Position numbers and translations under genes: made by a program | Shown here: positions 1-51,090 of the stretch, in pieces | Layout of the letters: the number at the start of each line of letters is the position of its first letter | Numbering within the stretch: position 1 is the first letter of the stretch | Assembly: GCA_001782015.1 (NCBI GenBank) | Contig: MFNJ01000056.1 | Span: forward strand, 1-51,090 | Direction of reading: 5' to 3' | From: Candidatus Levybacteria bacterium RIFCSPHIGHO2_01_FULL_36_15 | GTDB lineage: Bacteria; Patescibacteriota; Microgenomatia; Levybacterales; GWA1-39-11 | DNA length: 51,090 nucleotides | The notes under the pieces: model-generated | What the model saw: the letters and a program-made list of their open reading frames with translations, nothing else | What the model was told of the DNA's origin: nothing | Databases searched by the model: none

Positions 1-972
1 AACAATCCATGGAATTAAAAACCACAAACCAAATAAATAACATATCGTAAATGTATTTTTTGTAGGTTTTTTTAGATAAAAAATAATAACGAAAAGTGGG
101 TAAATTAAATATTTTACAGGTTTTAAGATTTTGAAAAATATGGTTGCTTCAGCCTCAATGAAGGCATCTGTTACCATTTGGATAAATCTCACAAAATGAA
201 ATCCGTGGTAATAAGTATTTATATAACCTGACAAATGCTTACTTGAGGATGCTTTTGAATTGAGTTCATAAATAATATTTGGGATAAGGAAAATTACAAA
301 TAAAAGAACAGCGACTATGGAATATTTTAAGGTTTGAATTGTCTTTGGGAAAAAAGGGAGGGAAAACAATATCATTATTGGAAAAAATACTGCGGTAAAA
401 TGCATACTGAAAGAAAATCCCAAAGCCACGGCAAGCAATAATAAATATTTTTCTTTACCTGTAATAACTTTATATAGAGAATAAAAAATTATAAGAGATA
501 AAGGGAATATGAAATTAACCGGCCATTGTATTCTATCAAAACCAATAGCATAATAAGAAACCGTATGAATAAGTACTGCAATTAAAGCAGTTCTGAAAGA
601 AAATACTTTATTAGCTACATAAAATAGTGTTACAAAAGTGAATATGCTTGCTACACCGGCTGCCCAACCAGCAGCAATAGGATCAAGCTTTGTAATAAAA
701 TAAAAAATTGATAAATAATAATAATAAAATGGTCCTACATAAAATCCTGAATTTCCTTTTGCTACCGGACCAACCAGTAATAATTTATGATCCAGAATAA
801 AATCTTTCATTGCCCAAGCGTTAGTTACCTGGTCAAAACTGAAAGGAGTTCTGTTCTCCAAATCATAAAATCTCAGAAAAATGAAAAAGGAAAAAATTAC
901 TAACAAAAGTAACCACTTACTATTTTTTAATAATATTAATCTTAAATCAAGAATAACTTCTTTAACTGGCAT
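1..972 (-). CDS. GT-C membrane glycosyltransferase, GT39/PMT-like (partial, runs off left edge)
   Basis: This reading frame is absent from the ORF track because its stop lies outside the window, but it is open for 324 codons from an ATG at 972 to base 1. It begins MPVKEVILDL, has a first hydrophobic segment around residues 20-34, then an outer loop with RTPFSFDQ (D47, Q48) and GPFYYYYLSIFYF. Several more hydrophobic segments follow, as expected for a GT-C enzyme that takes a sugar from a polyprenyl-phosphate carrier and works outside the membrane. It is clearly paralogous to the next gene (FGFDQ, HGPVFYYFLSLAY). The usual catalytic Asp-Glu pair of the PMT/ArnT family is Asp-Gln here. It starts 4 nt after the preceding gene stops, so it is the promoter-distal member of a tandem array. 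The C-terminal part is missing. Confidence 0.85.
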   Translation of the reverse strand, partial: MPVKEVILDLRLILLKNSKWLLLLVIFSFFIFLRFYDLENRTPFSFDQVTNAWAMKDFILDHKLLLVGPVAKGNSGFYVGPFYYYYLSIFYFITKLDPIAAGWAAGVASIFTFVTLFYVANKVFSFRTALIAVLIHTVSYYAIGFDRIQWPVNFIFPLSLIIFYSLYKVITGKEKYLLLLAVALGFSFSMHFTAVFFPIMILFSLPFFPKTIQTLKYSIVAVLLFVIFLIPNIIYELNSKASSSKHLSGYINTYYHGFHFVRFIQMVTDAFIEAEATIFFKILKPVKYLIYPLFVIIFYLKKPTKNTFTICYLFGLWFLIPWIV

Positions 973-976
973 AAAA

Positions 977-2488
977 TTAATGCATTATTCGTTTTTGGAC
1001 TATTAAGCCGCTTGGAAGTACTTCAGTCTTTTCTATTGTACCATCTTTTATAACAGTCTCAAGCCAGCCATTATAAGACCATGGTTTTCCAGGATCTTTT
1101 TCCATCAACAAATAAAATAATCCTTTCTTTTCTTTGTGCGGAATATATCCATACCTATTTTTACCATACCATAACACAATGTAATCATAGGGATATGTGT
1201 AAACCGGTGGACTGAAAACCAATAAACCGAATTTCTCACCTTTTGAATCCTTATATATGTAGTCGATTGCGTCCACTCTTCCTTTTATTTTTGCGTCGCC
1301 CCCGTAATCGAAATAATCTTTTATAAAAGTATTTATAGAAAATGGTATAAACTGCAAAATACTAATTATACCTATCAGTAGAAAAAGCAACGAAAAATAG
1401 AATTTTCTTTTTTTATATGAAGAAAAAAATCCGTACGAAAAAAGGAGAATGATAGACAAGTTGAGATGTGCCAGATAGTAAACGTATACAGGTATCCTGA
1501 AAAACAGGTAAACAAAAAAGGTAATCAGAGGAAGAATCAGTAAATACAATATAAAGTACTTCAGTTGCTTATTGCTTTCCTTATAAATCATAAAAACAAC
1601 AACTATAAATATGAATAAAATAATTAGCCACCCGGGCAATAAACTCTGTTTGGGAAAAGTGTCAGAATAGCTGTAAGTAAACGAAGATATAATATCCTTG
1701 CTTGAATTTAGTATTTTATGGATATCGATTAAATTATTTTTGGGGTTGGAAAAGTGATTAAATAATCCTCTGGATGCCTGAAAATTATGTTTAATATCAA
1801 AAATAATCATAGGCGAAAAAGAAAAGACATATCCTGCGATTAGATATAAATACTGTTTAAGTTTTTTAAACCTTAAGACGAATAAACAATATAAAGCCAA
1901 ACCCAAGGAAACTGGTACAGCCGTAGCAAGTTCAAAGTTATAAATAAAACCTGAGAAAAAAGAAGAAAAAAATATATATTTGGCTCCCCGATTAATATAA
2001 TAAGTAAAATAGAATGCAAGAAGGATAAAGAAAGAAACCGGATTTGGACTCCATAAAAAGCGTGATTGTGAAATTAAAGGAGGAGAGATAGATACTAATA
2101 TTGCGGCAAATAAACCAAAGAGATAGCCAAATAATTTTCCGACAAGAAAAAAAGTAAAAATAATAGTTGCAAGTCCAAATATAAACATGAGCACTATTCC
2201 CCCATATGGATCCCCATTAAAAAATATGTAGGCTAGGCTTAAAAAGTAATAAAAAACCGGTCCATGGAAAATTCCCGTAAAACCGGCAGAACCCGAACCT
2301 ATTTCAGATCCAATAAGTCTTAACTTGTGATTTAATACCATTTCCCTTACAACCAAATACTCTCTCCCCTGATCAAACCCAAATACATAGTTATGATTCA
2401 AAAGTTCAGTAGATCTGAGAATTACTCCTGCTGAAATTGCCAAAATTAATATCAGGATTTTCAACAAATTACTTTTTTGTATAAGCAT
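977..2488 (-). CDS. GT-C membrane glycosyltransferase, GT39/PMT-like, DQ subtype
   Basis: A polytopic protein of about 500 residues, most likely a polyprenyl-phosphate-sugar-dependent glycosyltransferase. After a first membrane helix the outer loop reads YVFGFDQGREYLV, where the family normally has Asp-Glu. A second conserved stretch, GIFHGPVFYYFLSLAY, matches the adjacent partial paralogue. A soluble tail follows the last helix. The ORF track starts at a GTG (2503), but an in-frame ATG at 2488 has GGAG nine bases upstream, so I prefer 2488; the GGAG then lies at the end of the preceding gene. The acceptor and sugar cannot be told from sequence. It is the fourth of five GT-C genes transcribed in series. 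Confidence 0.85.
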   Translation of the reverse strand: MLIQKSNLLKILILILAISAGVILRSTELLNHNYVFGFDQGREYLVVREMVLNHKLRLIGSEIGSGSAGFTGIFHGPVFYYFLSLAYIFFNGDPYGGIVLMFIFGLATIIFTFFLVGKLFGYLFGLFAAILVSISPPLISQSRFLWSPNPVSFFILLAFYFTYYINRGAKYIFFSSFFSGFIYNFELATAVPVSLGLALYCLFVLRFKKLKQYLYLIAGYVFSFSPMIIFDIKHNFQASRGLFNHFSNPKNNLIDIHKILNSSKDIISSFTYSYSDTFPKQSLLPGWLIILFIFIVVVFMIYKESNKQLKYFILYLLILPLITFFVYLFFRIPVYVYYLAHLNLSIILLFSYGFFSSYKKRKFYFSLLFLLIGIISILQFIPFSINTFIKDYFDYGGDAKIKGRVDAIDYIYKDSKGEKFGLLVFSPPVYTYPYDYIVLWYGKNRYGYIPHKEKKGLFYLLMEKDPGKPWSYNGWLETVIKDGTIEKTEVLPSGLIVQKRIMH

Positions 2489-2492
2489 AAAT

Positions 2493-4172
2493 TTATTCTC
2501 CACTAACTATTGCTATAGCTGGTTTGCCGTTGAGGTATGGTATTGTTTTAATAAGTTTTGCCTCAGAAGGAAAATCACCGGGTAAACCAACGTATAAAAA
2601 TTTATTATTCTTTTTCTCTTCATTCCAGTCAATCGGCCTGAATGAATAATTGGAAAAACCTTTGTGGTTTTCCTTAAAACCTCCGCTTATGGTTCCACCT
2701 GATTTTAGATAAGCAACAGGATCATACTTCAGGTAAAAAAGGAAAAATATATATGACTGATCAAGCGGAGCCTTATTTGAGACGATAATTTGATCATAAT
2801 TGCCCGCAATAGGCTTGAGGTAAGAAACCACCTGCTTATAACCATACTGCCAGTCCTGAGAATAATAGTAGTTTTGCTGAATGAAATACTGATTAAGATA
2901 ATAAGCGATATTCAAAACAATAATCAAAAGTATAAACAGGGTAACTGGAATTTTATAGTATATTTTTCCAAGATTCCTAATTCCTTTAATTAACTCATAA
3001 GCTCCAAAAGCAGAAAAGATCTGAAACAATGGAAGAAAATTCAGAGTTCTGACAGCGTGAGGAACTCCACTAGTAATAGATGCAGGTATAGGAACGACTA
3101 AAAACCAAAAAAATATAGCCATTTTTATTTTCCTATTAAAATTTCCAAACATCAGTGTATAAAATCCAACTAATATTAACGGAAGTTCGAATAAATATAT
3201 TATTCCCATATAAGGCGCATGATGTCTTGCAATGTCACCTGTAATAAATAACCAGTTAAGATCAAAATGAGATATGTATCCCCCAACCATTGCTTTAAAA
3301 TACTCTATTCTTCTATTGTCAAATACCAGACTTAAATATTTCCCGTTATTTTTATCAAACATAACTTTTTCTGAATTCCGTTTTAGAAATTCTGTCTGAT
3401 CTGAAAAAACGCTTACACCTTTTGCTCTCATTAGCGCATTTTGGTTAGTAATTATGGAAATAATCATAGGAAGTGTTATAACAACTCCAGTTATAAACGA
3501 TAACAATAACCATTTTTTACCGATCTTTAAGATGTCACAGCGGAAAATAATAAAAAATGACAAAAAGAATAAAGGTACAAAAACTTTCTCGCTTTGATAC
3601 ATATAGATGTTTAAGGCGCCTAGAAAGACAGACAGAGCCAAAAAATATGGCTTCCTAAGTCCTTTTAGAAAAAACAAGGCGGAAAAAATATTAAAAGAGG
3701 CTGCTACACTGGACTCAAAAGCAATGCGGGAAAACTGTAAGTGCCATGGGGAAATAGATAAAAATGCGGCCGAAAGCAAGGCGAGAGTTTCCTTATATTT
3801 ATTGCTTTTTCCTTGTTTATCTTCGATTGACAAAATTTCTTTTACTAATAAATAAGTAGCAAAAACCGCCAGCACTCCAAATATAATTGCCGGAAGGCGA
3901 ACTGAAATTATATTTAAATCAAAAATTTTAATGAAAGGAATTATGAGATATGAGTAAAGGGCGGGTTTATAATCATCAAAAGAACGCAGCACTAAAGGCA
4001 TAAACTGCCCGTACTCATCTCTACCAGTTAATAATATGGAATATGCATTGTAGCCTAAGGCTGCCTCATCCCAGTCCGGTGACGGAGGAACGTTCCCTAC
4101 TTCCCACAGCCTCAACAATAAACCAAGAGCTAATATTAACAGAAGCAATAATAATTCCAGTTTTTTTCTCAC
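2493..4172 (-). CDS. GT-C membrane glycosyltransferase, GT39/PMT-like, DE subtype
   Basis: A 559-residue polytopic protein. Residues 5-21 form the first hydrophobic segment, followed by PDWDEAALGYNAYSILLTG, which carries the Asp-Glu pair (D35, E36) expected of the PMT/ArnT catalytic loop. Later stretches SPWHLQFSRIAFE and GVPHAVRTLNFLPLFQ recur almost unchanged in the next upstream gene, and the tail has the shared block DWQYGYKQVVSYL. The only useful start is GTG at 4172, since no Met precedes the catalytic loop; no clear Shine-Dalgarno is visible. The 3' end overlaps the longest form of the next gene by 11 nt. Likely function is transfer of one sugar from a lipid-phosphate donor on the outer face of the membrane; donor and acceptor are unknown. 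Confidence 0.87.
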   Translation of the reverse strand: MRKKLELLLLLLILALGLLLRLWEVGNVPPSPDWDEAALGYNAYSILLTGRDEYGQFMPLVLRSFDDYKPALYSYLIIPFIKIFDLNIISVRLPAIIFGVLAVFATYLLVKEILSIEDKQGKSNKYKETLALLSAAFLSISPWHLQFSRIAFESSVAASFNIFSALFFLKGLRKPYFLALSVFLGALNIYMYQSEKVFVPLFFLSFFIIFRCDILKIGKKWLLLSFITGVVITLPMIISIITNQNALMRAKGVSVFSDQTEFLKRNSEKVMFDKNNGKYLSLVFDNRRIEYFKAMVGGYISHFDLNWLFITGDIARHHAPYMGIIYLFELPLILVGFYTLMFGNFNRKIKMAIFFWFLVVPIPASITSGVPHAVRTLNFLPLFQIFSAFGAYELIKGIRNLGKIYYKIPVTLFILLIIVLNIAYYLNQYFIQQNYYYSQDWQYGYKQVVSYLKPIAGNYDQIIVSNKAPLDQSYIFFLFYLKYDPVAYLKSGGTISGGFKENHKGFSNYSFRPIDWNEEKKNNKFLYVGLPGDFPSEAKLIKTIPYLNGKPAIAIVSGE

Positions 4173-4176
4173 ATTG

Positions 4177-5820
4177 CTAAATTGTATAAGCTACTAAAGA
4201 AATTTCACCATTCAATAAATAAAATGTCTTTAATATTTTTGCTTCGCCCGGAATGTTATAAGGCACATCAAAATATAAATTTTTCCTGTTATCTCTGTTT
4301 GCTTTTACATCTTTTGGGAAAGAATATTTTCCAAAATCATTAATATGTACAAAACCAAATACCTCGCGCTGTATGTTTGCTTCTGACCTGAAATCCTGCG
4401 GATTGTACTGTAAATAGAAGAGAAGGTATATATATGGCCTTCCCAAAACATTAGTAAAATACACTTTATCATATTGCGTTTGAACTTGTTTTATATACAA
4501 AATCGCATCTTTATATCCGTATTGCCATTCGCTTGAGTACAGACGCGGATAATGCAAAAAATAATTATTTAAAAAATAAAATAAATTAAAAGCTATTATA
4601 ATAAACAACATTAATATTGCAGTTCTTTTCAAAATCATATTTTTCAGTCTGAAATTTAAAAAAGAAATAAAACTGTACAGTCCGAATGCCGAAAGTATTT
4701 GAAAAGTTGGGAGAGACGATTCTATTCTTAAAGCATGAGGTGTCTCACGAGCAGTTGCAGCAGGGATTATTGAAATAATAAGCCAGTAAAAAACTAACCA
4801 CCATCCTCCTTCTTTCTTGCGTATCAACAAAAATATACCGGCAATAAAAAAAGGAATTTCCCATAGATACATTTGCCCAACATCCTGAACAGAAAACTTA
4901 GGATTTCCGTCACCTTTAATAAATAAAAAGGAAGGATTAAAATTATCAAAGTAATGCCTTAAATACTCAACAGTATAGGCAAATCTTCTGTTATGAATAA
5001 TTTTTGACCAAACAGAATTGTAATCATTTTTTGTTTCCTGATTTATTCTTTCTATAACGTTAATATCTGAAAAAATATTTACTTCCTGGAATCTTAGTTT
5101 TGCCTGAGGAGTAACTAAAAATAAAAGCAGTGGAACAACTATTGCTACTCCTATAACAAAAGAGGCTAACAGCTGTTTTTTAAACTTAAGAAAGTTTTTT
5201 ATACATTTTATTAATAATCCTACCAAGAGAATAGGAACAACTATGCGAGCAGTGTTGAAAGTATACATAGATATAACAAATGAGATAACTGAAAGTGGCA
5301 ACAGCCACGGTATATATTTAGCTCTTAAAAACAGATAAACCCCAAGAACAATAAAAAACGTTGCAACATTTGCTTCAAAAGCGGCCCGGGAAAGAAGAAT
5401 ATGCCAAGGTGATATTGCCAGAATAAAAGAAGCTGTTAATCCAAGCTTTACATATCTATCCTCTTTTCTTGTTCCATCACTAAATAGATCTTTTGTTAAT
5501 AAAAATGTTAGAAAAACTGTGAGTGAACCTAACAATGCAGAGGCAAAACGTGTGGAAAATTCATTGAGCCCGAAAATTTTCACAGGCAGTACCGAAAGAT
5601 ATGCATAAACGGGAGGTTTAAAATCACCAAATGACTCAAGATAGGTAATAGGTAAAAACTTACCAAATTCATCTTTACTGTCAATACCTAAAGCATAGGC
5701 ATTATAACCCCAAGCTGCCTCATCCCAAGTTAATGATGGAGGGTTTTGGCCTAGCTGGAAGAAACGCAAAAAAACAGCCAATACCAAAATCAGAAACAAA
5801 AATAAATTAATTTTTCTCAT
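4177..5820 (-). CDS. GT-C membrane glycosyltransferase, GT39/PMT-like, DE subtype
   Basis: A 547-residue paralogue of the 2493-4172 product, arranged head to tail with it 4 nt apart. The catalytic-loop block is LTWDEAAWGYNAYALG (D33, E34), followed by DEFGKFLPITYLESFGDFKPP. The stretches SPWHILLSRAAFEANV and ETPHALRIESSLPTFQ match its neighbour, and the tail block SEWQYGYKDAILYI is also shared. ATG at 5820 lies inside the end of the upstream gene (14-nt overlap) with a weak GGAAAA eight bases or so before it, suggesting translational coupling. The pair looks like a tandem duplication whose members have since diverged, possibly to use different acceptors in one glycan (inference). Confidence 0.88.
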   Translation of the reverse strand: MRKINLFLFLILVLAVFLRFFQLGQNPPSLTWDEAAWGYNAYALGIDSKDEFGKFLPITYLESFGDFKPPVYAYLSVLPVKIFGLNEFSTRFASALLGSLTVFLTFLLTKDLFSDGTRKEDRYVKLGLTASFILAISPWHILLSRAAFEANVATFFIVLGVYLFLRAKYIPWLLPLSVISFVISMYTFNTARIVVPILLVGLLIKCIKNFLKFKKQLLASFVIGVAIVVPLLLFLVTPQAKLRFQEVNIFSDINVIERINQETKNDYNSVWSKIIHNRRFAYTVEYLRHYFDNFNPSFLFIKGDGNPKFSVQDVGQMYLWEIPFFIAGIFLLIRKKEGGWWLVFYWLIISIIPAATARETPHALRIESSLPTFQILSAFGLYSFISFLNFRLKNMILKRTAILMLFIIIAFNLFYFLNNYFLHYPRLYSSEWQYGYKDAILYIKQVQTQYDKVYFTNVLGRPYIYLLFYLQYNPQDFRSEANIQREVFGFVHINDFGKYSFPKDVKANRDNRKNLYFDVPYNIPGEAKILKTFYLLNGEISLVAYTI

Positions 5821-7450
5821 AAATTTTCCAGATCGGCCTCAATGGCTCTCCAACCTCATTTATTGTTGATGTTGGAAAAAACTTTTTATGACAGAAATCG
5901 GGTACTATATAAAGAGTGCTTCTGGGCAGAAATTGGCTTGGATCAAATTCTGTTTTGTCTATATCCCCAAAACAACTTTCCAATAACGTGAGCTTTCCAT
6001 ATTTTTTGGGCCAGGGGTCACTCCATAATTTTCTTATTTTGTCTGGCTCAAGCTTATTATAAATTCCGTATTGAAAAATAAACATAATACCTGGTTGGGC
6101 TATATAAATATTATCGTAACTCTTACCGTTTTTTTGCATATAAGTTACCATATCTTTACTGCTTCTGAACCAAGATTCCGCTCCGTAAATACTGTACCTG
6201 AAATGATACTGATATACATACTCTAATATTAAAAATGCATACACGGAAACAAAAGCAATTAATATTACCTTAGCCGGCAGTTTATTATTATTTTTTAACA
6301 ATAGATAAAAAGAGTAAATTCCGTAACCCACAATTATGGATAAAACCGGTATCAACATTGCTGATCTCATAACGTAACTTTTATCAATAACCAATGCGGA
6401 AGACAAAGGAGAAATTAATAAAAGAGAGAACAAAAGCAATTTAACTCTATTATTTTTCTCCCTCCAGAGAAAATATAATCCCACAATTAGTAAGGGCAAT
6501 TCCAATATATACATCACACCTCTATAGAAAGTGCCATATATTCCCCCAAGTCCTTCTGTTTCTCCGTATAAAAATAAAAATTGTGTTGAAAAGACCTCAA
6601 GGTAATTTTCTCTTATGACCCTAAGATAATACAGTGGTTTATTATTGAATATCTCGCGCACAAAAAAAGGCGCCGTATTTTTATCTCTTTCCCAATTGAC
6701 CATATCCGAAGCTTTCTTCGGCTCACTCCATAACAAAACGCTTTGTCTGCTAACATTTTGTTTGGAAGAAATAAATATAAAAGATATTAAGATAAAAATA
6801 TTTAGTAGAATGAATAGAATCAGTTCCTTTTTTCTTCTTAATAACCTGTCCTTATAGACAAAAATCAGTATTGGTATAAGAGCAAGATAAAATATTTTTG
6901 TTGCGTGATATGTATAGAAGCCAAAAAGAAAAGGAAGCACTGACCAATTAATATTTCCTTTTTCAGCATTTTTTAAAAATATAAATATCCCTAAAAGAAA
7001 GAAAAAAACAGCCACCGGCGTTTCATAAGCTATTCTAGTAATCTGCAGATGCCATGGTGAGACACTCATTACAAAGGCAGACAACAAAGCAATGTAATCA
7101 TTATTAAATAATCTTTTAGTAATAACGTACACAAGAACAATAGACAATATACCAGCAACGGCAAAAGGTAAACGACCCGAAGTGGGTGATAACCCTAAAA
7201 CCCTTATGAAAGGGGCTGTAAGGTAGATTGAAACCGGAGAAAAGGAATTATCCAAATTTATTGATAAAGGCAGAAATTCACCTGCAACATCGTGCCCCGT
7301 TTTTGAAATTGAGTATGTACTATATATTAATCCTGCTTCATCATTGGTTATGCCCGAAGGAACCGAACCTAATTCCCAAAGTCTCAGAAACGAAGCAAGA
7401 ATAATTATACTTACCAGGATCAATAATTTTATATTTTTAAATCTGACCAT
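5807..7450 (-). CDS. GT-C membrane glycosyltransferase, GT39/PMT-like, DE subtype
   Basis: A 547-residue polytopic protein, the more distant third member of the tandem set. The loop after the first helix reads SGITNDEAGLIYSTYSISK (D37, E38). SPWHLQITRIAYETPVAVF is the conserved block seen in its neighbours. Its tail differs, with several Cys residues (LESCFGD, VPDFCHKK) absent from the others. The preceding gap of 40 nt holds TACAAT seven bases before the ATG with no Shine-Dalgarno, so an internal promoter giving a leaderless transcript for the five GT-C genes is likely. Membership of the GT-C superfamily is secure; substrates are unknown. Confidence 0.87.
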   Translation of the reverse strand: MVRFKNIKLLILVSIIILASFLRLWELGSVPSGITNDEAGLIYSTYSISKTGHDVAGEFLPLSINLDNSFSPVSIYLTAPFIRVLGLSPTSGRLPFAVAGILSIVLVYVITKRLFNNDYIALLSAFVMSVSPWHLQITRIAYETPVAVFFFLLGIFIFLKNAEKGNINWSVLPFLFGFYTYHATKIFYLALIPILIFVYKDRLLRRKKELILFILLNIFILISFIFISSKQNVSRQSVLLWSEPKKASDMVNWERDKNTAPFFVREIFNNKPLYYLRVIRENYLEVFSTQFLFLYGETEGLGGIYGTFYRGVMYILELPLLIVGLYFLWREKNNRVKLLLFSLLLISPLSSALVIDKSYVMRSAMLIPVLSIIVGYGIYSFYLLLKNNNKLPAKVILIAFVSVYAFLILEYVYQYHFRYSIYGAESWFRSSKDMVTYMQKNGKSYDNIYIAQPGIMFIFQYGIYNKLEPDKIRKLWSDPWPKKYGKLTLLESCFGDIDKTEFDPSQFLPRSTLYIVPDFCHKKFFPTSTINEVGEPLRPIWKIYEKN

Positions 7451-7457
7451 CCAGTCT

Positions 7458-7463
7458 ATTGTA
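7458..7463 (-). promoter_or_regulatory. Probable -10 box (TACAAT), leaderless start of GT-C block
   Basis: TACAAT on the minus strand ends exactly seven bases before the ATG at 7450, the distance expected between a -10 box and the first transcribed base. No Shine-Dalgarno is present in the 40-nt gap and no convincing -35 is visible. The hexamer could occur by chance in such A+T-rich DNA; the repeated spacing elsewhere in the window is what raises confidence. Confidence 0.5.
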
Positions 7464-7490
7464 ATACAATTATATGAAATAGAATAATAT

Positions 7491-8201
7491 CTAATTATTT
7501 ACTTCTCTTTCCCATCTGGACAGATAATTTCCAGTTCTAAACTTATAAATATTTTTAATGAATTCCGTGTAGGTATGAATACTTCTGGTCGAACTGCCTC
7601 CAGCTCTGTCCAAATTTTTCATGCTGATTTCTTCAATAGACCAACCAAGCTTACTCATCTTTATTAGAAATTCCCCATCAATGAACGAGTCTCCCGATTG
7701 CAAATTCATTTTTTCCAAATATTCTCTTTTGAAGATTCTTGGACTGCCATTAGTATCAATCCAGAGCGTCCCAAAAACTATTTTCATGATAAGAGAAAAA
7801 CTCCATGAGGTAAAATCCCTTAACCATGACTCTCTTTTTCCTCTTTTCACTTTAACCAAATTAAACTTTCCTGAAATTGCCTCTTCCCAAAGAACAGGAA
7901 AAATTTCCATGTCAACCTGACCATCAGATGGCATATAACAAACATACTTTCCCTTTGAAAGCTGTAAGCCTTTTATAACAGCATTTCCATAACCCTTTAG
8001 AGAAACAGCGGGCACGACATATTTGCGGCTTTTGGAAAGACTTTTTATAATTTGGGGTGTTTTGTCCGAAGAGCCATTCTCAACCAATATGATTTCATGT
8101 CTGATTTTAAGATTATTAATTTTTTTCTCTATATCATCTAAAACCTGTTCAATAATATCTTCTTCGTTATGAACGGGAAGGATAAGGGAAAGTTCTATCA
8201 T
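7491..8201 (-). CDS. GT2 family glycosyltransferase (DPM-like)
   Basis: A 236-residue soluble GT-A enzyme. The N-terminal strand MIELSLILPVHNEED is typical of GT2. The first nucleotide-binding motif is ENGSSD (around 41-46) rather than DDGSxD, and the metal-site region is MPSDGQVD (around 90-97). A later block, NGSPRIFKREYLEKM, resembles the acceptor-side region of dolichyl-phosphate-mannose-synthase-like proteins. No C-terminal membrane segment is seen. Its ATG overlaps the TGA of the transketolase C half (ATGA), so the two are translationally coupled. Being the last gene of the SDR-transketolase operon and just before five GT-C genes, it is a good candidate to load the sugar made by that operon onto a lipid carrier; that link is inference. 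Confidence 0.85.
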   Translation of the reverse strand: MIELSLILPVHNEEDIIEQVLDDIEKKINNLKIRHEIILVENGSSDKTPQIIKSLSKSRKYVVPAVSLKGYGNAVIKGLQLSKGKYVCYMPSDGQVDMEIFPVLWEEAISGKFNLVKVKRGKRESWLRDFTSWSFSLIMKIVFGTLWIDTNGSPRIFKREYLEKMNLQSGDSFIDGEFLIKMSKLGWSIEEISMKNLDRAGGSSTRSIHTYTEFIKNIYKFRTGNYLSRWEREVNN

Positions 8202-9112
8202 AAAGCTTTTGAAATTAAGTTTGCAATTCCTTCCGGATCAAGTCCAAATTTCCTTCTTAAATAATCCTGTTTTCCCATTTCAGAAATAAATATATCAGGG
8301 ATACCAATTCTTATTAATTTTGAATTATATCCACTTTCACTTATAACTTCAGCAACTGCCGATCCCAATCCTCCCGTAATCAGATGCTCTTCTGCCGTAA
8401 ATATTTTACTGTGTTCTTTGGCTATTTTATTAATAAGATTCTTATCTAATGGTTTTAGCGTATGCAAATCCACAACGGTGATTTCTATTCCCTTGCCTTT
8501 CAATATGTCAGCTGCATCCAGCACATTTTTTACTATGTTACCGGTTGCAAATATCGCTGCCTTATTGCCTTTTCTAAACAACATACCCTCTCCCAGTCTA
8601 AGCAATGACTTGTCTTTGTGTATCATAGGCTCCCCTTTTTTCCCAAGTCTTAAATAGAATGGACCCTTTTTATTGGCAGCCTCCAGTGTTGCCCACGCTG
8701 TCTCAATCGGATCTGCAGGGCAAATTACAGTCATATTGGGAATACCTCTCATCAAAGATATATCTTCAATTGCGTGGTGCGTGGGACCCGCATCACTATA
8801 AGAAAGTCCGGCACCGCTTCCTATAATCTTGACATTTGCCCTGTGAACTGCCACGTCGGTTCTTATCTGCTCATATGGACGCATTGTAGAAAAAGTAGCA
8901 ATAGAGTAAATAAAAGGAATTTTACCTGACAGCGCAAGACCCGTTGCAACTCCTGTCATATTTGCTTCAGCAACTCCTACATTTATAAACTGCTTCGGAA
9001 AAGACATCGCAAAGTCTTCAAAGACGGTAAAACCTAAATCCCCTGTTAAAAGCATTATTCTTGGATCTTTTTTCGCAAGCTCTGTTAATGTTTTTATAAA
9101 TGCATATCTCAT
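8198..9112 (-). CDS. Transketolase-like, C-terminal half (pyrimidine-binding and C-terminal domains)
   Basis: A 304-residue subunit of a split thiamine-diphosphate enzyme. It has the pyrimidine-binding domain with GVAEANMTGVATGLA, where E49 is the Glu that activates the cofactor in the family, then STMRPYEQIRTDVA and GAGLSYSDAGPTHHAIEDIS. A transketolase C-terminal domain follows, with ITVVDLHTLKPLD and FTAEEHLITGGLGSAVAE. It begins one base after the stop of the N-terminal half, so the two are made as a pair and should form one active complex that moves two-carbon ketol units. The context is a nucleotide-sugar enzyme and glycosyltransferases, not central carbon metabolism, so a role in making an envelope sugar is plausible (inference). 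A housekeeping pentose-phosphate role cannot be excluded. Confidence 0.92.
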   Translation of the reverse strand: MRYAFIKTLTELAKKDPRIMLLTGDLGFTVFEDFAMSFPKQFINVGVAEANMTGVATGLALSGKIPFIYSIATFSTMRPYEQIRTDVAVHRANVKIIGSGAGLSYSDAGPTHHAIEDISLMRGIPNMTVICPADPIETAWATLEAANKKGPFYLRLGKKGEPMIHKDKSLLRLGEGMLFRKGNKAAIFATGNIVKNVLDAADILKGKGIEITVVDLHTLKPLDKNLINKIAKEHSKIFTAEEHLITGGLGSAVAEVISESGYNSKLIRIGIPDIFISEMGKQDYLRRKFGLDPEGIANLISKAL

Positions 9113-9113
9113 T

Positions 9114-9932
9114 TCAATTTTCTTTCATTGCCAGATTATATAAATTCTCGTCTAAATTATTGTAATGCCATTCAATTTTTCCTTCCATAAAAGAAACACC
9201 TTTACCAGCAGTCGTTTTTGCAACCAAAACGGTGGGTTTTTCTTTAATAAGCGGCATTTTCTCCAGTATTTCAAACAGTTTTTCATGATCATGACCGTTT
9301 GTATTTATAGAGGCCCAGCCAAAGTCCTTAAATTTAACTGAAATATCTTGAAGATCCAAAACATTTTTTGTTTTTCCAAATGCTTGAAGACCGTTTTCAT
9401 CAATAATTAATGTCAGATTATCCAATTTGTGATGAGCGGCAAACTGTGCTGCTTCCCAAATACTTCCCTCATTCAGTTCTGCGTCCGACATTAAAATATA
9501 CACCTTATATTTTTTTTTGTCTAACTTTGCCGCCAAAGCCATCCCCACCCCAACAGAAAGCCCATGTCCCAAAGATCCGGTTGAAAATTCAATTCCAGAA
9601 ATACCATATTCGGGATGTGTGCCAAATTTACTGCCGTTTTTACAAAAATTACTCAGGCTTTCTTTTGAAAAAAAACCTCTGCTTGACAAACACGCATACA
9701 AAGCAAGAGCCGCATGGCCTTTACTTAAAATGAATCTATCTCTATTAACATCGGTCGGATTTTTGGCATCAATATGTAAAATTGAACCATATAATACGGA
9801 CAAGATATCTGCAACAGATAAACATGAACTGATATGCCCTGTATGATTAAAATAGGAATAAAAAAGAATATCCCTTCTGATTTTTTTACTCAGATTTATT
9901 AAATTCTCTATCGATTTTTTTTTAAAATTCAT
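9114..9932 (-). CDS. Transketolase-like, N-terminal half (ThDP diphosphate-binding domain)
   Basis: A 272-residue partner of the downstream subunit. Visible family features are NHTGHISSCLSVADILSVLY (H30, H33), LSKGHAALALYACL, STGSLGHGLSVGVGMALA, and the cofactor segment MSDAELNEGSIWEAA, in which Ser-Asp-Ala replaces the usual Gly-Asp-Gly but keeps the metal-binding Asp (D150). The closing Asn of the motif is N180 in IDENGLQAFG. The length matches the N half of two-gene transketolases. It lies 10 nt after the SDR gene and 1 nt before the C half. A TAAAAT hexamer sits seven bases before the ATG, but inside an operon this is weak evidence for a separate promoter. Confidence 0.92.
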   Translation of the reverse strand: MNFKKKSIENLINLSKKIRRDILFYSYFNHTGHISSCLSVADILSVLYGSILHIDAKNPTDVNRDRFILSKGHAALALYACLSSRGFFSKESLSNFCKNGSKFGTHPEYGISGIEFSTGSLGHGLSVGVGMALAAKLDKKKYKVYILMSDAELNEGSIWEAAQFAAHHKLDNLTLIIDENGLQAFGKTKNVLDLQDISVKFKDFGWASINTNGHDHEKLFEILEKMPLIKEKPTVLVAKTTAGKGVSFMEGKIEWHYNNLDENLYNLAMKEN

Positions 9933-9942
9933 AAAATAAATT

Positions 9943-10899
9943 TTATAAATACAAGTTGCTATTCTTTTTAATCCAGTCGATTGTTTTTGATAAACCGGAT
10001 TTAAGATTGTTTTTTGGCTTAAAACCTAGAAGTTTTTCTGAAAGCTTTGTGTCAGCAACCCAGTAATTGCTATCCCAGGGCCTTTTGGGATAAGATTCTC
10101 TCACAATGTCAACATTGTTACCTACAATCGGCAAAATCATTTTTGCAACCTCAAAATTGGTGTATTGCATCCCGGATCCCACATTAACAATTCTACCAAA
10201 AAGTTTATCTTTATGCTTAATAGCCAAAATGTAGGCGTCAACCACATCATCAATATGTATGAAATCGTGAGAGATATCTTCTGCTGTAATATTTATAGAT
10301 TGATTTGATAATGCTCTTTTTATAATCGTTGGGATAAAACGGGTTGGTTGCTCATAAGGACCATATGCTGAAAAAAGACGGAAAGTTGCTACCGGCTTAT
10401 TATACTGTTTTGCAAAAACCTGGGAAAGGTAGGTAGAAGAAGCTTTTGTGGCGGCATAAAAAGTGAGCGGTTCCAGTAAATCCGTTTCGCTCATCGGTTT
10501 TTCTTTTAAACCATATTCTGATGAAGAACCAGTATTGACAAAAATATCATAATCCACATTTTTGCTTGCTACAAGTAAGTTAAGAGTTCCCTTAATCGCC
10601 ACATCAACCATTTGATCAATATCAATTTGTGTAGGATATGCTCCATGAGCGGCAAGATGATAGATAGCGTTTGGTTTTATGCTATTTATAAGTTTTGTTA
10701 GACTTTCCCTATCCGATAAGCTAACCTCATGCAGTTTAATTTTTTTCATAATTTCCTTAATTCTCCATGGATTAGTTGTATGTTTCCAAATCAAATGCAC
10801 ATCATAATCCAAATCCAAAAATTTTCTTGTTAAATTAGCGCCAACAAATCCGCCGCCGCCTGTAATTAGAACTGACCTATGTGATAAAATATTATTCAT
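9943..10899 (-). CDS. Extended SDR NAD-dependent epimerase/dehydratase (nucleotide-sugar)
   Basis: A 318-residue extended short-chain dehydrogenase. The Rossmann dinucleotide motif is ITGGGGFVGANL (residues 12-23), the conserved NTGSSSEYG block lies at 122-130, and the catalytic Tyr-Lys pair is Y148 and K152 in YAATKAS. PTRFIPTIIKRAL and HDFIHIDDVVDAYILAI are the usual substrate-side motifs of nucleotide-sugar epimerases and 4,6-dehydratases. Whether it epimerises, dehydrates or reduces cannot be settled here. It is the first gene of the operon that also holds the split transketolase. Transcription probably starts at or next to its ATG, since TATAAT ends seven bases upstream and a TTGATT lies 18 bases before that. 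Confidence 0.9.
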   Translation of the reverse strand: MNNILSHRSVLITGGGGFVGANLTRKFLDLDYDVHLIWKHTTNPWRIKEIMKKIKLHEVSLSDRESLTKLINSIKPNAIYHLAAHGAYPTQIDIDQMVDVAIKGTLNLLVASKNVDYDIFVNTGSSSEYGLKEKPMSETDLLEPLTFYAATKASSTYLSQVFAKQYNKPVATFRLFSAYGPYEQPTRFIPTIIKRALSNQSINITAEDISHDFIHIDDVVDAYILAIKHKDKLFGRIVNVGSGMQYTNFEVAKMILPIVGNNVDIVRESYPKRPWDSNYWVADTKLSEKLLGFKPKNNLKSGLSKTIDWIKKNSNLYL

Positions 10900-10912
10900 G
10901 ATAGATATTATA
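10885..10912. promoter_or_regulatory. Divergent, interlocked leaderless promoters around a shared CATG
   Basis: The minus-strand ATG (10,897-10,899) and the plus-strand ATG (10,898-10,900) share the palindrome CATG. On the minus strand TATAAT (10,907-10,912) is seven bases from its ATG, with TTGATT 18 bases further up. On the plus strand TAAAAT (10,885-10,890) is also seven bases from its ATG. Each promoter therefore lies inside the first codons of the opposite gene and neither mRNA would carry a Shine-Dalgarno leader. The motifs are seen directly; activity is inferred. Confidence 0.6.
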
Positions 10913-11803
10913 TGCGCTTTATGCGGGAAAAATCAACAAACCGAGGTATTATTTCCCTCAACTTTTAATGAAAAAAACATATCGTCAGATATATATTCCG
11001 CCAGAAGGCTTCCTGACAAAATTCATTATCAGATATTAAAATGTAAAAACTGCGGACTGGTTTTTTCTTCTCCTATTTTTAAGCCGGAGCAAATAGAAAA
11101 ATTATACAGAGAAAGTTTATGTAATTATCACGATCAGATTCCCTATTTAACCAATACTTATTTGGGTCTATTCGAAACTATATCCAAAGATTTACCCAAT
11201 AATCCAAAAGTTTTAGAGATTGGCTGCGGAAACGGATTTTTCCTGGAAGCACTAAAAAAAAGAGGTATAAATCAAGTCTATGGCGTTGAACCAAGTAAAA
11301 AAATTGTTTCTGAAGCGTTAAAAGACCTTCAAAAAAAAATTAAGGTAGATATTTTTAAAAAAAACCAATTTCTCAAAAATAGCTTTGATCTGGTCTGTTG
11401 TTTTCACACATTAGACCATATAGTTAATGTCAATGAGTTTATATCTGAAATTTTCTCCGTTTTAAAAAAAGGCGGTATTGCTTTAATTGTAGTACATGAC
11501 ACTGAAGGACTATCGGTAAAAATATTCGGAGAGAAGTCTCCAATATTTGACATAGAACATATATATTTGTTCAACAAAAAAAACTTGGCCGATCTATTCA
11601 GGAAACACAATTTCCAAACACTTAAGCCACTTGATTTAAAAAATACCTACCCCTTGATCTACTGGTTAAAAATGGCTCACCTGCCCTCAAAAATAAAAAA
11701 TTTGCTAATCAATTTCTTCAACCTTTTTAAAATAAGTAAAATTGAACTGAAGATAAAAGCCGGAAATATTGCCATAGCCGCTGTCAAAAAAAAATATAAA
11801 TGA
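10898..11803 (+). CDS. Class I SAM-dependent methyltransferase with N-terminal zinc ribbon
   Basis: A 301-residue soluble protein. Four cysteines in CALCG (C6, C9) and KCKNCGLVF (C49, C52) make a zinc-ribbon-like knuckle, as in methyltransferases found in sugar-modifying gene clusters. The SAM-binding motif I is VLEIGCGNGFFLEALKKRG (105-123), with the acidic end of the second strand at YGVEPSKK and the later strand FDLVCCFHTLDHI. It probably methylates a sugar or a glycan end. The start is fixed by the ribbon beginning at residue 6. The gene is first of a three-gene plus-strand operon and overlaps the next gene by ATGA. Confidence 0.88.
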   Translation: MIDIICALCGKNQQTEVLFPSTFNEKNISSDIYSARRLPDKIHYQILKCKNCGLVFSSPIFKPEQIEKLYRESLCNYHDQIPYLTNTYLGLFETISKDLPNNPKVLEIGCGNGFFLEALKKRGINQVYGVEPSKKIVSEALKDLQKKIKVDIFKKNQFLKNSFDLVCCFHTLDHIVNVNEFISEIFSVLKKGGIALIVVHDTEGLSVKIFGEKSPIFDIEHIYLFNKKNLADLFRKHNFQTLKPLDLKNTYPLIYWLKMAHLPSKIKNLLINFFNLFKISKIELKIKAGNIAIAAVKKKYK

Positions 11804-13146
11804 AAAAACTATCCAGGTATTTTGTAGTAACCCTCATTTTAGGATTAATACTTAGAATGGTAGTTATGTTCTGGGCTTTTAACTTCAGGGAAAACACGGA
11901 TATTCTACACTACAAAGATTGGGGAAGAGTTTCATACCTATACGGACCTGCAGACACTTATAAGCATGAACATTTAACTTTCGATACACTTCTGGCAAAC
12001 AATCAACCACCATTATCAACTTATATAATCATGGGAATGTATTATTTGCAGGTACAAACAAGCAAAGTTTATTTAAAAATAACTCATATTAAAGAAGGAA
12101 GCAATCAGTGGATTAATGGACCTATGCTGAATATGTTTTTAAGAATCCCGTCAATTATTGCCGATATAATAATAACTTTTCTTATATACATGTTTGTTAA
12201 GAAGAGAAAGACTGAAAAAACTGCATTACTTGCGTCCGGATTTTTCCTTTTCAACCCGGCTGTTATTTATAACAGCGCTTTTTGGGGACAAATGGATGCA
12301 ATAAATAATTTGTTTTTTTATTTGTCTCTCTTTTTAATATGCAGAAGAAAGTATCAGCTTTCAATTTACTTTTTTCTGTTATCTCTCTATACAAAATTAT
12401 CTTTAATCTTTGTTGCACCAATATTTTTTCTTATAGTACTGTTCGCAGTCAAAAGCAAGAGAATAATTTTATTAAAATCAACTTTTATAAGCTTTTTAAT
12501 ATTATATGTTGCAACTTTACCGATTTCCTTTAATCCTATAGATTGGTTTACGAATTACGTTATTAAGAATTCATCGGGAGTTATGGACAACATAACAGCC
12601 TTTGCCTTTAACTTTTGGTGGTTTATATTCAAGCCTATGATTAAAATCGGAGAACCTAAAATAGCATTCGACTTTAGTCAAATCCAGTTAACAGGATCGC
12701 CTTTAAGCAGCGAGAAATTATTAGGCCTCTCCTTTAACATGTGGGCTTTACTTATTTTTTTGATTGTTCTGTTACCATTGTTAAGAAAAATATTTATATT
12801 AAAAGAAAAAATTATTCAGTCTGAAAACTTGTTCCTGTTTTTTTCCACATTAACCTTAATTGGATTTTTGTTTCTGCCCCGCATGCATGAGAGGTACATA
12901 TATCCCGTTTTCCCATTACTTGCAACATCCATAGGATTTGGTACAAACAAAATTATAATAATATACATTTTATTATCTCTAATGAATATGATAAATCTAT
13001 ACCTTGTCTGGCATCCAATGCTCCCTCCGCTGGTTCCTTATTTTCTTATGTCAAACCAAACTTTTCAGTGGATAATAAGCGGTGCTACTTTGTTAATAAG
13101 TCTGTTTTTGTACAAAGATTCTCTGAAATTATCAAAAAATGAATAA
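11800..13146 (+). CDS. GT-C membrane glycosyltransferase, GT87/PIG-M-like
   Basis: A 448-residue polytopic protein. The first outer loop ends in LLANNQPPLSTYIIMGMYY, followed by the hallmark FNPAVIYNSAFWGQMDAIN, where FWGQMDA is shared with several GT-C families including eukaryotic GPI mannosyltransferases. Near the C terminus FLPRMHERYIYPVFPLL is another conserved mark of this group. The Asp near TDILHYKDWG is a candidate catalytic residue. These features point to an enzyme using a polyprenyl-phosphate sugar outside the membrane. It overlaps the methyltransferase by 4 nt and the YfhO-like gene by 8 nt, so the three are translationally coupled. Confidence 0.83.
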   Translation: MKKLSRYFVVTLILGLILRMVVMFWAFNFRENTDILHYKDWGRVSYLYGPADTYKHEHLTFDTLLANNQPPLSTYIIMGMYYLQVQTSKVYLKITHIKEGSNQWINGPMLNMFLRIPSIIADIIITFLIYMFVKKRKTEKTALLASGFFLFNPAVIYNSAFWGQMDAINNLFFYLSLFLICRRKYQLSIYFFLLSLYTKLSLIFVAPIFFLIVLFAVKSKRIILLKSTFISFLILYVATLPISFNPIDWFTNYVIKNSSGVMDNITAFAFNFWWFIFKPMIKIGEPKIAFDFSQIQLTGSPLSSEKLLGLSFNMWALLIFLIVLLPLLRKIFILKEKIIQSENLFLFFSTLTLIGFLFLPRMHERYIYPVFPLLATSIGFGTNKIIIIYILLSLMNMINLYLVWHPMLPPLVPYFLMSNQTFQWIISGATLLISLFLYKDSLKLSKNE

Positions 13147-15544
13147 AAACCTAAAGGCGATAATTCTTATTATTATTTTTTCGCTTTCTATTTTCTGGCA
13201 GTTTTTTATTAACGGGTTGTCTCCATATCCGGGTAATTATATGCTCGCCTGGTATGAACCTTGGAAAACTGATTTTTCCTTAAATAAAACTATTATCATA
13301 GCACATAAACCTGTAGCTGATGATACTTTTAGACAACTTTTTCCGTATAAAATACTTACCGCTGATGCAATAAGAAAATTTGAACTGCCTCTTTGGAATC
13401 CCTACAATGGTGCAGGAATGCCGCTAATGGCAACTATGCATGCAGGATTTCTAAATCCTTTTAACCTATTGTTTCTATTTCTGCCCAATTTTTTAGCTTG
13501 GAGCATATATATACTAATTCAGTCTTGTATGATTTCAGTATTTACATATTTGTATTGCAAAAAGATAGGACAAAGCATAAAAGCCTCAATATTCTCAAGT
13601 CTTTCATTTTGCTTATCAGGTTTTGTAGTTGCAAGGTTACTTTTTGGAGAATATATATATACGTTATCAATGTTGCCGTTAATGCTTTTTTTGCTTGAAC
13701 TATTTATCAAAGACCCCAGTTCTAAAAAAAAATTTTTTCTGCCTTTTTCTGTTCTATTTATGTTTATATCAGGACAGCCTCAAGTAACGTTTTACGTGAC
13801 TGGGTTTTCTTTAGCCTATTTCTTTTACAGATATAATACTTTAAACCAAGATATCAAAACTGCACTTAAAAAATATCTGCCGCTTCTTCTTATTTTATTT
13901 TTAACAGGTTTAGGAATGTCTTCGGTGCAAATAATCCCTACCATAGAGCTTTTTGGGAACGCAAGCATTAATTCCTTGTCTTCAAAATTTATATTTGAAA
14001 GATTTTTATTACCTCTTCAGCAACTGGTTACCATCTTTATACCTAATTATTTTGGAAACCAATCTACATACAACTATTGGGGAACGACAGATTACATAGA
14101 AACAATAATAAGTATTGGAACTATTCCTGCATTTTTTGCTTATCTTGCCATTACCAATAAAAAAGACTATGCTGTAAAATTTTATGCTGTATCTATTTTA
14201 ATAACAATACTTTTTGCGATCAACTGGTTCGGATCTAAAATAATTTATTCCTTACCGATACCCATAGTCTCAACAGGCGTACCAACAAGAATATTTGCGC
14301 TAACAACTTTCTCTTTTTCAATACTTTCCGGATTTGGTTTTGACTACTGGATAAAAATAAAAAGTTTTGAAAAGGGATTTATTAAAAAAATATCTTCATA
14401 TTTTTTTTTATTGCTAGTGATTCTTTCCTTAACTTTAATATTTTACATAAAAAACTTGCCATGTAATAATCCGGTGATAATTTCATGCCGTACGATAGCT
14501 CTAAGAAATACTTTATTCGAATTAACTTTCTTTGCGGGTTTTTTATTTTTATTCTATTTTGGTAAAAAAATACAAAAATTCTCAAATCTATATCCAAAAT
14601 TAATTATATTTATAATAATTTTTTTGGGGCTTTATAATAGCAACAAATTTCTACCTTTCTCCCCCAGTCGCACATTCAATCCCGATAACAAGCTGATAAA
14701 GTTGCTTCAGGAAAAAACTCTGCCCGACAGGGTTTTTGGTTTTGATAAAGCCAATATTAAAACGGATCTCGCAACGTCTTTTCATTTCTTTGATCCTGAC
14801 TATTATGATCCTTTATATTATAAAACTTATGGGGAGTTGATCGGTTTCGCAAATACAGGCAAGCTACTAGATATTTTACCAAGAAGTGATGTGGAAATCA
14901 TAAACAACTCAACAATAAGCGCTTCTTTGGAGCGCAGAAGATCTCGATTACTGAATATTCTGGGAGTAAAATATTTAATTTTTAATAAATCGGAGTTGCC
15001 CAATACACAAAACTTGGAAGTTTTTTGGGAAGACAGCAACTGGTATGTAAAAGTGAATAAAAATGCCCTTCCCAGAGTTTATGCTGTAGAAAATTTTGAA
15101 GTTGAGGAAAATAAGGAAAAAATGCTGCAAAGATTGTTTGATCCTTCGTTTGACATAGAAAAAACGGTCATATTTCAAGAAAATCCGAATATTAAAATTG
15201 AAAAGAGCGAAAAAATAATCAGTCATTTGAAAATTACCGACTATGAGGGAAATAAGGCCCAAATAGATACTGTAACAAATTCAGACGCGTTGCTCATTTT
15301 ATCAGATAACTACTTTCCCGGCTGGAAGGCTTTTTTAGACGAAAAAGAAACTAAAATATATAGAGCAAATTATTCACTCAGAAGCATTTTTCTACCAAAG
15401 GGAAAACATAACGTAACTTTTGCCTACAAGCCAATGTCCCTAACAATAGGAATAATAATATCTTCAATATCTCTGCTGGTTTTTTTTGTAGTGTATTATA
15501 GAAAAAAAATCGGTAAAATTATTAGAGCCTTTATTCAAAAATAA
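13139..15544 (+). CDS. YfhO-family membrane protein (GT-C-like)
   Basis: An 801-residue protein of the YfhO family, the length usual for it. After an N-terminal helix, an outer domain carries LAWYEPW and the block FELPLWNPYNGAGMPLMA (81-98). A central polytopic region includes SGQPQVTFYVTGFS and VPTRIFALTTFSFSILSGFG. The C-terminal outer beta domain ends in DNYFPGWKAFLDE, LPKGKHNVTFAYKP and a last helix. In Gram-positive bacteria YfhO is needed to decorate lipoteichoic acid, so a sugar-transfer role at the outer face is reasonable. It is one of four YfhO paralogues here and the only one on the plus strand. Its stop is 9 nt from the stop of the convergent gene. Confidence 0.88.
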   Translation: MNKNLKAIILIIIFSLSIFWQFFINGLSPYPGNYMLAWYEPWKTDFSLNKTIIIAHKPVADDTFRQLFPYKILTADAIRKFELPLWNPYNGAGMPLMATMHAGFLNPFNLLFLFLPNFLAWSIYILIQSCMISVFTYLYCKKIGQSIKASIFSSLSFCLSGFVVARLLFGEYIYTLSMLPLMLFLLELFIKDPSSKKKFFLPFSVLFMFISGQPQVTFYVTGFSLAYFFYRYNTLNQDIKTALKKYLPLLLILFLTGLGMSSVQIIPTIELFGNASINSLSSKFIFERFLLPLQQLVTIFIPNYFGNQSTYNYWGTTDYIETIISIGTIPAFFAYLAITNKKDYAVKFYAVSILITILFAINWFGSKIIYSLPIPIVSTGVPTRIFALTTFSFSILSGFGFDYWIKIKSFEKGFIKKISSYFFLLLVILSLTLIFYIKNLPCNNPVIISCRTIALRNTLFELTFFAGFLFLFYFGKKIQKFSNLYPKLIIFIIIFLGLYNSNKFLPFSPSRTFNPDNKLIKLLQEKTLPDRVFGFDKANIKTDLATSFHFFDPDYYDPLYYKTYGELIGFANTGKLLDILPRSDVEIINNSTISASLERRRSRLLNILGVKYLIFNKSELPNTQNLEVFWEDSNWYVKVNKNALPRVYAVENFEVEENKEKMLQRLFDPSFDIEKTVIFQENPNIKIEKSEKIISHLKITDYEGNKAQIDTVTNSDALLILSDNYFPGWKAFLDEKETKIYRANYSLRSIFLPKGKHNVTFAYKPMSLTIGIIISSISLLVFFVVYYRKKIGKIIRAFIQK

Positions 15545-15553
15545 TAGCTTACT

Positions 15554-16798
15554 CTAGTCTTTTTTTTGAGCAACAAGATTTTCTTCCGGCCAAAAATAAG
15601 CAGTAATAAAAATCACAGAAAGATATCCAAAATGGCTGTTATTCAAATAACGGGAAAAATACCAAAAGACAAAAAGGAATAGACCATAAAAAAGAATTAA
15701 TTTATTAATACTTGTATTCTTTCTCAAATATTTAATGAGTATAACCGATAACGGCAGGCCAAATAACAACTGCCAGATCCAAAACGGATAATACGCGTTA
15801 AGATCTTTTATGATGCCTAACTCGTGTAAAACCATGCCAAAACCATAGCCGGAAACAGGATAGGAATGCAATACAGAACCTGAAAGATAGAGTATAGTAC
15901 TATCAATAAAAGCTTTCGGATTCCATGCAAAAAAGGGTAAAACAATCGCTAAAAACACAAAGAAAAATAATGATAATTCTTTTAAAGTTTTCTTTAAAGC
16001 TTTATTTTTAAAGTATAGAAAAGCAAAATATAAAGGAAAAATCGGCCAGACTGATTGTTTTACTGCAAAAGAAAGTGCTATGGGTATCCCGGAAAGAAGA
16101 TATTTTTGTTTATGCAGGAGATAAAAACCTAAAAATAAAAATGCGTATGCGAACATATCTGATCTTCCTTCAAGAGTGTAGGAAAGCATTGCGGGATTAA
16201 AAGTAAGAAGAATAACAAATAATAATTTTTTTTCTTTATCTTTTATTAGAATGAAAGCATTTATAAGCATTAGGAAAAATAAAAAAAATAAAGGCATTCT
16301 TCCATCAAAAAAACCAAACAATCTTACGCTTGCTGCATAAAAAGGTATAGAAAACAAGAGATAAAAAGGTTCCATGACAAAATGATATAATGCGGGATTC
16401 ACTTGTGTATCTGAATAATGCCATTGCTCAAGAAATGTACCAAAATACGTTGTTGCATATGGATTAATGCCTTTGACAAAAAAGTGAATTGCGGCTTCAA
16501 GCTGAAGAATAATGTCGTGGATCATGTACACAGGCGCAACCTTATACCTAACTATGATTGCCGACAGAAAACCTGCACCAATAGTTGAGAGTATAATAAA
16601 CCACAACAAAAAGAATTTAATAAAATAATATTTTTCTCTATCTATTTTTATTAAATCCATAAATATATTAAAAAATAAAGCAAGAACTATTAAACCAAAC
16701 AGCCAATAAGGAGTATCTCCTGGGCTTATTCTATAACCCATCACAAAAGGTATAGCCAAACACAAAATTAAAACAGAACTTAATGAAATCTTATTCAT
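15554..16798 (-). CDS. GT-C membrane protein, GT87-like
   Basis: A 414-residue polytopic protein. Its first long outer loop holds AIHFFVKGINPYATTYFG and WHYSDTQVNPALYHFVMEP, the positions where GT-C enzymes keep their acidic catalytic residue. The stretch FNPAMLSYTLEGRSDMFAYAFLFLGFYLL matches the FNP...D block of GT87-type mannosyltransferases, and SFAVKQSVWPIFPLY is also characteristic. A glycosyltransferase role on the outer face is inferred from these. It follows the YfhO gene by 10 nt on the same strand, so a YfhO plus GT87 pairing occurs here as well as in the plus-strand operon. Confidence 0.75.
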   Translation of the reverse strand: MNKISLSSVLILCLAIPFVMGYRISPGDTPYWLFGLIVLALFFNIFMDLIKIDREKYYFIKFFLLWFIILSTIGAGFLSAIIVRYKVAPVYMIHDIILQLEAAIHFFVKGINPYATTYFGTFLEQWHYSDTQVNPALYHFVMEPFYLLFSIPFYAASVRLFGFFDGRMPLFFLFFLMLINAFILIKDKEKKLLFVILLTFNPAMLSYTLEGRSDMFAYAFLFLGFYLLHKQKYLLSGIPIALSFAVKQSVWPIFPLYFAFLYFKNKALKKTLKELSLFFFVFLAIVLPFFAWNPKAFIDSTILYLSGSVLHSYPVSGYGFGMVLHELGIIKDLNAYYPFWIWQLLFGLPLSVILIKYLRKNTSINKLILFYGLFLFVFWYFSRYLNNSHFGYLSVIFITAYFWPEENLVAQKKD

Positions 16799-16808
16799 TT
16801 TACGTCTA

Positions 16809-19193
16809 CTATTTAATTTTCTTACTTATTAAGAAAAATATCAATAAGCCAAAGAGCGTAATTATTGCGCCTATAACAAATGATAGCGGCTGATAAATAA
16901 ATCTGACCACGTGTTTCCCTGCCGGTACCACTACTGCTCTAAAACTGTAATCTGCTCTGTAGATTTTACTGGGTTTACCATCAACCAAAGCGTTCCAACC
17001 GGGGTAAAAATTATCAGAAATAAAAAGAAGCATATTAAAATTAGAACTAGTCTTTATTGCCACTTCTGTAGGTTTATAAGAAATAAGGGTGCTCTTACCT
17101 GCGGCATTGGAGTTTTTGCTGAAATTTTTAGGGGTTTCTTCCAAAATTATTTTTTTGGATAAATCTATTGAATCACTGTAAATCTGATCGAGAATCTTTT
17201 GTCTATCATCTGCTACCTCATAATCCCCGACCATAAAAAATCTTGGCAGAGCATCTTTATATTCATAAATATTGAATTTTCCGTCATTCCAAACTTTTTT
17301 TAAATGATAAGAACTTAATGTATTATCAAGATTTGTATGTTTATAATTATTGCTATCTATTATATATTTCACATTTAACAGTGAAAATAATTTCAACCTG
17401 TACCTATTTTCAACAGCATGTTCAAGTGTATCTGCCTTCATGAGTACCGCATCAGCTCTTGGCATGTTAGAAGACAAAAGACCATTGGTATGGGAAGAAT
17501 ATAAAAGCTCACCATATCTGCTTGGGTAAAAAGGTTCGTAACCATCAGGTGCAAATATTTTGTAATAAGTTGCAAAATTTCTGTCGATATAACCGTCTCC
17601 AACACCCCAAAAACGATTTATAGAAGAAATTTTTTTAATTCTTGAAATAACCGGTGTGTCGGCAAAAACGAATGTTCTATCTGAGAAATACAGATATTTA
17701 TTAGCAAAATAAACAATTCCAATAAAAGTAATTAGTACAATTACATAAAACATTTTTTTTCTTAACTTACCGAACAACAATCCCGAAATCAAAACAACAA
17801 CTGCAGCTGACCAGAAGACAAACGGAATAATCAAATTTCTAAGTGCCACCTGATAATAATTGACAAGAGCTAAATTAGCTTTATACGTTGTATTAACATC
17901 AATCCAGCTTACAAATAAAATAAGAAAGACTGCTATTAAAGGCAAAAAAATCTTTTTACTGCTTTTTTGTTTCATATACCTTTTTATTCCATAAGCGGAA
18001 ACAATGGACATACAGAACATTGATATGAAAAATATTCTTGAAGGAAGCATTACGGAAATCAAAGGAAGTTTAAGATAATATAAAATAAACCAACTGGTAG
18101 GCAGAGAAAAACCAAGAGACAGACTTATAATCCAAGCAATCTTAAAAAACTTTTCATTTGAATTATTTTTTCTTATGTAAAGAAGCTCAAATAAAGCAAA
18201 AATAAAACCCAGCATCCCTATAAATATAACTTTTTCATGATAGAAGCCTCCGCCGTAGTAATTATGCACTGCGGGATTACCAAAAAAATCAGGAGCTACA
18301 AAAGTAACCAAATGATTTAAAGGTACAAGATAAGTCTGAAAAACTGTTTTTATATCGATCGAACCTCTTGGTGAATAGAGATATGCCTCAATAGAGGGAA
18401 GAAGATGAATTGCGCAAATCAAAATAGAAAGTAGATAACCACACAAAATATATAAAAAATTTCTCTTTACTTGTACTTTACTGGTCAAGTATTTATACAA
18501 ACCCCAAATAAAAGAAAATGTCCAAATATAGAATGACCCCTGAAACCAACCGGAAAATACGGAAAAAGACAAACCAACTATCAAAAGCGCAAATATCTTG
18601 AAAGTTATATTTTTATATAATTTTTCTATACTAAACAAAATCAGCGGTAAAAACAGCACGGAATAACCGGCCATAAACATTTCCTCCCACCAGACAATCA
18701 TGATTCCTGAAAAACCGAAAGTAACTGCTCCAAAAAAACTTGCTTTTTTATCCAATGAAATTTCCCTTAAAAACAGATATGTAAAAAATGAAGCTAAAAA
18801 CGGTTGAAGTATTATTGCTATTGACCATGCATCGATTTGAGGCAGGAATAGAAACAAAAATGATAAAGGATGAAATACCGCTGACTGATAAGTTCCCAAA
18901 AGAACATTGCCGGAAAAATTATATGGATTCCAAAGAGGTAGTTGAAAGTTTCTTATTTGGTCAATAACCAGCCTTCTTGAGGGATAGAATATTCTAAGAT
19001 TATCAAACCCTAAAGGTCTACCAGGAGGTCCATTAGGATATCCTTCCCACCTATAAGATGCCCAAGGTTGATAAAAAGATCCTAAGAGGTTTGCAGGAAA
19101 AGGAACAAGGTTTTTAAAAAAGTAGTCTCTAAAAATAAATAATGAAAGAATGGCAAAAATTACTATAACAGAAATGTTTACGTATCTTTTCAT
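16809..19193 (-). CDS. YfhO-family membrane protein (GT-C-like)
   Basis: A 794-residue YfhO paralogue. Conserved blocks are SFYQPWASYRW, FQLPLWNPYNFSGNVLLG, SGWFQGSFYIWTFS, LPSRIFFISMFCMSIVSAYG, and the C-terminal domain with DNFYPGWNALVDG and VPAGKHVVRFIYQP before a last helix. Residues near NRFWGVGDGYIDRNFATY and PDGYEPFYPSRYGELLY form an outer module also present in the other three copies. Its start is preceded by TATAAT with the extended TGC element, nine bases before the ATG, so it is probably the first gene of a two-gene unit with a very short leader. Confidence 0.88.
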   Translation of the reverse strand: MKRYVNISVIVIFAILSLFIFRDYFFKNLVPFPANLLGSFYQPWASYRWEGYPNGPPGRPLGFDNLRIFYPSRRLVIDQIRNFQLPLWNPYNFSGNVLLGTYQSAVFHPLSFLFLFLPQIDAWSIAIILQPFLASFFTYLFLREISLDKKASFFGAVTFGFSGIMIVWWEEMFMAGYSVLFLPLILFSIEKLYKNITFKIFALLIVGLSFSVFSGWFQGSFYIWTFSFIWGLYKYLTSKVQVKRNFLYILCGYLLSILICAIHLLPSIEAYLYSPRGSIDIKTVFQTYLVPLNHLVTFVAPDFFGNPAVHNYYGGGFYHEKVIFIGMLGFIFALFELLYIRKNNSNEKFFKIAWIISLSLGFSLPTSWFILYYLKLPLISVMLPSRIFFISMFCMSIVSAYGIKRYMKQKSSKKIFLPLIAVFLILFVSWIDVNTTYKANLALVNYYQVALRNLIIPFVFWSAAVVVLISGLLFGKLRKKMFYVIVLITFIGIVYFANKYLYFSDRTFVFADTPVISRIKKISSINRFWGVGDGYIDRNFATYYKIFAPDGYEPFYPSRYGELLYSSHTNGLLSSNMPRADAVLMKADTLEHAVENRYRLKLFSLLNVKYIIDSNNYKHTNLDNTLSSYHLKKVWNDGKFNIYEYKDALPRFFMVGDYEVADDRQKILDQIYSDSIDLSKKIILEETPKNFSKNSNAAGKSTLISYKPTEVAIKTSSNFNMLLFISDNFYPGWNALVDGKPSKIYRADYSFRAVVVPAGKHVVRFIYQPLSFVIGAIITLFGLLIFFLISKKIK

Positions 19194-19202
19194 TTATATG
19201 CA

Positions 19203-19211
19203 ATTATAGCA
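19203..19211 (-). promoter_or_regulatory. Extended -10 promoter (TGCTATAAT)
   Basis: TGCTATAAT on the minus strand matches the extended -10 consensus. It ends nine bases before the ATG at 19,193, so the transcript would have about two leader bases. The 91-nt gap between this gene and the next one upstream holds no Shine-Dalgarno, no clear terminator and no ORF. Confidence 0.6.
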
Positions 19212-19284
19212 AACCAAATAACCAATAGTTATATTCTCTGGCTATATATCCAAATTTGAGGAATTATGTTCTTTAAGAAGTCTG

Positions 19285-20442
19285 CTATGATTTAGAGTTT
19301 GTTGCTAACATTTTCTCGTATACTATTTTATACTCGTTAACCATTTTTTCAACAGAAAAGTTCCGATCAACGTGTTCTCTGCATTTTCTACGCATTTCTT
19401 GATATTGTTCAGCAGGCATAGAATATATTCTTTCAACCGCTTCGCACAATCCCTCAATTCCTGTTTTTTTTATAATCCAGTTTCCCCTTATGTCTTTTTC
19501 TGAAGAATTAACAATAAAACCAGTTTCACCGTCTTTAACAACTTCAGGTATCGATCCTCTTGCATATGCAACAACAGGTGTACCGCAAGCCATTGATTCT
19601 ATAGTTACCAAACCAAAAGGCTCTTCCCATTTAATTGGAAAAAGAAATAATTTAGATTTTGAAATAATTTCATTTTTTTTGTTAAGATGAAGTTCTCCGT
19701 AATATCTTAAGTTTTTGTTCTCTTTAATTTTATTCATTATATAATTAAAATAATCTACTTCTTTATCATCCTTATCTCCAGCAATAATTAATGTTTTATT
19801 ATAGCGCTTAGCAATATCTATAATTTCACCCAGTCCTTTTCCTTCAGATATTCTTCCAATATAAAATAATGTATTATTAGTATTTTTGTTGTCAGGACTA
19901 AAATTGAAAAGATTAAGAGGAATTCCATGGTATATATTCTTATATATTTTTACACCTGAATTGCTAACTATTCTTGATTGATTTTTAGAAATTGATATTA
20001 AATAGTTGTTATTACTCAGTTTTGAGTATACGTCATTTGCATAATCCGATAAAGGATTATTATGTAATGTTGTTATAGTTGGATAATGAATATTTTCACT
20101 GAAAACATGATATCTCCATACCAGATGATTGTGTATCACGATTTTATTACTGATATTCTTATTTAAATAATTAAAAAGTGAAGAAACTGATTTTACCTTT
20201 AACAAATCTTTGACTTTGCTCTCTAAACCTTCTATTTGATCTAAGTGAACGGGAACAACCGGTACTAATTTTGCTGATGTTTCGGAATCTCCCGAAGCAA
20301 ATAATACAACTTCATATTTTTTTTTAATAAGTTCTTCAACCAAGTAATATACAATCTTATTCACTCCTCCACCACCGTGGGGACTAACCGGTTTAGTCAA
20401 TTCTGCTAAAAATAATAATGTCATATCTTCAGACATAATCAT
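19285..20442 (-). CDS. GT4 family glycosyltransferase
   Basis: A 385-residue GT-B enzyme. The N-terminal Gly-rich loop is SPHGGGGVNKIVYYLVEEL; the C-terminal domain carries LFYIGRISEGKGLGEII and the donor-site motif EEPFGLVTIESMACGTPVV, with the E-x7-E pair of GT4 retaining enzymes. There is no membrane helix, so it acts in the cytosol, probably on a lipid-linked glycan. The start at 20,442 lies within the end of the upstream GT2 gene (14-nt overlap); Met3 or Met7 could also serve. It closes a three-gene unit of GT4, GT2 and GT4. Confidence 0.9.
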   Translation of the reverse strand: MIMSEDMTLLFLAELTKPVSPHGGGGVNKIVYYLVEELIKKKYEVVLFASGDSETSAKLVPVVPVHLDQIEGLESKVKDLLKVKSVSSLFNYLNKNISNKIVIHNHLVWRYHVFSENIHYPTITTLHNNPLSDYANDVYSKLSNNNYLISISKNQSRIVSNSGVKIYKNIYHGIPLNLFNFSPDNKNTNNTLFYIGRISEGKGLGEIIDIAKRYNKTLIIAGDKDDKEVDYFNYIMNKIKENKNLRYYGELHLNKKNEIISKSKLFLFPIKWEEPFGLVTIESMACGTPVVAYARGSIPEVVKDGETGFIVNSSEKDIRGNWIIKKTGIEGLCEAVERIYSMPAEQYQEMRRKCREHVDRNFSVEKMVNEYKIVYEKMLATNSKS

Positions 20443-21073
20443 TTAACCAAATTATTTCCTTCTCCCTCTGTCTTCTTAGAGCATATTTATAATAAGCTAA
20501 TTTATCCCAATTTTGTTCTGCTTCGTAGCGAGCAATATTCTGTAAAATCATCTCTTTATAACGAACAAAACGCTGAACTTGTTCTTTTTTTGTTTTATTA
20601 TGAATTAAAAATGAATTCTCGTCCTTTAGATTAACAATATTTTTCAATCCCTCTACCTTTTCATGCAGTTCATCTTTATAATATCCATATCTTCTAAATA
20701 AACAAAGTTTTCTTGGCACTTCAACCAAATTACTATCACAATAATTTTTCCATAGAATTGAATAGCCGTCGTGTTTTTTATTAAAAGGGATTTCTTTAAG
20801 ATTTTTTTTAAGGTTATCTGAACATCTTTCGTCTGCATCAATCATGAATATCCATTCATGTTTTGCTTTATTTATTGCAAAATTTCGTTGGCTTCCATAA
20901 TCTTTGAAATGATTTTTAAATACGACTGCTCCATATTTTCCAACAATATCAGCTGTATTATCCGAGCTAAAGGCATCAACTACAACAATTTCATCAACAA
21001 ATCCCTTAATATCAAGAACTATTTCTTTTGCGTTTTTTTCTTCGTTTAAAGTAATAATACATGCAGATATCAT
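20429..21073 (-). CDS. GT2 family glycosyltransferase, WaaE/KdtX-like
   Basis: A 214-residue enzyme. MISACIITLNEEKNA begins the GT-A fold, EIVVVDAFSSDNTADI is the nucleotide-binding block, and HEWIFMIDADERCSD carries the DxD-like metal site (DAD). YGSQRNFAINKAKH is the acceptor-side signature of the WaaE/KdtX group, and DELHEKVEGL is its HE motif. It is shorter than its two paralogues in the window (249 and 302 residues), lacking the amphipathic C-terminal part they share. Lipid-linked oligosaccharide assembly is the likely role. It follows the upstream GT4 gene by 32 nt. Confidence 0.86.
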   Translation of the reverse strand: MISACIITLNEEKNAKEIVLDIKGFVDEIVVVDAFSSDNTADIVGKYGAVVFKNHFKDYGSQRNFAINKAKHEWIFMIDADERCSDNLKKNLKEIPFNKKHDGYSILWKNYCDSNLVEVPRKLCLFRRYGYYKDELHEKVEGLKNIVNLKDENSFLIHNKTKKEQVQRFVRYKEMILQNIARYEAEQNWDKLAYYKYALRRQREKEIIWLNDYV

Positions 21074-21105
21074 ATAAAAATTAATTTTTAACTTTACAAT
21101 AAGAA

Positions 21106-22344
21106 TTATAAGCTTAATGTTTTAGGATCAGACTGTTGATTTTTATAGTTCCTAATTAAATTTTTATATAGAATCTCAAGCTTATCGCCTGTCTTTTCCC
21201 AAGAAAAGATATTCTTCATTCTTTTTGATCCCTCTTTTCCCATTTGTATTGCTTTTTCAGGGTTCTTCACTAGTTCAACTATCGCTTGAGAAAAAGAAGC
21301 TATATCTTCCTGATTTTTCACTAAAATTCCATCCACTCCATTTCTAACAACATAACGACAACCTCCAATATCTGTTGTAACAACAGGTATTTTACAGTAT
21401 AAAGCTTCTGCCAAAGCTATTCCAAAAGCCTCGTACATTGTTGGTGATATAAAAACATGGGAACCAGACAGAAGACAATATTTATCCATATCCGTTACTC
21501 TACCTGTAACAGTAACATGATTTGCCTTGGCAAGTTTAGCAAGAACTTTGGTAATAACATTCGCCCTTCCTGGAATATTCAATCTTCCATCCCACGCACC
21601 TATCAAAATTAAGTGCAAATCCGGATATTTTTCTCTCGCCCTTCTAAAAGCCTGTATTGCTTCAAAAGCGCCTTTTCTGGGATTAGTTAAAGGCCCTATA
21701 AATACAACGTATTTCCTTCCCTCGGGTATTGAGTATTTTTGAAAAACTTCTTTTATTTTAACGGCTGTAATTTGCTCGGGTTCTCGTTCAAAACCATTTG
21801 GAATAATCTCAAAATTATCTCCTTTATAGTTTGTGCATTTTATTATATCTTCTTTTTCGTTTGGAGAAACGCAAACAATTCTATCTGATCCTCTAAGCAT
21901 ATTAAAAACATGATAGGTTTGAAGTACCTTCCAGATATGAGCTGCGCCTAACTTTTCATATACAAAATAAGGGGCAAAATGCAGAGTAAAAACAAATGGT
22001 ATCTTTTTTATTTTTGCAACATAAAAAGCGTCTTCTGTTGTTCCTTCCCCCATCCCGTGCGCATGAATTATATCTCCCTGATAGTCTATTAAAAAATCCA
22101 TAAGATCCGGTATTTGTATTCTGCCAGGAGGAATATTAGTAAGATAACCCTTGAGCGTAACTAATTTAATACCGGGAATTTTATCAGCTTTCTTTTTAAT
22201 AAAATAGTCACCGGTAGGCGTATAATCCGATGTGACTATAGTTACTTTATGGCCTTTCAAGGCTAAATACTTGGAAATCTGAAAAACATGCTCCTCCCGT
22301 CCCCCTCCATCCAGAAACATATGGTTAACCTGGATTATATGCAT
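21106..22344 (-). CDS. GT4 family glycosyltransferase
   Basis: A 412-residue GT-B enzyme. The acceptor-domain loop is FLDGGGREEHVFQISKYLA, followed by DIIHAHGMGEGTTEDAFYV. The donor domain has KYVVFIGPLTNPRKGAFEAI and the E-x7-E motif in YEAFGIALAEALYCKIPVV. No membrane segment is visible. Its ATG is preceded at eight bases by TATAAT and 18 bases further by AAGACA, so it probably heads a GT4-GT2-GT4 unit. The 48-nt gap to the next upstream gene holds that promoter and nothing else I recognise. Confidence 0.9.
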   Translation of the reverse strand: MHIIQVNHMFLDGGGREEHVFQISKYLALKGHKVTIVTSDYTPTGDYFIKKKADKIPGIKLVTLKGYLTNIPPGRIQIPDLMDFLIDYQGDIIHAHGMGEGTTEDAFYVAKIKKIPFVFTLHFAPYFVYEKLGAAHIWKVLQTYHVFNMLRGSDRIVCVSPNEKEDIIKCTNYKGDNFEIIPNGFEREPEQITAVKIKEVFQKYSIPEGRKYVVFIGPLTNPRKGAFEAIQAFRRAREKYPDLHLILIGAWDGRLNIPGRANVITKVLAKLAKANHVTVTGRVTDMDKYCLLSGSHVFISPTMYEAFGIALAEALYCKIPVVTTDIGGCRYVVRNGVDGILVKNQEDIASFSQAIVELVKNPEKAIQMGKEGSKRMKNIFSWEKTGDKLEILYKNLIRNYKNQQSDPKTLSL

Positions 22345-22352
22345 ATTGCTGT

Positions 22353-22382
22353 ATTATACAATAAAATAGTATTTAATGTCTT
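22353..22382 (-). promoter_or_regulatory. Probable promoter AAGACA-N18-TATAAT
   Basis: On the minus strand AAGACA (22,377-22,382) and TATAAT (22,353-22,358) are 18 bases apart. The -10 box ends eight bases before the ATG at 22,344, giving a predicted leader of about one base. Confidence 0.55.
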
Positions 22383-22393
22383 AATAGCATTAT

Positions 22394-23107
22394 TTAATTG
22401 ATAATTCTATATTTTATTAATGTCCATAAGGCTTTAAGTCCGTCTTTGACAGTATTGATTTTTTTTCCTTCTTCATAACCCCTCGGTTTTGTTTTTATAT
22501 TAATTTCATGTATTTTTATGCCTTTTTTTAGGATTTTTGCCGTTATCTCCGGTTCAAAATCAAAAGAACACGCTTGTAGCTTTATACCTTTGAGTATATG
22601 CTTATCAAAAGCCTTATATCCTGTTTCCATATCCGAAATATTTGAGGAGTAGAGAAAACTTGTAATCATACTTAAGAGTTTATTTCCAAAAAAATGAGTT
22701 AAAAAAGGGGTTTTATTTTTACCTGTGAAAACAGGCTTAACCTTTAAACGTGTTCCATATACTACTTGAAACTTATTTTCCAATATAGGTTTTATCAATT
22801 CCGGAATGTCACTGGGGTCATATTCCAAATCTGCATCCTGAATTAATATTATGTCGCCCTTTGAGTTCTTTATGCCTGCTTGAACAGCCGCTCCTTTACC
22901 CATATTTTTGTTGTGCTTGATAAGATGAATACTTGAATCTTTTTTGCTTAGCAATTCAGCAATTTTAGTTGTCCTATCAGTAGATCCGTCATCAACTATA
23001 ATTATTTCTTTTTTTATGTCGCCAAGATCAACTTTTTGAACTTTAGTTAATATTTCCCCAACAGTTTTTTCTTCATTGTAAGCAGGAATAATAATAGACA
23101 ATTTCAT
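22394..23107 (-). CDS. GT2 family glycosyltransferase, DPM-like polyprenyl-phosphate sugar synthase candidate
   Basis: A 237-residue soluble GT2 enzyme close to the dolichyl-phosphate mannose synthase group. It shows IIIPAYNEEKTVGEIL, IIIVDDGSTDRT (residues 36-47), NMGKGAAVQAGI and IQDADLEYDPSD with the metal-binding DAD. SDMETGYKAFDKHIL is the DPM-like acceptor block. It has no C-terminal membrane helices, which is common for bacterial forms. Its likely product is a polyprenyl-phosphate monosaccharide, the donor type used by GT-C enzymes. It is the last gene of a four-gene unit and follows the upstream GT2 gene by 18 nt. Confidence 0.86.
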   Translation of the reverse strand: MKLSIIIPAYNEEKTVGEILTKVQKVDLGDIKKEIIIVDDGSTDRTTKIAELLSKKDSSIHLIKHNKNMGKGAAVQAGIKNSKGDIILIQDADLEYDPSDIPELIKPILENKFQVVYGTRLKVKPVFTGKNKTPFLTHFFGNKLLSMITSFLYSSNISDMETGYKAFDKHILKGIKLQACSFDFEPEITAKILKKGIKIHEINIKTKPRGYEEGKKINTVKDGLKALWTLIKYRIIN

Positions 23108-23125
23108 ATTTTGTAATTTTTATAA

Positions 23126-24091
23126 CTAAGCACATTTATTTGCGAGTAGTACAAATTGTTCAAGCACCTCTTTATCTTTTAATAAATAAAGCTTTTGCTG
23201 TTTAAGCCTTTTTAAAATTATACCAGGAAATTTTGCCAGAGCAAGAAAAAAGCCTTTATAAAATGCTGTGTCAAATCGTAAAGCAGACACAATAAAATAA
23301 TATGGAAGCCAAACTATATGAGATACAAGAAAATCCGTATCAGTAATGTTTTTCCAAACAAAAATGAACTGGTTCCTGTATGCGATTGTTTTTATCTCAA
23401 AGCTGCTATAATGTCCTTTTATGGATCCCTCTTCGTGTTTATGTACCACAACACTGTCTTTTTCAAATATCAATTTATAACCCATTTTCTGTGCCCGATA
23501 AGAAAGATCTATGTCTTCCCAATAGAAAGGGCTATACAGCACATCAAACCCGCCAAGTTTTATAAAAAGATCGCGCCTTATGGTACTGCTTCCGCCAGCA
23601 ACCCACAAAGTAGTGGATTTATCTATATCTCCTTTTAAATGTGTCAGAAAACCTTTTTCCCACACACCAATCCCTCTTCCCCTTAAAACAACATCTCCTT
23701 CTTCAATGCTTTTATCCATACACCCCACCCCAAAAAGGTCTTTTTCTTTTGAAAAATGTTTTAATACCGGATCAAGAAATTTTTTTTGAGGAACAACATC
23801 CGTATTAAGTAAAACTACTAATTCTGCTTTTGAAGCAAAAACCCCCTTATTTACCGCATAAGAAAATCCTTTATTTTTATCATGTCTGAAAATTTTTATT
23901 TCTATATTGTATTTATTTTTAATATTTTCAATAAAATTTCTGACATTTGAAAAATCATTATATTCTGAACCATCATCAACCAAAGTAAGAGATACGTTTT
24001 TATACCCTGAAATAACATCTAATATCTCAGGTAAATTTTTTTTTATCAAATTGTGTCCGTTGAAATTCGGAATTATAATTTCTATGGTCAT
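23126..24091 (-). CDS. GT2 family glycosyltransferase, rhamnosyltransferase-like
   Basis: A 321-residue enzyme of the GT2 branch often annotated as rhamnosyltransferase. It has IEIIIPNFNGHNLI, LTLVDDGSEYND, the metal site VVLLNTDVVPQKKF, and the acceptor motif SPFYWEDIDLSYRAQKMG with the conserved Glu-Asp. WVAGGSSTIRRDLFIKLGG is the loop before it. The short hydrophobic stretch near HIVWLPYYFIVSAL suggests membrane contact. The sugar is not predictable. It sits 7 nt after a YfhO gene and before a DPM-like GT2. Confidence 0.87.
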   Translation of the reverse strand: MTIEIIIPNFNGHNLIKKNLPEILDVISGYKNVSLTLVDDGSEYNDFSNVRNFIENIKNKYNIEIKIFRHDKNKGFSYAVNKGVFASKAELVVLLNTDVVPQKKFLDPVLKHFSKEKDLFGVGCMDKSIEEGDVVLRGRGIGVWEKGFLTHLKGDIDKSTTLWVAGGSSTIRRDLFIKLGGFDVLYSPFYWEDIDLSYRAQKMGYKLIFEKDSVVVHKHEEGSIKGHYSSFEIKTIAYRNQFIFVWKNITDTDFLVSHIVWLPYYFIVSALRFDTAFYKGFFLALAKFPGIILKRLKQQKLYLLKDKEVLEQFVLLANKCA

Positions 24092-24098
24092 TTAACTG

Positions 24099-26405
24099 TT
24101 AAAAGCCGGAATCATAAAATTTTATTTCATGTTCGCCTCTTGGAACTACTATTCCTCTAAAAGCATAGTCAACCTTATATATATGGTCACTTTTACCATC
24201 TATTAATACTCTCCATGTGGGATAATAAATGTCAGTCAAAATCAAGAAACTTTCTCCTTCGCTTTTTGTTTTTATCAGGATGTTATTTTCATTATAGCTT
24301 ATTATCTCAGCCTTGCCTCCAGTAAAATTTGAACTGGGAAGTTTTTTATTAATAGTTGCTAAACTCCTGAGGTCAATTAAAAACATTTTGTCTATCTCTT
24401 CCTGCTTGCTGTTAACAAATATAATTTTATTTACAAAAAACGCTCTGGGAAGGTAATTTTTATTCTCATAAATGCGGGTGCTGCCCTCTTGGAATACTTT
24501 TTTAAAATTTTTTGAACTAATATCGGAAAGGGACAATATATATCTGACATTTAATAAATCAATCAATTTTGAGTCTATGTTATGAGGCGTAATAATCCTG
24601 TTGAAACCAAATGGAGCAGAGATGTCACCTTTATTTCTTTCTGATGCGGCAATTAATTCTCCAAAAGACAGAAGATACAAAGGATCATAACCTTCAACAG
24701 ACTGAATTTTATAGTATGTGGAAAAATTCGGGGGAAAGATTCTGGAATCTTGCGACAAAACTCTAAAAATACCTTTTTGGGTTTTTAGAAATTCTATAGC
24801 TTTTGTGGTCGGAAACAAATAATCCTTTTTAGCAAACGGTTCAAATTTAATGGCAAACCTTAATAAATCAAAGCAGGAAATAAGTAAAAATATTAAAACA
24901 AATACTTCCCGAATGCCTTTATTTCTAATATACTTGAATACATAAATCAGGACTGATGAAAAAAGGAATATAACTGAAGGTAACAATATATTTCTTCTGG
25001 TAACAGAAAGGTTATCTAAAGATATTAAATGCAGAAAGTTTCCTCCAAATAAAACGTAAATCCATATCAAAATAAATACCAAGCAAATAAATGACAAAGG
25101 TAAAATTACTTTTTTATTATTTTTTAAGAATAAATCAAAACCCAAAGAGGCAAGCACCGCTAGTGAAAAACAGGTCACAAATAAAAGTCTCGTTGGTTGA
25201 GATGTAGATAAAAATGGTACTGCAAGCTTATAAGGAATAATGGCAAAAGGAGTTGGCAGGGAAAATAATAAAGAAGCAAAAAACACCATTCCAAAAAATA
25301 ATGTTTTTCTATCAATCCTTAAAAACAAAGCAAGCATTGCAAAAATTAAAGGAACTATGCCAATATACCCAACAAACTCAGCATAGTTAAATACTCCCCA
25401 ATAATTGAGAGTTGCGGGGTTTCCGAAAAAATCCGGGACAAAAAACTGCAGCAAATTCTGCCATGGAATAAACCAACCTTCATTTTGAATATATATCTGA
25501 TCTGCCCCCCGTGCCGAGAGAAGGATAAGTTGAAGAGTAGGAAGCCATTGAACCGACGTAATTATTGTAAATATTAAATAGCAAAAAGCAAATATAAATA
25601 GGAATTTAATTTTTCTTTCATACTGGAACCATCTGGAGACAATATAGACTACTGAAAGAATAAGAAGATAGAAGAATACTTGAAGATGCCCGGCTAGGAA
25701 AGAAGAGATAACAGAAAAAGTAAATATCAAACTCCAAACTAAATACTTTTTAATTTTGACTTCTAATTTTAAATTTTCAATTTTAAATTTTAAATCATTC
25801 AGGAGATTCAAGTTAGAAAATACCTTATCTGTTGAAAGAAGAATCAATGGCAACCATAGTGCCGTATGCAATACCGTTCCCCATTCAAGCCATGAAACGA
25901 AGAATCCGGAAAAAGAAAAAACAATTGCTCCCAATACGCTTGCTCTTCTATTGAGATTGAGATTATTTAAGTATAAATATAAAAAAATTCCAGCCAGAAG
26001 AGGCTGCAGAACAATAAATATACTCCAGGACAGGTAAAAAGGTTTTATAAATAAAATCAAATTTAAAGGATAAAAAGCACTTGATTGGAAGTTTGCAAGC
26101 AAAGGCTTACCTGCCATTTCGTAAGGATTCCACAAAGGTAATTGAAAATTTGCAATTTTTTCAATTGACAGATTTTTCCAAATAAAAGTTTGCCTAACAG
26201 GATCTGTAACCAAAAAATTTTTAAAGGGTATACCGTTAGGATATTCAGAGGAATAAAAATCTCTAAAGGGATGGTATAAACCCACAATCGTATCGGAAGG
26301 AATCGGAAGCTGGCCTTTTGCTAAAAACGGGAAGAAAAGCCAGATTATCGCGACAATAAATATGATAAAAAACGCGTTTCCTCTTAAAACTTTAATTAAT
26401 CCCAT
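24099..26405 (-). CDS. YfhO-family membrane protein with a low-complexity cytosolic insertion
   Basis: A 768-residue YfhO paralogue. Conserved blocks are GLYHPFRDFY, FQLPLWNPYEMAGKPLLA, SFSGFFVSWLEW, TSQPTRLLFVTCFSLAVLA, DGYDPLYLLSFGELIA and the tail YYPTWRVLIDG with VPRGEHEIKFYDSGF. Unlike the other three copies it ends at that last strand and lacks the final membrane helix. Around residue 210 it carries LNDLKFKIENLKLEVKIK, an insertion of about 18 residues encoded by a short-period A+T repeat, between two helices where the paralogues have a short loop. It lies 6 nt after the GT4 gene and 7 nt before a GT2 gene. Confidence 0.87.
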   Translation of the reverse strand: MGLIKVLRGNAFFIIFIVAIIWLFFPFLAKGQLPIPSDTIVGLYHPFRDFYSSEYPNGIPFKNFLVTDPVRQTFIWKNLSIEKIANFQLPLWNPYEMAGKPLLANFQSSAFYPLNLILFIKPFYLSWSIFIVLQPLLAGIFLYLYLNNLNLNRRASVLGAIVFSFSGFFVSWLEWGTVLHTALWLPLILLSTDKVFSNLNLLNDLKFKIENLKLEVKIKKYLVWSLIFTFSVISSFLAGHLQVFFYLLILSVVYIVSRWFQYERKIKFLFIFAFCYLIFTIITSVQWLPTLQLILLSARGADQIYIQNEGWFIPWQNLLQFFVPDFFGNPATLNYWGVFNYAEFVGYIGIVPLIFAMLALFLRIDRKTLFFGMVFFASLLFSLPTPFAIIPYKLAVPFLSTSQPTRLLFVTCFSLAVLASLGFDLFLKNNKKVILPLSFICLVFILIWIYVLFGGNFLHLISLDNLSVTRRNILLPSVIFLFSSVLIYVFKYIRNKGIREVFVLIFLLISCFDLLRFAIKFEPFAKKDYLFPTTKAIEFLKTQKGIFRVLSQDSRIFPPNFSTYYKIQSVEGYDPLYLLSFGELIAASERNKGDISAPFGFNRIITPHNIDSKLIDLLNVRYILSLSDISSKNFKKVFQEGSTRIYENKNYLPRAFFVNKIIFVNSKQEEIDKMFLIDLRSLATINKKLPSSNFTGGKAEIISYNENNILIKTKSEGESFLILTDIYYPTWRVLIDGKSDHIYKVDYAFRGIVVPRGEHEIKFYDSGF
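25748..25797. repeat. Short-period AATTTTAAA-type repeat inside a YfhO gene
   Basis: The run contains several copies of a unit close to AATTTTAAATTTT, spaced about 7-11 bases. It is in frame and encodes the Lys/Leu/Glu-rich insertion of the surrounding YfhO-like protein. The copies are imperfect, so slippage followed by drift is likely. It is seen directly; the origin is inferred. Confidence 0.6.
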
Positions 26406-26411
26406 AAATTT

Positions 26412-27479
26412 TCATAAAACACTATTTATTTCGCTACAAAATCTCTGTTTGTTGAAGCAGGACGCAGTTTTTTTTGCGTTTTCAGACAGCTTGCTCCATA
26501 AAATATTATTATTTATTATAAGCTGAGTCTTTTCAACCAATTCTTCAGTGTTATTCCATAAAAAACCATCTGTTTTATCTTTTACTATTTCCATTTGCCC
26601 TCCCGCACCATAAACTACCGGAACACAACCAGCTACCATTGCTTCAGCTGTAGATATTCCAAAATGCTCGGCCCGCTCCGGATGTTTTTCCAAATCCTCA
26701 CCAAACCCGGCAGCATGCCAATATATTCTTGCCTTATTATATAACTGTAAAATTTCATTGTTTTTTATACTCCTATGGATTTTTACAGGATAGCCTTTTG
26801 CTCTCTTTTCTAATTCATTAACATAAATTTCATCTTTCGGTAAATTGCTTGTAACAATACAAAGCTTCCAGCTTTTAAGCCCTTGATCAATCATTTTCTT
26901 AAAAACATCTATCAAAATTTCCTGTTTTTTAAAATCTCCTCCGCTTGGCATCCTGCTGTATCTTCCCACGGTTAATATTAAATTCTCCTTATTGGTGTTA
27001 TATTCCAGCATGTTAATATCCACGGGTGGATAAACAACGATGCTCTTTTTATGCATTTTTCTGTCTATATATTCTTTTGTGAAACGTGAATTGCAGATAA
27101 TCATATCTATTCTTGATTTTTTAAGATTAAAGGTTAGTGAGCTTGTATCAACCCATTCTATGGGAAATTGAAAATGCAGTATCAATTTTTTGGAAAGTAC
27201 TATAGGTATACTTCCGTCTGAAAGAAATATGATTACATTAAATTCGCTTGTTTTCTTTAATCTTTTCAGTAAAGATACTTTAGGAGAAAAGATATTTTCT
27301 TCAATTTTTATTTTATTTAGATCTAAAGCAAATTTTTCTTCTGCCTGCTTCAAATCATCAGTTTTGTCCCAAAAAATACTGACTGTATGGCTTGCGGAAA
27401 GACACTGCGCTGCAGTAAGCATATATTTTTCACCGCCTCCAAGAGTGTCAAGGTAGGGATCATATATTCCGATCTTCAT
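26412..27479 (-). CDS. GT4 family glycosyltransferase, ALG11-like
   Basis: A 355-residue GT-B enzyme. The start MKIGIYDPYLDTLGGGEKYML carries the Gly-rich acceptor loop. LILTVGRYSRMPSGGDFKK begins the donor domain, and AEHFGISTAEAMVAGCVPVV holds the E-x7-E motif. The stretch HAAGFGEDLEKHPERAE resembles the equivalent region of ALG11 mannosyltransferases, though a role in the same step is not implied. It is cytosolic. Its start faces the plus-strand DUF5652-like gene across about 58 nt holding promoters for both, with TAGAAT eight bases before its ATG. It heads a unit of GT4, YfhO, GT2 and GT2. Confidence 0.88.
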   Translation of the reverse strand: MKIGIYDPYLDTLGGGEKYMLTAAQCLSASHTVSIFWDKTDDLKQAEEKFALDLNKIKIEENIFSPKVSLLKRLKKTSEFNVIIFLSDGSIPIVLSKKLILHFQFPIEWVDTSSLTFNLKKSRIDMIICNSRFTKEYIDRKMHKKSIVVYPPVDINMLEYNTNKENLILTVGRYSRMPSGGDFKKQEILIDVFKKMIDQGLKSWKLCIVTSNLPKDEIYVNELEKRAKGYPVKIHRSIKNNEILQLYNKARIYWHAAGFGEDLEKHPERAEHFGISTAEAMVAGCVPVVYGAGGQMEIVKDKTDGFLWNNTEELVEKTQLIINNNILWSKLSENAKKTASCFNKQRFCSEINSVL

Positions 27480-27487
27480 ATATCAAT

Positions 27488-27529
27488 ATTCTATCAAGTA
27501 TTGATAATCTTTAAAAGTTCTGTTATATT
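27488..27529. promoter_or_regulatory. Divergent promoter pair between GT4 and DUF5652-like genes
   Basis: Plus strand: TTGATA (27,501-27,506), 17 bases, then TATATT (27,524-27,529) with the extended TGT element, ending eight bases before ATG 27,538. This is the best promoter match in the window. Minus strand: TAGAAT (27,488-27,493) eight bases before ATG 27,479, without a good -35. The two overlap back to back, so the genes may compete for polymerase. Confidence 0.65.
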
Positions 27530-27537
27530 TGAAAAAT

Positions 27538-27786
27538 ATGAATCAACCGCAAATTAATCCTTTTATAGTAATTTTTGTCATTTTAGTGTACGCTTGGACA
27601 ATTCTCTGGAAGTCAGTTGCTTTATGGAAAGCAGCCAACAATAAGCAGAGAAACTGGTTTGTTGTATTGGTAATCTTATCAACTATTAACCTTGCAGGAA
27701 TACCTGAACTAATTTATCTTTTTAAATTCTCAAAAAAGAAATTAACATTTGAAGAAATTAAATCCTGGTTGCCCAAAAAAAATTAA
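27538..27786 (+). CDS. Small two-helix membrane protein, DUF5652-like
   Basis: An 82-residue protein with one helix at about 9-28 (FIVIFVILVYAWTILW) and another near 43-61 (FVVLVILSTINLAGIPELIYLF). They are joined by KSVALWKAANNKQRNWF and followed by a short basic tail. This pattern, with the central ALWKAxxN..WF and the second-helix PELIYLF, fits the DUF5652 family as I recall it, frequent in CPR bacteria and archaea and of unknown role. The ORF track starts at a TTG inside the -10 box; the ATG at 27,538 lies eight bases after TATATT and is preferred. It is the only isolated plus-strand gene in the minus-strand array. Confidence 0.75.
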   Translation: MNQPQINPFIVIFVILVYAWTILWKSVALWKAANNKQRNWFVVLVILSTINLAGIPELIYLFKFSKKKLTFEEIKSWLPKKN

Positions 27787-27830
27787 CTGTTTTAATCTTC
27801 CTCTAAACTCATTGTTCCTCTAATAATTTT

Positions 27831-27860
27831 AGCAGTACTCGCAATCTCTGATTGCTGCTT
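27831..27860. terminator. Weak hairpin between convergent genes, possible terminator
   Basis: GCAATC-TCT-GATTGC forms a six-base stem just before the end of the minus-strand gene, with outer bases AGCAG and TGCT able to extend it across a bulge. On the plus strand it is followed by a broken T-rich run (TGCTTAATTTACTTTTT). The stem is short and the T run interrupted, so it is only a possible terminator for the 27,538 gene. Confidence 0.35.
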
Positions 27861-28611
27861 AATTTACTTTTTCATAGAATAAGTGAGGGTTTTCAGCGCG
27901 CACTTTCAGAATAGGGGTTGTTCCGTTATAGTGATACTGCAGGTGGGGAAATTTTTTATAAACACTTTCTTCTAAGTCTACAACATCTCCTGATTGGGTA
28001 AATCCGAGTAAAACAGGGATTCCATTATTAAATCCCATACCAGGCTCATAGTGCTGAAGATGTTCAAAAACTTTGACAAAATCATCAGCTTGCTCTTCAA
28101 AGTTAACGTATTGTAAGTAAATTGATCTAGGCGGTTGCATTCTTGAAACCCTGATCCTGCTATCCATTAGTATTACGGGTATCCTATTAAACTGAACTGC
28201 TTTTTGTGCCTCTATTCCATAACCCGTTGATGGTAAAATATTGTGTCCAACAAAATAACGTGATCCAACAATTTTCCCAGAATCAACCAGATACACTTCG
28301 TTTGGTTGAACTGATAGGTCGCGATCAGGGGAAAATGGCGACGTTGCTGGATCATAAGCTGTAATACCGGCTTTTTGGAGAACCTGCTTCAGCACTTCTT
28401 GTCTTCTTTTTATTAGCAGTTTTAGTTCATCTGGAGTTGAGGTTAAAGAAATCGGACAATACGCAGACCCCCTATCTTCTTGCACATGAGAGAGTCCATC
28501 CAGCGACAAAAGAAAATTAATATACTCAGATCTACCTTCAGGGTTTAATGCAACCTTTATACCGCATTCTGCATTTTCATTATGTTCTGCTGCGTTCCAT
28601 ATTTCAAGCAT
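27859..28611 (-). CDS. Uncharacterised protein, possible nucleoside 2-deoxyribosyltransferase-like fold
   Basis: A 250-residue soluble protein with no signal or membrane segment. I do not recognise the family with certainty. The middle, AGITAYDPATSPFSPD (81-96) followed by VYLVDSGKIVGSRYF and ILPSTGYGIEAQKAVQFNRIP (125-145), has the order of the nucleoside 2-deoxyribosyltransferase fold: a YDPA-type strand end, an Asp, then PS-x-G-x-x-x-E with E134 as the possible nucleophile. The N-terminal 60 and C-terminal 90 residues are not explained by that fold. Neighbours are unrelated glycan genes, and the region looks less A+T-rich by eye. It may be a nucleotide-hydrolysing or sensing protein, or a plain metabolic gene in an odd place. 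Confidence 0.6.
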   Translation of the reverse strand: MLEIWNAAEHNENAECGIKVALNPEGRSEYINFLLSLDGLSHVQEDRGSAYCPISLTSTPDELKLLIKRRQEVLKQVLQKAGITAYDPATSPFSPDRDLSVQPNEVYLVDSGKIVGSRYFVGHNILPSTGYGIEAQKAVQFNRIPVILMDSRIRVSRMQPPRSIYLQYVNFEEQADDFVKVFEHLQHYEPGMGFNNGIPVLLGFTQSGDVVDLEESVYKKFPHLQYHYNGTTPILKVRAENPHLFYEKVN

Positions 28612-28695
28612 ATAATTTTGCAGAGTTATTTATTATTGCTGTTTGCATAAGCATTTCCGAACAGATTATCATAACACAGTAAAAATTGTAAGAGA

Positions 28696-29445
28696 TTACT
28701 TTTGAGATCTTTGTTTTTCCCAAAGCTTAGCATATGTAATAAACAAAGAAAAACTTTGATATATGCTTTCAATTATTCCTTCTGTTCCGTTCTTATATCC
28801 TTTCTCCGCAAAATATGATTTTAAAAAACCGGTTACCATTACCCTAGCAAATCTCCACCAGGACATTTTTGGATGGTTTGATGCAAATCTAAGATCGGCT
28901 TCAAACTCAGACCATTCATTTGTCTTGTTAAGCATTTTTGATAAATCACGATGCGTAAAGTGGAGAATAAATGATTTTACTTCAGAAAACTGTCCTTCTA
29001 TTTTGGGTGTCTCATGCACTTTGCCCTCCCAGCCTAAAATAAATTTTCTATAAAATAAACGCTGAACTTTGTCATAATATTTCCAGTCTTTATCAAAAAA
29101 AAATGTTTTTCTAGTGATAAAATAGCCGCCGACTCCGTTATCTTCTTTAAAATTTTTAATAATCTCTTTAACTTCGCTGTTAAAACCATAAGTTGCCCTC
29201 TCATCCGCGTCCAGATATAAAACCCAATTTCCTTTAGACTTTGAGAGAGCAAAATTGCGCTGGTCGGAAAAATTCACAAATTTATTAATGTATATTTTTG
29301 CTCCTGATTTTTTTGCAATATCTACTGTTCTATCTGTTGACTGGGAATCAACAACTATAATTTCAGAAGCCAGATCTTTAACTGACTCCAAGCAATCCTT
29401 TATAACATCTTCCTCGTTTTTGGTAAGTACGATTACCGATAACAT
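28696..29445 (-). CDS. GT2 family glycosyltransferase, WaaE/KdtX-like
   Basis: A 249-residue enzyme. Motifs are MLSVIVLTKNEEDVIKDCL, EIIVVDSQSTDRTVDIAKK, SDQRNFALSKSKGNWVLYLD and DADERAT with the metal site, then GWEGKVHETPKI with the conserved HE. The tail FLKSYFAEKGYKNGTEGI and IYQSFSLFITYAKLWEKQ is the amphipathic, membrane-associated end typical of this group. It starts one base after the YfhO gene upstream and ends the long flippase operon. An 84-nt gap follows before the next gene downstream; I see no terminator there. Confidence 0.88.
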   Translation of the reverse strand: MLSVIVLTKNEEDVIKDCLESVKDLASEIIVVDSQSTDRTVDIAKKSGAKIYINKFVNFSDQRNFALSKSKGNWVLYLDADERATYGFNSEVKEIIKNFKEDNGVGGYFITRKTFFFDKDWKYYDKVQRLFYRKFILGWEGKVHETPKIEGQFSEVKSFILHFTHRDLSKMLNKTNEWSEFEADLRFASNHPKMSWWRFARVMVTGFLKSYFAEKGYKNGTEGIIESIYQSFSLFITYAKLWEKQRSQK

Positions 29446-29446
29446 C

Positions 29447-31783
29447 TTACTTTTTAATATACTTTTTATTAAAATTAAGTAAACCTAAAATAATTATTCC
29501 ACAAATACCAAATAAAGCAAGGTTAACACCAAGCTTATAACTTAAAGGCCTGTAAGAAAATTTAATTTTATGCTTGCCTTCTGGCACCACAATAGAGCGG
29601 AAAGCATAATCAGATCTGTAAATGGGTGTATTAACCCCATTAATTTCTGCTTCCCATCCGGGATAAAATACATCTGTTAGTATCAATAATCCTCTTTTAT
29701 CCGACCAGGTATTAATTTCTATCTGGTCTGCCGAATATTTGGTTATTTTAACATTACTTGCTATTTTATTTTCTTGTTTTACATTCAGGTCTTGTTCAAC
29801 AATAACCTCCTTGAAAGGCATAAACTTATTACTGAATAATGTGCTTAAAATCTTTGCGTCGTCTTTAATCACCCTGTATTTTCCTACAATAAAAGCTCTT
29901 GGAAAAACCTGTTTATTGTTATAGATTTCAAACTTATCATCTTTATAAATTTGCTCATATTTATTAGGATAATTCCAAAACGGAAATGCCCACACTGATT
30001 GTCCGTCTGAGACTTTATGTAAAACATACTTAATTCCCAAAAGATTTACTGCTCTTTGTGTATAGGATGAGTTAATCGGGAAAGTTACAACAGAGCGAGC
30101 CAGTTCTGAAAACTTACCGCTATTTACAAAAGCGATAAATTCTCCATATCTTTTTACATAAAGCGGATCATATCCATCCACTGATGGTAAATGGTAGTAA
30201 ACAGAGTTTTCCGCAGTAAAGTTTCCATAAACTCTATAGAAACCGGAAATATTGGGATAATAATCAGATATGGGAATATTGACAAAAACAAGATTTTTAG
30301 GATCAAAAGATTGCCACTTTGAAGAAAAGCGCAATAAATCAAAAGAAACTATAGCCAGCAAAATAAATGGAAGGACAAACAGTAGCTTTTTATTCTTTAA
30401 AAATATGGAGGATAGTATAAAGATACAAGACGCAATAAAAATAGATGTGGGTAAAATTAGATTGCTTTTTGCTATAGAGATTTTTGAAACATCAAGAAAT
30501 AATTTAAAGCTTACCACGCCCCACAAAATCAGAAAAAGAAGAAAAAACAAAGATAACCAAAATATTACTGCTTTTTTTCTGCTTTTGCCTATGTCACTGG
30601 TTAACTGATCCAGGCCAAACGCAGACAGCACCGCAATAGAAAAACTAAAAAGAACGATCACTCTGCTTGAAGCACTCGTTGACAGAACCGGAAGATGAAG
30701 CGCTACCAAAAAATCTGCCAGCGGTGTTCCATACGCAAGAAGTAAAGAAACCACAAATAATATTAAAAAGAAAATTGTATCTTTGAATTTTTTTTTAATT
30801 AAAATGAAGACTGCTAACATTAATGGCAATAAACCGGCATAAGCATTCCATTCCGCATAATGTCCAAACCAGTCATTTCTTGTAACCGGATTTCCGTAAA
30901 AATCGGGGCTTATAAGGGTAGGCAGATATCCCCAGGGAATTACTTCAAATTTCTGAAAAAGATCACTGCGGGTTGTCTGTGTATAAAATTCCAAAGACGG
31001 AAGAAGCTGCGGCAGGCAGAGGAGTAATCCAAAAAATGTATATAAAAAAAGGTTCACGCCTTCCCAGCTTCTTTTGTAAAGTAACATTTTATACACAATG
31101 TATGCAAAAACTGTCAGAAGCAAATATAAACTCGTTTGAAAATGCCCGCTGAAAAACGATAAAGGAATTGTAAAAGCAAGTAAGAATAAATATTTTCTTT
31201 GATTATTTTTGTAATATTCTTCTATTGAAAACAGGGCAAGGGGCAAAAAAAGTATGGCATAAGCCAAAGTAGCATAACCCATCCACGTTGTTATAAAACC
31301 GCAAAACATAAAGGAAACGGATGACATAAGTCTTGCGGGCTTACTGAAATTATTCAAACTTCTAATAAAAAAGTACATGAATATTCCGGCCAGAAGAGAC
31401 TGCAAAAGAACTAGAATACTCCACGCATCAACAAATTTGAAAAGCAGAAAAAGAAAATTAAAAGGAGAAAGTACAGCCGACTGGTAATTCGCAAGATGGG
31501 GAGTTCCGGAGAAACTGTATGGATTCCAAAGCGGTGTTACACCAAGAAGCCATTGTTCAATTGTAAAATGCCTCCAGGGGTATATTTGTGTAATAATATC
31601 CGGCATCGCGTTATTTTTAACTGGACCCCAAAATTTCTCATATGCGCTCCAGGGAGGAAAAAAATTCATCTGGTAATTTGAAGGGAAAGGAACCTTGCCT
31701 TTTAAAAAAAAGGGGGAGGAAAAGATAAACCAGACCGAAAAAATAAATAGTAAAGGCCAGTATTTATCCAGTAATTTAATCAT
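29447..31783 (-). CDS. YfhO-family membrane protein (GT-C-like)
   Basis: A YfhO paralogue of 778 residues from the ATG at 31,783. The ORF track begins six codons earlier at TTG 31,801, which lacks support. Conserved blocks are FFPPWSAYEKF, VTPLWNPYSFSGTPHLA, SFMFCGFITTWMG, SGHFQTSLYLLL, SASSRVIVLFSFSIAVLSAFG, DGYDPLYVKRYGEFIA and the tail DVFYPGWEAEINGV with VPEGKHKIKFSYRP and a last helix. It probably acts at the outer membrane face with the adjacent PTPS-related protein. It lies in the long glycan operon between that protein and a WaaE-like GT2. Confidence 0.88.
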   Translation of the reverse strand: MIKLLDKYWPLLFIFSVWFIFSSPFFLKGKVPFPSNYQMNFFPPWSAYEKFWGPVKNNAMPDIITQIYPWRHFTIEQWLLGVTPLWNPYSFSGTPHLANYQSAVLSPFNFLFLLFKFVDAWSILVLLQSLLAGIFMYFFIRSLNNFSKPARLMSSVSFMFCGFITTWMGYATLAYAILFLPLALFSIEEYYKNNQRKYLFLLAFTIPLSFFSGHFQTSLYLLLTVFAYIVYKMLLYKRSWEGVNLFLYTFFGLLLCLPQLLPSLEFYTQTTRSDLFQKFEVIPWGYLPTLISPDFYGNPVTRNDWFGHYAEWNAYAGLLPLMLAVFILIKKKFKDTIFFLILFVVSLLLAYGTPLADFLVALHLPVLSTSASSRVIVLFSFSIAVLSAFGLDQLTSDIGKSRKKAVIFWLSLFFLLFLILWGVVSFKLFLDVSKISIAKSNLILPTSIFIASCIFILSSIFLKNKKLLFVLPFILLAIVSFDLLRFSSKWQSFDPKNLVFVNIPISDYYPNISGFYRVYGNFTAENSVYYHLPSVDGYDPLYVKRYGEFIAFVNSGKFSELARSVVTFPINSSYTQRAVNLLGIKYVLHKVSDGQSVWAFPFWNYPNKYEQIYKDDKFEIYNNKQVFPRAFIVGKYRVIKDDAKILSTLFSNKFMPFKEVIVEQDLNVKQENKIASNVKITKYSADQIEINTWSDKRGLLILTDVFYPGWEAEINGVNTPIYRSDYAFRSIVVPEGKHKIKFSYRPLSYKLGVNLALFGICGIIILGLLNFNKKYIKK

Positions 31784-31824
31784 AGTTAATAATAAGTTCA
31801 ATTAAACATAAAGATTTTAGTTTT

Positions 31825-33510
31825 TTATCTCAGATTTAACTTTTGTTCTTTACGACTCGTAATCAAAAATATTAAACCATAAGTTATTATAATCAAAAAG
31901 GAAGAAACTGATAAAACGTTTGCAAACTTTCTCAATTTCGTATCTTCAAATTTTATACTCACATTATTTAATCCTTTTTCTAAATTGAAAGTAATAACTC
32001 CTCTGTTTAAAGGATCCTGAAATTGTACTGGAATTTCTCTGCCATTAACAATAACCGCCCAACCCGGAAAGTAGAGGGTATTTTCTCTGATACGACTCAG
32101 AGAGATAGAATCTATTTGATACTTGTGTTCAGTGGAATTTCTTGATTTTTCTGAAATTTTTGCTTCGCCGCTTATTACCTTAATCCTGAAGGAAGACCTG
32201 GCTTCCATAAATCTGACAGACCATATTGGAGAACTTTCTCCCGTATCGGTTGTTCCATCATAAATGCCTTCAAAAAAGTTATCAGGTTTATACAAAAAGC
32301 TCTTTGCATGCCAGTAATTCCTGTTTATAAGTAAAATCAATATAATAAATATAAGTAAAAAATATTTGGAAAACTTTCTTTTTGAAATATAATAAAAAAC
32401 AAATCCTCCTAAAACTGCTGTAGAAAAAATTGTAACATATAAGAATCTCCACGGAAACTGGAATTTTTGCAGGATTGTCACAGTTTCCCAGATTATGTCA
32501 GACTCCCTGAACATCAGGAAAGTGGAAATAACAAAAACTACCAGAAACAATAAGCAGAGTGCTGCCAATCTTCTATTTTTTTTAAAAAATTTCACTATTA
32601 GTAAGGGCGATAATAAAACTGATAGTATCTGCAGTAATCCTATTTGTACGCTAAACTGCCCGGTTATCCCATAACTCCAATCCCCGTATAAAAGATCTTT
32701 AAAGTTAACAAACCTTGATGTATACACTAAATCAGTAACGATATCACGAAGCGTGTATTTCCCTTCAAAATAAGCGGGCAGTAAAAAGAAAGATGAAAGA
32801 ATAAATCCAAAAAAAAGAGCCGCAATACTTTGCGCAAATAAATATTTATTTTTTGATATGTAAAAAAGGTATAAGACATATCCTGCTATTATCGGTAAAA
32901 ACATAACGGTAACTGCATTGTGCGCCAAAATTAAACCAACCATAGAAAATGATATTCCGGTAAAATACGGGTAATTTTTTATATCAAAGTATCTGTCTGG
33001 TTTAAGTTTGTAAATTTTTATAAGAAAGTATAAAACAAGCGGTGGAAATACAAATGCAACATGTTCACCGATATCTCCCCTTACATAAAGCTCAACAAAT
33101 CTGTAGGGCGCAAACATATATAAAATTGCCGCAACGAAACCAGCTTCCCGGCTTAAGAATTCTTTAACCCATAAATACATGGCAATTCCACTCAAAATAT
33201 ACGTCAATCCGTATACCAGCTTAACTGAATCAATAAGTGAAAAACCTAACACGTGGAATAAGGATGATATGTAGGAAGGCAGAGGATAAAGAAACATGAG
33301 TATAGGGTGTCCGTATCCCCAGTTTAAATTGCCTGCCCAGCGCGGAACTATATTTCCCTCAGACAAAGATTGATAAAAATTAGCGATTCTTGCCACATGA
33401 TCCTGCCCGTCATGAGTTAATGGTAATCCCGGATGAAAAAGATCAAGAAGAGGAATAATTCCCAAAAATATTATCAGCAGTAATAATAAATGCTCTTTAA
33501 TGATTTTCAT
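31825..33510 (-). CDS. PTPS-related membrane protein (GT-C-like)
   Basis: A 561-residue polytopic protein of the family named after a 6-pyruvoyl-tetrahydropterin-synthase-related region, though nothing suggests pterin chemistry. The first outer loop has GLPLTHDGQDHVARIANF (H33, D34), then VPRWAGNLNWGYGHPILMF, LYPLPSYISSLFH and ILYMFAPYRFVELYVRGD, which recur in two other proteins of the window. The C-terminal outer domain ends YFPGWAVIVNGREIPV with LEKGLNNVSIKFEDT and a last helix. That tail resembles the YfhO tail, which argues for a shared glycosyltransferase architecture. It starts just after a broken small ORF. Confidence 0.84.
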   Translation of the reverse strand: MKIIKEHLLLLLIIFLGIIPLLDLFHPGLPLTHDGQDHVARIANFYQSLSEGNIVPRWAGNLNWGYGHPILMFLYPLPSYISSLFHVLGFSLIDSVKLVYGLTYILSGIAMYLWVKEFLSREAGFVAAILYMFAPYRFVELYVRGDIGEHVAFVFPPLVLYFLIKIYKLKPDRYFDIKNYPYFTGISFSMVGLILAHNAVTVMFLPIIAGYVLYLFYISKNKYLFAQSIAALFFGFILSSFFLLPAYFEGKYTLRDIVTDLVYTSRFVNFKDLLYGDWSYGITGQFSVQIGLLQILSVLLSPLLIVKFFKKNRRLAALCLLFLVVFVISTFLMFRESDIIWETVTILQKFQFPWRFLYVTIFSTAVLGGFVFYYISKRKFSKYFLLIFIILILLINRNYWHAKSFLYKPDNFFEGIYDGTTDTGESSPIWSVRFMEARSSFRIKVISGEAKISEKSRNSTEHKYQIDSISLSRIRENTLYFPGWAVIVNGREIPVQFQDPLNRGVITFNLEKGLNNVSIKFEDTKLRKFANVLSVSSFLIIITYGLIFLITSRKEQKLNLR

Positions 33511-33513
33511 AAT

Positions 33514-33649
33514 TTATAGATATTTTTCAAGGAACTCAATTTCTTTTTTATAAACCTCTTGTGCTATATCATACTCCCAGCGACTATGATCCTGATTTTC
33601 AAGAATCTTATAAAACTGGTTTTCTCTTAAGGATATCTATAGCGCTCAT
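33514..33649 (-). pseudogene. Frameshifted small ORF between a GT2 and a PTPS-related gene
   Basis: An ATG overlapping the TGA of the upstream GT2 (ATGA) opens MSAIDILKRKPVL and then stops. In another frame, right up to a TAA five bases before the next ATG, the sequence encodes QFYKILENQDHSRWEYDIA and continues for about 18 more residues rich in Lys and Glu, which looks like real protein. Removing one A from the AAAA run at the junction joins the two into one 44-codon ORF that fits exactly between its neighbours. It may be a decayed gene, a gene fragment, an assembly error or a frameshift site. I do not recognise the family. Confidence 0.5.
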
Positions 33650-34563
33650 AAAGAATAACTCCCTTTTCCAAATCTTCTTAAATAAAAATCCATAACTCCT
33701 TTTTTTTGCCATTTTCTGCCATTTAAAAAAAAATTAACACTTTCTTTTATTAAAGAAAATTTAGTTCTTGTTGGAGCATATTTAAATCCAAACACGAGTC
33801 TGTTTCTTGTAATATAATAATCCTGTAAAGAAGATCCTGATCCGCCCGATGACCCAGCGTTTTTGTGCCAGATTACAGATTTTGGAGCAAAAACAATTTT
33901 ATATCCAATTTTTTTTACTCTTTGGCATAAATCATTGTCTTCATAATAAAGAAAATATTTTTCATTAAATAAACCTACTTTTTCTAAAACATCTCTTTTT
34001 ATCATCATGCAGCAACCGCTTGCAAACTCTGTTTCCTCTATTTTTTCAAACTGATCGTGATCTACCTCATCTACGCCTTTGTGATGCCCAATAAGATTAC
34101 TCCAATCCATTATTCCACCTGCATACCAGATAACTTTTCCCAAATCTTCTTTCTTGTATCTGCTTTTATGATACTCAAATCCTTTTGAAAAATATATTTT
34201 CGGAGAGACTATACCGATATTATCAGAGGAATCAATTGTTTTTAGCAGTTCATCAATAAAGTTTTTACTAACGGTTGTATCGTTGTTTAAAATAACAATA
34301 TGAGTCGCACCTTCTTTAAGAGCATGTTTTATACCAATATTATTTCCTCCTGAAAAACCTAAGCTTATTTCACTTCTGATAATTTTTAGCTTTCCTTTTG
34401 TGAATTGAAAGCTTCCGATTGAAAATTTTTCTTTTGATGCATTGTCAACAACCACTACAAACAACTCATTATCTTCTTTTTTCAAATTCTCGATAGATCC
34501 AAGACAATCCAGCGTATCTTTTTCTCCATTAAAATCTAATATAACGATCGCAATTTTATTCAT
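33646..34563 (-). CDS. GT2 family glycosyltransferase, rhamnosyltransferase-like
   Basis: A 305-residue enzyme. It shows IAIVILDFNGEKDTLDCL, FVVVVDNASKE, LGFSGGNNIGIKHAL and the metal site THIVILNNDTTVSKNF. ASGCCMMIKRDVLEKVGLF precedes the acceptor motif YFLYYEDNDLCQRVKKIG with its Glu-Asp pair, and VIWHKNAGSSGGSG follows. The end, FYLRRFGKGSYSL, is the usual end of this group, so the protein is complete despite the reading-frame debris after it. It is cytosolic and probably extends a lipid-linked glycan. It starts 6 nt after the secreted hypothetical protein. Confidence 0.89.
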   Translation of the reverse strand: MNKIAIVILDFNGEKDTLDCLGSIENLKKEDNELFVVVVDNASKEKFSIGSFQFTKGKLKIIRSEISLGFSGGNNIGIKHALKEGATHIVILNNDTTVSKNFIDELLKTIDSSDNIGIVSPKIYFSKGFEYHKSRYKKEDLGKVIWYAGGIMDWSNLIGHHKGVDEVDHDQFEKIEETEFASGCCMMIKRDVLEKVGLFNEKYFLYYEDNDLCQRVKKIGYKIVFAPKSVIWHKNAGSSGGSGSSLQDYYITRNRLVFGFKYAPTRTKFSLIKESVNFFLNGRKWQKKGVMDFYLRRFGKGSYSL

Positions 34564-34569
34564 GTAGCT

Positions 34570-35220
34570 CTATTCTGTAATTATATGAAGCCTCGCCTGA
34601 TCTATAATCGCGTTATCCCCAACTTCTGTCTTAAGTCTTACCTGATAGAGTTTATTTGCGTTAACCAGATTAAATGGTTTTGATACGAGTAATTTTGGCT
34701 GGCCTCCTGACATAGTAACCTGCGAATCCCAAACATAACTGCTGTCAGTAGCGTTATACAACACAATCCATATGATTTGATTTGCATTCGGAATACGGGC
34801 GGCAACTTCAAAAACAATCTTTTCTGTCTTTCCATATTTTGAGCCATCAACATACGCTGATAATCCAATCACGTCTTTCCAATCCAAAAAATTACCGGAA
34901 CCTGCTCCAAAAGTGACAAAATATTCTTTAACTCTTGCATTCTGTTCTTCTAAATCACTTGATACGGATGCATTTCCAATGGATGATTTATAAGAAGAAA
35001 GGGCTTCATCTATTCTAGCTACGCAATTTGGCGAACAATCATTTCCCAAAACAGGTGCAGACTTAATAACTTCAGACTCTTTATCGCTATTCCCTTTTAA
35101 ATTAGAATATTTATTCTGGAAAATAAAAAAATCCAAAACCAGCAGATTAACAAACATTAAAGTAAAGGCGCCTATAATCACCGGCTTAACTAAAGACCGA
35201 TTTCCTGACGTATTTTCCAT
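34570..35220 (-). CDS. Membrane-anchored extracytoplasmic protein of unknown function
   Basis: A 216-residue protein with one N-terminal helix (about 12-34, VIIGAFTLMFVNLLVLDFFIF) that would anchor the rest outside the cell. A linker follows with DCSPNC (C62, C66), which could form a disulphide, then a helix-like segment ARIDEALSSYKSS. From about residue 95 the chain is beta-rich, with EYFVTFGAGSGNFLDWKDV, IIWIVLYNATDSSYVWDSQ and LYQVRLKTEVGDNAII. I do not recognise the family. It has no enzyme motif. Its position, tightly packed between GT2 genes (1 and 6 nt), suggests it serves glycan assembly or is itself a glycan acceptor; both are guesses. Confidence 0.75.
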   Translation of the reverse strand: MENTSGNRSLVKPVIIGAFTLMFVNLLVLDFFIFQNKYSNLKGNSDKESEVIKSAPVLGNDCSPNCVARIDEALSSYKSSIGNASVSSDLEEQNARVKEYFVTFGAGSGNFLDWKDVIGLSAYVDGSKYGKTEKIVFEVAARIPNANQIIWIVLYNATDSSYVWDSQVTMSGGQPKLLVSKPFNLVNANKLYQVRLKTEVGDNAIIDQARLHIITE

Positions 35221-35221
35221 A

Positions 35222-36130
35222 TTAAATAAATTTTAATTTTAATCTTAACCAGGTTTTTTTAACTAAGTTCTTCGTATCCTCTCTTTTTTTTGTTAAAAAC
35301 CAGAACATAATTTCTTTATAGCTCTTTTTTATTTCTTCTTCTGCTTCAGTAAGTAAATTTTTATTGCTTATGTCCTTGAATTTCTGTTTTTCCCATATAC
35401 TGGCAAAGACTATAAAATGATAAAAACTCATGAAAAGTGAAAGCATTAAACCATGAAAACCATCTTTATATCCTTCTCTTGCAAAGAATCTGCTTAGAAA
35501 TTCCTTCAGCGGGAAACGAATCGCATCCAAATAATTAAAAATGTATCCGTCTTTAATAAGCTGTTCCGATTCATTTGGAACATAAATATCTTCAAGTTTC
35601 TGCAAAAATTGAGGTACTGTTTCGTAATTATAATGAATCAGATTTTCTTTGAGATATTCAGTTTCACCGCTCACTTTAATCATCTCATGAACATGTTCTT
35701 CTGGAAATTGACCTACCCCCTTTTTAAAAAGACGGAGTTGGTAATCAGGGTACCATCCGGTATGCTCTATCCATTTGCCAAAAATTATATTTTTTCTGGG
35801 AATCCAGTATCCCACCTTCTTATCAGGAGAATCAGTTATTTTTTTAATTTCTTCAGCAAGCTGCGGCAAAACACGCTCGTCAGCATCAAGATTTAAAATC
35901 CAATCATGCGTTGCTTTTAAAAAACCATAATTCTTATTGATATTCAGCATTTGGTTATTTGGCCTGGTAAATATTTTTGAAGTATATTTTTTGGCTATCT
36001 GAACAGTTTTATCAGTGGAAGAGTTGTCAATAAAAATAATTTCCTCAGCCCATTTTACTGATTCCAGACAGTCTTGAATTTTCTTTTCCTCATTACAGGC
36101 AGATATAACAACAGAAACTTTAGCTTTCAT
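35222..36130 (-). CDS. GT2 family glycosyltransferase, WaaE/KdtX-like
   Basis: A 302-residue enzyme, the longest of three WaaE-like paralogues here. Motifs are VVISACNEEKKIQDCLESV, EIIFIDNSSTDKT, NINKNYGFLKATHDWI and LNLDADERVLPQ with the DAD metal site, then EEHVHEMIKVSG. The C-terminal stretch FFAREGYKDGFHGLMLSL matches the equivalent part of the 28,696 gene, and a basic tail of about 40 extra residues follows (TKKREDTKNLVKKTWL). It overlaps the flippase gene by ATGA and ends one base before the start of the anchored hypothetical protein. Confidence 0.88.
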   Translation of the reverse strand: MKAKVSVVISACNEEKKIQDCLESVKWAEEIIFIDNSSTDKTVQIAKKYTSKIFTRPNNQMLNINKNYGFLKATHDWILNLDADERVLPQLAEEIKKITDSPDKKVGYWIPRKNIIFGKWIEHTGWYPDYQLRLFKKGVGQFPEEHVHEMIKVSGETEYLKENLIHYNYETVPQFLQKLEDIYVPNESEQLIKDGYIFNYLDAIRFPLKEFLSRFFAREGYKDGFHGLMLSLFMSFYHFIVFASIWEKQKFKDISNKNLLTEAEEEIKKSYKEIMFWFLTKKREDTKNLVKKTWLRLKLKFI

Positions 36131-37575
36131 TTTTTAACATACAATACTTGTAAACCGTTTTTTATTTCATTTTTTGCCGATAAATAAATACCTGTCAGAT
36201 ATACTATACCACCAAATACAGCAATCAGTAAAAGACTGGTAAAATCATGTACGAACAACTTTGCGCTTGTGTAAACTATTGCACTCATAACAAGTGATGA
36301 TAAAAATGATTTGTATATGCTTCCAATCAAGTTAAAAACTACAATCTTTCTGACAAGATATACTGTCAGACAAATTGTTAATGTTACCAGAAATGAAGCA
36401 ATTGAAACTCCATTAAACCCGTACATTTTTATAAGAATTGGTGTAAGAACCCAAGTCAGAATTGTCCACAGAACCATAAGTTTAAGCGTGGTTTTAACCT
36501 TGCCTGTTGAATCCAGCACATTCACCAAAATACCTGATATTGATGACACTAAAGCATTTAAACAGAAAAACACAAGGCTTATTAAAGCCGGTTCCCATTT
36601 ATTATGCCATTTGGGAAAATAATTTATTATATAAGGAGCGGTAATAATTATTCCAAAAAGTATTGGAAACATTGCCGCACTCACAAAAAATAAGGACTTT
36701 TCAATTGCTCGTCTTAAGGAAATAGTATCATCCTGAATTCTTGCGTAAGCCGCAAAGGTTACTTTGGTAACACTGTCAACAACATACCTGAACACAAAAA
36801 ATGCAAGCCTTTGGGCAAAGCCTATATAGCCGATTTCGGTAAAAGAAAGAAATTTAGTAAGTATTACCGTTAACAAGTCATCTTTAATGGTTGCCAAAAT
36901 ATTTTTAAGTTGAAATTGTGCGCCAAATTTTAAATGATGAAGGGCCTGCCTGTTAATTCCAAAACTCAACTTCCACGGGGAAACATAATAATAAAATGGT
37001 ATACCCACTAAAGACGATACAAGAAAAGCCCATGTAAAACTGTCTAATCCGTGTCTGGTAAGAACAAGAACAATAAGGATAACATTGAAAGTTAAAGATT
37101 CCGCAATTTGGGGTATAACAAGCCTTTGAAATTTGATATTTCTTTCAAGAAGGATTGACGGAATTACTTTAAAAGATGAAAGAAAGATTGAGAAAACCAG
37201 AACCAGCAAAAGCCGTAAAGCATCTTGATTTAACTTAAAGAATGAAACAAAAACACTTTGCAGAACAAACACTATTAAAAAAACAAAAAAAGTCAGGGAG
37301 GATTGAATTGTAAAACTTGTTGTTAAGTCTGCCTGTTCAAGTTTTTCTTTTTTCTGCACAAGAGAGGCTCCAAGACCAAAGTCCGTAAAAAAACTTATTA
37401 CTCTTTGTATAGCAATAACAGCCGTATATATTCCCAAATCTCTTGCAGGAAGCTCCGTTGAAATCAGCAGGAAAGATGCAAAGGAGATTATATTTAAAAC
37501 TAACGTTCTAGATATTAAGACTAGAATACCATGAGCTGATTTTTTGCCTATAGTAGCAGTATCAAAATCTTCCAT
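36127..37575 (-). CDS. Lipid-linked glycan flippase, MOP/PST family (Wzx-like)
   Basis: A 482-residue protein that is hydrophobic throughout, with about twelve to fourteen helices. The N-terminal part HGILVLISRTLVLNIISF, DLGIYTAVIAIQRVISFFTD and FGLGASLVQKKEKLEQADL has the features of the polysaccharide-transporter (PST) branch of the MOP superfamily, as in WzxC-type exporters. It should move a polyprenyl-linked glycan from the inner to the outer face of the membrane and is the only flippase in the window. It overlaps the upstream DPM-like GT2 by 14 nt and the downstream GT2 by 4 nt. No polymerase or chain-length regulator accompanies it. Confidence 0.9.
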   Translation of the reverse strand: MEDFDTATIGKKSAHGILVLISRTLVLNIISFASFLLISTELPARDLGIYTAVIAIQRVISFFTDFGLGASLVQKKEKLEQADLTTSFTIQSSLTFFVFLIVFVLQSVFVSFFKLNQDALRLLLVLVFSIFLSSFKVIPSILLERNIKFQRLVIPQIAESLTFNVILIVLVLTRHGLDSFTWAFLVSSLVGIPFYYYVSPWKLSFGINRQALHHLKFGAQFQLKNILATIKDDLLTVILTKFLSFTEIGYIGFAQRLAFFVFRYVVDSVTKVTFAAYARIQDDTISLRRAIEKSLFFVSAAMFPILFGIIITAPYIINYFPKWHNKWEPALISLVFFCLNALVSSISGILVNVLDSTGKVKTTLKLMVLWTILTWVLTPILIKMYGFNGVSIASFLVTLTICLTVYLVRKIVVFNLIGSIYKSFLSSLVMSAIVYTSAKLFVHDFTSLLLIAVFGGIVYLTGIYLSAKNEIKNGLQVLYVKK

Positions 37576-38275
37576 TCTTCAAATCCCACCAGAGAATAAA
37601 ACTTTCAAGAACCGCTCTCACAACAACGGCAACATTACCTCCGCTTTGGTCGCCAAACTTTCTTGAGTAATGACTTACTTCAACTTCCTTGATGGTCAAT
37701 TTTTTCTTTTTTGCTTTGGCAAGTATCTCTGTTGTTATCATTGCTCCTTCTGATCTTAACGGAGTGATAGACTCAACTGCTTTGCGGGTAAACATTTTAA
37801 AACCGCAGTCTATATCTTTGAAGTAAAATCTAAAGAAGACATAATCCCAAACTCGCAGCATTTGCATGAGAAGATGCCTGATATAATTATCTTTTCTTTT
37901 TTTTCTGAAACCTATAACCATGTCAAATTCATCAATATAGTCCGTGAATTTTGTAACCTCGGAAAAATCAAACTGGCCATCTCCATCCGTAAAGACCACA
38001 TACTTATATGAAGCATTCAAAAATCCTTCTTTCAGAGCTGACCCATATCCTCTGTTGGGAATATGGGATACCATTCTCAGATTTTTATTTTTGTGAACTA
38101 GTTCCTGTGCTTTTTTAAGCGTACCGTCAGATGAACCGTCATCCACCATGATGATTTCCCACTTCTGGGCTACTTGCTCTGCCACTTCAATAGCCGGCCT
38201 TATAACATTTTCTATGTTTTTTTCTTCATTCCAGAAAGGAAAAAATATTGAAAGTTCAGGAAGTTTTTTATTCAT
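37562..38275 (-). CDS. GT2 family glycosyltransferase, DPM-like
   Basis: A 237-residue soluble enzyme. It has SIFFPFWNEEKNIENVI, IIMVDDGSSDGTLKKA (42-57), NRGYGSALKEGFL and VVFTDGDGQFDFSEV, where DGD is the metal site. KDIDCGFKMFTRKAVESI is the cysteine-containing acceptor block of polyprenyl-phosphate sugar synthases, and MITTEILAKAKKKKLTIKEV follows. It lacks the membrane helices of some DPM homologues. It is the second gene of the flippase operon, overlapping its neighbours by 8 and 14 nt, and could supply a donor for the PTPS-related and YfhO proteins of the same operon. Confidence 0.87.
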   Translation of the reverse strand: MNKKLPELSIFFPFWNEEKNIENVIRPAIEVAEQVAQKWEIIMVDDGSSDGTLKKAQELVHKNKNLRMVSHIPNRGYGSALKEGFLNASYKYVVFTDGDGQFDFSEVTKFTDYIDEFDMVIGFRKKRKDNYIRHLLMQMLRVWDYVFFRFYFKDIDCGFKMFTRKAVESITPLRSEGAMITTEILAKAKKKKLTIKEVEVSHYSRKFGDQSGGNVAVVVRAVLESFILWWDLKNGRF

Positions 38276-39965
38276 AAGTTCTGTATTTTATTATAGCAGT
38301 AAAAATAATTAAAATACCAACCAGGGTAAGTACATTTGCCATCTTTTCTGTTGAAGTTTGCACAAACCTTGCCTCAACCTTACTTGCGCCTTTATCAAGA
38401 TTTAAATACAGACCTTCTCTACCCACTTTATAATCCTGAGGTTTTCCATTTATTAAAATCTTCCAGGCAGGAAAATAGGCAATATTCAACTTTACCAAGG
38501 AATTCTCTTTAAGGTTAATATCTGCTGATATTCTTCCTGTATTTGCCAAAAGATTGTTAATGTTTCCGGTACCTAAAATTTCAATGGGTTTATCCGGAAC
38601 TTCACTTTCCATTTTTGGTTTTGAAAATCCAACCGGCATATACTCATCTGAAATTTTTGATGTGGTCCAGTTTAGATGCTGCTTATTTATATAGCTTTCT
38701 GCATTCCTCTGGTAATAAAACTGTGGTTGAAAAAGTTTTATATTTAAAAACAAAGTGAGCAAAATTACAGCTATTGATCCTAAGCCAACGATTTTTTTAT
38801 CAATCCGCACCTGCGCCTGCTGAGCAGAAAATCCTATCACAACACCCATAAATAGACCTAAGAAACTCAAGAAACGCCAGGGATACTGCAGGAAAGGCAT
38901 AAAAGGAACAGTTTTCCAGATAGGTTCTGAAATATCAAAAACAAAATAAGAGGCTGCCAAAAACAAAACAGAAGAGGAAAAATAGATAAATACATAATCT
39001 TTGATTTTTTTCTTTATAAAAAAATACGAAAACAAAGGTATAGAGAGAATAAATAATATTATATTTGATTTCCCGAGCCTGAAAGAAAGACCGTCAACGC
39101 AACCTATTGCCGAACCTCCGTAACCCCACGGACTATCCCATAGCTGTATTGGACAAATAAAATGATCTTTATAATCAGCTCCCCCACCCACTTGCGAATA
39201 AACATTTGTGTATTTCATCTCCATAAGTGCCGGTATTATATAAAAAGATGATAAAAGTAAACCAAGAAAGAGTGCTAAAAGGTAAAACGTCAACAACCTG
39301 ATTTTATTTTTTGAATAAAAAAGAGAAAGGATAATTAAAAGACCGATAAAAATTAAAAGCATAAAAGATGAAAGATTATGAGAAAGAACAACCAAAGCAA
39401 GGGTAATTGAAGAAAAAATAATCCATTGTATGTTATTACGCAATAATGGTTTTTCCTGGACTATATAAAAAATTTTGTAAAATCCCAGGAAAACCAGAGG
39501 CAATAAAGCGTAAGAAAAAAGCTCATCCAGATTTCCTCTAACATAGATATTTACTGCATGATACGGAAAATAAAGATACAAAACTCCTGCCAAAATTGCC
39601 GCCATCCCACCTGTGAAACCTCTAATAAAAAAGTGCATTGAAAATCCAGCCAGAATTATACCTATTATAAAAACAATTTTTGTTGCAAGAAGAGCATCAA
39701 AACCAATCAGGGTTAAAAAGCCGCCTATATAATAAGGCAGCGGAGAATAAAAGTTAAAAATTGGGTAGCCAAAACCATAACCCAGATCCTGCACCCACCT
39801 TACCGGAAACATTCCGTCTTTAAGCGCTTTTCCCATTTCATATACCCGTGCTACCTGCGTATCATCATGCATAGAAAAAAACCCTGAATGAAAAAATGGC
39901 AGTATAGAAAAGACTGAAAAAAGAAAGATTAAAAACAATCCCGCATTCCTTCTTAAAAAAGCCAT
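38268..39965 (-). CDS. PTPS-related membrane protein (GT-C-like)
   Basis: A 565-residue polytopic paralogue of the 31,825 product. The outer loop reads GFFSMHDDTQVARVYEMG (H33, D34), then FPVRWVQDLGYGFGYPIFNF, YSPLPYYIGGFLT and LYFPYHAVNIYVRGNLDE. The tail domain has NIAYFPAWKILINGKPQDY and LDKGASKVEARFVQTSTEK before the last helix. It is the first gene of the long flippase operon; TATAAT ends ten bases before its ATG, giving a leader of about three bases. The 44-nt gap before it holds only this promoter and the end of the neighbouring coding region. Confidence 0.85.
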   Translation of the reverse strand: MAFLRRNAGLFLIFLFSVFSILPFFHSGFFSMHDDTQVARVYEMGKALKDGMFPVRWVQDLGYGFGYPIFNFYSPLPYYIGGFLTLIGFDALLATKIVFIIGIILAGFSMHFFIRGFTGGMAAILAGVLYLYFPYHAVNIYVRGNLDELFSYALLPLVFLGFYKIFYIVQEKPLLRNNIQWIIFSSITLALVVLSHNLSSFMLLIFIGLLIILSLFYSKNKIRLLTFYLLALFLGLLLSSFYIIPALMEMKYTNVYSQVGGGADYKDHFICPIQLWDSPWGYGGSAIGCVDGLSFRLGKSNIILFILSIPLFSYFFIKKKIKDYVFIYFSSSVLFLAASYFVFDISEPIWKTVPFMPFLQYPWRFLSFLGLFMGVVIGFSAQQAQVRIDKKIVGLGSIAVILLTLFLNIKLFQPQFYYQRNAESYINKQHLNWTTSKISDEYMPVGFSKPKMESEVPDKPIEILGTGNINNLLANTGRISADINLKENSLVKLNIAYFPAWKILINGKPQDYKVGREGLYLNLDKGASKVEARFVQTSTEKMANVLTLVGILIIFTAIIKYRTYE

Positions 39966-39975
39966 ATTAATTGGT

Positions 39976-39981
39976 ATTATA
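39976..39981 (-). promoter_or_regulatory. Probable -10 box (TATAAT) of the flippase operon
   Basis: TATAAT on the minus strand, ten bases before the ATG at 39,965. No convincing -35 lies 16-18 bases upstream. It is placed right for the start of the nine-gene glycan operon. Confidence 0.5.
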
Positions 39982-40009
39982 CTAGAACGTATTTCAAAAC
40001 TCTATTTAA

Positions 40010-41560
40010 TTAGGGGTAAATTTTTTTAGTTAAAAACAACAATATTAAAAAGGACAAGATTGAAAGTACGTCTGAAAATAGCCTTAAAGAAGTTTCGCCA
40101 AAAAATAATTTTACATTGTGATTTCCCGGAGGAATAATAATATCCATTACCCCATTATCATTTTTATAATTTATATTGATTGCTCTACTGTCAATGTATG
40201 CCTGCCAACCGGGATAGTAAATTGTGTTAATACGGACTTTTAACTGATCATGCCCTGCAGAAGAAAAAGTTATTTTATTGGAATTGTAAATTATATTGTT
40301 CAACTGTCCGGCGCCGTTTAACAGTTCTACCTTATTTTTAAAATGTTCAAAAGGCATATTTTTTACCCAAATCGGCATATATTCATTCTGTACAGTTGTT
40401 GTAGCCTCATTAGTAGAATAAAAATTTTCTCCCTTATCAAAAAATTTTGAAGGCGCTAAATACTCAGAAGAATTGAGCAGTAAAACAAAGACAAGAATAC
40501 ATATCACTATCCATTTTTTGGAATTGGTAAAAAATGAAACAATATAAGAGGATAAAAAACTTAACGCAATAATTAAATAAGAGAGCAACCTGAAAGGAAA
40601 CTGAACAACAGACGAAGGAATAAAATTCCATAAGATCATGCTTGCCTCGGAGGAAAAAAAGATTGAAAAAACACTTATGACTACAAACAAAATAAGAAGA
40701 TCGGAGAACTTGTTTCCTTTTAACAACTTGTATTTTGAAAACATAAATAAGATTGCTGAGGAAAAAAGAACAATAAAACTTATGGATCCCACCAAGGGAA
40801 TAGGAGCAAAATAATCTGTTATGTTTGAAATTTGGGTGGTAGAAAATCTGGTATAAGGCAATTCAAAAATTGCCGGTATAGTGAAAAATGAGGACATTAA
40901 AATACCAATGATGAAACTGAAAATAATATTTTTGGCTGAAATTTTTCTTCTCAAAAAAGCGTAAATGAATAAAAGAGGGATAAAAAATGCCGCAAGCGTA
41001 TTGTGGGAAATCATAAGTAAAAAAATTCCGCCGGAGATTAAAAAAATATTTTTTCTTTCAATCATCCATAATATGAGTGGAATAAAAAGCAGAGCAAATA
41101 TTTCACCAACTGATCCTCTCTTGTAAAGGTCAAACAGGTGATAAGGAAGATATAAATAGAATAAAGCTCCCACAGCTGCTGTAGTTTTTTCAAAAATTGT
41201 GGAAAGCCACAAAAACGCAAAAAGCGCAGAGCCTATCATTGACACAACTAAAACAGCTTTTATGCTGTTAACAAATCCAAGTCCAAGAGCATGAAAAACT
41301 TCGGAAAAATACATAAATCCTGGATATAAAAAGTTAGCAACAGGATAACCATAGCCCTGATTTAGCCTACCTAGAAATCTCACTGGGAATTGCCCGTCCC
41401 GCAAACTCTCATGGAAAGCCGATAATCTGATTATCATCCATTCACCATCGTCTGATTCAAAAAAACCGGAATGCAGAAGAGGAATAATTACCGGTATAGA
41501 CAATACCAGCAAAATTAGCATTACAAGTAGTGTGTTTTTATTTCGTTTCAACCAGGACAT
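40010..41560 (-). CDS. PTPS-related membrane protein (GT-C-like)
   Basis: A 516-residue polytopic paralogue. The outer-loop block is SGFFESDDGEWMIIRLSAF, with Asp-Asp (D37, D38) where the two sister proteins have His-Asp, then FPVRFLGRLNQGYGYPVANF, LYPGFMYFSEVFH and LYLPYHLFDLYKRGSVGEI. The tail has YYPGWQAYIDSRAINI and IPPGNHNVKLFFGETSLR. It is preceded by the clearest Shine-Dalgarno of the window, GAGGAG seven bases before the ATG, and its start lies 23 nt inside the end of the GT39-like gene upstream. It ends a coupled three-gene unit. Confidence 0.84.
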   Translation of the reverse strand: MSWLKRNKNTLLVMLILLVLSIPVIIPLLHSGFFESDDGEWMIIRLSAFHESLRDGQFPVRFLGRLNQGYGYPVANFLYPGFMYFSEVFHALGLGFVNSIKAVLVVSMIGSALFAFLWLSTIFEKTTAAVGALFYLYLPYHLFDLYKRGSVGEIFALLFIPLILWMIERKNIFLISGGIFLLMISHNTLAAFFIPLLFIYAFLRRKISAKNIIFSFIIGILMSSFFTIPAIFELPYTRFSTTQISNITDYFAPIPLVGSISFIVLFSSAILFMFSKYKLLKGNKFSDLLILFVVISVFSIFFSSEASMILWNFIPSSVVQFPFRLLSYLIIALSFLSSYIVSFFTNSKKWIVICILVFVLLLNSSEYLAPSKFFDKGENFYSTNEATTTVQNEYMPIWVKNMPFEHFKNKVELLNGAGQLNNIIYNSNKITFSSAGHDQLKVRINTIYYPGWQAYIDSRAININYKNDNGVMDIIIPPGNHNVKLFFGETSLRLFSDVLSILSFLILLFLTKKIYP

Positions 41561-43268
41561 AAGCGATCTCCTCTATAGGAAAACTTATAACTTTTTCTTT
41601 AACTGAAAAAACTACCGGTTTTTTAGGATAATAAAATGTTACCAGGGGCGGAATTTCCAATGGCTTTCTGTCAGCTGTAGTAATAAATAACATCCTTTTC
41701 TTTTTGTAGTCATTTGGCCAGTCTACGTCCCTAAATTCGTATTTTCCAAAAGATCTGACAAAACTAAACCCTTCCGAATCATCGGGGTCACGGATAACCG
41801 TATTTTGGAAACCCAAAGGAGTATAAGAGAGGTAAAATAAAAGGGATGTGTACATAAATCCTGCATTTTTGTCAAAAATAATTTTGTCATATTTATGCTC
41901 GTTGTCTTTTATGTATAATGAAACACTTTTGTCCTCCAGTCTCCAGGCTTTTGCATAAAGAATAGGGAACCTGAAATAGTAAGAGATAAAATAATATAAA
42001 ACGCTAAATAAAACAATAAAGCCAAAAAAAACTCCTGAAAAAATCTTTACAGCGTTATTAAATTTTTTTATTAAAGACAATAAGTACAAAGCGCCGATTG
42101 CGGAAAAAACTTGAAAAGGTATGACAATAAAATAGCCTCTTGTTGCATGAGGAACCTCTTTGCTTAAACTCAATACAAGAAAAGAAATTATTGCCCAATA
42201 AATGAAAAGATTTAAGTCTTTAATTTTATTTTTAAATATGCTTATCAATCCTAAGATAACCAGTGGAAACTGAAACAAATAAAACATGCCCACTCCTATT
42301 CCCTGGTTTCCATGAGCTGTACCGGAAACAAAGAAAAATGCAGGAGATAAAGAACTCACAACGTTCTCCAAATACTGCCAGACCAGCATAAATGTGTCAT
42401 TAAAAAATGCTACGGGAAATATTCCCGGTAAATCCGCAAGATAACTTTTGAATTCTATTATTTTTGACTGTATATCAGAGCTTGTTATCAGCGCGCCTTT
42501 GCTGGACAGCAGTCCCGAGGGAAAAAATAAGGTTGTCAAAAACGGCAGCAGTAAAAAAACAAAAAAAATGCCCAGCGCAAAAATAGTTTTCTTGGGAATT
42601 ATTTTTACCTTATCAAAACAAACAATAATAAGGCAAGTTAAAAGCAGTGGGGCAAGTAATCTGGTAACATTATAAGAATACAGTGATAAAGCAAAACTTA
42701 ACACTGAAATAAACAAATAAATAGGTTTTGTTTTTTCAAATTTTACAAACATCCAAACTCCAAATAGAGCAAAAAATAAAGCTATGTTAACCTCAAAAGC
42801 GGCTCTTGAAAAATGCAGGTGCCATGGGTTTATGGCAAGCAAAAAACTTGAGAGACCGGCCATTTTTTTATTTCCAGAAATATCTTTAACTAAAAAATAT
42901 AAAATCACCACAGACACACTACCCAGTAAAGCGGAGGAAAACCTTACGGAAAACTCATTCAGATTGAATATTTTAACTGATAAGGCTGTCAGGTAAAAAT
43001 ATACAGGCAGTTTGTAGTCTCCGAAGGATTTAAAATAAACGGGTAAAAATTTTCCATATTCATCTTTTCCTGTCTGTAAAATTGAATAAGCATTGTATCC
43101 GATAGCGGATTCATCCTGAGAGAAACCAAAAGGTATTTGGCCCAACTTATAAAACCTGAGTAAAAAAGACAGAATAAATATAAATATAAGAAATAAATAG
43201 AACCTGTTATTTCCCGCTAATACCCTTCTGGTTGCCACAGCAAGATATTCTTTCATAAATAACATCAT
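41538..43268 (-). CDS. GT-C membrane glycosyltransferase, GT39/PMT-like, DE subtype
   Basis: A 576-residue polytopic protein, the distant fourth copy of the DE-type family at 2,493-7,450. The catalytic-loop block is GFSQDESAIGYNAYSIL (D52, E53), followed by KDEYGKFLPVYFKSFGDYK. SPWHL appears as NPWHLHFSRAAFEVNIALF, then EVPHATRGYFIVIPFQ, and the tail has AWRLEDKSVSLYI. The start region MMLFMKEYLA offers three Met codons; the first overlaps the upstream gene by ATGA. Similarity to the 4,177 product is high enough to suggest a duplication within the locus, now 37 kb apart. Confidence 0.88.
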   Translation of the reverse strand: MMLFMKEYLAVATRRVLAGNNRFYLFLIFIFILSFLLRFYKLGQIPFGFSQDESAIGYNAYSILQTGKDEYGKFLPVYFKSFGDYKLPVYFYLTALSVKIFNLNEFSVRFSSALLGSVSVVILYFLVKDISGNKKMAGLSSFLLAINPWHLHFSRAAFEVNIALFFALFGVWMFVKFEKTKPIYLFISVLSFALSLYSYNVTRLLAPLLLTCLIIVCFDKVKIIPKKTIFALGIFFVFLLLPFLTTLFFPSGLLSSKGALITSSDIQSKIIEFKSYLADLPGIFPVAFFNDTFMLVWQYLENVVSSLSPAFFFVSGTAHGNQGIGVGMFYLFQFPLVILGLISIFKNKIKDLNLFIYWAIISFLVLSLSKEVPHATRGYFIVIPFQVFSAIGALYLLSLIKKFNNAVKIFSGVFFGFIVLFSVLYYFISYYFRFPILYAKAWRLEDKSVSLYIKDNEHKYDKIIFDKNAGFMYTSLLFYLSYTPLGFQNTVIRDPDDSEGFSFVRSFGKYEFRDVDWPNDYKKKRMLFITTADRKPLEIPPLVTFYYPKKPVVFSVKEKVISFPIEEIAYVLVETK

Positions 43269-44767
43269 TCACTTACAACTTGATAAATGCTAAGCCATGC
43301 GTTCCCTGCCCCTTTTTGGTATTTAGCAATAAGCCTGACAGGCCAGCCAAAGGGAGGATTACTGGTTTGGTTAAAAATAAAATAAACGGGCATTTGCTTT
43401 GCTTTTTCAACAAGGTCCGGCGGAATATTGTCATGAATCGGCCAAATACCTCTCTTATCAATATTTTTATTCTCACCAAGATATATTTCTACGGCATAAG
43501 TGGGCAAAGATCCGAATGTTCCCTGAGAAGCAACATATATTTTACCGGTGCTTGCCTGAAACTTTAGAAATTCAATCATTTCATTTATTCCCCCGCCTGC
43601 CGGCCAATCGTTTACATACTGCTGAAGATCAGCATACGGTATGGGAGCATGAGCAAAATTTGTAAGAATATAATAATCAGACCTAAGCATCAGTAAAATG
43701 AACGCAAAAAACAATAATGCTTTCAGTATGTTTTTTTTCATTTTATCAAGAATATAAATTAAAGAAAATGATGCCAAAATAAGAAGAGGCATTGTCATAA
43801 AAAGAATAAATCTTGGATACAGCGTTTTACCAAATAGGGCCAAAGACACAAACGGAATAAGAAACCACGACAGAAGAAGCAATTTTTCTCCTAAAAATTT
43901 CTTTTTTCCGATAATAAAAGAGGCAAAAGTAAAAAACAGCAGAGGAAATGTTGAATAAGTTACAAGCCAGTCTATAACTCCTTTTAAATTGCCTTCCAAA
44001 AAGGTGAAGGGGTGCTGCACCCATTCTGAAAATGGATAAGCAAATGTAGCATTCTTTTCAGCTATTATATGAAAAAAGGGAGATAGTCTTAAAATAGAAT
44101 AGTAAAATAATGCTAAACCTGCCGACAAAAGCGCCAAGATTGACCATTTTATGAACTGTCTTCCAATGTGTCTTTCTCTTAAATTAAACAGAAGAAGAGA
44201 GAAAGGAAGAAGATAGACAAAGAAAAATGCATTACTTTTTGTTAATGTTCCAGCTCCCAGAACCATACCAAGAATAAGCGCTATATCCAGCCTTTTCAAA
44301 CGCACCAACATGACTTCAAAATAAAGTGCCCATACGGCAATGGATGCAACAAGAGAGTCATAAAGCGCCATCCTGTCATAAACAAGAGAAAAAGGATAAA
44401 ATACATAAATCAATGAAGCAGCAAAACCAATTTTTTTATTTTTAAATATTTCTGTCGCAAGAAAAAATAAACCTATCATTGTGAAAAATCCCGCTCCAAG
44501 GGATACCAGACGTCCTGCAAGAAGCGGATCTTGAACTACTTTCATAAAGATCATGTCAAACCAGACAAATAAAGGCTGTTTTCCATCGGTGAGGGATATA
44601 AACCTCCACCCAGCATCCTGTTTTGCGATCTGCGACCAGCGCGTGTATATGGCCTCATCCGTGAACATAGGGAGGCTTAAGATGTTGTAAATACGGGTAG
44701 AAAAAAATAAAAGTATGAGTGAGAAAGCAAAAATTATATCTTTTGCGTATTTTTTTAGAGAAACCAT
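43265..44767 (-). CDS. GT-C membrane glycosyltransferase, GT39/PMT-like
   Basis: A 500-residue polytopic protein. The loop after the first helix reads LPMFTDEAIYTRWSQIAKQD (D37, E38), then DGKQPLFVWFDMIFMK, typical of bacterial PMT_2-type enzymes. VYPFSLVYDRMALYDSLVA is the second conserved block, with Asp residues near the predicted donor site, and TKSNAFFFVYLLPFS follows. It is not a close relative of the DE tandem set. TATAAT lies eleven bases before its ATG, so it probably heads a three-gene unit with the two genes that follow. Sugar and acceptor are unknown. Confidence 0.86.
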   Translation of the reverse strand: MVSLKKYAKDIIFAFSLILLFFSTRIYNILSLPMFTDEAIYTRWSQIAKQDAGWRFISLTDGKQPLFVWFDMIFMKVVQDPLLAGRLVSLGAGFFTMIGLFFLATEIFKNKKIGFAASLIYVFYPFSLVYDRMALYDSLVASIAVWALYFEVMLVRLKRLDIALILGMVLGAGTLTKSNAFFFVYLLPFSLLLFNLRERHIGRQFIKWSILALLSAGLALFYYSILRLSPFFHIIAEKNATFAYPFSEWVQHPFTFLEGNLKGVIDWLVTYSTFPLLFFTFASFIIGKKKFLGEKLLLLSWFLIPFVSLALFGKTLYPRFILFMTMPLLILASFSLIYILDKMKKNILKALLFFAFILLMLRSDYYILTNFAHAPIPYADLQQYVNDWPAGGGINEMIEFLKFQASTGKIYVASQGTFGSLPTYAVEIYLGENKNIDKRGIWPIHDNIPPDLVEKAKQMPVYFIFNQTSNPPFGWPVRLIAKYQKGAGNAWLSIYQVVSE

Positions 44768-44778
44768 ATAGTAAAAAG

Positions 44779-44784
44779 ATTATA
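44779..44784 (-). promoter_or_regulatory. Probable -10 box (TATAAT)
   Basis: TATAAT on the minus strand, eleven bases before the ATG at 44,767, with a weak TTGCTT about 18 bases upstream. It lies in a 52-nt gap with nothing else recognisable, and the predicted leader is about four bases. Confidence 0.5.
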
Positions 44785-44819
44785 ATAGAAAAGCCGCGTA
44801 TTAAGCAAATTAAAAAAGA

Positions 44820-46289
44820 TCAGAACCACTCCTCGGTTGCATGGTAAATGAAACTTGGATTAGCAAAATACCAATCTTTATTTAATGACCCTTTAATTCC
44901 GTAGCTACCTAAATTAACTATTTTGTAAGTATCTTCATTATTTAATACTGCCTCATGTCCTTCCAGCAGATCTTTAGGTCCAACACCAATTGCCATACCT
45001 TTGTCATCTATTGCTCCCGCAGCTTCCAAATATAATGCCAGAGGCAGACTTCTTACCGTACTTTTATATTTATAATCATAAATAGCGAACTTCTTACCCG
45101 GATATTTCTGCAACAGAAATTTTGAGTTTGAATCTGCATAATATGATGTGTAATTTGTGGCATTCTTAATTTCAGTAAAGTCTTTACTTAAACTGGCAAG
45201 AACTATAATTGCAATGGACAATAATGCGATTAAACTGCTTCTTTTAAACAATTCAAAAATCACGACTGCGGACAATAAAAGAACAACAGGATGAGTAAAA
45301 ACAAGATAGCTTTCAAAAAGAACACTTCTGGTATATCTAAGCAGAATAAGCATGGAAGCAAAACCTGCAGTTATAAGAATCCATTCTTTGGAGATTGATT
45401 TTTTTATAATTTTTAATCCTAATACAATAGCAACACCCAGCATTAAGAACAACCCGATTATTTTTTGCCCTCCAATTATGTGCGCCCATTGCTGCGGCCA
45501 GAAAGACATAATATAAGTTGACCAGCGCCTGCCCAGCACATCCAAAGAAATTCTGTATTGATCATGAAGATAATAATAAAGCATATTTTTTATATTAAAA
45601 AAGTTGTGTCCGAAATCAGAAATTATAATCGGAAGAAGCGGTAAAACAATACCACAGACAAGAAGTATTATGTGTTTTAACCTGAAATACCTAAGAATCA
45701 GTAATGTAAGTAAAACTATAAAAAATAAGGCAACTCCCTGCAAATGTATGGAAGCGGCCATGCTAGCAAAAAACCCCAATAAAAATATATATTTTGCCTT
45801 CTTTTCTCTTATGTATCTTACTCCGGACCAGATTGCCGCAAGAGATAACAATGAAATAGGAGACTGATTTGTAAGATTTGTTCCCTGCGTAATTTGTGCT
45901 GATGAAACCGCAGTTAATATTCCAACAATAATTCCAAATTTTTTATCAATAAGCTCTGCTCCCAACTTAATCATTAAGTAAACAAAAAGAACATACAATA
46001 GTGTTAAGAATACCCAGGGCGATATTACGGAATACGGATAGAAAACAGTTCCCAGCATAATAAACCAGTACCACTGCCCGCCGGTCTGAAACGGCCCCGC
46101 AGAAGAAAATGGCCCCAGAAGAGGAAGTTTGCCGGAAGAAAGCGCGTGCCTTGCAATAAGAGCATCATGCGCCTGATCATACGCAAGGCCAAACCTGTTC
46201 TGGTAATTATAAAATCTCAAAACAAAAGCAAGCAAAACTATAAGAATTGCGGAAATCCCAAACCAGTGCAGTTTAACTTTTTTTAACAT
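44820..46289 (-). CDS. GT-C membrane glycosyltransferase, GT39/PMT-like, DQ subtype
   Basis: A 489-residue polytopic protein. The first outer loop, RFGLAYDQAHDALIARHAL (D38, Q39), puts it with the two DQ-type proteins at the left end of the window. TGGQWYWFIMLGTVFYP corresponds to their GPVFYY block. SAQITQGTNLTNQSPISLL and ASMAASIHLQGVALFF follow. The short C-terminal outer domain ends in NPSFIYHATEEWF. It overlaps the upstream GT-C gene by 17 nt. As with the others of its type, replacement of the catalytic-loop Glu by Gln may mean a different mechanism or substrate. Confidence 0.84.
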   Translation of the reverse strand: MLKKVKLHWFGISAILIVLLAFVLRFYNYQNRFGLAYDQAHDALIARHALSSGKLPLLGPFSSAGPFQTGGQWYWFIMLGTVFYPYSVISPWVFLTLLYVLFVYLMIKLGAELIDKKFGIIVGILTAVSSAQITQGTNLTNQSPISLLSLAAIWSGVRYIREKKAKYIFLLGFFASMAASIHLQGVALFFIVLLTLLILRYFRLKHIILLVCGIVLPLLPIIISDFGHNFFNIKNMLYYYLHDQYRISLDVLGRRWSTYIMSFWPQQWAHIIGGQKIIGLFLMLGVAIVLGLKIIKKSISKEWILITAGFASMLILLRYTRSVLFESYLVFTHPVVLLLSAVVIFELFKRSSLIALLSIAIIVLASLSKDFTEIKNATNYTSYYADSNSKFLLQKYPGKKFAIYDYKYKSTVRSLPLALYLEAAGAIDDKGMAIGVGPKDLLEGHEAVLNNEDTYKIVNLGSYGIKGSLNKDWYFANPSFIYHATEEWF

Positions 46290-47457
46290 ATTTTTTTAGA
46301 AAAACACCCTTCAGAAAAAGTATTAAAACTGTCAGAAATGAAGACCCTATGGCAATAATATTCATAAAGGACAGGACCTGCGGAACCGGCTTATCCCAAT
46401 TTCCAAGATATATAAAAGGCGCATATTGAAAAATTGAAAGTATGGAAAAAATAATTACCGGTATAAATATAAAATAACTTTTTGAAATATACGCGGCAAA
46501 CGGTAAAGCATACAAAAGGTACCAGGGTTGAAAATTTGTCCTAAGACATGCAAGTATAACGGGAATAATCATGGATACAAATGACAGATAAAAAAACTGT
46601 TTGTAATTCTCTTTATTTCTGTTACTCAATAAATAATAAATGTAAACCGGTATCAAAAACACCGTAGCAAACTTAATTCCAATAGACAAGGCAAGAGCCA
46701 GGAAAGAATAAAATAATTTTTTTTCCAACAAAAGATAAACGGACAAAATAGCAAAAAACATCATTACAATATCGTTATGCGCGGACACCAATGATTCGGT
46801 TAAAATAAGCGGATTTAAAGCAAAAAATGCCAGCCCGAATAACGGATTAACTGATTTAGTTTTAATAAGCACTTTTTCTATAAAATAAGCGCTTCCGATA
46901 AAGCTTGAAAGAACCAACAGTTTAAATAAATAAAAAGTTAATAGAAAATAATTTAAACCGATAAAAGAAAATGGAACCGTAAGGATAAGCCATACTGGAC
47001 CATAAGGATATGTTCTATGGGTCCAGTGCATAAATGAAAGCATGGGATCACCAGGAAAGTCAAGAGCTTTATGAACGTAAGGATTTTGGTTATAATAAGT
47101 TATTATCTTTGCGTCAAAAATATAATTAAATAAATCATAAGAAAATGCGTTGTAGGAAAGAAACAAAATAGCGCTAACTGTAAGAATTATTGTCCACACT
47201 TCTCTTCTTTGCAGTTTGCCCAATTTGATAAGTTTTAAAGTCCAAAGAAAAAGTGAAAAAATAAATATCACCGCGAATGAAAAAATATAAGTTGACAACG
47301 GCCGCTGGAAATATCCAATGTACTGAAAGAATTTTTGTATTTCCTGCCATATTGAAAGGCGCGACAAGGTAAGACTAAGATCTACCTGGGTAAAAGAATA
47401 AAGCGAGATAATAACAGATGCAATAATCCAGCTAATAAACAGAATTTTTTTACCCAT
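46273..47457 (-). CDS. GT-C membrane glycosyltransferase, GT87-like
   Basis: A 394-residue polytopic protein. The first outer loop contains NYIFDAKIITYYNQNPYVH and MHWTHRTYPYGPVWLILTV, then the hallmark LNPLILTESLVSAHNDIVMM, whose NPL...AHND block is shared by prokaryotic mannosyltransferases of the GT87 and MptB type. SIGIKFATVFLIPVY and TNFQPWYLLYALPF are further marks of the group. It should use a polyprenyl-phosphate sugar at the outer face. It is the first gene after a 63-nt gap in which I see only weak inverted repeats (AATCT/AGATT) and no clear promoter. Confidence 0.8.
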   Translation of the reverse strand: MGKKILFISWIIASVIISLYSFTQVDLSLTLSRLSIWQEIQKFFQYIGYFQRPLSTYIFSFAVIFIFSLFLWTLKLIKLGKLQRREVWTIILTVSAILFLSYNAFSYDLFNYIFDAKIITYYNQNPYVHKALDFPGDPMLSFMHWTHRTYPYGPVWLILTVPFSFIGLNYFLLTFYLFKLLVLSSFIGSAYFIEKVLIKTKSVNPLFGLAFFALNPLILTESLVSAHNDIVMMFFAILSVYLLLEKKLFYSFLALALSIGIKFATVFLIPVYIYYLLSNRNKENYKQFFYLSFVSMIIPVILACLRTNFQPWYLLYALPFAAYISKSYFIFIPVIIFSILSIFQYAPFIYLGNWDKPVPQVLSFMNIIAIGSSFLTVLILFLKGVFLKKYVKKS

Positions 47458-47520
47458 ACATGTTGTTAAATCTTAAAACCTGAATCTAAAAACTTTCAGA
47501 TTTGAAATGTAGTTTTGATC

Positions 47521-48285
47521 TTAACTATATATTCCTTTTAAAATATTTGATCTTATTTTAAAAAGTTCCAGCAGACCTTCCAGTGAATCTCTTATTGGAC
47601 TTACTCTTCTTGTTTCAACATAGAGCCATTCTACAGGTACTTCCTTTATTTTAAAACCCATGTTGCCTGCTATATATAAAAGTTCCACGTCAAAACCTGC
47701 CGTAACCGATGAGCCTTTTATTTTAGAAAAGCCGTGATGTATTTTGGAAATTTTTGAGAAAACATCATGAGCTGATTTTTTGGTAAAAACTTTAAAACCG
47801 CACTGGGTGTCTTTAATGCCATTTAATCCTACGAGCATTGATCTTAAAGTAATCATACCCTGAGCCATAATGAGTCTGGTGAAAGGCGCACCGCGTCTTT
47901 TGCTGCTTCTTGAACCTATCACAACATCATAACCGTTGTTAAAGTAAGGCAACAGTTTTTCAATTTCTTCTATGGGTGTTGCCTGGTCCATATCGGTAAA
48001 CAAAATAAAATCTCCTTTTGCGTGTAAAACACCGCTTGTAACCGCACCGGCTTTACCCAAATGATTATTTTTTAATATCCTGAACTCGTTATGATTTTCT
48101 TTTACAAATTTTTCTACAAATTCACGGCTTCCGTCATCGGATCCGTCATCCACAACAATAACCTCATAAGAAAAATTTTTCCTTTTCTTGCTCAAATAAC
48201 TTTTAATCTTATCGAGTGTTCCTTTTTGCAGATTCGCCATTTCATTGTATGAAGGAATCACCACAGAGAGCAGAAAATTATCCAT
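47521..48285 (-). CDS. GT2 family glycosyltransferase, ALG5/DPM-like polyprenyl-phosphate sugar synthase candidate
   Basis: A 254-residue soluble enzyme. SVVIPSYNEMANLQKGTL, YEVIVVDDGSDDGSREFV, LGKAGAVTSGVLHAKGD and ILFTDMDQATPIEEIEKLL place it with ALG5/DPM-type synthases; the last resembles the TDADLATP motif of ALG5. IKDTQCGFKVFTKKSAHDV and GFDVELLYIAGNMGFKIKEV are the acceptor-side blocks. A good promoter, TTGTTT-N17-TATAAT, lies just upstream. It stands directly before the GT87-like gene, and the two could form a donor-synthase and transferase pair (inference). Confidence 0.88.
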   Translation of the reverse strand: MDNFLLSVVIPSYNEMANLQKGTLDKIKSYLSKKRKNFSYEVIVVDDGSDDGSREFVEKFVKENHNEFRILKNNHLGKAGAVTSGVLHAKGDFILFTDMDQATPIEEIEKLLPYFNNGYDVVIGSRSSKRRGAPFTRLIMAQGMITLRSMLVGLNGIKDTQCGFKVFTKKSAHDVFSKISKIHHGFSKIKGSSVTAGFDVELLYIAGNMGFKIKEVPVEWLYVETRRVSPIRDSLEGLLELFKIRSNILKGIYS

Positions 48286-48297
48286 AAGCTCATGTTA

Positions 48298-48326
48298 ATT
48301 ATACAAAACTTTATACTATTAAACAA
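48298..48326 (-). promoter_or_regulatory. Probable promoter TTGTTT-N17-TATAAT
   Basis: On the minus strand TTGTTT (48,321-48,326) and TATAAT (48,298-48,303) are 17 bases apart, with the -10 ending twelve bases before the ATG at 48,285. The predicted leader is about five bases. It sits in the 48-nt gap after the lamin-tail gene and separates the surface-protein module from the glycan genes. Confidence 0.6.
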
Positions 48327-48333
48327 AAAGATA

Positions 48334-49671
48334 TTAGAGGTAAGAATTGTTAAGCTGAAGAATATTTCCTTTTTTATCCTGGAGTTCTACATGCAATTTT
48401 ATATTTCCTATGTCTGAATGGTATGCACATATTCCACCAGAAGAACAGGTTCCAAGAATAATGTCACGGCCCAACTCTTCCTGTTTATCAAGATCTACCA
48501 AACCACTCACTCCCTGGGCAACCGTATCTGTATCATAGGTAAGCGTGTATGAAAGTTTCTCAAAATCTTTGATGTTATTAACCGTAAACGTGAGAGTCTT
48601 TGCATCTTCCGAAAGTTGCATTGACAAAGAAGGATTTTTTTCATTTTCTGAAAGATTTGCTGCCTTTGGCGTGCCAAAGTCATTTCCCTCAACATCCCAA
48701 TAAGTAGTGTCATTACACTCCTGATCATTGCAGGTATGCCAGCTGGTTACCAAAGCGCCATTTCCCGGAATATCATCTCTTTCCATAGAACGTTTATTAT
48801 TAGTTCCGTTTACACCATGGAATGGTTGGTTATTACTATCATCTGCGGTATCAATCAAATTTCCAGAATCAGTCCAAAGTCCTTTATAAAGCTTAATTTG
48901 CAGATCACTGTTTCTTAAGACTAAACCGGAATCAACAATGTCAGGATCAACATTAATAGCAGAAGCAGCTTTACTAAGTCTTGTTATTAAAAATAAACCG
49001 TTGGCAGAGATAGAATAACCCGAAGGAATAGTAACTATTAATGTCTCCGTATTACCTCCAACCAGAGCAGTAATCTGCCATCCTGAAATGTCTATTTGCT
49101 GGCTAGTCATGTTTCTAAGCTCAAGCCATTCATCATTTGAATTTTCATCCGATCCCATCCACATTAATTCATTAATCACTACGTCTCCTTGATTAATTGC
49201 GGGAGGCGTGACAACAGGAAGTTGAACCGTAAGCAGCCATGGCAAGCTATACGCGCTTTCATATCCATACTGATCTTTTGCCCGCGCCTGCCAGTAATAC
49301 GCTCCTTCAGGAAGCTGAGTGAGCATAAATGAAGCATCACTTATCCACCCCGAATCCGCGTATAAATCGGTCAAAGAAGAATCTTTAAAGGCTTTAAATT
49401 TGTAAGAAATATCAGCATCCGGACACATACTGGTAGAGGAATTCCAGGTAAAAGTTTGATCGGCAATAGTACTTACTGTGGTTTCATCCGCCGGAGATAA
49501 TAAAACAGGAACAGATGGCGTTGACCAGCAGCCTGTAGAAACAATGTTTCCGGAAATTGATGCTTGTGATGTAAAAGCGGAATTAGTAACAGGTATAAAA
49601 TTCAGGGCAAGTAAAACTGTAAATATTGATAGTTTTGAAAATAATCTTAATAATGTATTTTTAATATTCAT
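48334..49671 (-). CDS. Exported lamin-tail-domain protein with SipW-type signal
   Basis: A 445-residue exported protein. Residues 1-31 form a signal peptide, followed by SAFTSQASISGNIVSTG, the segment seen after the cleavage site of SipW-dependent proteins. Residues about 51-148 look like a fibronectin-type or similar beta domain (FTWNSSTSM, YYWQARAKDQYGYES). From 162 a lamin-tail domain begins with GDVVINELMWMGSD and NDEWLELRNMTSQQIDISGW. The last 100 residues are another beta-rich domain. There is no C-terminal anchor or sortase motif. A strong GGAGGG lies about nine bases before the ATG, which overlaps the signal-peptidase stop (ATGA). It is probably a surface or secreted structural protein and a likely substrate of that peptidase. 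Confidence 0.85.
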   Translation of the reverse strand: MNIKNTLLRLFSKLSIFTVLLALNFIPVTNSAFTSQASISGNIVSTGCWSTPSVPVLLSPADETTVSTIADQTFTWNSSTSMCPDADISYKFKAFKDSSLTDLYADSGWISDASFMLTQLPEGAYYWQARAKDQYGYESAYSLPWLLTVQLPVVTPPAINQGDVVINELMWMGSDENSNDEWLELRNMTSQQIDISGWQITALVGGNTETLIVTIPSGYSISANGLFLITRLSKAASAINVDPDIVDSGLVLRNSDLQIKLYKGLWTDSGNLIDTADDSNNQPFHGVNGTNNKRSMERDDIPGNGALVTSWHTCNDQECNDTTYWDVEGNDFGTPKAANLSENEKNPSLSMQLSEDAKTLTFTVNNIKDFEKLSYTLTYDTDTVAQGVSGLVDLDKQEELGRDIILGTCSSGGICAYHSDIGNIKLHVELQDKKGNILQLNNSYL

Positions 49672-50252
49672 GTACTTACGCCCTCCGATTTTACTTCTTC
49701 TTTTGCCTTTCTGCCGGCAAGCATCTTGCTTATTTCCTTTTTAATGTTTAACACTTCGCTATACACAATAATTGTGGCAGGAATAACAACTAGCAGCACA
49801 AATCCAATTGTTGTTTTAGCAAATCCGATTGGATAACCTAAATACGGAATAGACGCTATCACTTTTCCTAAAATCATATTTGGATAAACAGGCATAGAGT
49901 CTGGAAACTTATTAGCATCTCCTTTTGTTATATAGACTATGGAATTTTTGCTGTTTTTCACCTCGAATATCCTATGCGTGATGGTGCTCTTGGGATCTTT
50001 AATGCTTGATTCAGATGATGTTTTGAATGTTATGATATCCCCTTTTTTGTAGTCATCAATAGGATGTGAGACAACAAGACTATGTGTTTTTACCAATGGC
50101 TCCATGGAACCAGATTGGACCACAAAGATTCTATAATCTTTTGGCCATCCCAGTACAGAAAGAACAGTAATAACCCCTACGAATATAAGGAGTGTCAATA
50201 CGACCCAATATATGAATCTTAAGATTTTTGTCATATCTACCTTAGATTTCAT
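49668..50252 (-). CDS. sipW: Signal peptidase I, SipW/archaeal-type (S26B)
   Basis: A 194-residue membrane protease with a helix near 15-33 and another near 140-165. The nucleophile is in VVQSGSMEPLVKTHSLVV (S49), and the catalytic His is H93 in STITHRIFEVK, so this is the Ser-His form found in ER, archaeal and SipW enzymes rather than the Ser-Lys form of ordinary LepB. YITKGDANKFPDSMPV holds the third conserved acidic region (D112). Genes for SipW-type substrates flank it on both sides, as in Bacillus tasA-sipW loci. Met7, with AAGG five bases upstream, is a possible alternative start. A 12-bp hairpin separates it from the TasA-like gene. The symbol is by analogy. Confidence 0.9.
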   Translation of the reverse strand: MKSKVDMTKILRFIYWVVLTLLIFVGVITVLSVLGWPKDYRIFVVQSGSMEPLVKTHSLVVSHPIDDYKKGDIITFKTSSESSIKDPKSTITHRIFEVKNSKNSIVYITKGDANKFPDSMPVYPNMILGKVIASIPYLGYPIGFAKTTIGFVLLVVIPATIIVYSEVLNIKKEISKMLAGRKAKEEVKSEGVST

Positions 50253-50267
50253 TTGATCATCTAGTGA

Positions 50268-50299
50268 GTTGCATAAGGATTTTTCTGTCCCTATGCAAC
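50268..50299 (-). promoter_or_regulatory. Strong intercistronic RNA hairpin between TasA-like and signal-peptidase genes
   Basis: On the minus strand GTTGCATAGGGA pairs with TCCTTATGCAAC around an eight-base loop. That is twelve consecutive pairs, one of which is G-U and would be A-C on the other strand, so the fold only works fully in minus-strand RNA. No U run follows, so it is not a standard terminator. It probably protects the 3' end of the TasA-like message or reduces readthrough into the peptidase gene. Confidence 0.7.
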
Positions 50300-50323
50300 C
50301 TGTCTAGATAATCAAGATTAATC

Positions 50324-50875
50324 TTATGGGGCAACGTTTTCCGCTACAAAAACTTCTCTCCAAGAACAAACTTCACCTTGATCACCACTATCTGCTGAGT
50401 CATCAAGTTGTGCACGTTGCCATACAACTTGACTCCAGTTAGGATTAAGCTGATCAAACGGCGGATTTCCTGTAATCTCTTCTCTATTCTCTGGACCAAC
50501 TAAGTCCATAAGAGGACCGTTATATATCTCCCTAACTTTCTCGTCTCCTCCTGCCCAACCTGTTCTAAGCTCAAGGTTCGTCTTTCCGCAGACAACACCT
50601 TCAACATTGTCTACATACATGTAAACCTGAACAGGTACATTTCCTGTATTGTAAGCTTCAGCTCTTCCCCAGGGCGTCCATTCCCCCGGTACCAAAAGAC
50701 TGGTGTTTATGGGTTTGTTTTCACTAAAATTATGGACTACCAAATTCACGCTTCCTGTAGCTATAGTGTTTCCTTCAATTTCATCTTGTGAGCTGAATAC
50801 TCCTGCTACCGTAGCTCCTGCAACTACTGACACGGCCGCTACTATCATTACTAAAGAAAGCAATATTCTTTTCAT
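50324..50875 (-). CDS. TasA/CalY-like SipW-dependent surface protein
   Basis: A 183-residue exported protein from the ATG at 50,875. The ORF track begins three codons earlier at a GTG; the ATG follows AAGGGGGGTG and is preferred. The signal peptide is MKRILLSLVMIVAAVSVVA, followed by GVFSSQDEIEGNTIATGSV, the SipW-type motif also seen in the lamin-tail protein. The rest is a beta-rich domain with VPGEWTPWGRAEAYNTGNVP, where camelysin and TasA have their conserved PG block and the 'tGn.p' strand. The end (residues about 110-183) is specific to this protein, with two Cys residues in the mature chain. It is the first gene of the module, less A+T-rich than its neighbours, and likely a strongly expressed fibre or layer subunit. 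Confidence 0.83.
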   Translation of the reverse strand: MKRILLSLVMIVAAVSVVAGATVAGVFSSQDEIEGNTIATGSVNLVVHNFSENKPINTSLLVPGEWTPWGRAEAYNTGNVPVQVYMYVDNVEGVVCGKTNLELRTGWAGGDEKVREIYNGPLMDLVGPENREEITGNPPFDQLNPNWSQVVWQRAQLDDSADSGDQGEVCSWREVFVAENVAP

Positions 50876-50884
50876 TTTTTTCAC

Positions 50885-51030
50885 CCCCCTTCGCCCGCCG
50901 GATTTTTTACATAGGCGGTATTTGTTTAAATCTTTTTATTTTTATCAAACTCTTAATAGTCTTCATGCTTCGGAGGGGCAGCCTCCCCTCTTTGTCCGCC
51001 GTAGTTTTAATGAAGGCGGATCCAGTTTTT
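50885..51030 (-). promoter_or_regulatory. GC-rich structured 5' region of the TasA-like gene
   Basis: The 150 nt before the gene are unlike any other gap in the window. They hold CCGCC/GGCGG (50,895-50,918) and TCCGCC/GGCGGA (50,995-51,020), each with a 14-nt loop, and between them GGAGGGGCAGCCTCCCCTC (50,972-50,990), which can pair in more than one register. The first stem lies immediately before the AAGGGGGGTG ribosome site. TTGATA is present in between but no convincing -10 box. It may be an RNA regulator or leftover palindromic repeats. Confidence 0.5.
50972..51020. repeat. REP-like GC-rich palindromes
   Basis: Two adjacent inverted repeats, GGAGGGGCAGCCTCCCC and TCCGCC-N14-GGCGGA, in otherwise A+T-rich DNA. 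Their style (GGCGGA arms, CTTCGGAGG core) resembles palindromic intergenic repeats I remember from CPR genomes, but I cannot confirm other copies from this window. Confidence 0.4.
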
Positions 51031-51033
51031 CTA

Positions 51034-51063
51034 TAAAAAAACCGATTCTCTAAGAACCGGTTT
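51034..51063 (-). terminator. Rho-independent terminator of the gene beyond the right edge
   Basis: On the minus strand AACCGGTTCT, loop TAG, AGAATCGGTT forms a ten-base stem (one G-U) followed directly by a run of T. On the plus strand no T run follows, so it acts on minus-strand transcripts entering from outside the window. It isolates the surface-protein module from upstream transcription and is the only canonical terminator I can see. Confidence 0.8.
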
Positions 51064-51090
51064 CAAATCATTATTGCGAATTTTCCAAAA

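Follow-up and report, generated by a model that had tools for sequence, protein, structure and literature searches.

The envelopes of Patescibacteria probably mediate attachment to other microbes, and to our knowledge almost nothing has been established about their chemistry. The window analysed here, a stretch of 51,090 nucleotides from contig MFNJ01000056.1 of a Candidatus Levybacteria genome, raises the question of what a cell makes with a dense array of membrane glycosyltransferases of the GT-C type, and whether this array belongs to one genome or to a lineage. Coordinates are positions in the window; genes lie on the minus strand unless marked (+).

Glycosyltransferases of the window

The initial annotation counted 18 GT-C-type proteins in 48 kb (eight PMT/PMT_2, four YfhO, three PTPS-type and three GT87/ALG-type), and Pfam profile counts agree with this figure as well as with the nine GT2 and three GT4 genes that accompany them, together with one Wzx-type flippase. 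The GT-C nature of all 18 polytopic proteins was upheld by family or fold similarity (Pfam, profile-profile and fold matches), at a strength that is uneven between proteins and weakest for X448. The genome carries 31 PMT_2 matches in 1.37 Mb, nine of which fall in the window against about 1.1 expected per 48 kb. An early outer-loop acid is invariant in 13 ortholog groups; in the other five proteins (X448, PMT2, PMT5, PMT8 and Yfh1) it was seen by inspection only or is not invariant. Twelve GT-C proteins are kept in at least five of the seven relatives with which the locus was compared, and six are less conserved or private.

Among the PMT proteins, PMT3 (2493..4172; PMT_2, 29.7 bits; orthologues of 50-60% identity in 6/7 relatives; invariant D35-E36), PMT4 (4177..5820; PMT/PMT_2, 42.4 bits for PMT; 55-62% in 6/7; invariant D33-E34) and PMT7 (43265..44767; PMT_2, 46 bits; 46-63% in 6/7; invariant D37-E38) are conserved. 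PMT1 (1..972; PMT_2, 35.4 bits), which is cut by the contig end, has orthologues of 46-50% in three relatives and an invariant D47, and PMT6 (41538..43268; PMT_2, 49.2 bits; invariant D52-E53) occurs in three of the seven. PMT2 (977..2503; 21.4 bits) and PMT8 (44820..46289; 22.5 bits) are PMT_2-like with scores below the cut-off, the former with weak orthologues and the latter with one. PMT5 (5807..7450; PMT_2, 44.2 bits) is not conserved in the relatives and gave no reciprocal match. Outside these eight, the insert X448 (11800..13146, +) is a probable GT-C protein: its profile matches part of that of the PMT group (E 1.3e-7), and its similarity to Alg6_Alg8 reaches only E 0.87.

The YfhO proteins comprise the insert Yfh1 (13139..15544, +; 58.8 bits; no reciprocal match), the conserved Yfh2 (16809..19193; 115.7 bits; 33-50% in 7/7 relatives; invariant D64), Yfh3 (24099..26405; 58.2 bits), a core gene used as the locus marker, with ArnT and AftA among its fold matches, and Yfh4 (29447..31801; 85 bits; 47-55% in 7/7 relatives; invariant D68), which is conserved across the taxonomic order. 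PTPS1 (31825..33510; PTPS_related, 42.5 bits) and the core protein PTPS2 (38268..39965; PTPS_related, 62.3 bits; 7/7 relatives and all ten loci of more distant genomes) share an invariant H33-D34. The third PTPS-type protein, X516 (40010..41560), also core, has no Pfam family above cut-off on its own; it was placed by a full-length profile match to the PTPS group (E 2.8e-80), carries an invariant D38 and is found in 9/10 distant loci. Of the GT87 type, the protein at 46273..47457 scores below cut-off for GT87 (23.1 bits), also matches MptA/MptB models (NCBIfam TIGR03459, E 3.2e-13) and is conserved in 7/7 relatives, one at 34% only, with an invariant D108. X414 (15554..16798; 5/7 relatives; invariant D95 and E101) has no Pfam match itself; two of its six family members match GT87 (E 1.7e-7), its profile matches that of the 46273 gene (E 5.5e-10) and the fold matches of its structure model are GT-C proteins. 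The structure models are modest (pLDDT 75 and 62), and none of their fold matches reaches an E below 0.001; the matches of the modelled window proteins include AftA, AftB and PimE. Neither the Yfh3 profile nor PMT6 found a match when the PDB was searched by sequence. GT-C sequence alone does not give donor or acceptor specificity.

The cytoplasmic enzymes fall into two sets. Four GT2 proteins are best matched, by PDB sequence similarity, by DPMS, ArnC or GtrB: the insert GT2a (7491..8201; Pfam GT2; GtrB, DPMS and ArnC as best matches), the conserved GT2c (22394..23107; DPMS at E 1.9e-22 over residues 1-233; 52-66% in 7/7 relatives), GT2h (37562..38275; ArnC at E 1.4e-16; 5/7 relatives), whose best NCBIfam matches include PgfS, ArnC and AglJ, and GT2i (47521..48285; DPMS at E 9.2e-17; reciprocal matches in 6/7 relatives, four of them at 61-68%). 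This resemblance to polyprenyl-phosphate-sugar synthases, of the DPM type in GT2c and GT2i, suggests that the locus probably makes the donors for its own GT-C enzymes. The remaining enzymes, all assigned by Pfam, include the core proteins GT2d (23126..24091; 7/7 relatives, 9/10 distant loci), GT2e (28696..29445; 7/7 and 10/10), GT2f (33646..34563; galactofuranosyltransferase-like, PDB E 6.8e-8; 7/7 relatives), GT2g (35222..36130; PDB match to GmaR at E 1.7e-15; 7/7 and 10/10) and GT4c (26412..27479; 7/7 and 10/10), next to GT2b (20429..21073; no reciprocal match), GT4a (19285..20442; one orthologue) and GT4b (21106..22344; matches at 22-24% only). The Wzx-type flippase (36127..37575; Polysacc_synt_3, 148 bits) is likewise core, being present in 7/7 relatives and 10/10 distant loci.

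Conservation and history of the locus

The locus is collinear with those of the seven relatives, which represent seven genera and two families (|tau| 0.43 for G029 and 0.76-1.00 for the other six), and the core order PTPS-Wzx-GT2-GT2-GT4-YfhO is kept in ten distant genomes. In 13 of 18 loci a GT2 gene is flanked by wzx and a GT-C gene of the PTPS type, and lon lies at the locus end in the window's contig, in G005 and in G040. Of 187 genomes in the class, 52 have a Yfh3 orthologue (above 640 bits), and 10 of 41 relatives gave no YfhO match at all. All 17 related loci annotated hold 11-22 GT-C open reading frames in at most 48 kb, and such a concentration is therefore the rule for the lineage; since the gene order is identical across many related families, the cluster is an old hallmark of that lineage and not a curiosity of a single genome. 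Two remarks of the initial annotation have to be revised in this light. It called the array striking for a reduced genome, and yet each of the 41 genomes that were compared within the order carries 5-40 PMT_2 matches (median about 20); it also expected a very varied glycan, which does not fit a core order conserved across families, although wzx alleles and inserted cassettes do vary. The lineage itself bears a mark of Patescibacteria (CPR), the absence of the ribosomal proteins uL30 and bL9, neither of which was found in any of 21 genomes with positive controls.

The genes of the core do not all share one history, because their pairwise distances correlate weakly (Spearman 0.02-0.68), and the idea that they are conserved as a single unit was dropped for this reason. 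The Yfh3 tree agrees with the families, whereas wzx falls into two classes that cut across them (AU p 1e-93), a discordance that suggests exchange of wzx in place between lineages. The locus fills about 50 kb in a genome of 1.4 Mb, and its core order is preserved between families; these data point to one major surface polymer.

A proposed pathway and its alternatives

On the observed gene content, conservation and order, we give a probability of roughly 60% to the reading that this locus, conserved in a Patescibacteria (CPR) class, makes an envelope glycan by exporting a core through Wzx and lengthening it with GT-C enzymes on the outer side of the membrane. Synthesis would run outwards: in the cytoplasm, GT2 and GT4 enzymes would assemble a short core bound to a polyprenyl carrier, and the Wzx-type protein would flip it. 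In parallel, the DPM/ArnC/GtrB-like GT2 enzymes may form polyprenyl-phosphate monosaccharides, presumably moved across by a flippase for such donors, and the GT-C enzymes would use them, extending and decorating the core stepwise with sugars that we infer to come from these carriers. A ligase-type enzyme encoded elsewhere may finally transfer the product to its acceptor, which could be a lipid, the wall or a surface protein. The probable donor synthases in the locus, the assignment of all 18 proteins to GT-C and the known biochemistry of GT-C enzymes thus allow stepwise addition on the outside, already proposed from the letters alone, to be kept as a central element of the scheme. The single flippase and the lack of ligase and Wzy first reported hold within the window, where Pfam gave no Wzy_C match, but not for the genome: eight Wzy_C matches lie outside the window, a GtrA-type flippase is encoded elsewhere, and there are two PF02397 initiating enzymes. 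One of the eight, a TPR-bearing ligase-type protein of 784 aa, is a candidate ligase linked to the locus by belonging to the same genome only.

That protein brings in a first alternative, protein glycosylation, in which this ligase-type Wzy_C protein, with its gene elsewhere in the genome, would attach the finished glycan to S-layer or pilin proteins. This genome and most of the relatives have a Wzy_C protein of about 750-900 aa, and a secreted-protein operon (a SipW-type peptidase, an LTD protein and a protein with a SipW-type signal; 48334-50884) adjoins the locus. However, the ligase shows no linkage to the locus, the operon was not adopted as the source of the glycan carrier because related loci have no counterpart of it, and the genome yielded for STT3 only a weak match at cut-off, on PTPS1 (24.9 bits), such matches being rejected as oligosaccharyltransferases in favour of GT-C cross-matches. 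We regard this alternative as doubtful, though worth keeping in view. A lipoglycan or wall polymer built stepwise in the manner of actinobacterial lipomannan or arabinogalactan, in which polyprenyl-phosphate donors supply nearly all sugars on the outside and Wzx flips no more than a small primer or the donors, would agree with the numerous GT-C enzymes and their DPM-type synthases, with the MptA/MptB-like protein and with AftA, AftB and PimE among the fold matches; it is nonetheless unlikely, as the conserved cytoplasmic enzymes GT2d-g and GT4c and Wzx suggest a sizeable core built inside. Quite unlikely is a strain-variable Wzx/Wzy locus of the ordinary O-antigen kind, in which many of the enzymes would add side branches: the two wzx classes crossing families and inserted cassettes such as transketolase-epimerase-methyltransferase speak for it, and against it stand the preserved core order and the lack of a Wzy_C match in the window and among ten unlabelled open reading frames of the distant loci. 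An assembly artefact or a decayed paralogue array is hardly credible, even though the window begins at a contig end, since frames are open, residues are invariant and the same gene order occurs inside other, well-assembled genomes (e.g., the single-contig G047), so that the collinear loci already contradict the assembly collapse named at the outset as a possible refutation.

Compared with known systems, the proposed pathway is close to the multi-component transmembrane glycosylation systems known from Firmicutes, namely CsbB-GtcA-YfhO, GtlA-GtcA-GtlB and GacI-GacK(Wzx)-GacL (reviewed in PMC8035078). They have in common with the locus a GT-A enzyme for the C55-P-sugar (in the locus recognised by similarity only), a GtrA- or Wzx-type flippase and a GT-C protein of the YfhO or PMT_2 family. 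The Firmicutes systems have one GT-C protein each, whereas the locus combines up to 18 with a single Wzx and cytoplasmic core enzymes of its own, GtrA being encoded elsewhere. Actinobacterial LM/LAM and arabinogalactan biosynthesis uses Ppm1, MptA/B, Emb and Aft (PMC3485146, PMC3123699). As in that pathway, a GT-C array is proposed to build the polymer from polyprenyl-phosphate sugars, and one window protein matches MptA/MptB models. The actinobacterial genes are scattered, and the YfhO and PTPS families are not known to be prominent there; here the genes are clustered with Wzx and GT2/GT4. The locus shares with Wzx-dependent O-antigen and capsule loci the GT2/GT4 enzymes and Wzx, the gain and loss of cassettes and the exchange of wzx alleles, and it differs from them in having Wzx without Wzy, in GT-C enzymes that outnumber cytoplasmic glycosyltransferases and in a core order kept across families. 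A limited literature search found no description of such a locus, and the pathway may be an undescribed one. More tentatively, and with somewhat less than an even chance in our judgement, the product would be an undescribed class-wide Patescibacteria envelope glycan whose residues are mostly added outside by a conserved GT-C battery, the inner core and flippase being swapped in place between families and outer enzymes such as Yfh3 vertically inherited. Yfh3, PTPS2, X516, GT4c, Wzx and the DPM-type GT2 genes provide named genes with which the surface polymer can be sought.

Inserted genes

The other genes of the locus are mostly inserts. X250 (27859..28611), a soluble protein, is one of them, and like X216 (34570..35220), which has one N-terminal membrane segment, it has no family match and no relative in related loci. 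The transketolase halves (C-terminal, 8198..9112, absent from related loci; N-terminal, 9114..9932, with relatives 39-48% identical in other phyla) were assigned by Pfam, and a search of genome contigs with the N-terminal half gave matches in distant phyla only. Together with an NAD-dependent sugar epimerase/dehydratase (9943..10899) and a SAM methyltransferase (10898..11803, +), also inserts assigned by Pfam, they form a cassette that was considered as a candidate maker of a branched sugar.

Glycosyltransferases encoded in the window

The gene list of the initial annotation proved accurate. Pfam places eight open reading frames in PMT/PMT_2 and four in YfhO; GT2 is represented nine times, GT4 three times and a Wzx-type protein once. 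Two more frames match PTPS_related and one matches GT87 with a score below the cut-off, and three proteins among the 18 assigned to GT-C in that list gave no Pfam match at E 0.001. The product of 40010–41560 (X516) matches the PTPS profile from end to end (E 2.8e-80). Two family members of the 15554–16798 protein (X414) match GT87, and its predicted model (pLDDT 75) matches GPI mannosyltransferase I, oligosaccharyltransferase, ALG9, ALG12, ALG6, PimE, AftB and ALG3 in the PDB, the best at E 3.2e-3, probability 1.00 and TM 0.54. The model of the YfhO-type protein Yfh3 (24099–26405) is weaker (pLDDT 62; best PDB match ArnT), and the one support for a GT-C nature of X448 (11800–13146) is a partial profile match. 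With membrane topology judged from hydropathy, 13 of the ortholog groups show an early-loop acidic residue that is invariant in the alignments (for example D33-E34, D35-E36, D37-E38 and D52-E53 in the PMT type and H33-D34 in the PTPS type); in the remaining five, candidates were seen by eye only.

In this genome of 1.37 Mb (60 contigs, 92% complete), PMT_2 is matched 31 times. Since all 41 genomes of the order compared have between 5 and 40 such matches and 31 of them have YfhO, a large number of GT-C genes characterises the lineage as a whole. Of the ribosomal proteins, uL30 and bL9 were absent from all 21 genomes searched (controls positive), which fits Patescibacteria of a Microgenomates-like kind.

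Probable donor synthesis and a proposed pathway

DPMS, ArnC and GtrB are polyprenyl-phosphate-sugar synthases, and they are the best PDB matches of four of the nine GT2 proteins (starting at 7491, 22394, 37562 and 47521). In 13 of 18 loci, including the window, a PTPS-type GT-C gene and wzx have a GT2 gene between them; the window's gene in this position is of ArnC/GtrB type. The trio is reminiscent of the multi-component transmembrane glycosylation systems known from Gram-positive bacteria, in which a GT-C transferase of YfhO or PMT_2 type works together with a GT-A enzyme and a flippase of the GtrA or Wzx kind (PMC8035078). GtrA was found in all 31 genomes searched; in the window's genome the GtrA-type domain is part of a 387-aa frame (G000:C23:24795–25922) that adjoins a PMT_2 gene on a different contig, probably marking an older three-component system. 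What the initial annotation said of missing enzymes reflected a one-window view. Initiating phosphoglycosyltransferases and eight Wzy_C matches (one protein with TPR repeats) also sit elsewhere in the genome. The trio and these unlinked genes together lead us to propose a pathway in which a glycan core would be assembled inside the cell and moved across the membrane by Wzx; GT-C enzymes would then lengthen it outside, and a ligase unlinked to the locus would transfer it. Of this proposed scheme, only the parts at the level of genes have been demonstrated.

A conserved locus with variable inserts

The locus is real and not an artefact, given the gene order it shares with seven relatives (seven genera, two families): reciprocal best hits between the window and the matching region of each relative number 18–26 per genome, and |Kendall tau| is 0.76–1.00 in six and 0.43 in the seventh, G029. 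The lon protease gene marks the locus end in the window's contig, G005 and G040. Parts that are not conserved are 5807–15544 (PMT5, GT2a, transketolase halves, epimerase, methyltransferase, X448, Yfh1), most of 19285–22344, X216 (34570–35220), PMT8 and X250 (27859–28611), a soluble orphan without a family match. Within the first segment, the genes at 8198–11803 (transketolase halves, epimerase and methyltransferase) have similar counterparts, with unchanged order, in an actinobacterial contig (L036), and the group may be a mobile cassette concerned with an unusual sugar. At 48334–50884 lies a small operon that encodes an LTD-domain protein, a signal peptidase of the SipW/archaeal type and a protein weakly matching the SipW-cognate signal; it resembles a secreted-fibre (TasA-like) operon and has no counterpart in related loci; it may have arrived with the DDE transposase located just beyond the window on the same contig, between the locus and lon (L021:1201–2193).

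A Yfh3 profile gave a distinct group of matches, all scoring more than 640 bits, in 52 of the class's 187 genomes (12 families, as counted from listed rows), the next-best matches being below 600 bits; among genomes sampled across the phylum, none from outside the class reached 640 bits. PTPS2 (38268–39965), Wzx (36127–37575), GT2g (35222–36130), GT2e (28696–29445), GT4c (26412–27479) and Yfh3 keep the same order in ten of ten distant genomes (five families, picked for having Yfh3, whose presence there is by construction), which tempers the variety that the initial annotation had read from one window. X516, GT2f (33646–34563) and GT2d (23126–24091) each occur in nine, and there are insertions. 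Across the entire region taken for comparison, some genomes preserve the order well, but in G043 and G067 rearrangement of the outer parts has abolished it (tau near zero).

Different histories of Yfh3 and wzx

Quick trees (LG+G4) of 18 genomes group every family together for Yfh3 but not for Wzx, where family f1 is split: the window, G002 and G005 cluster with G029 and G040 of family f2, and G003 with G026 and G028, also of f2. The Wzx data reject f1 as a single clade (AU p 1e-93), the GT2g tree is also mixed by family (p 0.008), and core-gene distances correlate only weakly with one another. An old duplication with losses could also explain the wzx pattern, less simply; the simplest reading of these trees is that wzx may have been exchanged in place.

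In several far loci wzx adjoins a family of about 560 aa with a single N-terminal hydrophobic segment and no Pfam match (L073:13028–14716, L075:13419–15164, L084:4121–5803), found in G003 too. Two polytopic proteins of far loci (L073:10101–11477, L084:9015–10427), with an F-F/Y-F-Q-D-D-W-F-like motif and PMT_2 or DUF6056 matches, are probably additional GT-C enzymes.
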